DNA from: Allomyces arbusculus
Taxonomy: Eukaryota; Blastocladiomycota; Blastocladiomycetes; Blastocladiales; Blastocladiaceae
Reading direction: 5' to 3'
Length of the DNA stretch: 64,000 nt
NCBI GenBank assembly: GCA_027604705.1
Contig: JADHYV010000006.1
Location: 248,001-312,000 of the forward strand
The notes under the pieces are model-generated. The model did not search any database and was not told where the DNA came from. It worked only from the letters and a program-made list of their open reading frames with translations. The translations under genes were made by a program, and so were the position numbers. Shown piece by piece: positions 1 to 64,000 of this stretch. The first letter of the stretch is position 1; each line of letters begins with the position of its first letter.

Positions 1-290
1 TGGTGGGTCTAGGCTCGGGGGTCAATTGCAGTGACGATCAGCAAGTTAGAAAGACGACCGACGATTTGTGGTGATTGAACGCGGTCACGGGACTTGGCTT
101 TCTCTTTTGCAGTTCTCGCTTGCTCATGCTCAACACAATTTTCTTCATCCACCTTTTCTTCCCGCTTCAACCCCACGTCGCGCGACGTTCCTTCCATCAA
201 TAAATCATACGAAACTTGCTCCGCCGTTCGCCAACGCCAAGTCAAGTCTCCATCATTGGACCACCAACGAGATGAAGAGCCATCAGCGTC

Positions 291-990
291 ATGGCCACCA
301 AGCAGCAAACGCAACAAAGAGCAGCGTCGCGCGCAGCTCGTGCACCCATTGAAATTCTGTCTTACGAGCCCCTCGATTTTTTCTGCCACGTCGTACTACG
401 CTTGGCTGTCGAACCGCACTTGTCCATTTCGCGCTTGCATCGCCCGCCTTGTTTGCTGGAGCAGTCAACACGGCGATTCAGGTGAACGCCCCGATGGCAC
501 ATTTTCGCTCGCGTGCTATCTCCATTTGCCGCATTGCTCCCGCCGCAGCTCGTCACGCTGCGAAACTGCGGCCGTTTTTTCGATTCCATCGACCAAGATT
601 CCATCCCGCATGGATGGACGCTCCCGGACACATTTGAAACGCTCGTCTTCACCAAGGTACCCAAACTCACGATCGTGCGCTGGAGCGATTCGTTACGCAC
701 CCACATTGGCCACCAGCGTTTCGCAAACTCGGTCTCTATGATACCGCTGTCTACGTGCTGCGGGCTCCCGTCCCATGGACGCTGGAAACCCTCGTCCTGG
801 CAGGTTGTGAGCGCGGAAGCGAAGTCTTGATGCCTGAGGTGTGGATGCGCACACTTCTTCGATCGCTGCGCGTACTGGACCTGTGTTGCTCCAAATTTGA
901 TGACTTGTTTGGCCAAGCGCTCGTCGAAGCGGTGCGCGAGGACTTCTCGGTCGAAAGCGCTGGTGTCGAGCGATGACGATGCTCAGTAGG
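291..990 (+). pseudogene. Decayed F-box-like/LRR gene, copy 1
   Basis: This is a relic of the LRR family that is intact at 41-50 kb. The stretch at about 336-400 reads as an F-box-like start (API EILSYEPLDFF, compare APIERIPYDVLY in the intact gene near 48.7 kb). A piece at 513-660 reads LPPQLVTLRNCG. The end at 755-976 carries MPEVWMRTL followed by LRVLDLCCSKFDD, matching the family C-terminus (PEEWIDEL, then LREVDVSGCMLDD). These pieces lie in different frames with stops between them, and most of the repeat region is missing, so no single protein can be read. Family membership is seen from these matches; F-box function is inferred. A second, partly parallel copy follows at 1.5-2.4 kb. Confidence 0.6.
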
Positions 991-1525
991 TTTTCGCGCG
1001 CCATGTCGGATGAGCTGTGCGCTGTGTGAGGCGGTCGATCCGGACGTGGCCGTCAAGGCATCGCTTATTCCGGGAGAAGACGTCTTTGCGGAGCCAAAGT
1101 GATGAATGCGTTCTCAAGCAGAGAAGCCAAATTGTTAACAATAAACAATGTGTGAGGAGAAAAAGTTTGAACCGTGCAAGCTTTGTTCATGGGTGATGCA
1201 GATTTCCAGTCCATGAACACATGAACTGTCCCGCAACTTTCGTTGCAAGATTGCCTATTCTCGCATGATTGCCCATTGCCAGCAGGTCTCAGTATACTTT
1301 TCTCTCCAGCCGGACAATCCAAATGACGCTCTGTGGCGTCCTTTGTTGATCATTTGCCACGCCAGCTCGTGTCACTGACGCTAATTTTCAAGAATGTGGA
1401 TCGTCACAGCTTTGGGGAGCAAACGTGTCCAGCTGTCTTTCAGTCGCTCCCGACATGGACGCACTTGACAACGTTTCGGTTTAACGAGTGGCCAATTTGA
1501 AAAATGGACGCATTGATGACCGCAC

Positions 1526-2420
1526 TTGCTGCGCGAGCTGACAGTCTCTCTGCAGTCGCTCCACTTGACGGCTTGCACTCCGTTGCAAGTTAACGATGGT
1601 CGGCTGCATGGCGTTCTGTCGGATTTGGCTCGCGCTGCGCCACTTGTCTCGCTCTCTGTTCCTGACCTTGTTTTTCACCTGGGCCGTCGGTGGCCTGTCG
1701 CTCCACGTTATTCATTTCCGTTCCAATGCTGGCAACAATGGTATCAGCTTCCAGGCGCGTAGGGGGCGGATATGGCTGATGCCATTCTTAGTCGGCTCAC
1801 CATCGTGACATGCTTGCGACATTCTCCGTGCTCATGCAGCGCATCGACGTGGCCTTATCAGTGCAGAGCAAGCTCGCACCAACGGTGCACACATGGCAGC
1901 TGAGGACACATCAATCCTCTTGGATGCCGTTTCCGTTTGCCGGATCGCTGCCGCCGCAGCTCGCGGCGCTCAGGCTCTGTGGCGGGTTTTTTTGAATAAC
2001 ATGGGCCAGGACTCTGCGCCTGCTGGCTGGGCGCTCTTCGCCGCTCTCGAAGCGCTCGCATTCATCAACATGCTGAATCTGACCAGCCGCCTTCTTGCGC
2101 AGTTTGTTGCGAGCCCCAAAATTGCGCAAAATCGGTATTGATTATACGGCAGTGTACGCGCTGCCAGCGCCCGTTCTGCCCATATCGAATTTCTCGTCCT
2201 CGCTGCCTGGGATCGGGGTATCGAGGACTTGATGCCCGAGGTGTGGGTGCGCACACTATCACAGTCGTTGTGCGTGCTTCATCTACGCCGCTCCAAGTTT
2301 GATAATTTGTTTGGTCAGGCGCTCGTGGAGGTTGTGCGTGAGAAATTTGCCCCGCAACAGCGCCAGCTTCGTGAGGTTGCGGAACTTGGCGGATTTTCGA
2401 GTGCCTGCGCCGGCAGTGCT
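1526..2420 (+). pseudogene. Decayed F-box-like/LRR gene, copy 2
   Basis: A second relic of the same LRR family. An LRR-like stretch (LRELTVSLQSLHLTAC) is at 1526-1590. The part from about 1895 to 2360 is a diverged duplicate of 495-960 in copy 1. Both have the LPPQL block, then the (M)PEVW.RTL block (832 and 2230), then a LC.SKFD(D/N)LFGQALVE.VRE block. DNA identity in the last block is high enough to see by eye, while the spacer between blocks differs. Frames change between blocks and stops intervene. No intact start or F-box-like segment is visible. I infer a local duplication of an already decaying or truncated gene. Confidence 0.55.
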
Positions 2421-2888
2421 GCTACTGAAGGCGTTAGAGCATCCCATAAAGAGAGCTGATCGAGAAGCGAGACAAGAGTTATCTGCGATCACATGTTGGT
2501 CTTGGTCGCGCGAGTCCGCCTTCCTGTCGCCAACGCCATTTTGGTGCTCTGACCAGCACTTGTCCTACTTTTGGCGTTCACCTCAACGCGCTGATCCAGG
2601 ACTCGCTGCAAAGCACTGCAAATCACGACGCCACCGCCACCAACATGACGGCGCGACAGAACGCGTCTCGGCCGTGAACGATGATTTAAACGCGCGCGAA
2701 CCACCCTACAGTGGTCGGCGGCGCCAGCGCAAGTTTGCGTGCGGCATCCGCTCCTTTTCTACCGCACTTCTCCACGCTCTCCGTCCACCAAGCACTGGGC
2801 TGGCTCGCGATCATAGATCGCCAGGGCACTTGATCCCGCCAAAACCACTGTTCAGTGCATCAGCTCGACTATTCCGACACAACAAGCA
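2421..2888. other. Intergenic, upstream of helicase gene
   Basis: About 470 bp between the LRR relic and the start codon at 2889. It must hold the promoter and leader of the ZNFX1-like gene. I see no clear TATA box and no coding homology. Confidence 0.4.
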
Positions 2889-5800
2889 ATGATTGGCGCT
2901 CCGCCGCCGCGCAAGGGCGCGTCCAAGCCGGCCTACGGGCGCGGCGAGAACAAGAAGCCCGCATATGGCGGCAAGTCGACTGGGTCAGCCTCGTCGTCGA
3001 GCGGCAAGCACAGGCAGCTCTGCGAATTTATCAAGAAGGGCAAAAAGTGCTACCGCGGCGCGTCGTGCCCGTTTTTCCATCCACCAGGTACGCACGATCA
3101 AAGTGGAGAAAAGCGCTTGCCTGAAGACGTGGAATATGACGCGGTGCACACGTTTACAGGGTCGGATCGGACCAAGGGCGCCGACAAGGGTGGTAAGGGC
3201 GGCAAGGACGTGCGACCGGCGCCATCAGCGTCGTCTCGAAGCGGTGGGGGCCGTTCAGACCGATGTACGAAGCTGCGCTCACTCGAAAAGTCATGGCAGT
3301 GATGGCTTGGCAAGATCTGACGCGCTTTTCCCACTCTTAGTGTGCAACGAGTTTCTGCGCGGCGGCTGCCCGCACGGCGACGACTGCAGGTTCTCGCATG
3401 GCCATCATGACGACGTCAAGATTGTGGCCGGTACGTAATTCGGGGCTTTTTGACATTCAGCGTCTGCAAAGAATTGCACAAATTCAATTCTGACGTTCTC
3501 ATTTTTCCGTACGATAGCAACGGCCGTGTGCCCGCATCTGACCAAGTCGGGCGGATGCCGGGATACCGCCAAGTGCAAGTACGACCACCCGTCAATGGGC
3601 ACCGCTCAGCACGAAGTGACTATCACTCGGTCCGTCCGCATCGCGTTGCAGTCAAACAATTTCGCGCAGTCGATCGAACAGCTCTACTGCACACAGCCGA
3701 TCGGCATGAACCCGCAAAAGGTACTGGACGTGCCCAACTTCTATGCGACGGGCTCGAGCAGCGAGAGCGAGATCGTGCACGTCCTGGCCGCGTGCATGAC
3801 CGGGCTGCAAGAGTCGCCGTCCACATATTTGGCGGCGCTCGTGGCGCGGAAACCATTGCTCGACCTGTTTCGGCAGCTTCTCGGCGATGTCAAGTATTCG
3901 TTGGAAGCGCAACGTCCCTTGCACTCGTTCCAGCGCGTCCTCGTGCCGCTTGTCATAATGCTCGCGCATTCGGCCATGGAGTCGGCCGCGCTCGACTATG
4001 CCGTGGCCACGGCCTACGCCATGGTTCGCGACCAGCTCGACGTGTTTTTGCCCGCGTACTTGGGCCACGTTGAGGCGTGCCTGATCGCGCGCTCGGTCGC
4101 TGACCCGCGCACGACCATGGCCCAAGTCCTTGCACGAAAGCTGTGCACACTGGTTCCGCTCTCGTTCACGCAGCTGCTCGCGCCGCTCATTAAGTGTCTC
4201 GAGATTCTGTTCCGGCGGTCGCCCATGGTCACGCACACGACCACGGTCGTGCAGGGCATCGCCAAGCTCGACCATCTCATTTCGCAGTGCACCGACCTCG
4301 TCGCGGCCGGGTCGTTGCCAACGCTCGACACGCCCGAGGCCATGACGACGCTCGCGACCATGCTCACGCGGACCAAGCGGCACATGCAGGCGACGCAATC
4401 GCTCGAGGAGCGCATGGCCACCAAGCGGCGTGAGGAGCAGGAACTGCGGCGGCGCCCACGGCCCGAAAACGAGGACGAGCTCATCTGGATCGACAATAAG
4501 GTCGCGGCGCCCAAGGGCAAGGGCCAACACGACAACGACAAAGCCGATTTCCGTGCGCTGTCGATTGTTCCGACCATGGGCGAGATTCTGGCCACAGCCA
4601 AACCCGTCTTGCCGGGTAATTGGGCGTGGCACCCGCATGCGCACTGGCTGCCCGCGGGCCCGGACCGCTTGCTCGACACGCATTTCCGGCTCCTGCGCCA
4701 GGACATGCTCGCGGCGTTCAAGGCGAGTCTCGGGATCCTGCTCAAGGACTTGGCCGAGAAGCCGATTTGGGTGAGCGGCCGGTACAAGAAGGTGGTCGAG
4801 TTTGTCGAAGCTGACTTGATGCTCTACACGCGCGTGCACAAGGTCCGGTACGAATTCAACGAGCGCGGCGGGCTCACGCTGTGTGTGCGGCTGCAGTTGC
4901 CGCCCGTCGCTGTCAAGGGCGACCTCATGGCGTTTTGGGACAAGTGTCTGCGGCGCGACGGGCTCGTGGCCGTGATTGTGCCCGTCGACTCGATCGCAGC
5001 GACCAACGGCGTGCCGTTCCGCGTTGTCTTCGCCACGATTGCCGAGGTTGATCCGCACACGATGCGGCAGCCGGGCAAGGGCGGCACGGCCGTCATCAAG
5101 CTCGCGTGGAGTGCTGGCGCGACGGACGCGTCACTGTTTGGCAACGTTGCGTCGGGCCAGCCGGCGTATCTCGTGGAGTCGCGTGCGCTCATGTTCGAGG
5201 CGTACCGCCCTATTCTCAGTGCCCTTCAGGCCAAGCAAGCGCACGACATGCCGTTCCAAGACATTCTCTGCCCGGCGACGGCACCGACGGCGCCGATTCG
5301 CGCCAGCCCGCCGCGGTACACGCAAAGGCCCGGGTTCGCGTTCGACCTGTCCTTCCTGACCAAATCGGCGACGCCACTGCCGTTTGTGCCCACGGACACG
5401 ACGTCCCACGCGCAGGTACGCCGCGACTTGGTCGTACAGTCGACGCTCGATGCGTCGCAGGCGAGCGCGTTGCTCGGCGCGCTGTCGAGCGAAGTGTGCT
5501 GCATCCAAGGCCCGCCGGGCACGGGCAAAAGTTTTCTCGGCGTCAAGTTTGTCGAGGCCGTGCACAAGCTCAACGACCCAACGTTGTTCCCGATCGTCGT
5601 CATTTGTTACACGAACCACGCGCTCGACACGTTCTTGACCGACTTGATTACCGCTGGGATCAAGAGCATTGTACGCGTCGGCAGCAAGCCCAACGAGGCA
5701 TTGGAGAAGTACCGCATAAACCTGTGGAGCTCGGACGAGTTCATTGGTCGGCTCAAGGATGTTGAGCGGGAGATGTACAAGACTGGCAGGGACTTGCAGG

Positions 5801-8800
5801 CTTTGCTCGACCACGAGCCGGGCGATATCACGTCCCGCGGCGGTGGGGTCCTGCTGCGCGAGTACTTCAACATGCAGATGGCCGCGATTGTGCGGGTCGG
5901 CCGCGAAAAGAAGCTGCCCGATAACTGGGTCCGCTCGTGGCTCACGGGCGCCGATATTGAGCTGGCGCGCATCGAGCGCAACGACAAGATCCTGCAGCAG
6001 ATTAGTCGAAACCGGTTTGAGATGCTCGATGCCGAGGCCGTTGCGAAGCAGTTTCCCGACCCGGAGACCAACCTCGTCAAGAAGTCCATGCCGCAGGAGC
6101 TGCTGCAGGTCAAGGACGTGTGGACGCTTTCGCTCACGTCGCGCCGCATTCTCGCCGACCACATGGCCAAGAAGGTTGCCAAAGAACACCCGTCGCTCGT
6201 CGCGTCGCTGCAGGAACGCTTCGCCATGTTCCAGGACCAGCTCCAGCAACTGCGCGAGTCGCGCAAGTACGAGGCGACGCGCATGAAAAAGGTGATTGGG
6301 CTCACAACCACGGGCGCCGCCAAGCACCAGAACCTGCTTCGCGCGCTCCGGCCTAGAATCATTGTGTGCGAGGAGGCCGGCGAAGTGCTCGAGGCGCACG
6401 TCCTGGCCAGTCTCTCGCCGTCGGTTGAGCACCTGGTCCTGATTGGCGACCATCAGCAGCTGCGGCCGGGCATCAACGAGTACGAACTGTCGGTTGAGAA
6501 CAAGCGCGGTGGAGGGACGCGGTACCGGCTCGACCTGTCGCTATTTGAGCGGCTCATCACCGACGGCAAGCTGCACCACTTTACGCTGCAGGCGCAGCGG
6601 CGCATGAAGCCCGTGATCGCGCAGTTTATTCGCGAGACGCTCTACCACCAGCTGCAGGATGGCGACAACACGTTCGGGCGGCCGCCCGTGCGCGGCATGG
6701 TCAAGGACGTGTTCTTCCTCGCGCACGACCATCCGCAGGACTCGCGCGAAGACGCCTACTCGTCATCGATGTCGCACTCAAATGCGTTTGAGGTGGAGAT
6801 GATTGTCGCGCTCGTGCAGTACATGTTGCGCCAGGGCTATGCGCCCAACCAGCTCGTCGTGCTGACGCCGTATGTCGGCCAGCTGATCCAGATCCGCGCG
6901 GCACTCGAAAAGAAGCACATGGCCCTCGTTGTTGGCGAGCGCGACCAGGAGCTGATTGACCGCGTCGACGACACGTTTGGCGCCGACGGAGAGGCGAAGC
7001 CAAGTAGGCCAGCGCGCAAGGCGGGCGACGTCACAGACCAGCAGCTGAACCAGTGCATTCGCGTCTCGTCGATCGACAATTACCAGGGCGAGGAGGCCGA
7101 CATTGTGCTGCTCTCGCTCGTGCGCAGCACGTTTGCCAAGGGTAACGACCGCGGGATCGGGTTCCTGCGCATCGACAACCGCATCAACGTGATGCTCTCG
7201 CGCGCGCGGCAGGGCATGTACTTGGTCGGCAACGCTGCGCTGCTCGAGGCCAAGTCGCAGCTTTGGCACAAGGTGCTCGACATGATGCACGCGCAGGAAC
7301 TCGTGGGACCGGCGCTGCCGATTTCATGCCAGCACCACCTTTACGATGTACGATACGTTGCCTCGGCACAGGACCTGGCCGAGAAGGCGCCCGACGGCGG
7401 GTGCCTCCTGCCGTGCAAGTCGCGGCTGCCGTGTGGGCACATGTGCCCGAAAAAGTGCCACGCCGACGATCCGGAGCACAAGCTCGGCAAGTGCTTCAAG
7501 CCGTGCATTGTCTTGCACGATCCGTGCGGTCACGAGTGCCCGAAGCCGTGCTGGCAGTCGTGTGGCCGATGCGAGGTCACGGTCGGGCCCGTCGTCCTAC
7601 CGCAGTGCGGGCACACACTCGAGCGGCCTCTGTGCTTCCAGGCACACGATCCACGGTCTGTCCTATGCATGGTCGAAGTAGCCAAGACACGGTTCTGCGG
7701 GCACAAGGTCGTGGTCCCCTGCTATGCCAGTGCCGACGAGCAGCCGTGTCCCACGCCGTGCAACAGCGATCTCTCGTGTGGCCACGCGTGTCGGCACCCA
7801 TGCGACAAGTGCACGACGCGCAACGAAATCACGAACTCGGTCGAGACCAGGCACCTCAAGTGTACGGTGCTGTGCGACCAGATGCTCACGGAGTGCAGGC
7901 ACACGTGTGGCGTCGAGTGCTGCAAGCACGGAGCTGCATGCCCGCCGTGCTCGCGGCCATGTGCTAAGACGAAGTGCGACCACGGTCCGTGCACCGCCAA
8001 GTGCAGCGATCCGTGCGAGCCGTGCCTGAAGCCGTGCACGTGGTCGTGCGAGCACCTCAAGTGCATGTGGCCATGCGGCGCGCCATGCGTGCGGCTCCCG
8101 TGCGACCGGAAATGCGACAGGACGCTCGCGTGCTTGCATCCTTGCCCGGGCATTTGCAGCGAGTCTTGCCCACCATGGTGCCAGGCGTGCGCGCCAGTCA
8201 AAGTGCGGGCGACATGCGTCGACCCGACCACGGGCGCGACATTTGCCGAGATTGATCCTGCGCGCACGCCCGTCGTTGTCCTCCGCTGCGGTCACGTTCT
8301 GACGATGCAGGCGCTCGACGCGCTTGTTGGGCTTGACGACGTGTACGAGCAGGTCGATGGCAAATGGATTGGAGTCAAGCCGTACTCGTTCTTTCTTGAC
8401 GCTTCACCGACGTGCCCAACGTGCTCGATGGAAATCGACCTGGCCGAATTCAAGCGGTACGGCCGTCTCGAAAAGGCGTCAGCGCTGATTGCATCCGACA
8501 AAGGGTTGTTGCAGAAGCTCGAGATCAAGCTCGAGGCCGTGGTGCAGCAGTGGAACACGCTCAAGCGGGCGCTGACGGAACAGACAATTGAGAAGTCGAA
8601 ACCGATTCGCGACGCGTTCACGGCCATTATTTCGCAGCTGCACGAAAGCCCCGTGTACCGTTTGCGCACGGCGCCGCTGAGTTTGGGTAAGAAGAAGAAT
8701 GGCAAGGCCGCCGTCGATCCGATCCCGCCGTCGTTCCTGATTTTGGAGGGCCAGATCCTCGTCTACTTGGCGGAGTACCACCGGTCGCGGATCGCCGCGA

Positions 8801-9384
8801 TGAATATTCTTGGCCAGCCACGGCTGCAACCCGCGCTTAATCGACCCGCCGAGTTTGCCGCTGCGGACGCGGCATGTACAGCCGCGATTGCGCTGTTCCA
8901 GCAAGCCAATGCTCCGTTGCGTGAACGGCACGCTCGGATCGAGCAGCTGCTCCTGATTCGTGCTGTTCTTAAAAAGCGTGTGGCCGTGCCGATGCCGCTT
9001 GCCGACAAGAGGGACTGGGGCGAGACCACTGTTGATGTGCTGGCCACGCGTGGCAGTGTGCTCGTCAGGGAGACGCAGGCATTGGCTGCTCGGGCGCCGG
9101 CACCCGAGTTCCTGGCTGTGCTCACGCACTTTGCTGCGTATTTCGTTGAGGTACTGGACGTTCCCAAGATGTCCGTAGCCGTCTTTGAATTGCGCCGCGG
9201 CCGTTTGGAAAAGCTCGAGCTCGATAGTTTGGCGCAACGCACTCCGTCCTGGGTCACGGCCGGTTCGGTGCGTGTTTGGTTCCGTTGCCCGCGCAAGCAC
9301 AAGTTTCTCTGCTACCCGGCCGCGGTCGCGTCGGCTGTTTCGTGCGTCGTGTGCGGCCAGACAGCGAAGGAGTGGCGGGAGTAA
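2889..9384 (+). CDS. ZNFX1-like helicase with three CCCH fingers
   Basis: A superfamily 1 RNA helicase of the NFX1-type zinc-finger family. I place three exons: 2889-3264, 3341-3430 and 3518-9384 (introns 76 and 87 nt, GTACGA...TTAG and GTACGT...ATAG). Each of the first three exons contributes one CCCH finger (C-x8-C-x5-C-x3-H or close): CEFIKKGKKCYRG, CNEFLRGGCPHGDDC and CPHLTKSGGCRDTAKC. A helical N-terminal region follows. The helicase core has Walker A GPPGTGKS (about 5511), a Walker B-like VCEEAGE (about 6365), LIGDHQQLRP, and the C-terminal motifs DNYQGEEAD and INVMLSRAR (7075-7210). Then comes a Cys/His-rich NFX1-type array (7400-8180, CGH.CP..CH units). The last 40 residues (WFRCPRKHKF...CVVCG) resemble an RZ-type finger. 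ZNFX1 relatives act in small-RNA pathways and antiviral RNA sensing; that role here is inferred. The family assignment is firm. Total about 2,110 residues. Confidence 0.93.
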
Positions 9385-9800
9385 TGATGTTCACACTCAT
9401 CGCTCACCATGCACGCTGACCCCAGAGCCTGCGGTCCATTGGTTTTGGTACTCGATTTTGGATTATAAGCTGGTTTTGGTATTCTTGCAGATCGTCGTGA
9501 TGGGTCGCTGCTGGCGTGCCGGCTCAGCGAACAAATCAATGACGAAATGGTGGCCGAAGCAAAAGTCTCGTCGGCAGCCAGGCGGTTGGCCAAGCTGGCC
9601 GTTGTTGCAGTGAGTCCCTCGCCACGCCACGATCGCCCTCTCACCTCGCTGTCGCCACAAGCGCATCCCCGCATCGTACGAAAATCCGGCGGCCACCACG
9701 ACAGCGACGATGTCAACCAACGTTGACAAGCACCACGGACACTTGCCGCAAGCTCGCCGAGACCACGTACCGACTCCGGGCGCGCGGACGCATCAACACC
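9385..9800. other. Intergenic
   Basis: About 415 bp between the helicase stop and the next likely ATG (9801, context ACACCATGCCC). It includes the short repeat-like TTTTGGTACTCGATTTTGG...GGTTTTGGTATTC at 9440-9485. It presumably holds the terminator of one gene and the promoter of the next. Nothing coding was recognised. Confidence 0.35.
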
Positions 9801-12800
9801 ATGCCCACAACGCGCCGCAAGGCCGCCACCGCTGCCGCATCTGACCCACAACCAACTGATCCGCCCGCTTCGAGCGCGCGTGCCGTCCCATCATTGCACC
9901 GCTCGCTGCAGACCGTCTCTACCCGCTCGACGCCCTCGACGCGCTCGTCGGCGGCCACGGACCCGCAGACCGAGCAGGCGCCCGATCACGACCAGGTAAT
10001 TGACCAAGATGCAGTCGAAGAGCCGGCGCGCAAGCGACAGCGCCGCAAGGGAGCTGTCGAGGCCGTGACAGCAACAGTTCCCACACCTGAGGCGCCTGCG
10101 AACGTGCACGTCGGCTTCAGCGAGGCTCCTGCCGCGCCCATGCGCATGACGCGCAGTGCTGCGCGCGCACAACATGCTGCACGCGAACCGTCGCCGCCCG
10201 CGCGGCGGGAGGAGGCCGGGCAGCCGTCGTCGGCCGGCGCGAAAGAGAAGGAGGAGCAGGCGGAGCTCGAGCAGCGTCCGAGGCTGAAATAGCGCAAGGT
10301 TAAGGGCAAGACGGTCGATGACGAGCCCATTCCCGACGGCTGGGTGCCGCATGCAATTGACGAGATCGTGCCCGACCAAAATGGCAGGGAGTCGGAGCTC
10401 GTGGCCGCCGATTGCCAGGTCACTTCGACTGCGCAGCAGGCATCTTCTTCCTCGGCGTTGGTCACTTCCGCATCGTCGATACAGCCAGCCGTCGAGCTCG
10501 TGCGCACCGACGAGGAGAGCGGCGGCATGGGTGATGTGCCCGAGGACGCAACATCGTGGTGGCGTTATTTTCCGGACGTACTGACCACCCCGCCTTTTGG
10601 CATGATCGATCCGCTCGACGCGAACGCCGACGACAGTACTCTCTTGTCTGCGGCCGTCCACAACCGCTCGGCCTGGTTTGACCCCGATCTGGCGTCCGGC
10701 GCCAACGGCACTGCATCCACGGCGACTGCACAGCCCGTGGTCGAGTCGAACGACGATGGCGAGCAGGTGGACGGCGTGGATCTGGCGGCGGCTGCCAAGA
10801 TCGTGCTCGCGCGCAACGAAAATGAGCTGTTCATGAGCATGACAGCTACGAACGTGTGGCTTCGCTTGCCCATGCCGCCAACCTCGCTGGACCCCACCAC
10901 TTCTGATTGCGTTGAGCCGGTCATGCTCGCGGACGTGACAGCGCGCTACGTGCCAGTTTTGTGCGTGAATCGCCCGTGCATCGCAAGCGATGGGCAATTC
11001 ATGTATCAGCCATGGGGGCTCATACCCGACCTATCTACTACGTGCACCCCGATTCAATGACCATGACCGAAGACCAGCTGGAGCGGCTGACCGTCGCCGA
11101 TTTTGCGGGTTTCGAGGCCAATGATCCGTATTATGAGCACGCCAAGCAGGTGCGGCCAACCGTGGGCCGTGAGGTGGACGAGGTCGTAAAAGAGGACGGA
11201 TTTGTGGACGCTAAACGGGGCATCCGCCGTGAGATCTTGAAAATGGTCGTTTTTTCGTTGAATGAGGCGTTTTGGCGGCATGATGGCGATTGGCCTGGGA
11301 AGCAGAGCGCCATGGGCGATCGTACGGCATGACTCTGTTCGCCTGATATCCCCGCTTTGAGCAAGTATTGACCGCGTATTTCTATCACCCGTATCAAACA
11401 GACCAAGATCCGTTTGCTGCCGGTCGTCTGTTTGTCGCCCGGGAAGGTCCCTACGGGCTGCGCGACTGGACGACCGACCACTTCCCGTACTACCGCATTG
11501 TGTTGCGCAGCATCAAGGGCAAGACCTACATTCCGCGCTACCCGACCTTGCCATACATGTATGCCACGAACCACCTGCTCGGCGAGTACTCGTACGACGT
11601 GTGCATCTACCTCAAGACTAACGCTGTCAACGCGGCGCTGCGCGACAACGTCAACGTGCCTGGACTGGCTGCTCAAGTCGAAGAGCTGAGACGGATCATG
11701 GAGTCGCGCAACAACAAGAAGCGGCCCAATTTCTACGTGCCCGACACGCTCGCGACCGGCAACGCACCAGCGCCGACACCGCCCGGGTTCCGACTCACGC
11801 TGCACGACCACCAGCAGCGCACTCTCGGGTGGCTTCTCGCGCTCGAACGCAGCCGCCGTGCGCGCACCGCTCATGTGCGCCAGGAATACGCAGAATCGAC
11901 GCTGCCCATGCAAGGGCGGCAGTTTTCGGCCACGGCGCGGTATAGGCTGCCGCCGTGGATCCAGCTGGGCCATGGCGGGATGTGGGTCAATCTCGCTGAC
12001 GTGTGGGGCTCTACAACCAAGACGATCGAGGGCGTTGCCGATCCGGCCGTCTGGGCCGATCGTCTCTTGCCGCCCGCCGCGCTCGAGTGCCGAGGCGCGC
12101 TCGACTTCAGCAGCATGGGCGCCGGCAAAACGATCACGGCGCTCGCGCTCGTCGCAGCCAACCCATTCCGGTCGGTGCGCGAGATTGTTTGGGACGACCC
12201 GCAGGACAAGGACCGGTACCTCGTCAGCCGCGCGACGCTGGTCGTAGTGCGCAGCGACCTCGTCTCGCAGTGGGTCGCCGAGGCGCAAAAGGCGCTGCCG
12301 TTGGGTGCCAAGGTCGTGCAACTGGCCACGATCCGCGACCACCGCGACCTCTCTTGGACCGACGTTTTGCTCGCCGATGTGGTCGTCGTCTCGCTCTCGT
12401 TCCTGATCAACGGTAACTACCGGAAACGTATTGCCAAGGTGGCCAAGACGCGCGGCCGGTACTGTTTCCCGCGCGAGGCCTACCAGTGCGGCTGGGGCCA
12501 GGAAAGGAAACTGGGGTTTGACGAGTGGAAACGGCGGGACCGGTGGATGAAGCAGCTATCCCCCGACGATGCACAAGCCTTCAACGACCAGCTCGACGCG
12601 CACATGGCGCACCTCCACGCACGCACGCGCGCGCGGTTCGGCACCGACAAGGACTGTGTCATTCTCGACCGCATCTACTGGCACCGGATCGTGATCGACG
12701 AAATACACGAGCTGTCGAACGTGCTGTGCGCCCCCGAATCCTGGATGCGGTCCAAGATGCCCGAGGCCGAGACGCTCTTGTTTTACTTGAAGGCGCGGTT

Positions 12801-14371
12801 CCGTCTTGGGCTCACGGGCACCCCGCCCCTGTCGAAACCTTGCTACGTGTCGGCGCTCGCCGAATGCGTGGGCGTGCGCAATGTCCCCTCGACGGTCGCT
12901 GACGCGCAGGCGTTCTTGAACTCGCACACGCGGTGCAACCAGCCGGACTTGGTGATTCCGCCAGTGCATTACCAGGTCAAGTGGGTGGACTTGACGCCCG
13001 CCGAGATTGGGCTCATGGCGTCGTACCAGCAGCTGTCGGTGCGTGCGCGGCTCATGATGTGCAACCACCACCAGATTCACGACGACGTTGTGGCTACTAT
13101 GGGCGCCGTTGCCACGTCGGTCAATGAGGTGGCCGCCCGCATCCAGGGCATGCGGCTCGAAAAAATTGAGTTGCTCATTGAGCAAGGCCGCCAACTACAG
13201 GATACGATCGCCTCGCTCGTCGCGCGCATGGAAGCGCTGATGCCGTTGGTTTCCGAGGGCGAGCGCACCGACATGCCCGCCGACCTGATCATCACGGACG
13301 ACAACCGACTCATCGTCCTGGGCACTGACGCGCACGATCGGCTCGTGCGGTACCTGGCTGCGCCCGACTCGCAGGATATGGACGTGCCCGTTACGATCCC
13401 GGCCGTCGACGTTTCGCATGTCAAGAATCCGACCGCTGACGCCAAGACCACGGCGCGCGTGCTGGTCCAGGCGGGCACCGACTTTGCCGACGTGAGCGGC
13501 CAGCTGCGCACTGTGGTCGCTCAGCACCGGTTCATGGCCACGGTTTTGTCGGCGATAGCCGAGAAGGAAGACCAAGCATGCCCCGTGTGCATGGACGAGA
13601 TTGCCCAGACCGACCCGCTCGTCATCACACGGTGCGGCCACGTCTTCTGCAACTCGTGCGCGACGTCGATGCTCATGCAACTGCCGCATCGATGCGCCGT
13701 GTGCCGCGACGCGCTAGACGGTGCCGGTGCCACGATACGATTGGTTCTCCACCCACTCGACGAGCCCATGGCCGAGGTCGAAGACGACGACGCCGACGCC
13801 GACGCCGACTATGCCATCTACGGCTCCAAGATCAAGACGCTCGTGCAGTTTGTGCGGCGCGTCGTGCGCGAGGACCCGGCCGCCAAACTGATTCTGTTCT
13901 CGCAGTTCCACCGGCTCACGGCGCTCATGGCGCGTGCCTTTTCCGAGTTTGGGATCGTGCACGTCAAGCTCATGGGCGGGACCGTCATCACCAAACGGCA
14001 GGCGATTACGCTGTTCCGCACCGACCCGAACACGAAGATTTTGTTCCTCTCGGCCGAGGACAGCGTCTCGGGCTTGCAGCTGACCGAGGCCAACCACGTC
14101 GTGATTGTGCACCCGTTCTTGGGCGCGTCCGAGGCCATGGCGCGCGCGTACGAGCTCCAAGGTACATGTCTTGATTCCGCATCGCCGCTCCTGCCCCCTG
14201 CTCCCTCCAACTAACCCCGGCGTCACCGATTCAGGTATTGCGCGCGCGGTGCGTGCGGGCCAGGAACGCGAAGTGACGGTGACTCGTTTCGTGGCTCGTG
14301 GAACCATTGAGGAAGAGATCACGGCGCGGCGATTCGATATTCGGGCGCCGGCAGAGGCCGATTTGAGCTAG
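9801..14371 (+). CDS. RING-finger SNF2 ATPase (RAD5/RAD16/SHPRH-like), interrupted 5' part
   Basis: A SNF2-family DNA translocase with a RING inserted between the two helicase halves, the layout of RAD5/RAD16/HLTF/SHPRH ubiquitin ligases. Seen: Walker A SMGAGKT (about 12115), DEIH box in RIVIDEIHEL (about 12690), motif III LGLTGTPPL, RING at 13578-13710 (CPVCMDEI...RCGHVFCNSC...CAVC), then the C-terminal lobe (LILFSQFHRL). A 73-nt intron (14162-14234) joins YELQG to the last exon, which holds motif VI (IARAVRAGQ) and ends at 14371. The 5' part (from 9801) encodes a low-complexity tail with an NLS-like KRQRRK. It is open except for an in-frame TAG at 10290-10292 and a one-base frame change near the G5 run at 11014-11018. 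The link to the catalytic part is probably an intron (GTGAGA at 11229 to AG at 11365, phase fits), but this is not settled. Either a sequence error or a recently inactivated gene. Confidence 0.85.
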
Positions 14372-15555
14372 ATGGAGTGCGCTGAGAGGGTGAAGAGCTG
14401 ATAGGAAGACATGATCAGGCATATTCCTTCACTTGCAGATGGACAAATCACAAGAGGTTCAGAAAATGACCGGAAGCCTTCCTTCGACGAAAGTTCCGAA
14501 TCTGTTTTTTTTGTTTTGTTTTGTTTTTTTTTGCAAGCAAGCACCGAGCCATTGTGGTATCAAACACCGCCAGCCCTGCATTCCATCACTCGCTCCCCTG
14601 TTCCGTCACCAACAAGACTGCCTAGCTTGAAGCCCTCGCTCCACCATTTTCGGCCGAATGGTTTCTCAGAGCGTTCTCCACATACAACGGTGCTAATCAG
14701 GACGCGCAAGAGCGAACGAGGCTGGACATTTCCCTGGAGCTCGAGCGACTGCCAGAATGTGGGCGGGATCCGATTGACAACGGCCATGATGTCCTTCTTG
14801 CTTGCAAAAGTGGACCAAAAATCAAATCCTTGGCGCACGGCGGAACTCCAGTGTTGCGCGTGATAACACCGGAATACCGGACAGCCCCTATTTTCGCCCC
14901 ATATCTGGTCTCCGACACGCCAGAGCAAAAGCAACGGTATCTCCCGTATTTCGCTGGGCGCGCCGTCACAAGTACGAGAGTACCTACCTATCTCATGAGC
15001 TGAGAGTTGAGCTCAGCAACCTAATGTGGGGAAACGTTGAGAAAATGTCATTTAAGGCATTCCCTCTAGCTGTCAAGGCAAGGGCTGGCCCAACGTTGAT
15101 TCAAAATACGTGCACGTCAGTCAAGTGAAGCCCGCACTTTGTCAACCTGTCGAATATCGACACATCGCCCAGGTCGGGGTCGTCTGCCGGCATTTACTCG
15201 ATAAGCAAAAGGCCTATTTTTCAATTCTCGAGCGGCTTTCCCGCCCATATGATACGATGGTGGCTGAGTGATACTTTGCACGAGCGCGGACATCACAAGG
15301 TTGCAACTCTTCATGTCCAGCTGCGCCGGGACTGGGACGGGTCATGGTGAACATGGAGGCATGCCGATTTCCTACATGCTGGCTTGGAGTGGTAAATGGA
15401 TCAATGGATCGAGGACGACGGGTACAAGCCGACGTACATAAACCTGGCAACTGCATCATATCCATGATGTTTGCGCTGCATGCGCGGCGCGTGTTTATTG
15501 GTGTGTGGGCGCGCTCAGTGCGCACTCACACCCACGCAGCCGCTCTGCCATTGAG
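14372..15555. other. Gene-poor stretch with T-rich tract
   Basis: About 1.2 kb with no recognisable protein homology in any frame; short open frames change constantly. It holds a T-rich tract with TTTTG units at about 14504-14533. The first part should include the 3' UTR of the SNF2 gene. Confidence 0.4.
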
Positions 15556-15559
15556 CATG

Positions 15560-15720
15560 ACCGTCGGGGCATAACATCACGAGCATATAGGACGGGCGTG
15601 CAATAACTTGCAAATTGAATTCAAACTTCAGCTCGCACTCGAGCAACTGCGGCTGCATGTCGACGCCGCCGTGTGAGTCGCCGTTCCACGAGCGGAGCCA
15701 CGTCACACGATGAGAGTCAG
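15560..15720 (-). pseudogene. Relic resembling the stretch at 39.5 kb
   Basis: Read on the minus strand, this stretch contains WNGDSHGGVDMQ followed by LKFEFNLQV. A plus-strand stretch at 39517-39640 reads YNGNSYGGANMQ, and about 190 bp further on reads VEFAFELNY. Two such similar strings in the same order suggest two decayed copies of one unknown gene. I cannot name the family. The surrounding DNA on either side shows no continuation of the frame. Confidence 0.3.
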
Positions 15721-16086
15721 CTCGAACTAATGTAGGGGGATGAGGATGCACCACCACATGGGGCAATGGGGCATGGGCGTCAATGGGAGGCCGAAAGAGC
15801 GCTTGAGCATGATGAGGAGCACCAAGGGTCGGCGAACGTGTTAACAAGGTAAATGTGGGACGAGGAAACGATAAGGGCGAGCAAGTCGGGCATGAAAAAG
15901 CTCGCCGGCAAGGCCAAGACCGCGTCAATACAGTCAGCGCGCAGCTTGGCAAGCTTGCGACCAGGGGAGCAGGCGCGTGTGCGACCATGACAAGCGCAGC
16001 GACAGTTCCCTTCACTTGGTCCACACAGGAGGCGCCTGGCCTTGGTGGTCAGGCCTTGGTGCAATGGTTTTGCCACAAATCAGAGT

Positions 16087-16246
16087 GAGACATAAGAGTC
16101 AGACCAAACGCGAAGGTCTTGCAACAGCTCAGATGACTGAAACTGAGACATGAGAGTCAGGACAAGCGCACCAGTCTTGCAGCAATGCGGCTGACTGAAA
16201 CTGGGACATTGGAGCTAGCTGCATGCCATGGTCTTGCAGTGACACG
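16087..16246. repeat. 58-bp tandem repeat, about 2.8 copies
   Basis: Units start at 16087 (GAGACATAAGAGTCAG), 16145 (GAGACATGAGAGTCAG) and 16203 (GGGACATTGGAGCTAG), spaced exactly 58 bp. Each also carries a (G/A)GTCTTGCA block about 32 bp in. The third copy is cut short. The copies are diverged, so the array is not recent. No coding or known element context is visible. Confidence 0.75.
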
Positions 16247-16659
16247 GAATGGAGCAGCGTGCGACTTTGAAAACGCCTTTTACATGCTCCTCTGCCCTCA
16301 GGCTGGGCCCTGATATGTATAACAGGGGCGGCCACCCCCCACTCACCACCACCATCACCAGCAACCTGCACCAGCAGTCTCGCCTCTGAGCCGAATTCTC
16401 CTGGTTACCTCTCACCTCTCTAACTTGCTAAGTATTAAAATTGAGCCTGGACCTGGCGCGATTGCGCGATCATGGCATCCAATGAAGGAGGGGAGAATGC
16501 AGTGGCCAGCAGTTGATTGTGGAATGGCCCTGCACTCCACTCTTGTTTTGCGGATCAATGATCTCGTCGTGGTCATCTCATATGCAATAGCGCTTGCCAC
16601 GCCATTATTTCTCTATCACTCAATCAAGGGGTTTGCAGAGACCACCCAGGCCCCACCAG

Positions 16660-17410
16660 GCAAGCCTGGCCTGTGCTCATGCGCCAAGGCATTGTCATGC
16701 CTGACCAGAATGAAGACTTTGATTGGGAATGGTATGACCCCTTCACGGACAGTTTGCACCCAGACGAGCGATGCGACAATCGCTCAGTGCATGGGGCTGC
16801 ACTCGAGGATGCTGGCCATGTGTGTGAGCAAGCAATTGCCAAAGTGTTTGCCCGCATTGGCCCTGTTACCAGATCTGCCACTCGATCACAACAGTGCTGC
16901 AAGTCGGGCCTACTTCAAGGAGCTTGCCCAAGAAGCATGGAGCGCTAATGCGCACAACGAGCAGCAGAAATTCCTGATTGTGGCCTTTATCCAGATCGTC
17001 TAGTATCAGCACAAGCTTGATCACATGCAGTGGCAACAGTGGCAAGTCAGCAAGCAGCAACAACTGCAGCTGCAGCAGCAAGAACCAAGCCAGCTGGAAG
17101 AGGTACTGTTTGCGTGGCTCGAGGACATGGGTGAAAGCATCTTGCTCCAGCATCACCAAACCCAAGGCCAGCAGCAAGAACACGAGCCAAGCAATGGGAT
17201 CCCAAGTGCAGAAAGTGACCCAAGCTGCTGATGTGCTCATGGCTGGATCCAGACAAGAGCGGTCTGGTGGCCTCGAGTTCATGGATTTGAGTGTTGGCTT
17301 AGCTGTTTCGAGGTGCCCTTGGACTGCATGCAGCAGCCGCAGCTGCAGCAGCAAGCACAGCCAGGGCAGGTCGAACTGTAAGGGTAGGCCCAACTGCTTG
17401 AACCATTGAT
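16660..17410 (+). other. Decayed Gln-rich coding-like sequence
   Basis: Plus-strand frames contain coding-like pieces broken by stops: EDFDWEWYDPFTDSLHPDE near 16700, AYFKELAQEAWSANAHNEQQ near 16910-16965, then a Gln-rich run and QLEEVLFAWLEDMGESI at 17085-17145. The GC content is lower than in the neighbouring genes. The last piece faintly recalls the N-terminal DNA-binding part of pogo/Tc5-type transposases (E..L..W), but the match is too short to claim. It may be an old host gene or a DNA-transposon remnant. Confidence 0.3.
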
Positions 17411-17978
17411 CTTGGGTGACCAGCTGCGGCCTGAGGATGTGGAACTTGACATGATAAAGGTGCCACGGCCATGCATGACAGACGACACGTCGCCCTAAAA
17501 CTTGATTGATGCGTCTGAGGGCGAAAGTGTGAACCAGTGCAACCCATAACAAGGGCCAACGTCACCATTCCTGATCCTGCACGTGGTGCCCATTCAACAC
17601 CCGAATCACCCCATCCTCAACGACCAAGAGTGGAGAGTGGAGGGTGGGGGGCTTGACGCAATGAAAATCACTAAAAGCGGAACAATGAGCAGCACCAAGA
17701 AGGTCCAGGGCAGTCAAGCTGCAAGCGACGCAGTGCTCATGCTCGCAAGAACTGGCCGCGGGCCGCGACGTGCCGACGTGAAGAAGAGAAGATCGCGGTC
17801 AGGTCATGGGAGCACAGGTCGCCACCGACAACGAGTGGACGCACGAAAGTCTGTATGTGGATCGCGAGAAACGGGTGCGGGCGGGGCGGGTGCAGGAACT
17901 CGCATCCACAACGGCCAGTGAATCCAAATCGATAGTCTTATCACCAAACCTCTTCGCACCTCAATCCATCCCTCCCTT

Positions 17979-17994
17979 CCCCCCCCCCCCCCCC
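17979..17994. repeat. C16 homopolymer
   Basis: A run of 16 C just beyond the stop of the minus-strand gene at 18004, i.e. in its likely 3' UTR. A G16 run occurs at 39790-39805. Confidence 0.9.
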
Positions 17995-18003
17995 TCCCAA
18001 AGC

Positions 18004-20730
18004 TCAAAACACGCTCCCCGCGCTCGCCCCACGCGCGGGCACTCCCGTCTCCACCACCCTCCACTCACCTCCGACGCGCCACCCGGCCACGTCCACCGCG
18101 TCCCCCGCGGACTGCACCACCGGCATCACGCCCGGCGCGGCCATCCGAACCATCCACGCGGCATGCCGCGCGGTCAGTCGCGCCCAGGCGGCCGCGTGCG
18201 CGAGCCAGTCGAGCACGTGGTCCATGGGCCCGACATCGGCGGGATGCGCGTGCGCGTTCTCAGGCGAGTCGGGCGGGGTCGGGGACTTGGTGGGAACCGA
18301 AAGAGGAGAGAGGGAAGATGCGAGTTGGTGCGCGATCGCGGGGGCGATCCGCGCGGCGGCTTGCAGGTCGCGGTCCCAGGTGGCCAAGTCAGCGGTGGGC
18401 ACGGCGTGCACGGCGTGCAGCCAGTTGGCGAGCGCCGCGGCGCCTACACCCCGATTCTGAAGTATCAGTTCGTGTGCCGCGGTCACACTCCGGACTCGGA
18501 GCGAGCAATGCGTACCTTCAAGCACCTGCACATACTCATCCACGGCCCTTTCCACCAGCCCCTTCACCCTCCCCACCTGCATCTGCGTCTCCTCCAACTC
18601 CGCAATCTCGGCGACCCCGCGCTCCACCCTCGCGACCAACGCCTCCATATCGAGCATCGCCTCGGTCACGACGCGCCACTCCTGCGCCGACCAGGCGGGC
18701 CCCTCGGTCATCGACCCGCCGGCGACAAACCGCGCGAGCCGCGCGTTATCGTCAGCCAGTGCGGCGATCGCGCGTTCGGCGGCGTCGAGCTGCGCAGACG
18801 TGCGCTCGAGCTGGTCGATCAGGGCCTTGACGGAGAACGACACTTTCTTGGGCTTTTTGGGCTTCGAGGGGGTCGCGAGCGCGGATTTGGGCGACGAGGC
18901 AACGGGGCCGAGTGCGGGGGACGAGACGGCAGTCGTCAATGCCGAGTCTGAGGCGTCCTCCTCGTCGCGCACCTCCCCGCAGCCGGCGCCACCGGCGTCG
19001 ACGGGTTCCGGCGACGCCGTGCGTGTCGACGCGCCCGGACCCGCGTCGGCCTCCCCACTCGCCGACCCTTCCGCCTCGAGCACCGACCCGCTCGGCGACC
19101 GCAGCGCCGCGACCTCCGCCTCCAACCGGTCCACGCTCGCCTTCAGCGCCTGTTCGCGCCACGCGCGCTGCGACAACTCCGCCTCGGCGGCCATCGCGCG
19201 GCGGTCCGCGTCCACCTTGGCCCTCCGCACCCCTTCCACCTCCGCGAGGTACTGCCGCGCGACGTCGGCGAGTTTCGACTCGTAGTAGGCGGTCAAGACG
19301 TCGACGCGATCATCGTCGGCGGGCGGAGCAGCGGCGATGGAGATCGAGGCGGGCGAAACCGGGGATGCGGGTGGGCCGAGCTCGATCGCGGCGTGCGCGA
19401 CGTCCCCAGCGGTGGCGGTTGGGGAGGAAGGCAAGGGCGGGAGGTGGGTCGCCCACCGCAGCGGCGCGTCGTCGTCCTGGTCGTCGAGCGGATTGGGCGT
19501 GGGCGCGCGCAGTTCGACGGTACTCGGCACGGGCGCAGCAGGGACGGTAATCAGCTGCGGGTTGCGCGGTGGGGAAATCGGGTCGCAGACGGCGACGGGC
19601 ACGGTGGTGCTGATCGGTGACGACGTGGAGGAGGTGGAGGCATAGGCGGTCGGAAATGGCACGCGGGTGGGTGCCGCCGATGCGGCGCGCGGGAGGGTCG
19701 GGAACGCGCGTTCCACGTGCGGGTGCAGATAAAGCGACGACGCGCGCGGCGGCGTCGGAATGAAGTCGGTGAGCGACAGGTCCGACGCAGGGGGCGGCGG
19801 GATCGGTGCGAGCAATGGCGAATCCACGGCCGACCCGGTCGTGTGCGCGTCGTCGGCAAAGAGCACCGAGTCGTCGGCCGAGATGTAGGTGAAGGACGGG
19901 AAGTCGGTTTCGTCGTCGTGCGTCGGCGACGGCGAGGGAGTTGGAGAGGAAAAGGGACGCAGGGCAGTCGAGGTGACCGAGGGGGAGGTGCAGAGAATAC
20001 CAGGTCGGATCGTGGTCTCGGTCCTCAACGACGCGGGTGGCGACGTGCGCAACGCGGTCGTCGATGCTGCGGGCGAGGCCGACGACGAAGAGTCGAGCGA
20101 CGCGGCGCGGGTCGAGGGGATGGTGCCCGCGAGAGTGTCGGGCAGCGGGCGCGGGGTCGTGTCGAGCGCGACGGCGGGCGGCGGCGTGGTCAGGTCCGGC
20201 ACGTCCGCGGGCGCAGGTGAGACGTCGTCGGCCGGTTGCCTGGGATCCGGATCACGCGCGGCATCTTGTCCGGCAGTGCCACCCGTGGCGTCAGCCGCGA
20301 TCAGGCGGTTGATCAGTCCCCCCTCCGCTTGGTCACCGTCCGATCCACTATTCTCCTCCTCGGCGGCACTCGCAATCACGCTTGCCTCGCGCACCACCGG
20401 CGAAGTCGCGGGCCAGAGCGTCGCGCCGACCGCGTGCGGCGCCGCGTTCCGGTCGACGCCCGTGGGGTCGGCCGAGATCGACCGGCGGCGGCGCGGGAGT
20501 GTCGCCGTCACAGACGCGGGAGTCGCGCGCACGGTGCTCACGTCGTCGTCGTTGTCGTGGAGGTCGGTGGCCGAGGCGCGGCGCGACCGGCGCGACGTGT
20601 CGAGCGAGTTGGCGACGGAGGTGGAGGCGCGGCGGAAGAGCGCTTTCGCTTTCGTGACGAGACGCGCGGGTGTCGTCTTGATGCGCGCGCGCGGCGAGGC
20701 CGGCGGGGCCGGCGGCGGCGGCGGCGTCAT
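18004..20730 (-). CDS. Ser/Pro/Ala-rich coiled-coil protein, unknown function
   Basis: I do not recognise the family. The first ATG of the long frame is at 20730 (the frame extends further upstream without an ATG). The N-terminal two thirds is low-complexity Ser/Pro/Thr/Ala-rich with basic stretches (TPARLVTKAKALFRR). Heptad-like segments follow: LTAYYESKLADVARQYLAEV with the next 50 residues, and KALIDQLERTSAQLDAAERA. The C-terminal 250 residues are helical and Trp-containing. An intron of 72 nt (18444-18515, GTACGC...GTAG, branch-like AACTGAT) lies in frame; removing it gives EG-AAALANW and about 884 residues. A consensus GTGAGT donor at 18068 near the 3' end suggests the real C-terminus may be spliced to a short downstream exon instead of ending at 18004. 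It may be a scaffold or cytoskeletal protein, but that is only a guess from coiled coils. It is divergent from the next gene. Confidence 0.65.
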   Translation of the reverse strand: MTPPPPPAPPASPRARIKTTPARLVTKAKALFRRASTSVANSLDTSRRSRRASATDLHDNDDDVSTVRATPASVTATLPRRRRSISADPTGVDRNAAPHAVGATLWPATSPVVREASVIASAAEEENSGSDGDQAEGGLINRLIAADATGGTAGQDAARDPDPRQPADDVSPAPADVPDLTTPPPAVALDTTPRPLPDTLAGTIPSTRAASLDSSSSASPAASTTALRTSPPASLRTETTIRPGILCTSPSVTSTALRPFSSPTPSPSPTHDDETDFPSFTYISADDSVLFADDAHTTGSAVDSPLLAPIPPPPASDLSLTDFIPTPPRASSLYLHPHVERAFPTLPRAASAAPTRVPFPTAYASTSSTSSPISTTVPVAVCDPISPPRNPQLITVPAAPVPSTVELRAPTPNPLDDQDDDAPLRWATHLPPLPSSPTATAGDVAHAAIELGPPASPVSPASISIAAAPPADDDRVDVLTAYYESKLADVARQYLAEVEGVRRAKVDADRRAMAAEAELSQRAWREQALKASVDRLEAEVAALRSPSGSVLEAEGSASGEADAGPGASTRTASPEPVDAGGAGCGEVRDEEDASDSALTTAVSSPALGPVASSPKSALATPSKPKKPKKVSFSVKALIDQLERTSAQLDAAERAIAALADDNARLARFVAGGSMTEGPAWSAQEWRVVTEAMLDMEALVARVERGVAEIAELEETQMQVGRVKGLVERAVDEYVQVLEGTHCSLRVRSVTAAHELILQNRGVGAAALANWLHAVHAVPTADLATWDRDLQAAARIAPAIAHQLASSLSPLSVPTKSPTPPDSPENAHAHPADVGPMDHVLDWLAHAAAWARLTARHAAWMVRMAAPGVMPVVQSAGDAVDVAGWRVGGEWRVVETGVPARGASAGSVF

Positions 20731-21290
20731 GGTGGTGGCGGTTGTCGGGGCAGATCCGGTGTGGGAACGAGGGGCGCGCGCGCGAGTCGACGAGGGCACG
20801 GCGACCGCAGGGAGAGGGAGCGTGCGCGGCGGCTGACGGTCGAGTTATCGGGCGGCGGGGAGCGTATGTCGGCGCGCGGCACGGACGATCGGCAGCAGAG
20901 GAGCGACGCCGGCGCGCGGCAGCAGCGAGCGCGGCCGCCGGCGACGGTGAACGGGACCGATCGCAGCGCGCGCCGTCCTCGCGTTGCCGCGCGCCGGAAA
21001 GGCGGCGTGCGCGCGGTCGGCTTGGCTCGCAGTGCGCGCCGCGGCGCTGGCGGCGCGTCGTCGGCGGCGCGTCGGCGGCGGCGAGTCGGCCGCGCGCGAT
21101 CGCCGTGCGTCTCGCACCATCGACGTGCGTCTCACGTGGCGGCGCCGGTCTCGGATGTCTCGGACGTGAGACACGCCCACGCCGCGGCCGCCGTCGCCGG
21201 CCAGCGGCCGTCGCACGGCGCCCGCGATCTCGTCCACGGCCGCCGCCCGCAGCTGGACCACGCACCGCCCGCGCACCGCTCAGCGCCGCC
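20731..21290. promoter_or_regulatory. Divergent promoter region
   Basis: 560 bp between the start codons of two divergent genes, very GC-rich with many CGCG words. It must contain both promoters. No TATA box or other specific site is evident. Long open frames here on both strands are an effect of base composition. Confidence 0.5.
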
Positions 21291-22733
21291 ATGCGCGCGC
21301 CCGGGGCCGAACTCGAGGCCAGCCCCCACCACCGCCACCACCACCACCACCACCACCACCACGGCCACGACCACGATGACCCACACGACACGGCCTCGTC
21401 CGACGGCGACGGCCACTCCCAGCCGGCCCCGCCACCCCCGCCGCCACCCGACATCGCCGCCTTTGAGCGCACGCACCTCTCGTCAGTCCGCGCCGGCATC
21501 AAGCGCGCACTGAAAGACGACCACAAGCAGCTGGCGGAACCCGACACGTCGGCGCCGTTTGTGAGCCTCGACGACGCGCTCGACCGCCTGCTGCCGCTGC
21601 ACACCGTGCAGCACGTTGAGACTGGCGACAAGGGCGCGGCCAAGACCAGCGACGCGGACGGTGCGCATTCTGGCTGGCTCCATTCCCGCGCGGACCCTCC
21701 CGGCCGTGGCCCGACCGCGCGCCGTCTCCGGGCCGACACTGATCCGCACGCGCGTTTTCGGTCTCACCCCAGCCGCCCTGCACCGGCTCCGCGCGCTCGA
21801 GTCCCGCCTCGCCTCCCTGCCCTCCACGCCCACCGCACCCGCGACCCTCGCCGCATGGACCGCGCTCGCGTCCACGCAACGCTCCACCCTGACCGCCCTG
21901 AAATCCGACCTCGCCGCGCTGCACGCCGCCGCGTCGGCTGCCGCCGCCCGCGCGCGCGCCGCCGCCGCCGCTGCCCGCGTCGTCCCGCCACCCCCAAAAC
22001 CGCGCCCACGCGCACCCCTGCCACCCGCCGCAGCACGCCCGCGTCCCGCGGCAGCGCCCGCGCCCCCCGCGCCGGCGAATCATGCGTATTTCGTGTACGG
22101 CGCGGCGATGCCCGCCGTCTACGCGCGGTACGCGAGCAGCTACTCGGCCCCGCCGCCCGCGCCCGTGCCCGCCGCCCCGGCAATGCCGGTGCCGGGCGCA
22201 GATGGCCGGTATGCGGCGCCAAACCCCTACGCGCATTACTATGCGGGCGCGCCGGCGGCAGGGGCGGGGATGGGGATGGGCGCGCCGCCGGGGGTCGCCG
22301 CGGCGTATGCGGGGACGGCGTACGCGGCGGCCGCCGGGTCGCCGTACGGTGCGTCGTCGCGTCGGTCGCGCGCGCACTCCATTCGCACCACTGACTGGCT
22401 GACCCGAGCTGCGCTACGATGGTAGGAATCCCGCCCCCGCTCCCACCGCCGCCGCCACTCTCGCACGCGCACCCGGCACACGCGCCATCCACGGCGCCCG
22501 CTGTGGCCGGTCCGTCGCAGGTGCCGCTGCCGCACCCGCACCCAAACGCCGCCGCAGCCGCCGCCGCCACCGCGTCGGCGGCGGGCGCGCCGTCGGCCGC
22601 GTGGCTCTCCACCGCGCAGTACCTGTACGGGCGCGCGGCGGGGTACCCGGCGGCGTACTACACGGCGACTGGATCGGGCGGTTACGCGCCGATGGTGCCG
22701 CCGCCGTTACCGCCGCCGCAGCCGCCGCGCTGA
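21291..22733 (+). CDS. GLTSCR1-domain protein (ncBAF/SWI-SNF-type subunit)
   Basis: The N-terminal half matches the GLTSCR1 (BICRA) conserved region: an early helix (FERTHLSSVRAGIKRAL), then the hallmark PFVSLDDALDRLLPLH, then a basic helical part (LHRLRALESRLASL). In animals and fungi, proteins with this domain are subunits of non-canonical BAF-type SWI/SNF remodellers in the nucleus. Three exons: 21291-21660, 21773-22348 and 22426-22733, with introns of 112 nt (GTGCGC...CCCCAG) and 77 nt (GTGCGT...GTAG), both phase 1. They give 417 residues ending PPPQPPR. A His9 run sits at residues 16-24. The C-terminal half is a Pro/Ala/Tyr-rich tail (YGAAMPAVYARYASSY), typical of a disordered activator-like region. 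The gene converges on the ITPase gene with only 32 bp between stop codons. Confidence 0.8.
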
Positions 22734-22765
22734 TCACTTCGAATACAAAGCGAGGTTTATATTGC

Positions 22766-23482
22766 TTATTGCTGCCCCTGGTGCAGGTTGTGCTCCTTGA
22801 GATACGCCTGCAGTTTCGCGAGCGCGCGGTACCGGTGCGAAATCGTGTTTTTCACGCTCTTATCCATTTCCGCATAGGTCTGCGAATAGCCGGTGGGCTC
22901 GAAGATCGGGTCCCACCCGAAGTTGGCGGGCCCACGGGCGGGAACGATGCGGCCCTACAGAATCAAACCGCTTGGTCAGTTGAGCGCACAGCCAATTCCA
23001 ATCCAGTCTCATCCAATCCAGTCCAATCCGACCCATCCATGAAACAAACATACTTCGGTGCGTCCTTCGAACAGAATCGGCTCGGCGTCGGGCCCCGCGC
23101 AATACGCAAACGTGCACAGCGCGTACCCACTTTTATCCTCAAACCCGGCCAGCATCTTGTTCAGCCCGTCGTGCCCGACCCCTTCCAAAAACCACTTGAT
23201 GTACGGGCCCGGCAACCCGTTCAGGGCATGGAAGCACAGGCACGTGTCTTCCGTGATCACGGGCCGGTTGAGGGTCTGGGCGGCGAGTTTGGCCTTCGCG
23301 GCCGAGACGGACGCCGAGGTGCCCTGGTATTCGGGCAGGTCGAGCGCGTGCGACGCCAAGTGGATGGAACTGCCGAGGATCGACTGGACTTCGCGCAGTT
23401 TGTTGGCGTTGCCAGTGACGAAGATGAGCGGCTGCGACCTGAGCGCGGCCGAGGCGGCGGTGGCAGCGGTCGGGGCGGCCAT
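22766..23482 (-). CDS. Inosine triphosphate pyrophosphatase (ITPase/HAM1)
   Basis: Hydrolyses ITP, XTP and dITP to monophosphates, cleaning the nucleotide pool. Exon 1 (23482-23054) has the substrate-binding start [13 protein letters not shown], then [21 protein letters not shown] 99-nt intron (22955-23053, GTATGT...GTAG, phase 0) leads to exon 2 (22954-22766), which supplies the conserved [15 protein letters not shown] and ISHR elements. The product is 205 residues, the usual size. I chose the ATG at 23482 because it gives this canonical length. The frame is open upstream to another start at 23683 with a Ser/Arg/Pro-rich, acid-poor stretch ([16 protein letters not shown]), which could be a mitochondrial leader made from a longer transcript. 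Identity is firm. Confidence 0.93.
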
Positions 23483-23976
23483 GGCTGGTGGTGGAGTCGG
23501 CTTGGGTGGGGTGGAGAGCGCGCGCGCGCGGGCGGGGGCGGTCAGCGGAATCGACGGCGGTGGAGAGAGTGCGGCGTCTTGGGACGAGTGAGGAGCTCGA
23601 GCGAGAACGTACTTGCAGAAGCCACTTGGAGGAGAGGAGGAGGTTGGAGCGACGACCCGTGAGCGAAAGGAAATGAACAGCAAGGCCAGAATGTGATCTC
23701 CGGTTCATGACGCGAATCCACCTCGCCTGTGAGTCACATTCCCTTGGCTCTTGCCAGGCACCGAGCAATTGGACAGTGGATATGAACGAAGCTGGACGTG
23801 TCGATTCGATGGCTCTGCGACGATCCATTGTTGAATATGAGCACGGCGCTTTCAAACGGCAAAATATTCACATTGAACCCGTCAAATCATGTAATATTTA
23901 CATTCTCGGTCGACGCCAGACAAACTGAATCGACCGAACCCAATGGCGAACCTGGATCCAGCGAGGGGAATGGCGG
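23483..23976. other. Intergenic, ITPase upstream region
   Basis: Between the ITPase ATG and the MsrB stop codon, both genes on the minus strand. It holds the ITPase promoter and leader (or the optional N-terminal extension to 23683). AT-richer around 23830-23930. No other gene is evident. Confidence 0.4.
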
Positions 23977-24516
23977 TTACTCTTTGGTAAACTGCAAACT
24001 GACGCTGTTGACGCAGTGCCGCTCGTCGGTCGGCGTCGGGAATCCTTCGCCCTTGAAGACGTGGCCCAAGTGACCACCACAGTTCGTGCAAAGGCTACGG
24101 AGAACGCCATGTCAGCCTGGCAGCAAGCGACCAAATCAAAACGCAGAGGACAACACCGGACATTTCAATGCGCGTCATGAACAGCGATTTGTCCTCCCGG
24201 CGCGTGACGGCGCCCGGAATCGCGTCAAAGAACGCGGCTACCATTCGATCGTTTCAGTCAGTCGCTGGCCGACGAAGCGTGGGTGCAGCAAGCACGTACG
24301 CCAGCCGCATCCACTGTCAAACTTGGTCGTGCTCTTGTAGAGCGGCGCCCTGCACGCGGCGCAGAGATAGGTGCCGTTCTCAAAGTACTTGTTGTACTCG
24401 CCAGTGCCGGCGCGCTCGGTCCCTGCCTGCCGCAGCACGCGGAACTGCTCGGGCGACAAGATCGCGCGCCATTCGTCGTCGGACTTGGTGACGCGGGGGC
24501 CGTTGTTGGTGCTCAT
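23977..24516 (-). CDS. Methionine-R-sulfoxide reductase B
   Basis: Reduces methionine-R-sulfoxide in proteins. Exon 1 (24516-24300) runs from [20 protein letters not shown] to the first zinc pair (CAACRAP) and SGCGW. A 62-nt intron (24238-24299) leads to exon 2 (24237-24157: [11 protein letters not shown]...MTRIEMS). A second 62-nt intron (24095-24156) leads to exon 3, with the second zinc pair ([10 protein letters not shown]) and the catalytic Cys in RHCVNS, ending FTKE. The three parts make a complete MsrB of about 130 residues. Exon 2/exon 3 phases disagree by one base with the only canonical sites I find, so either a non-standard splice site or a one-base sequence error is present. TATATAA sits just upstream of the ATG, too close for an ordinary TATA box of this start. 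Confidence 0.9.
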
Positions 24517-24848
24517 GGTTGGTTATATAATTGGCGAGCTGGTCGTTCGAGGTTTTGCAGCGAGAGAGGGGAGAGAGAAAATGAGAGGGTGGGCGATATG
24601 TGGTCGTGGAGTCGCCGGTCGCGCTTTGTCGCTTTGAGACGTGCCAGGTAGAGACAAGACATGCTCGGTCAGCGATCGCCACAGATCCGCCGCTGCAACG
24701 CCAAGTCCCCGCAGTCCTGATCCGCAGTCTCGTCAGCATGAACGATCCTCATCATTCCACCACCTGGAATATTCAGTTGCCTTTGGACGTTTCGAGTGAC
24801 CGAGGCCCACATTTTGCCAGGAAATCTTCCTCGGCGCTCCAACCAAAG
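24517..24848. other. Intergenic, MsrB upstream region
   Basis: 332 bp between MsrB and the 3' end of the AcpS gene (both minus strand). CCAATTATATAACC lies directly before the MsrB ATG on the minus strand. No gene seen. Confidence 0.4.
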
Positions 24849-25525
24849 TTACGACTTCAAAGATGTATTCGCCGATTCTACCTTTCGTTCCTCAACCGCG
24901 TCCTCGGCGCACAATGAGAGCATTCCCTCCACAACGACCATAGCCACAAGGTGGTCGCCGTCGTGCGAGACGGAGAGGTGCACCGTTGGAGCAAGACGCT
25001 CTAGATTTGGCACGTCATGGAACCGGAGACTTGGTTTTGCTACCGTTCAAATCGTCGCGGATGGATTGTCAGTCTTGACTGGTCAATGCTCAGCGCGTAC
25101 GTGACATGCGTACCTCCGCACTTGGTTACGGAAACATTTTGCCAAGTCAACTTGGCGTGCGGGAAGCATGCCTTGTACGCGGCCTCCTTGGCGGCCCATC
25201 TGGATGGTTTGGTGATGCCAATCATCAGGAGATGATGCTTTGTGTTCAATCGTGTGATGGGATCCTCGAACCTCAACGTAACAAACCGCTGCAAGACTGG
25301 GTCGGCAAGCAACGATCCGCCCAACGACGCTGTTTCCGTGCTGCCTTGCGACCGCGTGAGTTTCAGGCGCTCAAACTCGCGGTGCTCCTCGTTCGTCAAA
25401 ACGCGCCGCAGAAACCGATGCTGGCGGTGTGCTCGACCTTGCGTGACGAGACGATTCGCGAGCTGAACCAGGCGCCGCGTATCCAGCAAGTCAACACCGA
25501 TTCCGAGAATGCCGCGCGCCGCCAT
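24849..25525 (-). CDS. Holo-ACP synthase (AcpS-type phosphopantetheinyl transferase)
   Basis: Transfers 4'-phosphopantetheine from CoA to acyl carrier protein; in fungi this small AcpS-like enzyme serves mitochondrial type II fatty-acid synthesis. Exon 1 (25525-25278) has the metal-binding start GILGIGVDLLDTRRL and RVLTNEEHREF. Exon 2 (25199-25114) has WAAKEAAYKAC with the second conserved acidic residue, then LTWQNVSV. Exon 3 (25039-24849) has KPSLRF and the conserved VHLSVSHDGDHLVAMV. Introns are 78 nt (25200-25277, GTTGAG...CCAG) and 74 nt (25040-25113, GTACGC...GTAG); phases match, giving 174 residues. The start is the first ATG before GIGVD. The first intron is a multiple of three and open, so an unspliced reading also exists. 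No clear targeting peptide is visible at this start. Confidence 0.88.
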
Positions 25526-25921
25526 CGCGAATTTGCCGTGGAGAGCCACTTGAGCGAGCGTCGCGTGAAGACCCGAAGCAATCTCCTTGGCTTTAACGAG
25601 CTGGAGAAAAGGATGAAGGTGGAACTGGAGAGTGGCAAGAAGAGGAGAGAGAACCGAAATTTCATTTACCGCCCACGTGGGCAGGATCTATTCACCATGG
25701 CAAGCTGCGCGTGAGCTGGTCACCTCATTTTTCGACCACGGCCGGTCCCGTCCTGGCCACCTCAAGGAAGTTGCAACTTGCGGCATTGGCAGCGCAACGA
25801 CCCTCGCGCCCGATCCCCCCTTGTCGCGGGCAAGTTGTTCAAGTGAATATCAACTTGATCAGCTGCAAGTGAGCTCGCTGAGCCGTTTGTTCACGACGTC
25901 AAGGACCAGGACGCGCGAATC
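25526..25921. promoter_or_regulatory. Divergent promoter region
   Basis: 396 bp between the divergent AcpS and exportin-4 start codons; both promoters must lie here. No clear TATA box or named motif. The exportin side contains CAAGTTGTTCAAGTGAATATCAACTTGATC. Confidence 0.45.
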
Positions 25922-28900
25922 ATGTCAGACCAGTTTGTTCAAGTGCTTCGCCAAGTCGAGGCCGCGTGCGATGACTTCCAGGTGATTATGGATCTCGACA
26001 GCAATTGCCATGACGGCCGAAATTGCGATACCAATGTTCACAAGCTCATTCAGCCGGGAACCGACGACCTAGATCCCCGCCACGCGGCAAGCCGGTGAGC
26101 AGGCGCTCGTTCAGTTTCGCGAGGCACCCGGAATTCACGACGCGGCGCTGTTCGTATTGAGTACGTTGCGCCCGCACGCCGAATTGATTCGTGACGGCAA
26201 AGAATCTGACGTTTCGGGTTCGCACAAGAGCACTCGACCAATGAGTTTGCGCGCTACAATGCTGCCATGGCTGTGACCACGTCGATCTCGCGCGAGGCCG
26301 GCCCGCTGGCCAACTGCAACACCTACATCCAGGACCTGATCTCGATTGCGATGGGGTGCGTGGCGTGCTCGCTTCGATCCGGCTCGTTTTCCAGGAAATC
26401 TGACTGTTCGACTTTCTCCACTTGTCAGCGGCAAACCTACCGCGGCGTGGGTGCGCCAGGCTGTTCAGGCCGCGGCCGCCGTCACGAAGCGGCAGTACAC
26501 GACCGACCCGAGCCTGCTCATGATGGTCATTCAGCAGCTGCACGACTCGTCCGACGCTGACCTGACGACGCCCGGGCTCGGGAGCATGTTTGCACTCATG
26601 TTCATGCGCGCGCTCCTCGACGTTTTCAACGACGCCAAGATTGCCCCGTCGCCCGTCGTGCACACGCAGTGCCAGCGGCACTTCCAGGTGCGCTTGCTTC
26701 TCACGATCAAAGCACCCCGCAAACCGCACTCACCCAATTTTCCGATCGCCACAGTCGCACCACCTGCACTCGCTGCTCAAGCAGGTCATTACCGAGCTCC
26801 TACGCCTTCTCCCCGTCGCGCAAACGCAGCTCCCGCATTTCACGCAAACGACGCTGATCATCCGGTTCGGTCTCGCGTGCGAGCTGCTCGAGCGGCACCT
26901 GTCGTGGGATTTCTCGACGCACACGTTTGAGCCGAGCTACACGCCATCGAGCGACGTGGACCTGTCGCCCATCGAGTTGCCTGCGGCGTGGGCGCCGATT
27001 TTGCTCGACCCGCAAGTCGTGCCGATGCTGTTTGCGTGGACGGCGCTCGCCGCGACGACGAGCTCCGACCACTTCCGCGTGCCGCTGCACCGCATGTTCC
27101 AGTCGCTCAACCTGCTCAGCTGCGCCGAGGCGCTGCCGCGCACGTTGTCGGAGAATCCTGCCGAGCAGGCGCGCGCGACGGTCGCGTTTTGCACGAGTCT
27201 CGTGCAGGGCATGCACCAGTTGCTCGCGATCATGGCCAAACAGTTCAATGGGCCACTGCTCAACGGAATTGGTGGAATCCTGCGCCGGATTGGACATCAT
27301 TTCCCCATCGATACGGTGCTCGCGCACGTGCCCGGCTTCCTCGAGTTCTTGAAGGATATCGGCCGGCTCACGGTCGTGTCGCTGCAGCTGCACGGCAAGT
27401 CGGAGGAGGAGCGCTCGTGGCTCGAGGAGGCCGGGCAGGAATTGTTGGCCATGTGGGCGCGCGTCGGTGCGTTCTGCCGCTTTCGTGCACCACTGATTGC
27501 GGTTCACTGACCCACTTGCTGTCATAGCCTCGCAGGCGCTCCGGCTTCGGGCCGAGAACTCGTTGCCGCAGGCGTGGGGCCACGATCTGGCGTCACTCGC
27601 CAACCAGATCGTGCAGGCGTTTGTACACGAGAAAATGGCGCCGCCTGCCGAGGAGCTCGACGAAGACAACTTTTCCGAGGACATCGATACGTACAAGGAC
27701 TGGGAAACCTACGAGGACACGCTCACCGACGTTGCCACACTCGCGCGACTCGATGCGGCCACCTCCGCGGCATACCTCGCGTCCGCGCTGCAGTCGACGA
27801 TTCAGCGGTTCCCGACGCTGTCAATGGACGCACTGTGCGCGCACTGGGAGGCGACGCACTGGTTGCTCCTCATCACGGGATCGTTTTTGGCGGACAAGGC
27901 CGAGAACGAGGTCGCGCTCGTGCCCGCCGAACTCGTCGCCGTGCCGGGCGCGAGTGTCCAGCAACTTGCTGAGGCGATGCTGCAGCTGCTCGACTTTTTG
28001 TGCGCAACTCCGTCGGCGTCGTCGCCGACCGTCATGGAGTCGCAGTGGTGGGTCCTGGAACGGTGGGTCAAGTGCTACGTGCTCGCCGACCGCGAAGAAT
28101 ATGCGCACGCGGGTCCCTTGCTCGGCGCATTTGGCGCGTCCGCATTGCAGTTTGTCGTGGTCCGTGCCGCGACCGTGTTCCAGCAGTACGGCGCCGAGTC
28201 GGGCGTCCTGACGCAGGTGATTCGTGTTTTGCTCGGCGTGTCAAAAGTGCGCGTGTTGCGGCAGGCGATGCTGCAGCTGCCCGAGTTTTATGACTTGGCG
28301 CGCCAGTTTATGCAGGGTCTTGACGGGTTCCCCGAGGCCGTCTACTCGGGCATGGTCGAGGCGCTTGTTCGCATTGGCACGGCCGCGCAGTCGGGCGAGG
28401 GCATGGACTTGGTGGCCAATGTCGTCAATTCAATTTCGACCGAGTTTGCCAAGCTCGCCGGCACGCGCGATTTGCAGGCGCCGAGGAATTTGCAGCGGCT
28501 GACGCGGTGTCTCGAGGTACGGCTCCGAAACTCCCTGCGCATCCATGCGCCGTTGTTGAAATGCAACTCACTGCACTTGCTTTCAAACAGATGCTGACGG
28601 GTATCGCGAGCGCGACTGACATTAGCAACGTGACGACGCTCGCTCCGGCGCTGCTCCCCTTTTTCACAGCGTTCCCAGGCATGATGGCGTCGGTCGGGTA
28701 CATCACCGAGCTGTGGCCCTTCGTCTTCGACATTCTCTACCGGTTCAGCCAGGGCGACGTGTTCATGGTCCTCGAGCCCGCACAGGCACAGGCCGTGCTC
28801 GCGGCCTACACAGCGCTCGCCTTCGAGTATTGCCGCACGTCCACGACCACGACCACGACCACCGCCACGGGCATGATTCTCGAAGAAGAGCGCAAGGCCG

Positions 28901-29586
28901 TCCTGTGCGTGATCCTCGACACGGCCGCCCTCCTCGCCGAAGAACGCGACCGCACGGACCTCCTGGCCGCGGTCATCGGCGCGTGGGTTGCGCTAGTTCC
29001 CCACGTCGTGCACCGCGCCGCACTCGAAATCCCAAGCGTCGCGTTGACCGTCGCGCGCGTCGCGCGCACCCTGCTCGTGCACCACCAGCCACACCTGCAC
29101 GCCGCGACCTGGGCCCAGATCCCGCTCGCGCACGTAGTCCCCACGTCAGCCCTCCCGCGTGTCTCCGACCCGGTCGCCGCGATCTGGACCCCGCTCGGCG
29201 CGGCACTCGCGTTCATGGTGCGCGACTCGGTCGTGCCGAGCGTGGTCGCGGCCGGGCTCGAGGCGGCTGCGCTCGTGGACGTGGGCGTGTGCCCCGCGGC
29301 GGCAGAGGTCGCGGACGAGTTGCTCGCGACGCTCGTGCACGTGGCGCTGTTCCAGCGGACGAATTCGGAGCACCTGGAGCCGCTCGCGACGGCTGTGGTC
29401 GAATTGGCGGGCAAGCGGCCGCAATCGCTCGTGCGTGTCGCGCATTTGGTGGCTGCGCAGAACCCCAAGGCGGTGCCGGTGCTTGAGCAGCTGGTTGCGG
29501 CGACGCGCATGGAGCGGTCGGATTATTGGACGGCGTTTTGCGAGGTGGTCGCGCAGGCCAAGGGGCTCGCGCCGCCGCAGTTGTGA
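25922..29586 (+). CDS. XPO4: Exportin-4 (importin-beta family)
   Basis: A Ran-GTP-dependent karyopherin; exportin-4 is known to carry eIF5A and other proteins across the nuclear pore. Seven exons join with matching phases: 25922-25981, 26073-26160, 26229-26355, 26429-26687, 26755-27466, 27528-28516 and 28591-29586 (introns 91, 68, 73, 67, 61 and 74 nt). They total 1,076 residues, close to the animal protein (about 1,150). The N-terminal HEAT region is seen as EQALVQFREAP and NEFARYNAAMAV. Family-specific stretches are HWLLLITGSFLAD, followed by a Pro-Ala-Glu-Leu segment, and LERWVKCYVLAD with GPLLGAFGA. The rest is helical repeat with a Thr-rich loop (TSTTTTTTTATG) in the last exon. Exportin-4 is missing from well-studied yeasts but occurs in animals, plants and early fungi, which helps place the organism. 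Confidence 0.88.
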
Positions 29587-30008
29587 TAAGAAGTGGGGCA
29601 CGGGTTTGTGCCGAATCTGTGCAGTACATGTTGTTTTGCGTGCGCATGTTTTGGCTCAGTGCGAGCAGTTCCAGCAGGGCCTCGAATGAAAGAGCGCGTC
29701 ATTTGAGGCTCTCCACTGGACAGGCGGCCTGCTCGGTTTCTTTTGTCACAATTGTTGCCTTTGTGCGTTCAAGCCAAGGGCGGTGGCAACTGAGAACTCA
29801 TCAAGACAACCATCAACAAGCCATCAACCAGTTCTTGCGTCATCAGCTCTGCACGTTATTCCTCCCCTCTGCATCTTCAGCCCCACGGCTGCACGAAAAC
29901 GGCGATATGGATCCTCATGGCCGGAACCTGACAGCGGCAAACAGCGCGGAGTGCGGCTTGATTCCCACTTCGACCACCGACGACTCACCCGGTTCCAGCT
30001 CCCACAAA
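29587..30008. other. Intergenic
   Basis: About 420 bp after exportin-4, carrying its 3' UTR. I see no continuation of the truncated minus-strand gene that begins at 30254 and no other homology. Confidence 0.4.
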
Positions 30009-30254
30009 TCAACAGCAGCTGTAGCATATCTCAGCGTCGGCAGCGGTCCGCGCATGACGCTTGCGTGGGCGCACGGTTTCCGCGACAATCTCGATCTCGC
30101 TGTTGGCGTCGCCGTCGTCGTCGGACAACAGCATTACGGTGCCGCCGTCATCGGATACGTCGAGCTCCACGACCTCGATGGCAGAGGCCTTGCACTTGGT
30201 TCCGCGGCGCTCGCTGCCGCTGGCGTGGTGGTCGTCGTCTTGGTCGGAGTCCAT
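30009..30254 (-). pseudogene. 5' fragment of a GRDP-like/ubiquitin-like family gene
   Basis: Starts MDSDQDDDHHASGSE and continues through an acidic stretch (LSDDDGDANSEIEIVAETV) into a basic patch (RPRKRHAR). The same order appears at the start of the neighbouring broken copy (ALSSDDDGDLEIVAETV then PPKRRAR, near 31.42-31.48 kb). Only this N-terminal part is left here; neither the WH.HxLDT domain nor the ubiquitin-like domain follows. It lies just downstream of that copy on the same strand, so a tandem duplication followed by truncation is likely. The basic patch after acidic residues could be a nuclear-localisation signal. Confidence 0.6.
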
Positions 30255-30552
30255 GGCGTTGGCGGAGAGCGCGGCAGTCGACGCTCAGGCGCGCTCAGCA
30301 ACATGTAATGAGAGACGCGTTGCCAGCGTTGACCGACTCGCTCTCGTTGGTGCGGTCCTCTCAGAACCCGCGCGCGAGACGTCAGCGCAGCAACGGGGAT
30401 TTGAGTCGTGTCAACTTGCTTCGCTGCAACTGACGTGGCGATGACTTGCGTCGACCAGGGACTCAATTGTACCTTTCCAATTGTCAGGACCTGCGCGTCA
30501 CAAAATATTGATAAGAAGCAACAATCCATGACGACCAGGAAACAACGTTGAT

Positions 30553-31538
30553 TCAGAAAAATTGCTTTACTTTCCTTCGTTCCACCATCAGCACCCACGC
30601 ATCCACAAACACGCATGCAAAAGTGACCTCGGGCGTGATCCCAACCTCGGCCGCTGTCGTCTCGCTCGGATTCAGAATCATCCCACCAAAAACCAGCATG
30701 TAGCCGTCGTAGCACGGCAAGAGGCCCGCCTGTTCTTGATAAATGTTCTGCAGTCGCGCCACCGTATCAGCCGGCTGCAAGCGACTTGCGTCTGTTACGC
30801 CAGTCAACCCCTTGACAAAGACTTGCATCACAATGCCACCACCAGGGTGAATCGTCAAAGAATTGTGCCAAATGACCTTGTGAATTGGCACATCGCCGCC
30901 GTCTTTGCACGCGTACCGCGCCCGGTAGCACTCGCGCGTGTTCGTCGCGGTTGCGAAAATCAGTGTCGCGCGCACCCTTGGGGTTGTGGTGAATCAAGAA
31001 GGGCAGCTTGGCGCACATGGCCACGTAGGACTTGGTGTCGAGAATGTGCGCGTGCCAGACGAGGTCAATAATCGGGCTTGGTGAGAGAAGTTGCGCATGG
31101 GCGTCGTGGTACGACGTTGAGGTATTCGAGCAGCAGTTTCGGGAGCATGGGCATGGGCATGGGGAAGCGCGCGTCGTGCTTCAGGTCGTCTTCGAGCGAC
31201 GACAAGTTGAGATCGTGCTCGAGAAATTGGACTTCGGCCGCATTCATGATGAGAAAATTGAAATGGGGCGCGACGGTCGCAGTGGCAGCAGGTGAGGTAG
31301 CGCCTGGTACAGGACGCGGCGGCGGTGGGGCCGAGTTGGTTGCGGCGAGTCGAGTGGGTACGTGCAGGTCCGAGGCAACCGCGGCGGCACGAGCCCGACG
31401 CTTGGGTGGGTGCACTGTTTCGGCGACAATTTCAAGATCGCCGTCGTCGTCGGACGAGAGCGCTACGACGTCGGCCTTCCGCTTGGCTCTGCGGCGTCAA
31501 TCATTGGCTGCATCTTGGTGGTCTTGCGCAGAAGACAT
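30553..31538 (-). pseudogene. GRDP-like + ubiquitin-like gene, broken
   Basis: A member of the local family that couples a GRDP-like (DUF1399) domain to a C-terminal ubiquitin-like domain. Pieces in order: start MSSAQDHQDAAND (31538), acidic and basic N-terminal stretch, AAEVQFLEHDLNLSSLEDDL, then SPIIDLVWHAHILDTKSYV and PFLIHHNPKG, then RECYRARYA. The ubiquitin-like part is MQVFVKGLTGVTDASRL, LVFGGMIL and AAEVGITPEVTFACVFVD. There is an in-frame TGA early in the N-terminal region, and frame changes between LLLEYLNVV and AQLLSPSP and again before RECYRARY. So the protein cannot be made as one chain. The ubiquitin-like domain is the best-preserved part and remains open. Confidence 0.75.
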
Positions 31539-32364
31539 GGTGCTGTTTACTGTCTGCCCGCCGGTCCTGTCGCCGGCGCGTTGAGCGTGCTGGCGCCGAC
31601 AACGGAGAGAAGAGCGCGAGATCATGGAAACGTCAACTCAGAAAAAGTCTTCCAGCCCAATCAAATCATGGCGAGACACTCATTTGACTCAGTCCATCCA
31701 GAACAAGGGGCACAGAACTTGCATTCAGGGCTGTTTAGAAACCTGGCTCTGTCGAATCAACCAAGCCGCACAATTTGAACGTCCAGCGATGCGCCAACTT
31801 GGTCTCTCTGCAACCTCACCCACAACCGAGCCATCCGCTCAACGACCCATCCCTTCGTCCCATCTTTCTCCATCCACCTCACGGCGCAAGTATGCTCGCT
31901 TCAACCGTCGCGCGCCCCGCCCGCGCATCAACATTACATTTCGCCAAGGTCGCCCAGAACGGCAGCATCTCCCCGTGGTGCGAAACTTGTTTCACAGATT
32001 GCAACCGAAACAGCCGTCCTTCGCACCAACCAAGATCATACTTGCGCGAAGTACGGAAGAAACACTCCATTTAATTGCCGCGGATGAGAACGGAGCGAGA
32101 GGGACCGGGAATTGGACGTCGACGGGAACCGAAAGCAGAAAGGGGGGTAAATAAATTGAGAGCAAATATACAGCAAGGCAAATCATGGTTTTTCCAATCC
32201 GACTCTACGCCAACGTGGCTCGCGAGCGCCAGCGCCATTTCCACACACACATCGAAATTTGAAGTCCACACCCAACGCGTCGTCACCTTGTCCTCGTCGT
32301 GTTTGGGTCATCATCATCTTGATCGTCTTCCTTTTACGTCGCCGTAGCAGCGCCGTCAGGCACT
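31539..32364. other. Intergenic
   Basis: About 825 bp between the broken GRDP-like gene and the 3' end of the MFS transporter. Several short plus-strand frames (for example from 31624) show no homology. I see nothing certain here. Confidence 0.35.
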
Positions 32365-34029
32365 TCACGAGTGCGGTGCCGTGGCGCGCACCGCTTGGCG
32401 GTCGCGGCGCACGAGGAAGTAGAAGATAATCGTGAGAATGATGCCGAGCGACGCGAGCGGCAGCATCGCGTAAATGCAGACGTCGTAGATGCGTGACGAC
32501 GGAACGCCCGAGGCGATCTGCGACTGGATCACGGCCGTGAACCCGACGCCGCCAATGACGCCGCCCATGGCCCACGCGGTCGTGGCAATCCCGTAGAGTG
32601 CGCCAAGATTCTTGGGCCCGACGACTTCGGCAATCAGCGACGGGACCACCCCGAGCGGCGCGCCATAGCACATGGTCAGGCACCACATGAACGGCAAAAA
32701 CAGCGCAAAGGAGCCCGTGTGGAACGAAATGAGCAGCAGGACCAGCGACACGATCGTGAGCGAAATCGAGACCATGAACAGGACCATGCGGTTGATCTTG
32801 TCGGACAAGACGCCAAACAGCAGCCGCCCGATCACGTTGAACAGGCCGTTCACGCCCGTGACCCACGTTGCCGTCGATGCCGTGATCCCCGTGAACGCCG
32901 TCTGCGCAATGTTGGCAATCCGCGACACCATGACGAGACCCGGAATCACGGCCAGGAAGTAAATGGCGCAGACCATGATGAAGTTACGCGAGATCAGGTC
33001 CACAAAGAAGGGGTTGCCGGGCGCCGACGGGTCTGAGCCGTGCGGGTCGACCATCTTCTTGGCGGGCGACGCCGGCTGCGAGGCATTGGCTACAAGCCCG
33101 GTCCCGTCATGATGGTCATGGTGCGCGTGGTGGTGCACCGTGTCCTCGGAATCATGGTGCGGCGCGTGCGGGTCGGGCACGTGGCCGTGAGAGTGCTCGG
33201 CGAGCGGGTTGTAGTCGGACGGCGGGAAACGCATCACGAGCCCTGCAATCACTTGGATCACAAAGTATGTGCACCCGAGCACAATGAACGTGTAGATCGG
33301 ACCGAGCGCCGAGAGCAGCGCCGCTTGTGAGAAGGACGCGATCACCGACCCGGCGCCAAACGACCCGACGGCCACGGCCGACGCGAAACCGCGCTTCTCG
33401 GCAAACCAGCGTTGCAGGACTAGATAGTCGGGGTAGAAATGAGATGTTAGCATCGCGATTCAAGAGTACGTGATGTGCCGCGTGATGCCTGCCGCGGCTG
33501 CGCCGACCGGTGGGCCGACGCGACCGAGCAGCGGCCATGTCCGCGGCCCAAGAAGAGCAAAGCGAGGCATACCAGCAATCGGCGTAATGTATGACAGCCC
33601 AATCCCGGTGCCGCCAATCACGCCAAACCCAACGTAGAGCACGGGCACGAGCTTGAGGTAGCAGCCAATCGCCGAAATCATTTGGCCGAGCATAAAGAGC
33701 GTGCCGCCAATGATCTCAATCTTGGTCGGCCCGTACCGCTCGAGGAACGGCCCGCCAATGCACGACGCAATGCCCAAAAACGCGACGGAAATGTAGAACG
33801 TCTCGGCAATTTCCTGCACCGACTCGGCCTCGACCATGTGCGCAATCGGGCCGTTGTAGACGGACCACGCGTAGAACGAGCCGGCACACATTTGCGCGAG
33901 CATCGACGCTGGAATCAGCATCCATCGCCGGAACGGCACCGACCCGATCAGGTACCGCGACCGCGCTTCTTGCTCAGGCGTTCGTCGCAACTTCGTGTCG
34001 GCGAAATGCTGCGCGATAAACTCGAACAT
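32365..34029 (-). CDS. OFA-type MFS transporter with His-rich central loop
   Basis: A 12-helix major facilitator protein resembling the oxalate:formate antiporter/monocarboxylate group; the substrate cannot be told from sequence. Exon 1 (34029-33573) starts MFEFIAQHFADTK and contains SFYAWSVYNGPI and FGVIGGTGIGLSYITPIA. A 153-nt intron (33420-33572, GTATGC...CTAG, branch-like GCTAAC) leads to exon 2 (33419-32365) with LQRWFAEKRGFASAVAVGSFG, NVIGRLLFGVLSDK and a last helix before VRRDRQ. The product is 503 residues. The loop between helices 6 and 7 carries a dense His/Asp cluster (HSHGHVPDPHAPHHDSED then VHHHAHHDHHDG), unusual for this group and like the metal-binding loops of zinc carriers. 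Identity as OFA-like MFS is firm; metal binding is inference. Confidence 0.85.
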
Positions 34030-35507
34030 GTTTACGGCGGTGGGTGATGATGAATGAGGTGCGGGTAAGGTTCGGATCGTGCGCGGGCGGATGGTAGGCG
34101 GGGCGAGCGAGCGGATTGCTTGCCCACGGGCGATTTGTCGGACGAAATTTGGCGCGCGAGCGGCAGCCGTGAAGAGTGCGTGAAGATGAGAGAGATGAGG
34201 TGCGGTGCGGCGCGGCAGAGAGAGAGGCGGGCGCGCGCGCTTGATGGTGTAGAGGTGAGGATGGATGCCGAGGGTAGTCGGAGATCTGGAGAAGACCAAA
34301 GAGCGAGGAGGAGGGGTGCGGGAGCGGCACGGTTTTTATACAGGCCAACGTCGAGCCCAAACGCGAGCGAGTGAGCGAGCGGGCACCAGCACAGCAGAGC
34401 AGCGCACGGACGCGCACGGCGAGCGACGGGCGTGCTCGGCCACCGACAGCTCACGACCCGGATCGCGCGAGCGCTGGCGTATCGTGCGTGCGGGTTCCTC
34501 GCGACGCCTCGGAGTTGCGCGCGAACGGCGCTGTGTGGATCCGCATCGGCACCAGCACACGAGGCCGGCTGCGCGCGCGCTCGTCGCGCAAGGTGAGAAA
34601 CGCGAGGATACGGCCGGGCGGCGCAAAGCTGCTGGATTATTTTTGGGCGATATCGCGCCCAAGCGGAGGACGTGCCCATGGGGGTCGCATCGTGTCATCG
34701 GGAATCATGGTTGTACGCGCGTGGGTAAGGGAGCATGAGCGCGGTGCTAAGCTGGGCAGCAAGAAGCGGACGTGTCGTGTGCAGACGGGAGACAGGGAAC
34801 GGGCCGGGCGACCTTGGCGCAATCAGAATTATCGGGCTGAACAAAGGCCGATGAGTGCATCTTGACACATTTGGGATGAGCATGCGTCTCTCCGGAAGAA
34901 AGAACATGCCTCGCTCTGCAGCCTGTTGCTGCGTCTTTGTGGGGCGTATTTAGTGCAGGGAGATGGGCAAGCAGGTTGCCCACGGGGGCCCTTCCCAATG
35001 ACGGTTGGCATGCATGACCAAAATTAGCCTCGGCTAGCTGGCCAGAAGCACTAGCGCATTTTGCGGCAGGTGGCAGAGATGGCCCCGTTTGAAGCGCGTT
35101 TTTGAAGGCAGGGAATGCAAACGATCAGGGTTCATGATAAGGGAGATTTGCCTTTTTCGGCCCGGCGCGTTCTCGTCTGATCAACTCTGACAGGTGGCCG
35201 GCCAGCCGCCCACAAGCTGATGCACGCGCGAACATGCGCGCTCGTCTCGCACTCGAGATGGGATAACGCACGTGGCTTTCGCGTGACGGGCCGTGACCAC
35301 AATTGCAGGGACATGTTCCCGGTTCAAGTCGCTGCCGACAACGGCATCTCGCAACATGCCGCATCAGCACCGACAGCTCGGTCAATTCAGTAACGCCCAA
35401 GCATTTTCTGAATTCGAGGCTGCAAGTCCGCGCTTCGATCCGCAACTGCTTGTAGTTGATCCGTCCACCAACCCAAATTTTCGGCGTTGCTGCTCATCTT
35501 TTGCATC
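34030..35507. other. Intergenic, MFS upstream region
   Basis: About 1.5 kb. The part near 34030-34350 should be the transporter promoter and leader (minus strand). The rest has no recognisable coding homology; long open frames between 34.0 and 34.7 kb arise from GC-rich, stop-poor sequence. Confidence 0.4.
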
Positions 35508-36030
35508 ATGGATCCAACGCACGACCACCGAGCAGCCGACAGTCGATCCTGTCATGGATTGAAGGCACGGCCCCGACGACGACGATAGTGACACCGACGC
35601 CATTGAAAATGTCGCCAGACGGCCGGCCGATTCCTCACGTGTCCCAAAGCGTCGAGCCATTGGACTAGACGTGCGGACTGCTCTGGTCAATTCGACAGCG
35701 GGCTCCCGCTTTTGCACGCAAACGTTCCTCAAACCTCGATTTCTCGCATCTCCCCGACGACCTGACCTGCGGCACGACTTGCACGGCCCGCCAACCAATT
35801 TCCGTCGTGGACCGCCCGGCACGTTCCAGGTCTTGGTTTGGGGGACCAAGGCCGAATGGACGTGCTGTACGTGCGGCTGACCGACACGGTCGCGCGCCTG
35901 CACGAGCAGTACCACGACTTGGTCGGGTGGACGGGCGCGGCCGACTTGATTCGTTTGTCCTTGGGCAGCAGGAACCTTCTAAGCCGGCCCGAGCGACCAA
36001 GACCGAGGTTGGGATTACGAAGGAGTGAGT
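35508..36030 (+). pseudogene. GRDP-like/ubiquitin-like family relic, core missing
   Basis: It starts MDPTHDHRAADSRSCHG, comparable to MDSDQDDDHHASGSE of the 30.2-kb fragment. It then passes in another frame through an acidic stretch and basic patch (DDDDSDTDAIENV, PKRRAIG). The only other recognisable part is the start of the ubiquitin-like domain (VLYVRLTDTVARLHEQYHDLV...LSLGSRN). The whole GRDP-like WH.HxLDT core that separates these parts in intact members is missing. So the relic has lost its centre and has frame changes. It sits directly upstream of an intact member on the same strand. Confidence 0.55.
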
Positions 36031-36202
36031 GCTCGATCAGGGCAAGGATTCGTTTTCTCATCTATTTCGTGCTTGACGAATGATGGTACTTGTTCGCATA
36101 TTTGCCTCCGTTCAATTTGATTTTGGGGACCCACGCAATGGCAGGTGACAGTGCGGTGGCAGCTGTTCGCGCTGGTCAGCTCACGGTCAACTCTGCGACA
36201 CG

Positions 36203-37135
36203 ATGCGCGCGCGTTGTGCAGCGAAAACGACTTCATCGAAAGCATTTTGCTCACCCTCCTTGTCGTTTCCCCCACCTTCAGCAAGGATCACGCCGTGCAC
36301 CACGCTCGACCCTACGACCCCTCCCCGCGCCGTGATCCAGGCCGCGACCGACGCCGTGATCCACTTTCTTGAACACGACCTCGACTTGACCACGCTCGCC
36401 AGCCATTTGCGCCGCTCTGCCGCGCTGCCCGCCGACGTCGACCTCGCGCTGCGCGAGTACCGCCGCTTCCTGATCCTCAAGGTCATGCACCGCGACGAGC
36501 ACGCGATCCTGCTCTCGCCGAGCCCTGTCGTCGATACTGTATGGCACGCGCACATGCTCGATACGCGCGCATACCTGGCCATGAACGACCAGCTGCCGTT
36601 CTTTGTCCACCACGACCCGCGCGGCGCGTACGACGAGGACGCCGCGAACCGCGCGCGCCGACTTGACAACACGCGTGCGTGTTACCGGGCGCGCTGGGGC
36701 GACATGCCCGCCGCCGTTCTGGACGACACGGTCGAGCAACAGCCCCCAACTCCACCGGCCCCTGCTCTACACCCAGCACCTGTTCCACCGGCACTGTCAC
36801 CCGTCCCGTCTCCATCGGTATCTCCCACGCCGTCCATGCCGACATCCCCAGCACCACTGAGCGGAGACTCGTCGACATCGGTTCGGGCCAAGGACGGTGT
36901 CGTTGCCCTGACCATCCAAGAACTGCCGGGAAGCGCAACATGTGTCCACGCGCGCTTGTCGGAGACGGTCGCGCGCGTCATGGCGCGGTACTCGCACGAC
37001 GTTGGCCTGTCGAATGTGAAGTGGCAAACCGTCGTCTGCAACTCCAAGACGCTCGATAAACGGCATACGCTCTCGCAGTGCGGCATCGCGAATGGCGCGA
37101 TCCTGGGCGTGATTCGAGTGCGGCGCGGGTGCTGA
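36203..37135 (+). CDS. GRDP-like + ubiquitin-like domain protein, intact
   Basis: An intact 310-residue member. Residues about 40-185 form the GRDP-like (DUF1399) domain: VIHFLEHDLDLTTLASHL, LALREYRRFLILKV, then SPSPVVDTVWHAHMLDTRAY and PFFVHHDPRG, closing with YRARWGDMPAAV. A Pro/Ser-rich linker follows. Residues about 233-308 form a ubiquitin-like domain: VVALTIQELPG, LSETVARVMARY, LDKRHTLSQCGIANGAILGV. It lacks a C-terminal Gly-Gly, so it is unlikely to be conjugated. In plants GRDP proteins act in stress responses; their biochemical role is unclear. No splice site is needed. The ATG at 36203 is the first in frame. Function in this organism is unknown; the domain pairing is what the sequence shows. 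Confidence 0.8.
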   Translation: MRARCAAKTTSSKAFCSPSLSFPPPSARITPCTTLDPTTPPRAVIQAATDAVIHFLEHDLDLTTLASHLRRSAALPADVDLALREYRRFLILKVMHRDEHAILLSPSPVVDTVWHAHMLDTRAYLAMNDQLPFFVHHDPRGAYDEDAANRARRLDNTRACYRARWGDMPAAVLDDTVEQQPPTPPAPALHPAPVPPALSPVPSPSVSPTPSMPTSPAPLSGDSSTSVRAKDGVVALTIQELPGSATCVHARLSETVARVMARYSHDVGLSNVKWQTVVCNSKTLDKRHTLSQCGIANGAILGVIRVRRGC

Positions 37136-37314
37136 CGGCTCTTGTGTCGCTCTTTTTCCTTCAACTGTTTGTGCTGATTTGTGCCTGTGCACCACGTTGT
37201 TGGATGATTTGAAGAGACGAGAAATTGTCGGGTTGCAATCGCAGGCAACATCGTTTTGGGCCGCGCTTGCGCCAGTGACCCCCCTCCCTGGCATCAACTC
37301 TGACTCTGGTCTGT

Positions 37315-38505
37315 TTGCACCTCGCGCACATCGATTCATCCTCGCCCCTCCCCCACGGACCTCGATCCACGACAAGGACGCACCTATATCAGCAGCAGCC
37401 GTCGCGCGCCGCTGCGTCGCGCGCGCATCCGTACGCGAAACCGCAGGCCTACGCGACGCCGCACGACGGCGCATGGTGGCCGCTGGCACTCTACCAGTAT
37501 TGGCTCGTTGCAGCATCCCCGTCGCTCGGCACGGCGCCGTATGGCGCGTGGTCGTGCGGCGTGCCCCTGCTACCACTGCCGTCGTGGTTCTCGTCGTACT
37601 GTACCATTCCAGTGCCGTCGCAAGGGCATCAGCAGCGCGCCAACACGCACGCGCGGCCATCGACGGTTGTCGTCGATAACTCCCAAGCGGGTCGACAGGC
37701 CGTACCTACACCCGCCGATCGTCAAGTTGCTGTCCCGGCGCCGCCGGCCGAGCCCACGCGTGCGTCCCGCGCCGAGATCCAGGCCGCGACAGATGCGGCG
37801 GTCCGCTTTCTCGAGCACAACCTCGACCTGACGACGCTCGCCAAGCACCTCCAGCGCGCACCTAAACCCGCCCGTGGACATGGACCTCGCACTGCGCGAA
37901 TACCGCCGGTTCCTGATTCGCAAGGTCGTGCATCGCGGCGAGCGCGCGACGCTGCTCTCGCCCGGTCCGCACATTGACCAAGTCTGGCACGCGCATGTAC
38001 TCGACACGCAGGCCTACATGGCCATGAACGAGCAGCTCCCGATCTACATTCATCACAATCCGAACGGCGCGTACGACGAGGACGCGGCGAGCCGTGCGCG
38101 TCGACTCGACAACACGCGCGTGTGTTACCGTGTGCGGTGGGGCGAGCTGCCGGCGGCCATGTGGGACAACAACGTGCCCGCTCGGCCGGCGTGCCGCGGC
38201 ACGCGCGCGCCGTCGCCCACACCGGTCCAGCATCGGCGGCGGCGGCCCGTAAGTACGGGACGATGGAGGCGGTGCTGATTTCCGACGACGAGAAGCCGCC
38301 ATATCGCGCTCGTGTCTGTGAGTGGATGCAGGTGCAGGTGGTCGCTGCGGCGTTTGCGGCGCGATTCGGCGAGGACATGTCCAAACTGCGGCTCTCGGAC
38401 GCTGGCGCACGGTTGGACTTGGCGCTGACGTTGGCCGAGTGCGGGCTTCACGCCGACGACGGGCCGCATACGATTGATGTCGCGCACGAGCAGGTGGGGT
38501 GCTGA
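37315..38505 (+). pseudogene. GRDP-like + ubiquitin-like gene, probably broken
   Basis: A further tandem member. A long N-terminal Pro/Ala-rich part (QQQPSRAAASRAH) leads to AAVRFLEHNLDLTTLAKHL. A one-base frame change around 37860-37875 (AAACCC) separates it from MDMDLALREYRRFLIRKV, PHIDQVWHAHVLDTQAY, PIYIHHNPNG and YRVRWGELPAAM. A second frame change is explained by a good 83-nt intron (38249-38331, GTAAGT...GCAG, phase 0), which leads to the diverged ubiquitin-like end (KLRLSDAGARLDLALTLAECGL). No ATG exists in the N-terminal frame before the domain, so the start is missing or in an unseen exon. With the frame change this suggests a pseudogene, although a sequence error is possible. Confidence 0.65.
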
Positions 38506-38634
38506 GCGGCGGCGGGTGGGTGGGGGGCCGGGTTGGGCGACTTGACACATTGTGCTGCACAGCACGCACTCCGCTCCCGCTCCCTCTCTTACTCACTTCT
38601 CAGTCCCCGATTCCCAGCAACGACGTGCTCGTCA

Positions 38635-39145
38635 TGGACCCGAACCAGCAACAGCAGCAGCAGCCGTCGTCGTCGCGCGATGCCGCCCGGCCTACCAACC
38701 CCACGGCGCACCATCAAGCGCCCGCACTGCCGCAAGAACCGTCGCGCGCCGCCACGTCGCGCGCCCATTCGTACGCGAGGCCGCAAGACGGCGCCCTGTT
38801 GCCGCTCCCACAGGGCCGGCACTCGCACGCTGCGGCCAACCCATCGCCTTCGAGTGCGTAGCGCAGCGGCAGCAGCCGGACGGCGGGGCCGCGCACCCGC
38901 CCATCGCCGCCAGTGGCCGCCCACCACCCTCCGCGCCTGCCGCGGGCGGCCATCAAGCTGCTCTTCCTGCGTCAGCGGAGCCTACGACCGCGCCCCGCAC
39001 CGAGGTCCAGATCACGACCGACGCGGCGATCCACTGTCTCGAGCACGACCTCGACTTGACGACGCTCGCCGCGCACCTGCGCCGCTCATCGACGCCGCCA
39101 TCAACATGGACTTTGCGCTGCACGAGTACCGCCGGTTCCTTTGCC
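38635..39145 (+). pseudogene. GRDP-like family gene, truncated
   Basis: The start MDPNQQQQQQPSSSRDAARP and EPSRAATSRAHSYARPQDGA match the N-terminal part of the preceding tandem copy. After frame changes the GRDP-like domain begins (AAIHCLEHDLDLTTLAAHL, then INMDFALHEYRRFL) and stops there: the WH.HxLDT half and the ubiquitin-like domain are gone. It is the 3' end of a tandem group of four members (35.5-39.1 kb) that becomes more damaged downstream. Confidence 0.65.
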
Positions 39146-39516
39146 ATTTCCGGCCGTTGCTCATTTTCTCGCACAGCGCGGCATCGGACATGACGACCCC
39201 GGCGGCCGAGGCGCACCTCGCGGACAAATTTATTCTCTTTGGCGTCGTTCGCAACGCATTAGTTTGTGTTTCCATTGAAATCAGATTTGAGTGGCCAGCT
39301 CACTCTGGTCGTCGTCCTCACCGAAATACTTCGACATACCAAGGCACCAATCCTGCCCGATGGCCCGTGCTGACTGCAAGCTCCACCTCCATGCCTTGGA
39401 CTGCAACACGAAGAACACGCTCGCCACGCAACCACAATGAACCAGGATCAGAACCTGGACCAGCATCTACCTGCCGCAATCTAGCCCGAGGCAGCATCGC
39501 GCGACGACCAGACTAG
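39146..39516. other. Intergenic
   Basis: 370 bp after the truncated GRDP-like copy. No homology to the lost 3' half of the family and no other gene recognised. Confidence 0.35.
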
Positions 39517-39640
39517 ATGAACCCCGTGGACTCGGTCATGATCAAATTGTACAATGGCAACTCGTACGGCGGCGCCAACATGCAGCTGACGGTCCGCGCC
39601 AACAAGGGCACGCCAATGCTGGTCACAGCGCACATGTGCC
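39517..39640 (+). pseudogene. Relic resembling the stretch at 15.6 kb
   Basis: Reads MNPVDSVMIKLYNGNSYGG then ANMQLTVRANKG. The YNGNSYGGANMQ string parallels WNGDSHGGVDMQ on the minus strand at 15.6 kb. At about 39815 VEFAFELNY parallels LKFEFNLQV in the other relic. The DNA between contains the G16 run. The family is unknown. Confidence 0.3.
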
Positions 39641-39789
39641 GTTGTGCCAGAGAAAAGAGGCCGTCAATTGCGGCGACCGAATCGGGCTTGGCGATTGAAC
39701 AAGGTCGGCGCGTAATAGGTGGTGGTGCGGGCGGTGTGCTGTGATTTTCAAGCGCAGCCGTTTTGTTTGTGATATTGATCAGTCCCCTT

Positions 39790-39805
39790 GGGGGGGGGGG
39801 GGGGG
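39790..39805. repeat. G16 homopolymer
   Basis: A run of 16 G in intergenic DNA. Such a run could form a G-quadruplex and is prone to length error in sequencing. Confidence 0.9.
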
Positions 39806-40143
39806 AGGCGACGTTTCGGGTTGAATTTGCATTTGAATTGAATTACGCGTCTGCTTTGTGTTACTTTTACGATTCCGATGCGGTGGACTCGGATTGTAAA
39901 ACGTGTTGTTGTCATCGTCAGGGCTGAACGCAACGGAACACGAGGTGGGCCCTGCGTCCGACGTAAGCCCTGGATGATTGTGCCGCATGCACCAATTGCA
40001 AATCAGTCGACGAACCGACCAACGCGTCTGCTCTTGATCACGCCGGCCAATGTGGCGGCCCTCGCCGGCCGCTTGGCAGAGCTGGTGTCATGGCGTGCTC
40101 ATTTGCACAGAAAACTAATCCAACGAACCCTTGTCCTCCCCAT

Positions 40144-40390
40144 TCACGGTCGGAACTGGTCCCCGGCGCAATTAAAGTCCCTGACGAGTAGGTAGCCGGG
40201 CTCGGGCAGCGTGGCCGAGTACATGAATGCGGGTTTGGTCATGTCTGAGAGATCATTCCACGCCGAGTACCAGGGCAGCGAGTTCCAGGCCTGCAGGCTT
40301 GGCTGGACTTCCACGACGTCAAGAGCGCGAACCAGCCCAGCTCCTTTGCTGCTGCTGCGTTTGCGAGTCTTGAGATCATTGCGGCCATGT
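40144..40390 (-). pseudogene. Decayed copy of the small secreted protein gene
   Basis: On the minus strand a frame ends AFMYSATLPEPGYLLVRDF, matching AMFSITLPEPGYLLVTDTL of the intact gene at 50.6-50.9 kb. Upstream in the same frame GRND... replaces the GRNR... start, but the ATG and hydrophobic signal peptide are lost. Similarity at DNA level continues into the upstream flank (TTCACGGT(C/T)GGCAA at 40478 and 51011). So gene plus promoter were duplicated together, with about 10 kb of LRR genes now between the copies. Confidence 0.6.
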
Positions 40391-41256
40391 AGCTGTTATG
40401 ATGCTCCTGGTGAAGTTTGTTGCTGAGTGACGTCGAGTTGCTTGGCAGAGGTCTTGGAATTGCAGCAGATGCATTTCACGGTTGGCAACACACGCGCGCT
40501 AGTCGGAGAGAGAACCGAGGAGAAATTGACGGCACGGGCTCGACTTTCTACGTGCTGGTCGGAGGGGGGGCGAGGGAGAAACGAAAATTAGTCGGAACCT
40601 GCAATGGTATTTGAGATCTTAGAACGATGCCCAGGGCTGTACACCTGCCACGGCCAACATGGCGACTGCGACTTGAGCCTGTCAGGTGCAAACCCATGAT
40701 GACAAACAAGAGCCTGGGTAATTGGATAGCGATTATATTGAGCATGACGAGGGGGAGAACACGACGGGGAAGCGAGGTATGAACTTGGGCGACAGGAATG
40801 ACGTTCGAAACAAGAATGCGCTGAGGCGACAACAGAAGCAGACTGTGCAAGTGTCGCGCAGCACGACCACGTGTCTGAACTCAAACGCAGCATGACCTTG
40901 GAATATAGAGAAATGAGCCAGGAACGAGAAGGAAGGAGTCGTCAAGTGCCACCAGCTGCAGAAGCACGAGATGCGAGAGAGCGCCCATTGCGCAAGCATA
41001 TTGAGCGCACAGGCCCAAAATCGCACTGGTTGTGACGATGAGGAAAATTGACAATTGGGAGGATGAGAAGCAGGATGGACATGATGCAGAAAGCGCACAA
41101 CGACTACTGTAAGATGATGGTTGCTGGACAGGCTGGTGTGACGCGAATGCCCACCGCCCAACGATCTCCACTTCTGTTTCCAACAACCATTTTTCCGACC
41201 ATCATTCGAGCACCTTCAAGCACCTGCCGCAATTTCGTAGCTCGGCCACTATCTCC
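40391..41256. other. Intergenic
   Basis: About 865 bp before the first intact LRR gene. The first 120 bp resemble the upstream flank of the 50.9-kb secreted-protein gene. The remainder should carry the LRR gene promoter. No other feature seen. Confidence 0.4.
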
Positions 41257-43218
41257 ATGGAACCAAGCTCTCCAGGACCTATCGGCAAACTGCCCAATGG
41301 CCCTGTGTCAGCCATGGAAACGCCTGTCATCGCACTGTCGGCCGAATCAGATCGTCCGCCTTCACCACCTGCGCAAACATCTTACATTGACCAGCTTCCT
41401 TTTGATATTGTCGAAGTCTTGTGCCGGACCGTGCACAAAGTGGCAGGCTGTGACACATTGCTCAAGATGGCGTTGGCGTCTTCCTCTCTCTTTGCTCTGG
41501 CTGTCTCGACGGTGGTGCAAGAAGGATTGAATTTTGATTGGCGCGTGGCACAGTATTCATCCACGCTTTCCAAGGAGCGGTATCTTTCCACTCGAGCACT
41601 GGCTGTTGGATCGTTTGTCACATTTGTCGCAGAATGGGATTGGCCACTAGTATCGAGGGGGCCGACTTGTACAGTTATTGCTTGGCACTTGGCACTCCCG
41701 CTGCGTTCTGCGACGCGTGAACTTGTTCCGCACTCGAACCTCACCAATGGTACTCGCCAAGTTGCTGGAGTGGTGAGCGCCAAGTGGTCTCTGGTCCCCA
41801 TCCCAAATACCCAGCTCCGCACGTACACGGTTCGCGACACCGATGTCGCACGACTTGCTCTTCCCTCGCATCTACAGTCGCTGTCGTTCTTCAGCGACAG
41901 GGCCATCCCAGACGCTCGATGCCGTGAGCTCCCGCACACGCTCCAGTCGCTCACTATCATCACATTTGGGCGCTCGCCCGTCGATCTCACCCTTGTTGCA
42001 TCCCACATGCCATTGTTGCTTCGCTCTCTCGCGCTCACTGTGCTAGAGGACGTCACTGATGACGTGCTCGCCAAACTCATGGCTCGTTTACCTGGGACGC
42101 TTGAAGTGCTCCACGTTGACGTCAATGCCGACGAGGCAATTGGTGAAGAGTATGGGCGCGCCCTTATCGAGCGCATTCCACATCTCCCGCGTTTGGAGAT
42201 CCTTTACATCGTATGGCCGGTAATTCTCTGGCCCGCTCTCCATGCCGCGCTTGTCGAGAAGGAGACAAGCCGCTCTGCCGTGCCGGTCGACTATTTGCAC
42301 TTGACCATGGTGCACCCGCTCACACCCATCTTTACCCCTCTCCCGTCTTCCCTTTGCGTGTCCGAGCGACTGGAGATCAAGGACGTGGACGTGGACTTGC
42401 ACGACACGCAGATCTACGATTTAGAGGGCGACGATGACAAGTTGGCCAACGTCGTCAATTTCATTCTTCGCAACTTTCCAGTGGCAACGCGAACGCTCCA
42501 TGTCAATTTCCTGACTTGGAAGCCAGAATGGCTGAGCCGTCTCCTGACGCTGATTCCATCGACTTTGCGCACTCTCGGACTTGGCAGCGAGGTGCGGTTA
42601 CATCCACGCAATTTTGCAGATACCAGCTTTCCCTCCACGATCCGGCACTTGCGTCTGTACAAGTGCCTCGACCCGCAGCACATCCAGTCGCTGGGTGTTG
42701 ACCATGTTGCATGGTCTGCCATGTGGAATTCGCTCGTGTCTCTGGTTCTGACAGAGAGCAATCTTACTCTGTCGGACCTGGAGAAATGGCTCCCGCTCTC
42801 GGCTTGGCCGCTACAGCTGCGCCAAATTGTTTTGAGTCGGAACAGGCTTGAGTCATTGCCCCAGCAGCCGCCGCTCCCGTCCAGTCTCGTCCAGCTCAAT
42901 ATGTCGGAGAACAAGCTCGAAGCGTTGCCACGCCCGCTCCCGCCAAGACTTGTCCAGCTCTCCTTGAGCGACAATCCAGACATGGTGGCCAGGGACTCAG
43001 ACCCTTACGAGTGGGCCGCAAACCTGCCTTTGTCGCTACGTGTGCTGGAGATCAAGAACTGCTGTGTGGACGATCGTATTGGCGATGGGCTCTTGAATTG
43101 GGTGGGACGGCTCGCAAAGCAGCAGGCACGTCGCGTTCAGATTCGATTTGGTAGGAACACAATTTCCGCGCACGTGTTGGACGAACTTGGTCGTCGTGTT
43201 GGGGAGGTAGGGGCGTGA
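41257..43218 (+). CDS. F-box-like/LRR protein
   Basis: An intact, intronless 653-residue protein. After a Ser/Pro-rich start, residues 43-85 resemble an F-box (IDQLPFDIVEVLCRTV... LLKMALASSSLFALAV), the part that in F-box proteins binds Skp1 in SCF ubiquitin ligases. The remainder is divergent leucine-rich repeat with LP.(S/T)L spacing (LPHTLQSLTI, LPGTLEVLHV, IPSTLRTLGL). The C-terminal repeats are the most regular (LPSSLVQLNMSENKLEALP). It closes with LSLRVLEIKNCCVDDRIGDG, the family's terminal signature. It is more diverged from the other members than they are from each other. Substrate recognition by the LRRs is inference; binding partners are unknown. The start is the first ATG in frame. 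Confidence 0.75.
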   Translation: MEPSSPGPIGKLPNGPVSAMETPVIALSAESDRPPSPPAQTSYIDQLPFDIVEVLCRTVHKVAGCDTLLKMALASSSLFALAVSTVVQEGLNFDWRVAQYSSTLSKERYLSTRALAVGSFVTFVAEWDWPLVSRGPTCTVIAWHLALPLRSATRELVPHSNLTNGTRQVAGVVSAKWSLVPIPNTQLRTYTVRDTDVARLALPSHLQSLSFFSDRAIPDARCRELPHTLQSLTIITFGRSPVDLTLVASHMPLLLRSLALTVLEDVTDDVLAKLMARLPGTLEVLHVDVNADEAIGEEYGRALIERIPHLPRLEILYIVWPVILWPALHAALVEKETSRSAVPVDYLHLTMVHPLTPIFTPLPSSLCVSERLEIKDVDVDLHDTQIYDLEGDDDKLANVVNFILRNFPVATRTLHVNFLTWKPEWLSRLLTLIPSTLRTLGLGSEVRLHPRNFADTSFPSTIRHLRLYKCLDPQHIQSLGVDHVAWSAMWNSLVSLVLTESNLTLSDLEKWLPLSAWPLQLRQIVLSRNRLESLPQQPPLPSSLVQLNMSENKLEALPRPLPPRLVQLSLSDNPDMVARDSDPYEWAANLPLSLRVLEIKNCCVDDRIGDGLLNWVGRLAKQQARRVQIRFGRNTISAHVLDELGRRVGEVGA

Positions 43219-44326
43219 TCAGCAATCGTTGCAGCGGATGCATGCATAGTTAGAGCGTCATAGTTTCTGTTGATGATTGTGGAGTTTAGAGCATGAATGA
43301 TGTCCTGTCGATAGTATTCTCTGGTGCTTGTTCAAAGTGCTTGTTGATGTTCATGACGTGGACGGTATTTGCCTGATTTCTGGCCTCCTTGCCGCATTTA
43401 ACTGTCTTTGAGCACGGTCCGTCCTCTGGCAGGCCAGCTCGCTAAGTGATGTACTTGGGCATTAACTTAATGGCTTCGTGAGCGCACACGAGGGGAAGGA
43501 GTGCATGGGTTGCGTACAGACACGTCGTTGCACCACACAGCCCACTGTGCTGCTGTTGAGATCCATCAAGGACGTGGCCGTGCGACCTGCCCTTCACGTC
43601 TGAGCGCGACGGACTGCGCACCATTATTTCTTGGTGTGGTTCTTTGGTATGGCACATGGCGGAAAAGTGAGAAATGCAGTACACATGTTGCTCAAAAGCA
43701 AGATGTGTGGTCAAATGATGATACGGGCCAAAACCGTCGGCAACTAGACACTACCAGGACTTTAGCAGATGAGCCCGAACGAGAGCATGAATCCTCGCTC
43801 TATTTCGGAAGAGTGGTGTTGAGGAAATGCCTGAAACAAGTGCTCGCCAGGGACGCAAATCACTGCATGGTTTGCCCAGCCACCACATTAGGCCGACACC
43901 ACTGATGTCAAGACACAAGACACAAGATACTGCAACGCCTGCCCAGACGCTGTCATTCCTCCAGATAGTTGGCTGTAGCGTCCAAACTAGAGCGGCGATC
44001 AATCGAAAACCGTCCAAGGAAAGCGGGGAGCATGGGAACGAATCCTGGCGAGCTGCAGGTTGGATGGATGTGACAAAGCCAAAACACCAGATGGCATTTG
44101 ATTCTCTTTAATTCTTGTCGCTGAGGACAGCTGTCGCAGCCACCACGATGGCACTTCCCGCAAAGACAAGCCAAAATGCTCCAGAATTCTCTCCCTCGTG
44201 GATCGCGAGCAAAGGACATCAACTCCAACGTCGCAATGCTTGTCGAGTGCTGCTGCGGATGATGTCTCTTATCACACAGCTACTGTTGCTTCTGAAGCGA
44301 CCTCTGCTTTTGACCATCGATCGACC
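43219..44326. other. Intergenic
   Basis: About 1.1 kb between LRR gene and LRR pseudogene. Six-frame reading shows only short frames without homology. Confidence 0.4.
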
Positions 44327-46130
44327 ATGGAGCTTTTGCCTTTTAGCATTCTCGTTCGCGTGTGCGGGTGTGTTCACCACGTTGTGACAGGCAAGACTTG
44401 CTGCGTCTCGCCCTCTCGTCGGCCATGCTTTTCGCACCTGCCATCCGTGTTGCCGTGGCTGGCTTTTCAAGCAGCACGTTCCCTGATCCTCACCTCGATT
44501 CTCTGAAGAGCGCGGTAAACTGATGCCGAGCCACCTCGCGGAGTGCAGCTTCATCGTGGGCGATCACTGGTTCTTGTTGCCAGAGGATGAGAACGAGGTG
44601 GATGACCCTCAATCGTGGCCGTATTACCATGTGCTTCCGATGCGCAACCATGACCGTCAACTTGTGACGAAAAATTCTGACCCGGGCATGAATGCGGTGC
44701 TGTCTTTCATATGGTCCACGCTTGACATTCCCACGCGTAAGGTGCGCGCACTGTTGCCAATGTTATTGAGCCCGAGAACATCCCAGTCCCCGATCAGTGC
44801 CGATGATTCGCGTTTGTGGGACAATGGTAAGGTTGGGCCGACCCAGATCGACTTCTAATTCCAAGCACGGTCAAGTTGCTGAAGGTTCGGTTGTGTGGCG
44901 AACTCTGGGCACAAGTCGTCAACACTCCCCCATTGAATCAGCAGCTCCCTCTCTCTCTCTCGAACTGCTCTTGGACTTGAATGAATAGAAGAAGACCGCA
45001 TGCTCGAGCTGCTCTACGACCATTTGCCGCCGACACTTGCTGAATTGACATTGCTCGCCCGCGATCTCGCACCTGAAGCTGAAGACTTTGGGCAGGTGAG
45101 TACTCCAGCTCTCGTGCGTGTCCCCATGAATCTGCCGATGCTTGATCTTCTCCACCGCGAACTGCTCTGCACTGAGCATGCCCCTGACGTGTTCGGCGCT
45201 CTTGCGTCGCGCCAGCATTTGCCCTCAAGCGGCATGAACTCGTTAGTCCTGCGCTTGCCGATCACTGATACAGATGAAATGATGAAATGGATGGTCAGCT
45301 GCAAGCGCTCCCAGCGCTCTCACCACCAGCGACCCATTGCAGGCAGCTCCAGATCAAGCACTTGGACGTGGCCGTCAGCCGCCTATGGGGCGCCGACTAT
45401 GACGATCTGTGAGTGCACATGCTTGGACCATCAACACCCTGCCGGTCTCGACCCACTCACTCCGCTTGTGCACCATGTGGTGGTGGGCCACTGCTCTCGT
45501 CTCCCGCGTTGCAAAACGGCTCCGCGAGTCGGCCACGCTCCGTCGTTTGCACTTGCACGGCGACGGGTTCTAGCGGGTGCCTGCGAACGACGAATTTTTG
45601 CCGTTGTATCATTTCGCGTGGTCGGCGCTACCCTCTGCGTGGTTGTCTCCGACGCTCACGCCCCTTTCGCTCACACAATGCCTGCCGAGCCGCGTCATGT
45701 GTGCAGTCACGGACGCCCGCTGGGCGTTCCCAGAAACGATTACGCATGTCGACTTGTCCAACAATGCGCTCACCACGACCGATTTGCGTTTCTTGCAGCC
45801 ATGCCTACCGCCTGGGCTCACGCACTTGAATCTCGCGCAACACCAGGTTTTACATGGCCGTGGCGCCGTTGCCAGCGACGCTGTGGTCGCTCAACCTCAG
45901 CGGCAATCATGCCCTCTCCGATGGGCAGCACCCTGAAGGATGGCTCTTGGCGCTCCCAATCGGTCTCCGCGTGCTTGACGTCAGCCTCTGCATGCTCGAC
46001 GACACCGCCGGACGGCCGCTGAATCTGATCCAACAGCGCGCGGGCGTGATCCCAGAGTCTGGCCGACCAAAGCTGCGGATTCTCACGAATCCGAGCTTGT
46101 CCAGCGACGCTGATGCTGCGGCGCTTGGGG
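44327..46130 (+). pseudogene. F-box-like/LRR pseudogene
   Basis: A full-length but broken member. The F-box-like part starts MELLPFSILVRVCGCVHHVV and continues in another frame with DLLRLALSSAMLFAPAIRVA. Middle parts include LPPTLAELTLLARDL (about 45030). The C-terminal repeats are well kept but in two frames: LPSRVM...WAFPETITHVDLSNNALTT (about 45680-45780) and LPATLWSLNLSGNHAL, GLRVLDVSLCMLDD (45860-46010). At least four frame changes and stops intervene. The degree of decay is moderate, so inactivation looks fairly recent compared with the copies at 0-2.4 kb. Confidence 0.75.
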
Positions 46131-46456
46131 TGCCGCGCAGCAAGAGACACGATTGGCCTGACCAGATTCAACAGACGACTGTTTTCCAGGGCCGATTTGG
46201 AAACATCTTTCTTTTCCGCTGCCTTGCAAGTGTTCACCGGCGCGATCTCTCACGACCAGTTGTGTATTTCAAAATGAAATCCGCGCGGCCGTGCTCGATC
46301 TTGCAAGTTGCCAGGCTGGCAGCCTCACCTCACGAACAAGAGGCGCGGGTCTTCTCGTGGTTAGGTCCTGGGACACTTCCCTCCACTCCACGTCTGCCAA
46401 TGTATTACCACCAGTAAACTAGCGAACGACCAACCACTTGCAACTAACTGCCAGAA

Positions 46457-48241
46457 ATGAATGACCAAGCATTATGGGCGCCAATTGAGTGCCTCCCGCC
46501 GGCGGTATTACACCGCCTATGCCGATGGATTCTTGATCGAGGCGGCCGTCGAGCACTGGTCCACTTTGCGCTTGCGTCGGGCCGATTCTTTGCGCCCAGT
46601 ATTTGGCGCGCCATCTCCGACCCAAGTTGCGAAGGCGATTTCAGCTCATCTGGACCACACGCAAACGACAATCTGATAGCATGGTGGAAGAGCCTCACAG
46701 GCATGTTTACGGTCGATCTCAAGTTTCCCAATGCAGAGAACGAAACGGCCGACGACGATGGCGACGTGACCATGGCGGATACTTGGGCCGTGCATCTTAT
46801 TCTGCCTGCTCGGACAGCTGAGCGTAAAAGCGTTGATCTGTCGGGCGGACTTGATGCGTTCGAGTCGCCTGCACCGAAATGGTCGACCATTCCGATCCCG
46901 CGGTTCCAGCTTTGCCATGTTCGCATCGATGTACCCGGGTCGCTCTCTATTTGGTCCGCATGCCGTCATCTCGAGATTCGCGGCGATTGGGACAGCCTTG
47001 GGCCTGCACATATTCCGTGTCCACCAACTGTCAAGAACCTCACGCTTACGGTCTATCCTGTCACTCCTGTTGCGCTCGCTGCCATTGGACGCTTCATTTT
47101 GCATTCGGCCGTTACCGACTTGACGCTCCTCATCGCCCAAGTTCCAAGCGACGAACTGCTGAGCTCTCTGTATGAGCATCTGCCATCGACGCTTGTGGCG
47201 CTCCGAGTCATTTCCCATGACACAGAAATGGGTTTTACCCGCTTTGCGGCCACTCTTGGGCCCAGCAGCGGCCCGATTCTTGCTCGTTCCCTTGGCAGGC
47301 TCGTGCATCTGACCTCGTTCCAACACGAGTTTCTCATGCCTGCCTCCTTGCCGCTCATCATTGATGCGATTACGGTCGTGCCCAAGGCCGAACGGCGCCC
47401 GCCCATGCGTTTGGTCAAGCTGCGCGTGCGACTCTTGTCGCCAGATTGTGTCCCCAAGAACCCCACTCGTGCGATTCCCACTCGGTCCATTGAACACTTG
47501 GATGTGAGTTTCATATCGTTTCGGAGTGCGTCATGCGGGCGAGTGCTGTCACTCTTGCCCGCTCCAACGCACTCGTTGCGTGTCGCTCTCCCCCAGTGGA
47601 CCAACGAAGTGGCTGCACCGCTCACCCAGTTGTTTGGGTCCCCGACGCTTCAAGAAGTGCACTTGCTCGGGGAAACGATGCCGCGCGTTGTCCAGACTCC
47701 GCCGCGGCTGCTCATGCCGTCCCTGGCACTCGACCGGCTGCGACCTGCCTTGACGACGCTCACGTTGACTGGTTGTCTGCCGAGCCGGCTCCTTGCCAAA
47801 TTCACCGACGCCAGCTGGACATTCCCAACCACCATCACGAGCCTCGATCTCAGTATGAACGGGCTACTGACGAGCGATCTTGCCTTCTTGGCCTCACGCT
47901 GGCCGCCGCAGTTGCAACGCCTCAACCTCGCGCGAAACCAGTTCCATGCAGTCGTCACCCCGCTTCCACAGACTTTGCGAGTTCTAAACGTTGCCCATAA
48001 CCTGGCCATGCGCGAGGACCTCCACCCGGAGCGGTGGATCTTGGCGTTACCCTTGGGCCTGGTCGAATTGAATGTGTCAATGTGCCAGTTGCCCGCAATC
48101 TTTGGGCCGCTGCTCTTACGCGCGCGCGAGAAGAGTGGGCAGCATCCGCGCCGTTCCGGGATGTGGTTGCAGATTCGGGCGGGTGGCAATTTCGAAATCC
48201 CGAACGACGTTGTGAAAGCGCTTATCAACGAGGGGCCGTGA
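46457..48241 (+). CDS. F-box-like/LRR protein
   Basis: An intact, intronless 594-residue member. Residues 9-50 are F-box-like (APIECLPPAVLHRLCRWIL... LVHFALASGRFFAPSI). A variable region with KWSTIPIPRFQL follows; this KWS..PIP block recurs in other copies. Divergent LRRs run from about residue 180, with the conserved block LTGCLPSRLLAKFTDASW and the regular repeats TITSLDLSMNGLLTSDLAFL, LQRLNLARNQFHAVV and LRVLNVAHNLAM. The end PERWILALPLGLVELNVSMC is the family signature. An F-box/LRR layout suggests an SCF-type adaptor; Skp1 binding has not been shown and the F-box match is weak. It lies in a same-strand tandem with the flanking members. Confidence 0.78.
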   Translation: MNDQALWAPIECLPPAVLHRLCRWILDRGGRRALVHFALASGRFFAPSIWRAISDPSCEGDFSSSGPHANDNLIAWWKSLTGMFTVDLKFPNAENETADDDGDVTMADTWAVHLILPARTAERKSVDLSGGLDAFESPAPKWSTIPIPRFQLCHVRIDVPGSLSIWSACRHLEIRGDWDSLGPAHIPCPPTVKNLTLTVYPVTPVALAAIGRFILHSAVTDLTLLIAQVPSDELLSSLYEHLPSTLVALRVISHDTEMGFTRFAATLGPSSGPILARSLGRLVHLTSFQHEFLMPASLPLIIDAITVVPKAERRPPMRLVKLRVRLLSPDCVPKNPTRAIPTRSIEHLDVSFISFRSASCGRVLSLLPAPTHSLRVALPQWTNEVAAPLTQLFGSPTLQEVHLLGETMPRVVQTPPRLLMPSLALDRLRPALTTLTLTGCLPSRLLAKFTDASWTFPTTITSLDLSMNGLLTSDLAFLASRWPPQLQRLNLARNQFHAVVTPLPQTLRVLNVAHNLAMREDLHPERWILALPLGLVELNVSMCQLPAIFGPLLLRAREKSGQHPRRSGMWLQIRAGGNFEIPNDVVKALINEGP

Positions 48242-48612
48242 AAGTTATTGAACTCGAATGCGCTATCACGTCGTTTCTTTTGTTCCGTCGATTTTGAATC
48301 TGTACATGTTGGTTTGCATCATCCCCTATTTCTCGTGCGATGGCCCCACACGTGTGGCCAACTAAACTCCCCAATAAAAGAATCTGGAGGGAGTACTGGG
48401 GCAAGAGGAGGCGGATTGGTCGCGATGTGTCGGCGTGGCGGATGCTTCCACATGATGTGGATGCATTGTCGCTTGACAAGGACGCTTGGATGGGGCAACG
48501 ACACGAAAACGTCTTTCCTTCACATTCTCCCTCCGATGCTCGACGCCAACCACGGCAGCACACTTGCTACAAAATTTTCACGAAAGCAACAGGCAGTCGT
48601 GATCCAAACGAT

Positions 48613-50475
48613 ATGCTCGCCGCGCAACATGCACCAACTGGACCTGCGGCAGCTCCTGAGCCTGGAAACACAGCCGTACGGAAACGTGGGATCCGCCAAC
48701 GTGCACCCATCGAGCGGATACCATACGACGTGCTTTACATAACATGCCAGTACTTGTTTGCCATTTCCGATCGGGAAACCCTCTTACGCTTCGCGCTTGC
48801 TGCCGCGTCCTGCTTTGCACCCGCCATTCGTCTCGCTATCGCTGCGCGCAACAACGATTGCTCCATTTGGTTCCATGCTGGTCCCATTCCCGTCGAGCAT
48901 GTGGATCAAGGGCCCAAGACCAATCCAGCCGTCTGGCGCCACCAAGTGGGCCAATACGTGTTCCGCACCCCAAGCTCCCGGGAGCCGTTCAACGCCAAGG
49001 GAATGTACGTCTACCGATTGATGCTGCCCAAGCGCGACAAGCATCGCCGGCTCTTGCCACAGTATCCGCCCGCTCCCTTGTCGGTTCCTTACTCGCCGAT
49101 CCACTCGTCGGTTCGCATCCCGGACGACCAGCTACGGCAAATGACGGTTCCAGTCATGCCGGCGCCACCAGCATGCTGGCACCTCAGCGTCCCAGAACGC
49201 TGGTCTCGGTGGGCCGACCGGACGGGCCATGTGCTGCCCGATACGCTCCAGTCGCTCCAGATCGTGAACTGTCAGTTTGACTCGCTCCAGACTACGATCA
49301 ATATTGCCGCGGTGCTCCCTCTGAAGCTCATGTCGCTCGAGATCTCGGTTTCTAAGACCGTGACCGACGATGGCGCACTGTGCTACTTGTTCGCGCATCT
49401 TCCACCGACGCTTTCTGAATTTCAGTTCTCTGTCGTTGGCGCCAACATGGAATCGCTGAACCACGGTATCGAGAGCACGCAGGCGCTCGTGACCGCGCTT
49501 GGCAGCCTTCCCACACTCACTGTCTTCAAGCACGACTGGTTGCGCATCAAGGACGTGGGACTTGTGCTGGACGCTCTTGCGTCACGCCCCGGTTACGCGA
49601 CGATGCGCTGCTGTTCGCTGGTGCTGCATGCGAGGAACACGGAATCGGCCGACTTGGCAACGTTGGAGCCCAGCATGGGCGCAACACTCCGTGTCGAGCA
49701 TCTCGATGTGTGCATCAGTTGCACGCGGCTGATGGGCATCGACAACGATTCCAACTATCCACGACACGTTCTGCCATTGTTACCGACTCCGATACGCTCG
49801 CTCCACCTGACTTCGCCATTGTGGACTGACGAGACAGTCGTGCAGCTGGTTGATCGCGTCGCTGCATCGCCAACACTCTGTGATTTCCGGCTCAATGGTG
49901 TCCCCGATCCTTTTATCGCTCGATTTGCACTGCGTCATTGGCTGACGACGGTCCTGCTCCCGACCAAGCTCCCATTGTCGATTACCTCGTTGACTCTGAC
50001 ACAGTGTCTGCCCGGGTGCTTCCTTGACGCTTATGGGGCGACCGATGCGGCGTGGACGTTCCCTACGACGGTGAAGCACATTGACCTGTCTTACAACCAC
50101 TTGATGGCGCCTGATCTGGCATTCCTGCGACCCAAGTGGCCGCCACAGTTGCTCTCCCTGCGGCTCGCCAAGAACAAATTCCACACGCTTGTGACGCCGC
50201 TGCCTGCGATGCTGCGCGTTCTGGATCTCCACGGCAACCCCAAGCTCTCTGATGAGCCCTTTCCGGAGGAGTGGATTGATGAATTGCCAACGAGTTTACG
50301 CGAGGTTGACGTAAGCGGATGTATGCTTGACGATGTCGCTGGGCGGCGATTGATGGCGCTTCGTCGGCGCGCTGGTGTCTCGCGCGCCGGTCATGCGAAG
50401 CTGCGCGTCATTGACGAGGGCAAGAGCTGGTTCTCGCCGAACATTTCCGCGATGCTGCGGTCAGATGTATTGTGA
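48613..50475 (+). CDS. F-box-like/LRR protein
   Basis: An intact member of 620 residues from the ATG at 48613. The frame is open back to 48340, but that stretch looks like leader sequence, and other members start close to the F-box-like part. F-box-like: IERIPYDVLYITCQYL, then LLRFALAAASCFAPAIRLAI (residues about 33-78). Divergent LRRs follow, with TLTQCLPGCFLDAY, WTFPTTVKHIDLSYNHL, LLSLRLAKNKFHTLV and LRVLDLHGNPKLSD. It ends PEEWIDELPTSLREVDVSGC and MLDDVAGRRL. The same blocks in the same order occur in the 46.5-kb gene, so these are tandem duplicates with diverged repeat surfaces. Function is inferred only from the layout. Confidence 0.78.
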   Translation: MLAAQHAPTGPAAAPEPGNTAVRKRGIRQRAPIERIPYDVLYITCQYLFAISDRETLLRFALAAASCFAPAIRLAIAARNNDCSIWFHAGPIPVEHVDQGPKTNPAVWRHQVGQYVFRTPSSREPFNAKGMYVYRLMLPKRDKHRRLLPQYPPAPLSVPYSPIHSSVRIPDDQLRQMTVPVMPAPPACWHLSVPERWSRWADRTGHVLPDTLQSLQIVNCQFDSLQTTINIAAVLPLKLMSLEISVSKTVTDDGALCYLFAHLPPTLSEFQFSVVGANMESLNHGIESTQALVTALGSLPTLTVFKHDWLRIKDVGLVLDALASRPGYATMRCCSLVLHARNTESADLATLEPSMGATLRVEHLDVCISCTRLMGIDNDSNYPRHVLPLLPTPIRSLHLTSPLWTDETVVQLVDRVAASPTLCDFRLNGVPDPFIARFALRHWLTTVLLPTKLPLSITSLTLTQCLPGCFLDAYGATDAAWTFPTTVKHIDLSYNHLMAPDLAFLRPKWPPQLLSLRLAKNKFHTLVTPLPAMLRVLDLHGNPKLSDEPFPEEWIDELPTSLREVDVSGCMLDDVAGRRLMALRRRAGVSRAGHAKLRVIDEGKSWFSPNISAMLRSDVL

Positions 50476-50626
50476 TGCTTTTGGTTTGAATCAAGATTTG
50501 CGCGTCGTCCTCCATTTCCGCTTGGCCACGTGAAATGATCCTGGTGGTTGGCTGTCACTGTCAGGTCGTGTCCATTGTCATCAACATTTTTTACAATTGG
50601 CGTAAGCAAGTCAGACCACGAACTAA

Positions 50627-50923
50627 TCAACGCGTCTGTCCCTGGTTGTGGAAGCGGGGCGGACAAAGAGTGTCGGTAACGAGCAGGTAACCGGGCTCGG
50701 GCAGCGTGATCGAGAACATGGCTTGTGCGTAGTATGGGCCCGAGGGAACGTGATAGCCAGTTATGTACCTGGTCGCTGAGAATGGATCTTCACTCGCAGT
50801 CGGAGCAGGGAGTTCATGGTACTCGGACGCAGCACGGACTGGCCCAACTGCAATGGCGAGAACAAGCAGCGCGAGAGCGGAAATGAGCGCAGTTCTGTTG
50901 CGGCCACCGCTTTTGCGAGACAT
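50627..50923 (-). CDS. Small secreted protein, unknown family
   Basis: A 98-residue protein starting MSRKSGGRNRTALISALAL, a clear signal peptide (basic start, hydrophobic LALLVLAIAVG, likely cut after VRA). The mature part has one Cys and the motif LPEPGYLLVTDTLCPPRF. A decayed copy with LPEPGYLLVRDF lies at 40.1-40.4 kb. It may be a truncated form of a longer secreted protein family whose members have a PGYLLV.D..C stretch, so a spliced downstream exon cannot be excluded. It lies at the end of the LRR tandem on the opposite strand. No enzyme motif is present. Confidence 0.55.
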   Translation of the reverse strand: MSRKSGGRNRTALISALALLVLAIAVGPVRAASEYHELPAPTASEDPFSATRYITGYHVPSGPYYAQAMFSITLPEPGYLLVTDTLCPPRFHNQGQTR

Positions 50924-51231
50924 CGAGATTGGTACGACATGGTGCTGGTATGGTGCTACTGATGAAGCTTGCTGCTGACTCTGAGATGCTTGGCCATGGT
51001 CTTGGAGCTTGCAACATGCCGTTCACGGTCGGCAAAGCACAAGAGCTGATCGGGGAGACAAAACAAGAGTGTGACAGCAACACTGGCATCACAGCGTTGC
51101 CTTGACAAGCGCCGCGTACATCTCGGCCGAAAACCAGTCCTGCGGCGTGAAAATACGCACCCGTGCCAACTCCACGCGTGTCACTCCGCAGCGGCGCCGA
51201 AAGTCCAGCAGTACCGCCCTGCCGTATCGTC

Positions 51232-52480
51232 TTACAAGCACCGTTGCACGTCGAGTTCGCGCAACCCGACAGGCAACCTCAGAATCCAGTCTTCGGGATG
51301 CGGCTCGTCGCTGAGCGCGTGGTTGGAGGACAGGTCTAGGACCCGCAACGTCTCAGGCAGCGGCGCCACGATTGCATGAAACAGGTTTTCCAAGAGACGC
51401 AAGGACTTCAATCGTGACGGGAAGCTTGGCTGCAAGATTCTCAAATCCTTGGTACTGAAATGGTTGCGCGACAGATCGAGGTGCAAGATGGTGAGTGGGA
51501 ACGACCAGGCAATCAAGTCGTCGCCGTCGGCAAACGCGCGACGAGGTAAACACTTCGTGTGCGAGAGCGACGTGAGCGATGGCAGGAACCGTTCGGTGCA
51601 GTGAGCCGCGACACGACCAGGTCCAGGGCCAGGTCGTCGCTGGCCGACCACGTCGCTTAGCCCTCCAATTGCACGTCGCGCGGAGTTGGTGCCATGGCGA
51701 TCCGCTGGCCCGCCATCCAAACAAGGTCTTTGGTCTACGAGTACCTTTTTAACTTGAGCGACGTTTTCGGGACCGGGAGAATTGGGTGACGGCAGACATG
51801 CAGTCCTCGATCAGGGCCCGGGTCGCACAATTATCCCAGTTCGCAACAGTGACGTTGAAAATATCCACCTCGAGCGCCGAGCAATTTCCTGGTTGTCACC
51901 TCGACGGTTTCAGCGTGGACGGGAGAGTAACTAGGTCAACATGTAAGATGCGAATCTAATGCGCCGGGATGCACACAGACGACCACTTGAGCGAGAATGT
52001 GGTGCCATTATCTGAGTCAAACAGGCCATTCCGTTCTGCGACAGGGCGACGATGCTGGTCGCGCAGAAGCAGGAGCAGCCGACATTTCCATGCCGCAATG
52101 TCCGAGTCGCCCTCAAAGTTGGCAGGTGCCATGAGCGAGTATGTTCCGAAATGGGAGCGCTCCCATCCAGAGCAATGCACCGAGAGCTCTCCGTCGTTGT
52201 TGACGGCAAAACCATCGTATTCTTCCAAGGAGCAGCTGATATCGTCATTGTGGTCACCCATGGCGATCCGGATTGCTGGCAAATAAATGGCGCGGCAGCG
52301 AGGGCGTAATGCATGAGCGTGGGGCGGTCGGCAATGGAAGTAGCGACCGGCGCAGGATATACAAAACGTCGTAGTTGCTCGAGCAGGGTGCACTTGCCCA
52401 CTGGTACGGGCGCCGGGAAACCTCTGTCGTGGTCGTCCGTAGGCAACTTGGTTGCGCGGATGGCGCTGAACGTCGCAACT
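51232..52480 (-). pseudogene. F-box-like/LRR pseudogene, middle lost
   Basis: Minus-strand relic. At 52250-52480 F-box-like pieces are split over frames (TLMHYALAAAPFICQ). At 51960-52240 a frame is open with an acidic middle part and ends SLKWSSVCIPAH, the KWS..PIP block of the family. From 51720 to 51232 an open frame holds the C-terminal repeats: LTSLSHTKCLPRRAF, TILHLDLSRNHFSTKDLRIL, LRVLDLSSNHALSD and GLRELDVQRC. The central LRR region between these parts is missing. It is opposite in strand to the intact members, so an inversion or inverted duplication happened. Confidence 0.7.
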
Positions 52481-52834
52481 TTCTAATGTAATTATCAGGT
52501 CTCTTGATATTTCAATCGCTGAAGCTCCAAGAGATGCAGCTGATGCTCTTTGCCGTATGTTGCAGTCTTGCAGTCGTGCTGGCTGTTGAGTATTGGTCGA
52601 GGCGCCAGAGGAGGACTCAAAGATGAAGGCGAGGCGGTCAAAATCTGCGAGCGCTGTTTTTGGCACTTGTGTTGGTGTGGAATCCCAAGGTGGACAGAAC
52701 GTATCGTTACCCAGCGGATGCAGCGATCAAACGACGCGACTCCACCTTGCTCCCTGCTCGAAAACGGCCCAGCACTTGATTTATGTGATAAGTGATTATC
52801 GAAGCGAGACAAATAGACAAACAGCCATTTCAAA

Positions 52835-54616
52835 TCAATCGTCGCGATTCAGCATCTCGAGCATCTGGTCCACCATCGCATTGTCCGCGGCGATTACGCG
52901 CAACCGCCGCACGCGGTCACCATGACGGTGCACCGACCGCTCCGTCGCGAGCATGAACAGCACCTCCTCGTCCCGGTTCAGCCTACATGCACGCACATCG
53001 AGCGTACGCAAGTACGGCGGCAACGACAAAATCCATATTTCTGGGTGCAGCGGACTTCCCAAGTGTTGCATTGTGCGCGAGTTTGAGCACATGAAGCGAG
53101 TCGGGGAGCAGCGTCGCGACCGTGTGGAACTTGTTCTGTGACAAGTCGAGCACCCGCAGCTGATGCGGCAGCCTCGTCCTGAGAAACGTCAAATCGCCCG
53201 CCATCAGGGCGTTCTCGCTCAAATCCAATTGTGATCGTTGACGGCAGCGTCCACGACTCGTCGGTCCTTTTCGCAAGCAGCCGGCAGGGCAAGCAGCGCT
53301 TGAGATTGAGCGTGAGCGACGTCAGGTTCAGCGGGCGCGAATCGAGCGTCAGCGAGGGCATAGATAAACACGAGTAGATGCTTGTCTCGAGGAGTCTCCG
53401 CGGTGTTGCGGGCAGCTGCAAGTGTTTGAGGAACGGCGACGTGCACAGCCGTTCAAGCGGGGCCAGAGCTTTGGTCATCCATTTAGGACTGGACGGGTGG
53501 AGCGAACGAACCGGCGCAGGGTGAAGTGCCACGACCTTGGCTCGCACTGTCGCACATTCGTGAACAGGGTTGGCCTCGCCGCGCCAGTCAATCCGAAACG
53601 CAAAGTGGTCAACAACGAGTGAGCTGGTCGGTGGTTCCAGCACCGCATTGTGAGGGAGAGAGACTCGGTGGGGCACCTGCACACCAAGATGGACAGCACG
53701 CATGGGCTCGCTGGGATGCATCGCGAGCGCAGTCAACACTTGGGTGACATCGGCGATGCGAAGGAAATTGCGGCGGAAGATCGATAAATGCGCGAAGTTA
53801 GTGAGCGCTTGGGCCAGGATCGGTCCTCTCGCTTCCCCCAAGTCAGCTGGGACTCTATGACTATTCAGGTCAACACCCAGTTGCAGCGTCCAGACGGTGC
53901 CTGGTAAATTCTCGTTTGAAACGACAAACCAAATCATCGTCTATCCATGACATGTCCATCGATAGCCCGGAGAGCGTAGCAGGGAATCCGGCAACCTTAT
54001 CCAAGACCAAAGCGGCAGTCAGGCGAAACTCGCTGAACGTGAGCGCCGTGATCGCGTCGTGGCAAAATGGCCGCAAATCGAACTCGTCCCACCGGTCCCG
54101 AAAATAGAGATAATGACAGGCAGGTTGGACAATCATGGTCGAGGGAGTTTCGTCAATGGACGCATGGCGCAGCTGGTGCTGCCATGCGACCGGGACGAAC
54201 GACCACTTGCGATCGAGCGCGTCGAGGTCCTCCTTAAATAGCTGGAGCGGCACACAATGCCGTTCACTGTCGCGGGCGGGCAACGTCAGGTACATGGTCC
54301 ACGAGCGTGCAGCGTCTGGGTCGTCCAGACTCGGGTCCGCTTGGGCAACAAAGCACTGGCCTCGATTGTCAAGCCGCCGCTGCCCATGTTCATCATAATC
54401 GGCCAGGTCCTTTGATTCGAAACTGCAGCCACGGTTCGGCTCAGAGACGGCAAGCCGGATGGCGGGCGCAAAAAACTGGCGGAAGCAATGGCCAGGCACA
54501 CGAGTGATGCCCGGCTCGTCGCCAACAAGGACCCATCGGCACAAATGATTGATAATGTCACACGGCAACCGCTCAATAAGAGCACGCTCGCTAGGACCCG
54601 GATCTGGAGCGGCCAT
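52835..54616 (-). pseudogene. F-box-like/LRR pseudogene, near full length
   Basis: Minus-strand copy starting MAAPDPGPSERALIERLPCD with an F-box-like part (IINHLCRWVLVG) and an open frame of 248 residues (54616-53870). A frame change leads to 53937-52978, which contains LTSLTLNLKRCLPCRLLAKR and DESWTLPSTI. Further frame changes lead to the last repeats (LRVLDLSQNKFHTVATLL, about 53150) and the end piece (PEIWILSLPPYLRTLDVRAC, about 53010). Three frame changes in all, with almost no loss of length. This is the youngest-looking pseudogene of the family here, or a gene hit by sequence errors. Confidence 0.72.
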
Positions 54617-54956
54617 GCTGGCCGAACGACAATCGATTGGTATGTGCGAGATTTGGTTCCAAAACGGTCCGGCTGCGCTTTGCTGAAGACTCGCTCGGTG
54701 CGATAATGATCAGCGCGAATAACGGATGCGCCCAGTCGCTGTTCGTATTGCTTGTGATTCGTGCAGTCTTGAGTTGATCGACGGAAGTTGCAAAAAGAAG
54801 GAAAAGGTCGACCAGCATCATGGCGACAGAGGCAACAGGCCATGTTCGTTGGTCGTTCAGCAGACATCGCCTTTGAACATGCCGGTCCACGTCACTGTTT
54901 GCCCGTTCCTCACTCGGCCAGAACGATCACTTTTTACCATCGCTTTCTGCTTGCAA

Positions 54957-55856
54957 ATGCCCGGTACCACCTCGTTCTCAAGGCGCACCACCTCCCGCAA
55001 ACGGGCCACCGTGTCCGCGCGCAACGTCGCCGACGCTGTACCAGCCGGCTCGCCGTCGATTTCGACACCACCACCAAGGCAACCGAGCAATGGCCACGCT
55101 GCTCGACCACAACCACCATTACCGCCCGTCGACTCGGCCACTGTTCAGTTCCTCGAAAAGGAACTCGACCTGTCGGCGCTCGCCTCGGCGCTCAAGCACA
55201 CGCGGCACCCGTCCATCCCGGATGTTGACCTGGTTCTGCACGAGTACCGGCGCTTCTTGCTCTTAAAAGTCGCCTCCAAGGACGAATTCGCAACGATTCT
55301 CGCGGCTCCACCTCCGATTGCGCTGGTTTGGCACTTGCACATTCTCGACACGCAAGCCTACGCGGCCATGAACGCGCGGCTCCCCTTCTTTTTGCACCAC
55401 AAGCTCGCGAGCGCAAGCGACACGGCAGAACGCGCACGGCATCTCGTCACGTCGCGCGAGTACTACCGCGCGCGATGGGGCGACCCGCCGAATTCCGTGT
55501 GGGACCCGCCGCCGCTGACGCCGCCCGCACTACCAGCACCTGCGCAACCGCAGTCCAAGCCCGCGCAGGACACGACAGGCAATAAACTGCGGTTCCGTGT
55601 GCGGTTCCTGCAAGAGGACAAGGACATCGAGTTCATAATAGGCCCCAACACGACGGTCGGCAAAGTCAAGGCCGCGATTGCTGACCGGTGGCCCTACGAC
55701 GCGGCTAGCATGCAGTTTACGGCGCCCGACGGCGAACGGCTCGCTGATCATGTCAAGCTTATGGCGATCGGGCTCGTGGACGACGACGTGTTGCTGGCTG
55801 AGGCGACTCGACGCGAAGACGAGAATGACGAGAATGACGACAACGACGGACAGTGA
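54957..55856 (+). CDS. GRDP-like + ubiquitin-like domain protein, intact
   Basis: An intact 299-residue member from the ATG at 54957 (MPGTTSFSRRTTSRKR, basic, could be a nuclear or mitochondrial signal). GRDP-like domain: TVQFLEKELDLSALASAL, LVLHEYRRFLLLKV, IALVWHLHILDTQAY, PFFLHHKLA, YYRARWGDPPNSVW. A Pro-rich linker follows, then a ubiquitin-like domain: LRFRVRFLQEDKDIEF, NTTVGKVKAAIADRW, MQFTAPDGERLAD and GLVDDDVLLAE, with an acidic tail. No Gly-Gly end. It lies between LRR pseudogenes, away from the tandem group at 35-39 kb, so the family has moved as well as duplicated in tandem. No intron is needed. Confidence 0.8.
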   Translation: MPGTTSFSRRTTSRKRATVSARNVADAVPAGSPSISTPPPRQPSNGHAARPQPPLPPVDSATVQFLEKELDLSALASALKHTRHPSIPDVDLVLHEYRRFLLLKVASKDEFATILAAPPPIALVWHLHILDTQAYAAMNARLPFFLHHKLASASDTAERARHLVTSREYYRARWGDPPNSVWDPPPLTPPALPAPAQPQSKPAQDTTGNKLRFRVRFLQEDKDIEFIIGPNTTVGKVKAAIADRWPYDAASMQFTAPDGERLADHVKLMAIGLVDDDVLLAEATRREDENDENDDNDGQ

Positions 55857-55949
55857 GTGATGAACGGAAGGCCTGGCGGATTGAAGGCCGTGAATATACG
55901 TGTGCTCGCGCGCTCTTTGCACTGATGCTTCTTGGCCTGCTGCGATTGA

Positions 55950-56230
55950 GTCGACCAATTCGGGTTCCAATGCTCCGCTCGACGACCTTGATGTTCGCGT
56001 GACATCTTTGGCCGATTCGGTACACGCGAGCATTTCTATGGCGTGTGTGCACTATCTGTTACCGCTCCTCCCAAACCCGATGCGATCATTGCGCCTCGAG
56101 TCGTCTCAGTGGAACATGCTGCTGTTTGTCCGGATTGGCGATCTGATGCGGGTGTCGCCGACGCTCACGCACATGCACGTGCAGGCCGCCGATTTGTTGC
56201 CATGTCTTGCACAGTTCAAACCATGGTCAA
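55950..56230 (+). pseudogene. LRR gene middle fragment
   Basis: Reads APLDDLDVRVTSLADSV, LLPLLPNPMRSLRLESSQW and VSPTLTHMHVQA. This matches the middle of the intact 46.5-kb gene (SIEHLDVSFISFRSA, LLPAPTHSLRVALPQW, SPTLQEVHL). Neither the start nor the end of the gene adjoins it. Confidence 0.6.
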
Positions 56231-56289
56231 ATTGCCCGTTTTCGGCGCTCATCGAGGACATTTCCTTGTTGCTCATGTGCCAGGCATGC

Positions 56290-56590
56290 TGCGGTTCAAC
56301 GGAACGGCCAGCATCGAAGAGTTCTGGGGATCCTCGAGTGTCCAGGTTTTTCCCGTTTGGAGAGACTTGGAAACGATACGTATGGATCGGGCCAGGGACC
56401 AAGCAAATAAAGCCAAAGATGTGATGCGCTTACACCTTGCCAACAAGCGACTTTCGCGCGAGCAGGATGCAACAGGCCTGTCTGTCAACCTGACACACAT
56501 ATCTGTCCAACTGTTAATCATCAACAATGCCGCTTCCGTACCTCCGCGCCTGTGGGACCAAGCGCTAGCCGCCATTTTTGAACGAATATA
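56290..56590 (+). other. Coding-like remnant of unknown origin
   Basis: An open frame ends with FPVWRDLETIRMDRARDQAN, then LHLANKRLSREQDATG and LWDQALAAIFERI. It reads like protein but resembles neither the LRR family nor the copia element here. Unrecognised. Confidence 0.3.
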
Positions 56591-56789
56591 AACCGTTTGC
56601 TAACGAGGAGGCATTGGAAAATGCAATACTTGAGGCCACAACAGGCACAGCACGTGTCTCTGCACGGATGTGACACGCAAGAACGTGTGATTCACGTTGC
56701 GTGCAGATCCGCTCACGAATCTCGCCAGCTGCTCTGCAATCCTCACGATTCTGACTGATATTCAACCAACGAGAAGAGTTGCATCGACG

Positions 56790-57110
56790 TGGCATATCGT
56801 CCATTACCAGAAAGAATGTCCTTGAGCGGCCAGGAGGGAGCCGTTGCGTCTGATGATGCATTGCTCGCTCATCACATTTCGGCCACCAACATGCAAACGC
56901 GGACGACTGAGTTTCCGAGCACCGACGCGGTGGGCATAAAGGATCGTGCTCACATCGAGTTGCTCAATCGAAGTGTGTGGTCAAGAATGACGCAAATCCA
57001 GACGATTCGGTGGCGCTCTCCCGCAAATGGTCGAGTGTACGCATTCCTACTCACCTGCTTCGGTGCATCAAGTGCTGGTGCGCGTGCAGCACGTACATAT
57101 ATCCCGCGAC
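56790..57110 (+). pseudogene. LRR gene N-terminal fragment
   Basis: Contains DDSVALSRKWSSVRIPTHLL (about 57000-57060), the KWS..IP block that follows the F-box-like part in other members (SLKWSSVCIPAH, PKWSTIPIPRF). The preceding 200 bp should be the acidic variable part. Homology ends close to 57110, where the copia-like segment begins, and LRR homology returns at 58870. Confidence 0.5.
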
Positions 57111-57129
57111 CGGTGCGGAACGCATGAGA

Positions 57130-58865
57130 CGCGACCCACAAACCTCGGTGCCGGCGCCACCACACCGCGCCGGCGCCTCGGGAACCTGGCCGAACCAACG
57201 CTGCAGATGCTTACGCTCTGCCACATCGCCATCACCCTCACCACCCTGCCATCTCTATCATCTCTCTACCGCTTCCGTTCCATATCGTTCTCCATCGCGT
57301 CCTCTTCCTTCTCCACCCCGAGTTGGTTGCGTGCTTTGCCCGTTGTGATATATAAGGACGCGAGATCTGCAGACAAGAATACATTGATTAGAAGTGGCAG
57401 AGTCTGGTTTGCTTCCCGCGCACTACAACGCCAGGGTATCAGCCCTGCTTCGCTCTACCCAACCCCGCCTTTTCTCTCCCCGTTCTGCACACGCCTTCGG
57501 TCCGCACACCTCGCCCTCGCCCGCCGCCACCTACACGCCGCGACGCGACGGAAGCGAGCGACCCCAGGCTGAACGGCTACCAACACCACCACCTACGACC
57601 ACCACCGCCGCTTGCTGCCGCTCCTCGTCAGCGACCTCGCCCACCATCTTCCATTACGCGACGAACATCACCATGTCCGACGACACGATCCGCGACATCA
57701 AGATCACGCCGGCGCTGAAGAGCACCGACCCGCAGTCGTTTATCGCCTGGCGCGCGTCGGCCAAACTGCAGCTCGGCATTCACGGCTTGCTCAAGTACGT
57801 CGAAAGCCCGCGTGACGGCGTGCTAGCCACGCTCAAGACCGACACCGAGAAGCAGAAGGGCGTGATCGACGACATGCGGGCGGCGTTGGCGATCCAGTCG
57901 AGCTTGGGCGGCGACCAAGCGTACCTGGCGCACGAGTACGAGACGGCCTACGGCAAGCGGAAGGCGCTAAACGATCAGTTCATGCGCGAATCGAACGCAC
58001 GCGCGGTCGCGTTGCGTAGCAAGCTCAACCGGCTGCAGCCCAGGGCCGACGGCAGCGACATCGAGTCATACCTGCACGAGCTGCAAATGATCTACGCCGA
58101 GCTCGCGGCGAACGGCCGTGCCGTGCAGGAACAGGACAAGGTGCAGAAGGTGCTCGACGACTTGCCGACGGATCTGCTCTACATACGGTCGCACATCATG
58201 GGTCTCGACTTCAAGGCGCTTGACACGATCAATTTCCAAGACGTCGCAAACAAGGTGCGCTCCGGCGCCAAGTTGCTCAAGCAGAAAAGGAGTCGCTCGT
58301 CGCGCGAGGTTCAAGGGGCAATGTCGGCAACGTCCCGAGGCGGCGACAGCGGTCGTCAATCAGGCAAGAAAATCAAGTCGGGCAGCAAGGCGCGCGGCAA
58401 GGCGCGTGGGCCATGCTGGTAGTGCGGCGAGCACGGTCACATCCACACCGAGCGCCCGTCGGAGGGCACGGTCACGTTCAAGGTCGCCAAGACGGGTATC
58501 GAAATGGAAGCCATGGGAGTCGGCACGCTGCTTGGCAAGGTCAACGGCGCCAAGGTCGGTTTTTCCAAGGTCTATCACGTACCGGGTGCGTCGCGCACGC
58601 TTATCTCGGAGGGGCACCTGTTGAAGAACGGGTTCAAGGTCAACAAGGGCAACGGCAAGTTCCAGGTCAAGGACAATCACACCAAGGTCGTGTTTGCTGG
58701 AAAAGCAGTCGGCGACATCTTTCCATTCAAGATCACGAATGTCATCGTCAATATTAAGGACAATTCTATCCACAAGTCAGAGTCGCAGTCGGAGCCACAG
58801 TCTTGAGACGTGTCGGGCGAAGTTAGTGCCAGGCCAGTCATTAGAGCTGGCGTTCCAAGTGGGCG
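57130..58865 (+). mobile_element. Ty1/copia LTR retrotransposon, fossil fragment
   Basis: A broken Ty1/copia element. Parts seen: a leader region with a TATATAA box (about 57350), a gag region from about 57673 to 58420 with the copia-type gag core (ALKSTDPQSFIAWRASAKLQ, SKLNRLQPRADGSDIESYL), a zinc-knuckle-like stretch, and the start of the protease-side region (YHVPGASRTLISEGHLLKNG). Integrase, reverse transcriptase and RNase H are not present in the window. I could not define matching LTRs or target duplications. The gag region is well kept, so the copy is not very old. The limits given are where LRR homology stops and returns. Confidence 0.7.
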
Positions 58866-58869
58866 GGTG

Positions 58870-59390
58870 GGACATGGGCATTGGCCGCGCACAATACCTA
58901 CTCTTTCGTATTTTTTGACCTGGCTTCACAATTCCCGGCACTCACGTCGCTCGCGCTCACCAAGTGTGCGACCATGTCATGTGACCCGTGGAACGTGCCA
59001 GCAAGCGTGAAACGACTCGCACTGCGCCACAACAGCTTGACGACCGCCCACTTGCACACGATTCGCTGGCCGGCCCATCTCACACATCTTGTGCTTGCTC
59101 GAAACCGTCTGGATGGGATTCCGGCGGATTTGCCACCAAGTCTTCGTGCACTCGATGTGACTGGAAATTCGGAGCTTGGCCGGCAACCTGAGACGTGGGT
59201 CAATGCGCTCCCGCCCAATCTCCAGACGTCAGCCTTGAAGAAACGGCAAGTGAAGAAAGCGGATGCAGCTTTGAATGATGTGCACATTCGTGCAGGGCTC
59301 ACGCTTTCTGGAGAGCTCCGGTTTAAGTTTGATTTTGAACGAGAGTGGGTGATGATGGATGAGGACGCGCTGTTGTTTAAAGACGATTGA
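58870..59390 (+). pseudogene. LRR gene C-terminal part
   Basis: An open frame of 169 residues with regular C-terminal LRRs: LTSLALTKCATMSCDPWNV, SVKRLALRHNSLTTAHL, LTHLVLARNRLDGIP, LRALDVTGNSELG. It has no F-box-like part or start of its own. It is probably the 3' end of the LRR copy whose N-terminal fragment precedes the copia-like segment. The last 50 residues (LRFKFDFEREWVMMDEDALL) differ from other members. Confidence 0.6.
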
Positions 59391-59552
59391 TGAAGTGGCC
59401 GGAAGTGGCCGAGAAAGATTTTCTGGTTGTGAGATGTGGGTAATATGTTAATTTTTGCTCATTGTACTCCAATGACTGACAGACACTATTTTCGCAAGAG
59501 ATTCGCATTCCTCTCGTTGTGCATTCTAGTCAACCGCCGCACGATTTTGACA

Positions 59553-60095
59553 TCAAAAGCACAAGAGAGCGCACTTGAGCACCATGATGATGGCGTGGAC
59601 TCCACCAATGTCGTGAATCATGGCAAGCATGTTATCGAGGTAATCTTTTCTCAACCTTTTCCATTTGGAGGACACATTGTCAATCCCCGGGGAATCAATA
59701 ATTTCAAGCAGGACCTGGTTCGTGGAATCGGGCGCCATTGGCTCTTGTAGCAAGAAGCGACCTGGGGGCGGATTGAGCACTTCTAGTTGCACCTGAGCAA
59801 TATCTTCTCCAGTTGTCATGGCAGTTGCTTTAGCGAGGTCGATCCAATACGCGAGCGGGTGCGGTTGGCTGTCATTGCGCACAAGAGTGCGAGCGACCCG
59901 TCCTGGGTTGACGCGGAAACGATGCAGTGCGACATGTTGCATGCATGGGCCAATTCCATTCCCCACAATCAGTGGCTCCAGGGGCACATGGCCAACAGTT
60001 TGGGCAGCAATAAACTGGGCCAGCTGCGTCTTGCCGGCTTGCTTTGGACCAAGCAGAATGGCTCGCATGGCGGGGACAGAATTAATCACCGTCAT
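59553..60095 (-). CDS. P-loop GTPase-like protein, N-terminal part only
   Basis: Starts MTVINSVPAMRAILLGPKQ with a Walker A/G1 motif GPKQAGKT at residues 16-23. A G3-like motif IIDSPGID lies near residue 139, and GGVHAIIMVLK near the end. This order resembles AIG1/GIMAP-like G domains, in which the IDSPG segment is followed by a helix and strand. The frame ends at 180 residues, before the (N/T)KxD motif, so the G domain is incomplete. An intron from GTGCGC (about 59563) to AG near 59476 would add a short tail (NVCQSLEYNEQKL) ending near 59410, still without NKxD. I take it as a truncated gene; a full-length homologue elsewhere is expected. GTP binding is inferred. Confidence 0.55.
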   Translation of the reverse strand: MTVINSVPAMRAILLGPKQAGKTQLAQFIAAQTVGHVPLEPLIVGNGIGPCMQHVALHRFRVNPGRVARTLVRNDSQPHPLAYWIDLAKATAMTTGEDIAQVQLEVLNPPPGRFLLQEPMAPDSTNQVLLEIIDSPGIDNVSSKWKRLRKDYLDNMLAMIHDIGGVHAIIMVLKCALLCF

Positions 60096-60735
60096 TTTTC
60101 AGACAGCATGAGGAGGTGTGTTGGTCTTGGGTCTTGAGCTGTCTCAATCCATGGAGCCTGGAGGCCTCACTGATCAAAACGGCGTGGGGAGGAATGCGTA
60201 GCGAGGAGCGAGGAAGAAGTTCGGGAACTATGCAGGGCAGTTGATATAAGCTGCAAAGTGACTTGGAACCAGATGTGGTTGTGCATCAACACTTCATTGC
60301 ACATTTGACCTTGAAGGAGTTGGAGGCCGTCATGCAGCCAGCAGTATTACTCAGGCAACACATGCGACCCTCAATTGCGCACTCTTTTGCTCTTCCTCTT
60401 TCGTGGCGTCTGCTGCGGCCGCCACTCCTGTCCATTGACACGATGCGCTTTAAGTATGTGTTGTCGTCGCGTGTCGCGTGTCTCGTGGCCAGGGATTCTT
60501 GACATCAAAACCAGGGGTCCCATATGGTGATCTCCGTGCTCCAAGTCGACAGGACTGCTCGACGATGCAATATCGGAAACTTGGGGCAAGGAGGACGAGC
60601 AAGGAGACGACGTTCAAATCATGCACCACAAGAGGCACGTGCGTTTGAGTCACTCTGGAAAGAAAGCTGTTCTCCGTCCTGCCTGCCGCCGCCTCTCTTC
60701 CGACACGCGTATCATCATCCACCCCAAACGCCGTG
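60096..60735. promoter_or_regulatory. Divergent promoter region
   Basis: 640 bp between the GTPase-like gene (-) and the two-domain GRDP-like gene (+). It includes TTGATATAAGC at 60241, a possible TATA-like word. No coding homology was found. Confidence 0.4.
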
Positions 60736-62148
60736 ATGGCGTCCATTGCCAGCGCTCCACCCCGCCACGACGCCGCCGCCATGGTCCTCGACACGGCCCT
60801 CGGCCTCGAGCCGATTGCCGCGCGCACGGGCGCGTCGGGCCTTCTATTGCGCGAGTACCAGCGCTTTCTCGCGCTCAAGGTCCTGCACCACGACAACCAT
60901 GCGCTCTTGCTCTCGCCCAGCCCGGTCATTGATCAGTTCTGGCACGCACACATTCTCGACACCAAGGTCTACACTGCCACATGCGCCAAGCTGCCCTTCT
61001 TCCTCCACCACGACCCGGCCGGCGCTTTGGATTCGTCATCCCGCACGCACCGCCGTGCCGCTACGCTAGCCACGTACCGCGCGCGGTTCAACGAGGATCC
61101 AATGGCCAATATCTGGGCCGTCAACCCAACCACCGAACTCGTCGCGACCCCCACGCCGCCGTTCCCGCCACTGGGCCCGAACCGCACGCCCGATGCGCTT
61201 CCTGTGACGACGACCGCGCTCGAGTTCCTCGACCGCTACCTCGACCTCGCGCCACTCGCCGCACACGTGTACCGGTTCCCGCCACTGGAACTGCCCTCGC
61301 CGACTCTCGTGCCGCACGCCGTGCGCGAGTACCGCCGGTTCATCGCGCTCAAGGTCCTGGCCGGCGACGCCGACGACACTCTCCTCGCGCCGAGTCCGCT
61401 CGTCGAGGCCATCTGGGCCGCGCACATTCTCGACACCCGCGCCTACGCGACCATGTGCACCCACCTCCCCTTCTTCATCCACCACGACCCGACACCCCGC
61501 GACCGGTCCGTGGAACTCGCAGCGACGGTCGACCGATACCAAGTGCAGTTTGGGACGGACCCGCCGACCGCCATTTGGGCGCCGCATACGGACCCGCCAC
61601 TGCCGCTGAGTCCCGTCTCGCTCCCGCCGACCCCGATGTCGCCTCCGCGCGACCGCGATAGGCCGTTTGGGCCGTCGGTGAGAAGGGTGAGGGTTCATGT
61701 CGCGAGTCATGGCGCGTCGGCGCTCGATGTGGTGGTGGATTCAGGCGGGACGGTGCGAGATTTGATGTGGGGGATATACCGCGAGCGCGGGGTCCCGCCA
61801 GAGGCGCAGCGGCTCACGTACCTTGGGTGGAAGCTCGATGGGTTGGAGTGGACGTTGCGCGAGTGCGGGATCGAGAGCGGGGCCACGGTCGTGTTGCGGG
61901 AGGCGCCGCGCGCGCAGGGGTTCCAGGTGGGAGTGCCGGCGGGGTTACGTTCGACCACGGCGGGGTTTGCTTTCCAGCAACCGCCGGCTGTGCAGACGAC
62001 GTCGCTGTTCGGGTTCACGACGGCGGCGGCGTGGCCGCCTGTGCACTGGTCGCTGCCGCCGGGCGGACCACTGACGACGTGGCCACCCGCGCACTGGACG
62101 ATGCCGCCGGGAGGAGGAGGACCGGCACCGTCCCGCGGGTTTTGCTGA
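60736..62148 (+). CDS. Protein with two GRDP-like domains and a ubiquitin-like domain
   Basis: An intact 470-residue member with the GRDP-like unit duplicated. Unit 1 (residues about 35-130): LLLREYQRFLALKVLH, SPVIDQFWHAHILDTKVY, PFFLHHDPAG, YRARFNEDPMANIW. Unit 2 (about 160-280): ALEFLDRYLDLAPLAAHV, AVREYRRFIALKVL, SPLVEAIWAAHILDTRAY, PFFIHHDPTP, YQVQFGTDPPTAIW. Unit 1 lacks the FLE..LDL helix. A Pro-rich linker leads to a clear ubiquitin-like domain (about 315-390): RVRVHVASHGASALDVVV, TVRDLMWGIY, RLTYLGWKLDGLEWTLRECG. No Gly-Gly end; a Pro/Gly/Trp-rich tail with repeats (WPPVHWSLPPGG, WPPAHWTMPPGG) follows. Unit 2 has WAAH where others have WHAH, so that histidine is lost. Function unknown. 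Confidence 0.82.
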   Translation: MASIASAPPRHDAAAMVLDTALGLEPIAARTGASGLLLREYQRFLALKVLHHDNHALLLSPSPVIDQFWHAHILDTKVYTATCAKLPFFLHHDPAGALDSSSRTHRRAATLATYRARFNEDPMANIWAVNPTTELVATPTPPFPPLGPNRTPDALPVTTTALEFLDRYLDLAPLAAHVYRFPPLELPSPTLVPHAVREYRRFIALKVLAGDADDTLLAPSPLVEAIWAAHILDTRAYATMCTHLPFFIHHDPTPRDRSVELAATVDRYQVQFGTDPPTAIWAPHTDPPLPLSPVSLPPTPMSPPRDRDRPFGPSVRRVRVHVASHGASALDVVVDSGGTVRDLMWGIYRERGVPPEAQRLTYLGWKLDGLEWTLRECGIESGATVVLREAPRAQGFQVGVPAGLRSTTAGFAFQQPPAVQTTSLFGFTTAAAWPPVHWSLPPGGPLTTWPPAHWTMPPGGGGPAPSRGFC

Positions 62149-63432
62149 CGGGGTCCCATGATTTGTCCTGGAGCAATATTCATTGTCAATAAAGGTAGAC
62201 TGACTGACCTGCGAAAGCACACGAAGAGCGGGACGCCCCGGTGCGCGCAGCCCTGCTCACGCTCGTCCTCTTTGTGCAGCGGCGTCCGGCGGCGCTGTGG
62301 CCACCACCATCTGCTGGTGCGGCGCGCATCAAGTTTTGCCGGTCATTGTGAGCACCTTGAGAGGACGGGACTGACGGCGGGGTTGATGGGGACGGTCGCG
62401 CGGCATGGTTCGCAGCAACAACGTGGCCGCGCGCACACTGGCCGTGCCGCCGGATGCAGGATCAGGAGCGGCGCGGTCGTTGCTGAGTGTCGGGTGCTGC
62501 TGGCGGGTCCCCCCTTTTCGTGTCCAGGGAGCGATCAATGTAAATACAGATAGATCGACGCTGACTTTTGGAGCGACGCGTCATGTATGGTGAAGGGCGC
62601 GGTGCGGGGGCGCGTGGCCAAGGCTCATAATCTTGCACTTGCGCGGCGCCGAGCGCTGCGGCCGCCACCATCCGCCGCTCGCACGGCGCGTGCTGAGCGT
62701 TGGGGGTCGTTGTCGAGGGGTAGCTGTTGTCAATACTCCTGCGGAAAATACAGAGATGCAGGTCGCGTCTCGTGCCGCAGGGTCAGCACATTGTGTCACC
62801 TACATACTTGAACCGTCGAGCCGTATTGAGTAAAACTCGTCAATCATCATTCATACTCGTCCACGGTGCCGATCGTCGTGAGATGTGTGTGAGCTGGACG
62901 CGCGCACGGCCCTTCCGTTCAGCTCAGTTTCCCGGGTTGATCCGTGGGGCACACGGAGTGGCGTCGCCCCCATTTTACTGCGGTGAACGCAGAACGCGAC
63001 GAGAAGGGGTCTCGATGCATGAAGCCCTTCCACGTGCTCGATTTTGACGATTGGCAACAGTCGCATGCGTAACGCCTCGGTTCGCCACGCTTTGGCCACG
63101 CTTGGCCCCACCCGGCCGGCGCCACGGACGACGATAATTTTCCCACACTGCCGAGTCGGCTCCAGCACTGGAGACAAGTGTGTGTACGCGCATCGGGAAG
63201 GAACCGGAATGGCGGGGCACCGGCTGACCCGGCGGGTCAAGAGCAAAGCGCGATGCGTGCGATGCGAAATGGGTGTGCATTTTGCATTGGCGTGGTCCTG
63301 CCGCGTCAGCCCAGGGAAACTCTGTCCATCTTTGGCCGCGACGTTGTGCTCGACACCAAGAACGGAGCATTGTTGCCAAGCGCAAAGGCACGAGGAGAAA
63401 ATCGCAAGCACACACGTACCACGCTTGCGCGT
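62149..63432. other. Intergenic
   Basis: About 1.3 kb after the two-domain gene. AATAAA is at 62189-62194, a possible poly(A) signal about 45 bp past the stop. Frames on both strands are broken and show no homology. Confidence 0.4.
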
Positions 63433-63999
63433 ATGGCCACTGCGCACCGCACGACCATTCGACCACAAGCGCGCGACGACAGCGACGACGAACCTGTTCC
63501 GGCTCGTCCCTACCGCGTCCACACCCTCACGCTCACGCATCACGGTCTGGTGGGTCTCCCCGCACGTCGACGCTCGCCACGCGGGACCCAGGCGTCGAAT
63601 GCGCCGGCTTGCCTCAACAATGAAAACCGACACGCGACACGTCCAAAATGGACGCGCGTACCCCAATCGAGGCGTCGCCTTGTTTGCCGCGTGTCCCCTC
63701 CAACGCAACTCGAAGCCGCTCGGTGCGGGTTCGCCGCACAGCTCACGCCCGCCGCGCTCGCGCCCTGGGGCCGCCCGGCATGGACCCGTCCGAGGCCCCA
63801 TGAACGTCGCCGCGCGGGCGTTCCGGCCGGCGCCGAGAGTCTCTTTCCCTTTGTCGCGCACGTACGCTCACGCGCACTGCTTGTCGCCGCCGCTGCCTGC
63901 CAGTGCCGCCGCTCCGGTATGGGTCCCTTTCGAACAGTTCGACGCCCAAGCCGGGCCTGCTCAAAAGGCCGCGCCGCCCCCGCCGACGAGCCGAGATAA
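63433..63999 (+). CDS. Possible partial gene at window edge
   Basis: An ATG at 63433 opens MATAHRTTIRPQARDDSDDE, an acidic start coding-like in composition, then low-complexity Arg/Pro-rich sequence in the same frame. In another frame the last 200 bp read PLPASAAAPVWVPFEQFDAQ and are open to the window end. One gene with an intron between these parts is possible, or two unrelated frames. No family recognised. The right end is cut by the window. Confidence 0.25.
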   Translation: MATAHRTTIRPQARDDSDDEPVPARPYRVHTLTLTHHGLVGLPARRRSPRGTQASNAPACLNNENRHATRPKWTRVPQSRRRLVCRVSPPTQLEAARCGFAAQLTPAALAPWGRPAWTRPRPHERRRAGVPAGAESLFPFVAHVRSRALLVAAAACQCRRSGMGPFRTVRRPSRACSKGRAAPADEPR

Positions 64000-64000
64000 T

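Follow-up and report, generated by a model that had tools for sequence, protein, structure and literature searches.

The GRDP-like domain (PF07173/DUF1399) has been reported in plants, fungi and Hydra, and our pattern and profile scans find it in bacteria and viruses as well. To the best of our knowledge, it has no assigned activity. The account of the plant protein AtGRDP2 in PMC4299439 gives a putative RNP-1 motif and, at the C-terminus, a glycine-rich region, and many of the bacterial and viral GRDP-like open reading frames (ORFs) end in tails rich in Cys, Gly or His. In the copies described below, by comparison with these accounts, the C-terminal part is instead ubiquitin-like; by eye, no glycine-rich C-terminus is seen in copies D and G, and the tail of H is Pro/Gly-rich. 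Proteins of the Rad60/Esc2/NIP45 type have C-terminal SUMO-like domains, and we know of no GRDP-like domain among them. Our copies resemble this type in a C-terminal domain of probable ubiquitin fold that lacks Gly-Gly and, for A and B, in an acidic N-terminus that possibly binds SUMO. They differ in having one ubiquitin-like domain, a GRDP-like domain, and Rad60-SLD matches below cutoff (for G, PF11976 at 14.2 bits against 23.8 and PF13881 at 16.0 against 23; lower for D and E). They are like ubiquitin in sequence and, for H, in model, but their domain sits within a larger protein and has no Gly-Gly. Each part is known, and there seem to be few descriptions of the combination.

In the window (the whole 64,000-nucleotide stretch of DNA that was analysed), one gene type, which joins a GRDP-like domain of bacterial type to a C-terminal domain similar to ubiquitin, has been duplicated both in tandem and at scattered positions, with some copies open and some decayed (Table 1). 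By tblastn, DNA self-comparison and reading of the frames, five copies (B, D, E, G and H) contain both a GRDP-like and a ubiquitin-like part. The first-pass annotation had described eight copies with a common order; that order holds for these five, but not for A, which has no GRDP-like or ubiquitin-like part, no profile match and no Pfam family, nor for C, with little of the GRDP-like domain left, nor for the truncated F. The three frames that it listed as intact (D, G and H) are all open, and the mix of intact and broken copies that it noted is seen in the decay of B and C and the truncation of F. B is interrupted by a stop codon in frame near 31499, and its frame changes near 31115 and again near 30945. 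Copy E, described as nearly intact, does have the full order, but its frame changes relative to D near 37870 and switches again, by lesion or splicing, between the GRDP-like and ubiquitin-like halves. In the DNA self-comparison, F matches D at 78.7% (164 bases) and E at 75.6% (193 bases).

Table 1. Copies of the family, with positions in the window and the readings on which they were placed.
Copy	Position (strand)	State and parts	Basis
A	30009..30284 (-)	Lone acidic N-terminus; V/I/L-rich stretches by acidic runs, basic RPRKRHAR	ORF, three-frame reading
B	30553..31538 (-)	Decayed, full order; N-terminus A-like; GRDP-like 31180-30886; ubiquitin-like 30828-30592	tblastn, frames
C	35508..36083 (+)	Decayed; acidic/basic N-terminus; by eye, a trace of the GRDP start; incomplete ubiquitin-like part 35856-36009	Frame reading
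D	36203..37135 (+)	Open, 310 aa; GRDP-like 36338-36730, Pro-rich linker, ubiquitin-like 36896-37132, tail ...VIRVRRGC	
E	37315..38505 (+)	Full order; GRDP-like core 37883-38173; ubiquitin-like 38263-38502	ORFs, frame reading
F	38634..39141 (+)	Truncated D/E relative; N-terminus and first half of GRDP-like domain, stops before WHxH	tblastn 38921-39141, frames
G	54957..55856 (+)	Open, 299 aa; GRDP-like 55128-55517, ubiquitin/SUMO-like 55581-55826, acidic tail	
H	60736..62148 (+)	Open, 470 aa; GRDP-like 60838-61122 (WHAH) and 61207-61593 (WAAH); ubiquitin-like 61675-61914; Pro/Gly-rich tail	

Short GT...AG intervals (about 85 and 75 nt, by eye) lie at the frame switches of an ORF set at 26566-29586. 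These suggest, at the level of sequence, that the genome splices, and frame changes would therefore not always be lesions. In E, a GTAAGT at 38249 opens a candidate intron of 83 or 89 nt, which would delete the first ubiquitin-like strands. When 15 non-family ORFs were scanned with Pfam, some matched models for MFS, LRR, copia gag, SNF2/RING or AAA helicase and others gave no clear match. None of these 15 showed a viral hallmark, and on this limited set an origin of the locus by giant-virus insertion was provisionally set aside. F-box-like and LRR genes are interleaved with the family copies. We note that copy A contains three putative SUMO-interacting motifs against a shuffle mean of 0.185, with 47 of 5000 shuffles as high, a count that carries little weight because the pattern was drawn up after the sequence had been inspected.

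The N-terminal half had been assigned to the GRDP-like family. Direct matches to PF07173 stay below its cutoff of 22.7 bits, with 19.7 for H (P0003), where the match falls in two stretches, 14.8 for P0001, 13.3 for P0002 and 12.9 for the E fragment; in Pfam, the B and F fragments have no PF07173 match. Homology is supported, however, through bacterial and viral intermediates. A pattern search of bacterial and archaeal genomes returned 113 matches, 105 of which are relatives (best 42% identity, E 1e-14), and the best 80 of these 105 were kept. PF07173 is matched at E up to 0.01 by 66 of 96 bacterial and viral relative ORFs (e.g., L003, 32.9 bits), and the best stretches cover only positions ∼85-143 of the 143-position model, in window and bacterial or viral proteins alike. 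A profile of 54 bacterial and viral domains, built without window rows, was searched against the window in 1,198 six-frame pieces. The matches comprise the H piece at 60649-62145, with two domains (E 1.7e-35), D (3.7e-21), E (4.5e-18), G (4.2e-14) and B (6e-12), giving six GRDP-like domains in five copies; the next-best window piece has E 1.2, and the best in five codon-shuffled windows has E 0.39.

The window domains are homologous to those of the PF07173/DUF1399 family (plant AtGRDP1 and AtGRDP2, bacterial and viral members), with a common WHxH ... Y ... H core. Columns invariant in the bacterial and viral relatives read W-H-x-H ... T ... Y ... H; WHxH itself occurs in 96 of 96, their loci having been picked by patterns that contain or favour it. 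In the window, WHxH is present in five of six domains, the second domain of H having WAAH and thus no first histidine, and the Y and HH are present in all six. All six window domains form one clade against the 54 bacterial and viral rows with support of 99/96, in a tree with a long window-clade stem (2.41), a long-branch warning, an ambiguous sister position and no eukaryotic relatives. Given such a tree, horizontal transfer from a named bacterial clade was set aside. The GRDP-like part of the D model is mostly at pLDDT 82-97, and the domain is predicted to be all-helical. A structure search returned no significant PDB relative for this part, NCBIfam gave nothing relevant for five window proteins, and PHROGs gave no match for five proteins.

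The claim of a C-terminal ubiquitin-like domain stands well for H and B and fairly for D and G, but is weak for E. Only H (27.5 bits) passes the PF00240 cutoff of 25.4; D (22.4), G (16.3) and B (16.1) are below it, and Pfam returns no PF00240 match for the E fragment. Measured against shuffles, similarity to ubiquitin has Z 16.7-18.6 for B, 8.9 for D and 5.0 for G (1 of 1000 shuffles as high), and H also lies above its shuffles. For E the score against ubiquitin is 35 (Z 3.6), and the highest score among 95 random pieces, 39, exceeds it. The partial ubiquitin-like part of C resembles that of D at Z 5.1 and that of B at Z 5.8, but against ubiquitin it does not rise above its shuffles (Z 0.6). 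In the PDB, B matches single-domain ubiquitin (E about 4e-5), and the best match for G is SUMO (E 0.015). Structure prediction, proposed in the first-pass annotation for D and H, gave an H model for which 48 of the best 50 PDB neighbours (of 459 at E up to 10) are ubiquitin, NEDD8, SUMO, related proteins or fusions by title; the best neighbour has E 0.044, with none at E 0.001, and confidence in the ubiquitin-like part is uneven (pLDDT blocks 44-80). The ubiquitin-like part of the D model, by contrast, has low confidence (pLDDT 50-67), and the model has no convincing PDB neighbour. As had been claimed, a C-terminal Gly-Gly is absent; none of the five full-order copies ends in it, their tails being VRRGC (D), DNDGQ (G), SRGFC (H), VGC (E) and VKQFF (B).

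The first-pass annotation knew of no described pairing of the two domains, and we found no description of it in the literature, among the matches listed. None of the 96 bacterial and viral relatives has a ubiquitin match in Pfam. However, Foldseek aligned the D model with the Terrestrivirus protein A0A3G4ZPD8 (208 aa; database name "Ubiquitin-like domain-containing protein") over 260 columns including gaps (E 1.6e-4, probability 1.00, rmsd 18.3). This model-based alignment suggests that A0A3G4ZPD8 carries both domains, and the pairing may therefore exist elsewhere. Unlike the window family, the protein comes from what the abstract of PMC10897400 calls a giant virus, and the structural alignment is what points to its putative pairing. 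Pattern scans of viral contigs, two of which returned the same two contigs and a third none, did not recover a pairing of the Terrestrivirus kind. A W-H-x-H...Y...C pattern picked 19 stretches of viral contigs, 17 of them with a GRDP-like ORF as judged by a profile that included window rows and on a preselected motif. In Pfam, 15 of these 17 ORFs have no ubiquitin match, several of them ending at a stretch edge where a further domain is possible; the remaining two are from contigs of L081, itself scanned. A looser viral pattern gave 75 stretches, 67 of them new, none with a GRDP match at E up to 1e-3, and 3 of 50,697 phage records match the D domain weakly (best E 2e-4).

The two halves have diverged to different extents, pairwise identity over 10 pairs each being 18-29% for the ubiquitin-like halves and 41-72% for the GRDP-like halves. 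For the ubiquitin-like parts of B, D, G and H, the score against ubiquitin exceeds that against every other copy; E is the exception, scoring best against H (42) and 35 against D and G. Taken as sequence scores, those of B, D, G and H would fit a single, old fusion after which the copies diverged fast and separately. The reading that we prefer, with a probability of about 0.45, is one ancestral fusion, drift of the ubiquitin-like domain and a non-covalent adaptor role. In a genome taken to be eukaryotic, a GRDP-like domain would have been fused once to a ubiquitin unit, after which each ubiquitin-like domain would have drifted from ubiquitin separately and the GRDP-like core would have held. 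The protein would not be attached to other proteins. Its ubiquitin-like domain would dock by non-covalent contacts on some component of the ubiquitin or SUMO system, and the conserved histidine pocket of the GRDP-like domain, possibly metal-binding to judge from conservation, would hold a client or ligand, making the protein an adaptor.

The fast ubiquitin-like divergence could equally reflect relaxed constraint. The ubiquitin-like half might be dispensable and decaying, with selection on the GRDP-like domain only and a pairing that has no joint function, an explanation that the difference in identity between the halves and the decay of several copies favour and that we nevertheless consider unlikely. 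The three open copies, D, G and H, span 26 kb and yet retain a full-length ubiquitin-like region in the same place, and B and H are still clearly ubiquitin-like. Purifying selection is indicated only for the D-E pair (dN/dS 0.26, with E itself bearing a frame change), because the other 14 pairs have dN/dS of 0.30-0.79 at dS of 0.67-1.26.

That the GRDP-like copies gained ubiquitin-family domains independently, ubiquitin in B and H and a SUMO-like domain in G, is less probable still. The better scores against ubiquitin than between copies and the SUMO match of G point in this direction, but comparison of a slow reference such as ubiquitin with several fast descendants gives the same score pattern. 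The order is moreover the same in the five full copies, and D-C, B-C and E-H are similar beyond shuffles (2, 0 and 2 of 1000 as high). Separate capture could yet apply to G, because its ubiquitin-like part resembles none of those of D, H, B and C beyond shuffles. Some ubiquitin precursors carry an extra residue past Gly-Gly, and the D end aligns with the ubiquitin tail VLRLRGG as far as the last glycine while E ends in ...VGC and H in ...GFC, but with Gly-Gly kept in no copy, 77 more residues past the ubiquitin-like domain in H, an acidic tail in G and a D tail placement ambiguous by one residue, we give similarly little credence to an origin from an N-terminally extended ubiquitin-like modifier, whose ubiquitin tail once linked the GRDP domain to targets and whose copies have lost or are losing this ability.

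Returning to the single ancestral fusion, a bolder and improbable extension is that it founded, in this lineage, a family of fast-diversifying, non-conjugatable adaptors, each with a ubiquitin-like surface retuned to its own partner; the architecture would also occur in giant viruses, and the F-box-like and LRR neighbours would mark a ubiquitin-system cluster engaged in an arms race. The GRDP-like plus ubiquitin-like copies provide a first handle on the cellular context of the GRDP-like domain, and their conserved GRDP-like core set against a fast-drifting ubiquitin-like half offers a testable case of a ubiquitin fold escaping the constraint that usually freezes it.

Eight loci in the window (copies A–H) belong to a genuine local gene family that joins two known domains in an unusual combination: a GRDP-like N-terminal half (PF07173/DUF1399, with a WHxH core) and a ubiquitin-like C-terminal half (PF00240). 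The first-pass annotation gave all eight one domain order; tblastn, DNA self-comparison, and frame reading uphold the full order for five, but A, C, and F are partial.

Coordinates of family copies and other features in the window
Feature	Coordinates	Strand	Content
Copy A	30009-30284	-	N-terminus only
Copy B	30553-31538	-	both halves; decayed
Copy C	35508-36083		N-terminus, remnant of GRDP start, partial ubiquitin-like domain
Copy D	36203-37135		both halves; open
Copy E	37315-38505	+	both halves; frame changes
Copy F	38634-39141	+	ends before WHxH
Copy G	54957-55856	+	both halves; open
Copy H	60736-62148	+	both halves, two GRDP-like domains; open
Leucine-rich-repeat family	41260-43215, 46448-48238, 48448-50472		open
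Leucine-rich-repeat family	44556-46084, 56053-56166, 58938-59213		fragments
Leucine-rich-repeat family	51818-51223, 54598-52934	-	fragments
Leucine-rich-repeat family	701-931		
SNF2/RING protein	11347-14211		PF00176, several RING models
Copia-type gag ORF	57388-58419		PF14223, 38.1 bits

Copies D, E, and F are mutually closest in sequence as well as position (DNA identity 76.6% over 406 bases for D–E, 78.7% over 164 for D–F, and 75.6% over 193 for E–F), and the six window GRDP-like domains cluster together in the tree, apart from its bacterial and viral rows (support 99/96, subject to a long-branch warning), as expected of duplicates. For D–E, dN/dS is 0.26 at a dS of 0.65; the other 14 pairs (dN/dS 0.30–0.79, dS 0.67–1.26) are too near saturation for reading. 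With open and decayed copies side by side, the birth-and-death evolution proposed earlier holds: local birth and decay is well supported, and the duplications are not recent. A second local family, whose genes have leucine-rich repeats and, as judged by eye, an F-box-like N-terminus, is interleaved with these copies (tblastn) and likewise mixes open and broken members; Pfam found LRRs in three of six pieces and nothing in the other three. The gag ORF between G and H is a possible agent of local rearrangement. The window also encodes an AAA helicase, an MFS transporter, and the SNF2-related RING-finger protein, whose domain order we take to be Rad5-like, and short GT...AG intervals were read by eye at frame switches. 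Together with the gag ORF, these features are consistent with a eukaryotic genome, and a fungal one is plausible.

The GRDP-like assignment stood by an indirect route. Direct Pfam scans of the copies reached only 19.7 bits for PF07173 (cutoff 22.7), which, on a literal reading, comes close to the outcome that the first-pass annotation named as refuting it, the lack of a significant GRDP-like profile match. However, on sequence comparison we regard the homology as firm, because bacterial and viral intermediates link the window domains and PF07173 in both search directions. A pattern search of bacterial and archaeal genomes with the six aligned domains gave 113 matches, 105 of them confirmed relatives (closest, 42% identity, E-value 1e-14 relative to candidates only). 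The best 80 of the 105, all bacterial, were kept; with 16 viral ORFs they make 96 relatives, 66 of which match PF07173 (E-value up to 0.01). In reverse, a profile of 54 bacterial/viral rows recovered six domains in five window ORFs (E-values 1.7e-35 to 6e-12), whereas the next window piece had an E-value of 1.2 and five shuffled windows gave 0.39 at best. The core W, H, H, T, Y, and H are invariant over the 96 relatives; the second GRDP-like domain of H has lost the first histidine. The modeled domain of D is all-helical (pLDDT mostly 82–97) and the first domain of H resembles it, the second being less confident (about 61–79). Structure searches gave no significant match of this part to solved structures. 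A cyanobacterial ORF (L047:1284-2942) has two tandem GRDP-like domains, as in H.

Pfam found no ubiquitin family in the 96 relatives at E-values up to 0.01, some viral ORFs being cut short. By patterns composed after inspection, their tails carry repeated YC-type motifs (18/96), CxCR-type motifs (27/96), CPxCG (9/96), or a Gly/Cys/His/Ser-rich end (8/96); the first three look like peptide-precursor or metal-binding regions. One locus, L003, has a subthreshold match (16.6 bits, cutoff 45) to the radical-SAM-modified Cys-rich peptide family TIGR04135, and six of the 80 bacterial loci (L036, L040, L044, L070, L075, and L078) share downstream ORFs that by eye are methyltransferase-, TauD-like oxygenase-, and UvrA-like ATPase-like.

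The claim of a ubiquitin-like C-terminal domain lacking Gly-Gly is supported. H passes PF00240 (27.5 bits, cutoff 25.4), with D (22.4), G (16.3), and B (16.1) below. Local alignment to ubiquitin against 1000 shuffles per copy gave Z-scores of 16.7–18.6 for B, 11.7–12.1 for H, and 8.6–8.9 for D, and weaker ones for G (5.0–5.1; 1/1000 shuffles as high), E (3.6; 6/1000), and C (0.6), so that B, D, G, and H lie beyond the shuffles. Raw scores were 92 (B), 67 (H), 52 (D), 48 (G), 35 (E), and 24 (C). Of 300 random window pieces, the 95 without stops reached no more than 39 (95% at 32), and E and C therefore do not stand out. Among 50 listed PDB neighbors of the H model, 48 are ubiquitin-family by title (best E-value 0.044); for D, this domain is poorly modeled, and no convincing PDB neighbor was found. 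C-terminal Gly-Gly is absent from all five copies having the domain.

The halves diverge unevenly, with between-copy identities of 41.3–71.6% (GRDP-like) and 17.9–29.1% (ubiquitin-like), from 10 pairwise comparisons among five domains in each case. Ubiquitin outscores every other copy as a match for B, D, G, and H, E being the exception. If slow-changing ubiquitin is a proxy for the ancestor, one fusion followed by fast, independent drift of each ubiquitin-like domain would give this pattern; that different copies instead captured ubiquitin-family domains independently seems unlikely to us, though less so for G. The pairing may also occur elsewhere. Among viral structure models, the D model has two matches with E-values no higher than 0.001: a GRDP-like protein of Harvfovirus (7e-5, target TM 0.70) and a 208-residue Terrestrivirus protein named "Ubiquitin-like domain-containing protein" (1.6e-4, 260 columns including gaps, rmsd 18.3). 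The latter model match suggests that a giant virus may carry the same pairing, and so qualifies the earlier statement that none is described, although the matches listed from open-licence PubMed Central papers held no description of a GRDP–ubiquitin-like protein. Papers on this domain describe AtGRDP2, a plant GRDP protein (PMC4299439), a GRDP-like protein in Metarhizium (PMC11457142), and, by our reading of a table, 9 and 7 GRDP-like counts in two Hydra species (PMC7642931).

Lacking Gly-Gly, the ubiquitin-like domain would not be expected to become linked to targets by the usual route, so that, by default for domains of this kind, it would dock non-covalently on a partner. The invariant histidines suggest a ligand or metal pocket in the GRDP-like domain. 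The N-termini of A and B are acidic, with SUMO-interacting-motif-like motifs and a basic stretch (a pattern composed after seeing the sequence); no such acidic part is visible by eye in the present frames of D, G, and H. From the docking and the pocket taken together we tentatively infer, at a probability of roughly 0.45, that the GRDP/ubiquitin-like protein may serve as an adaptor.
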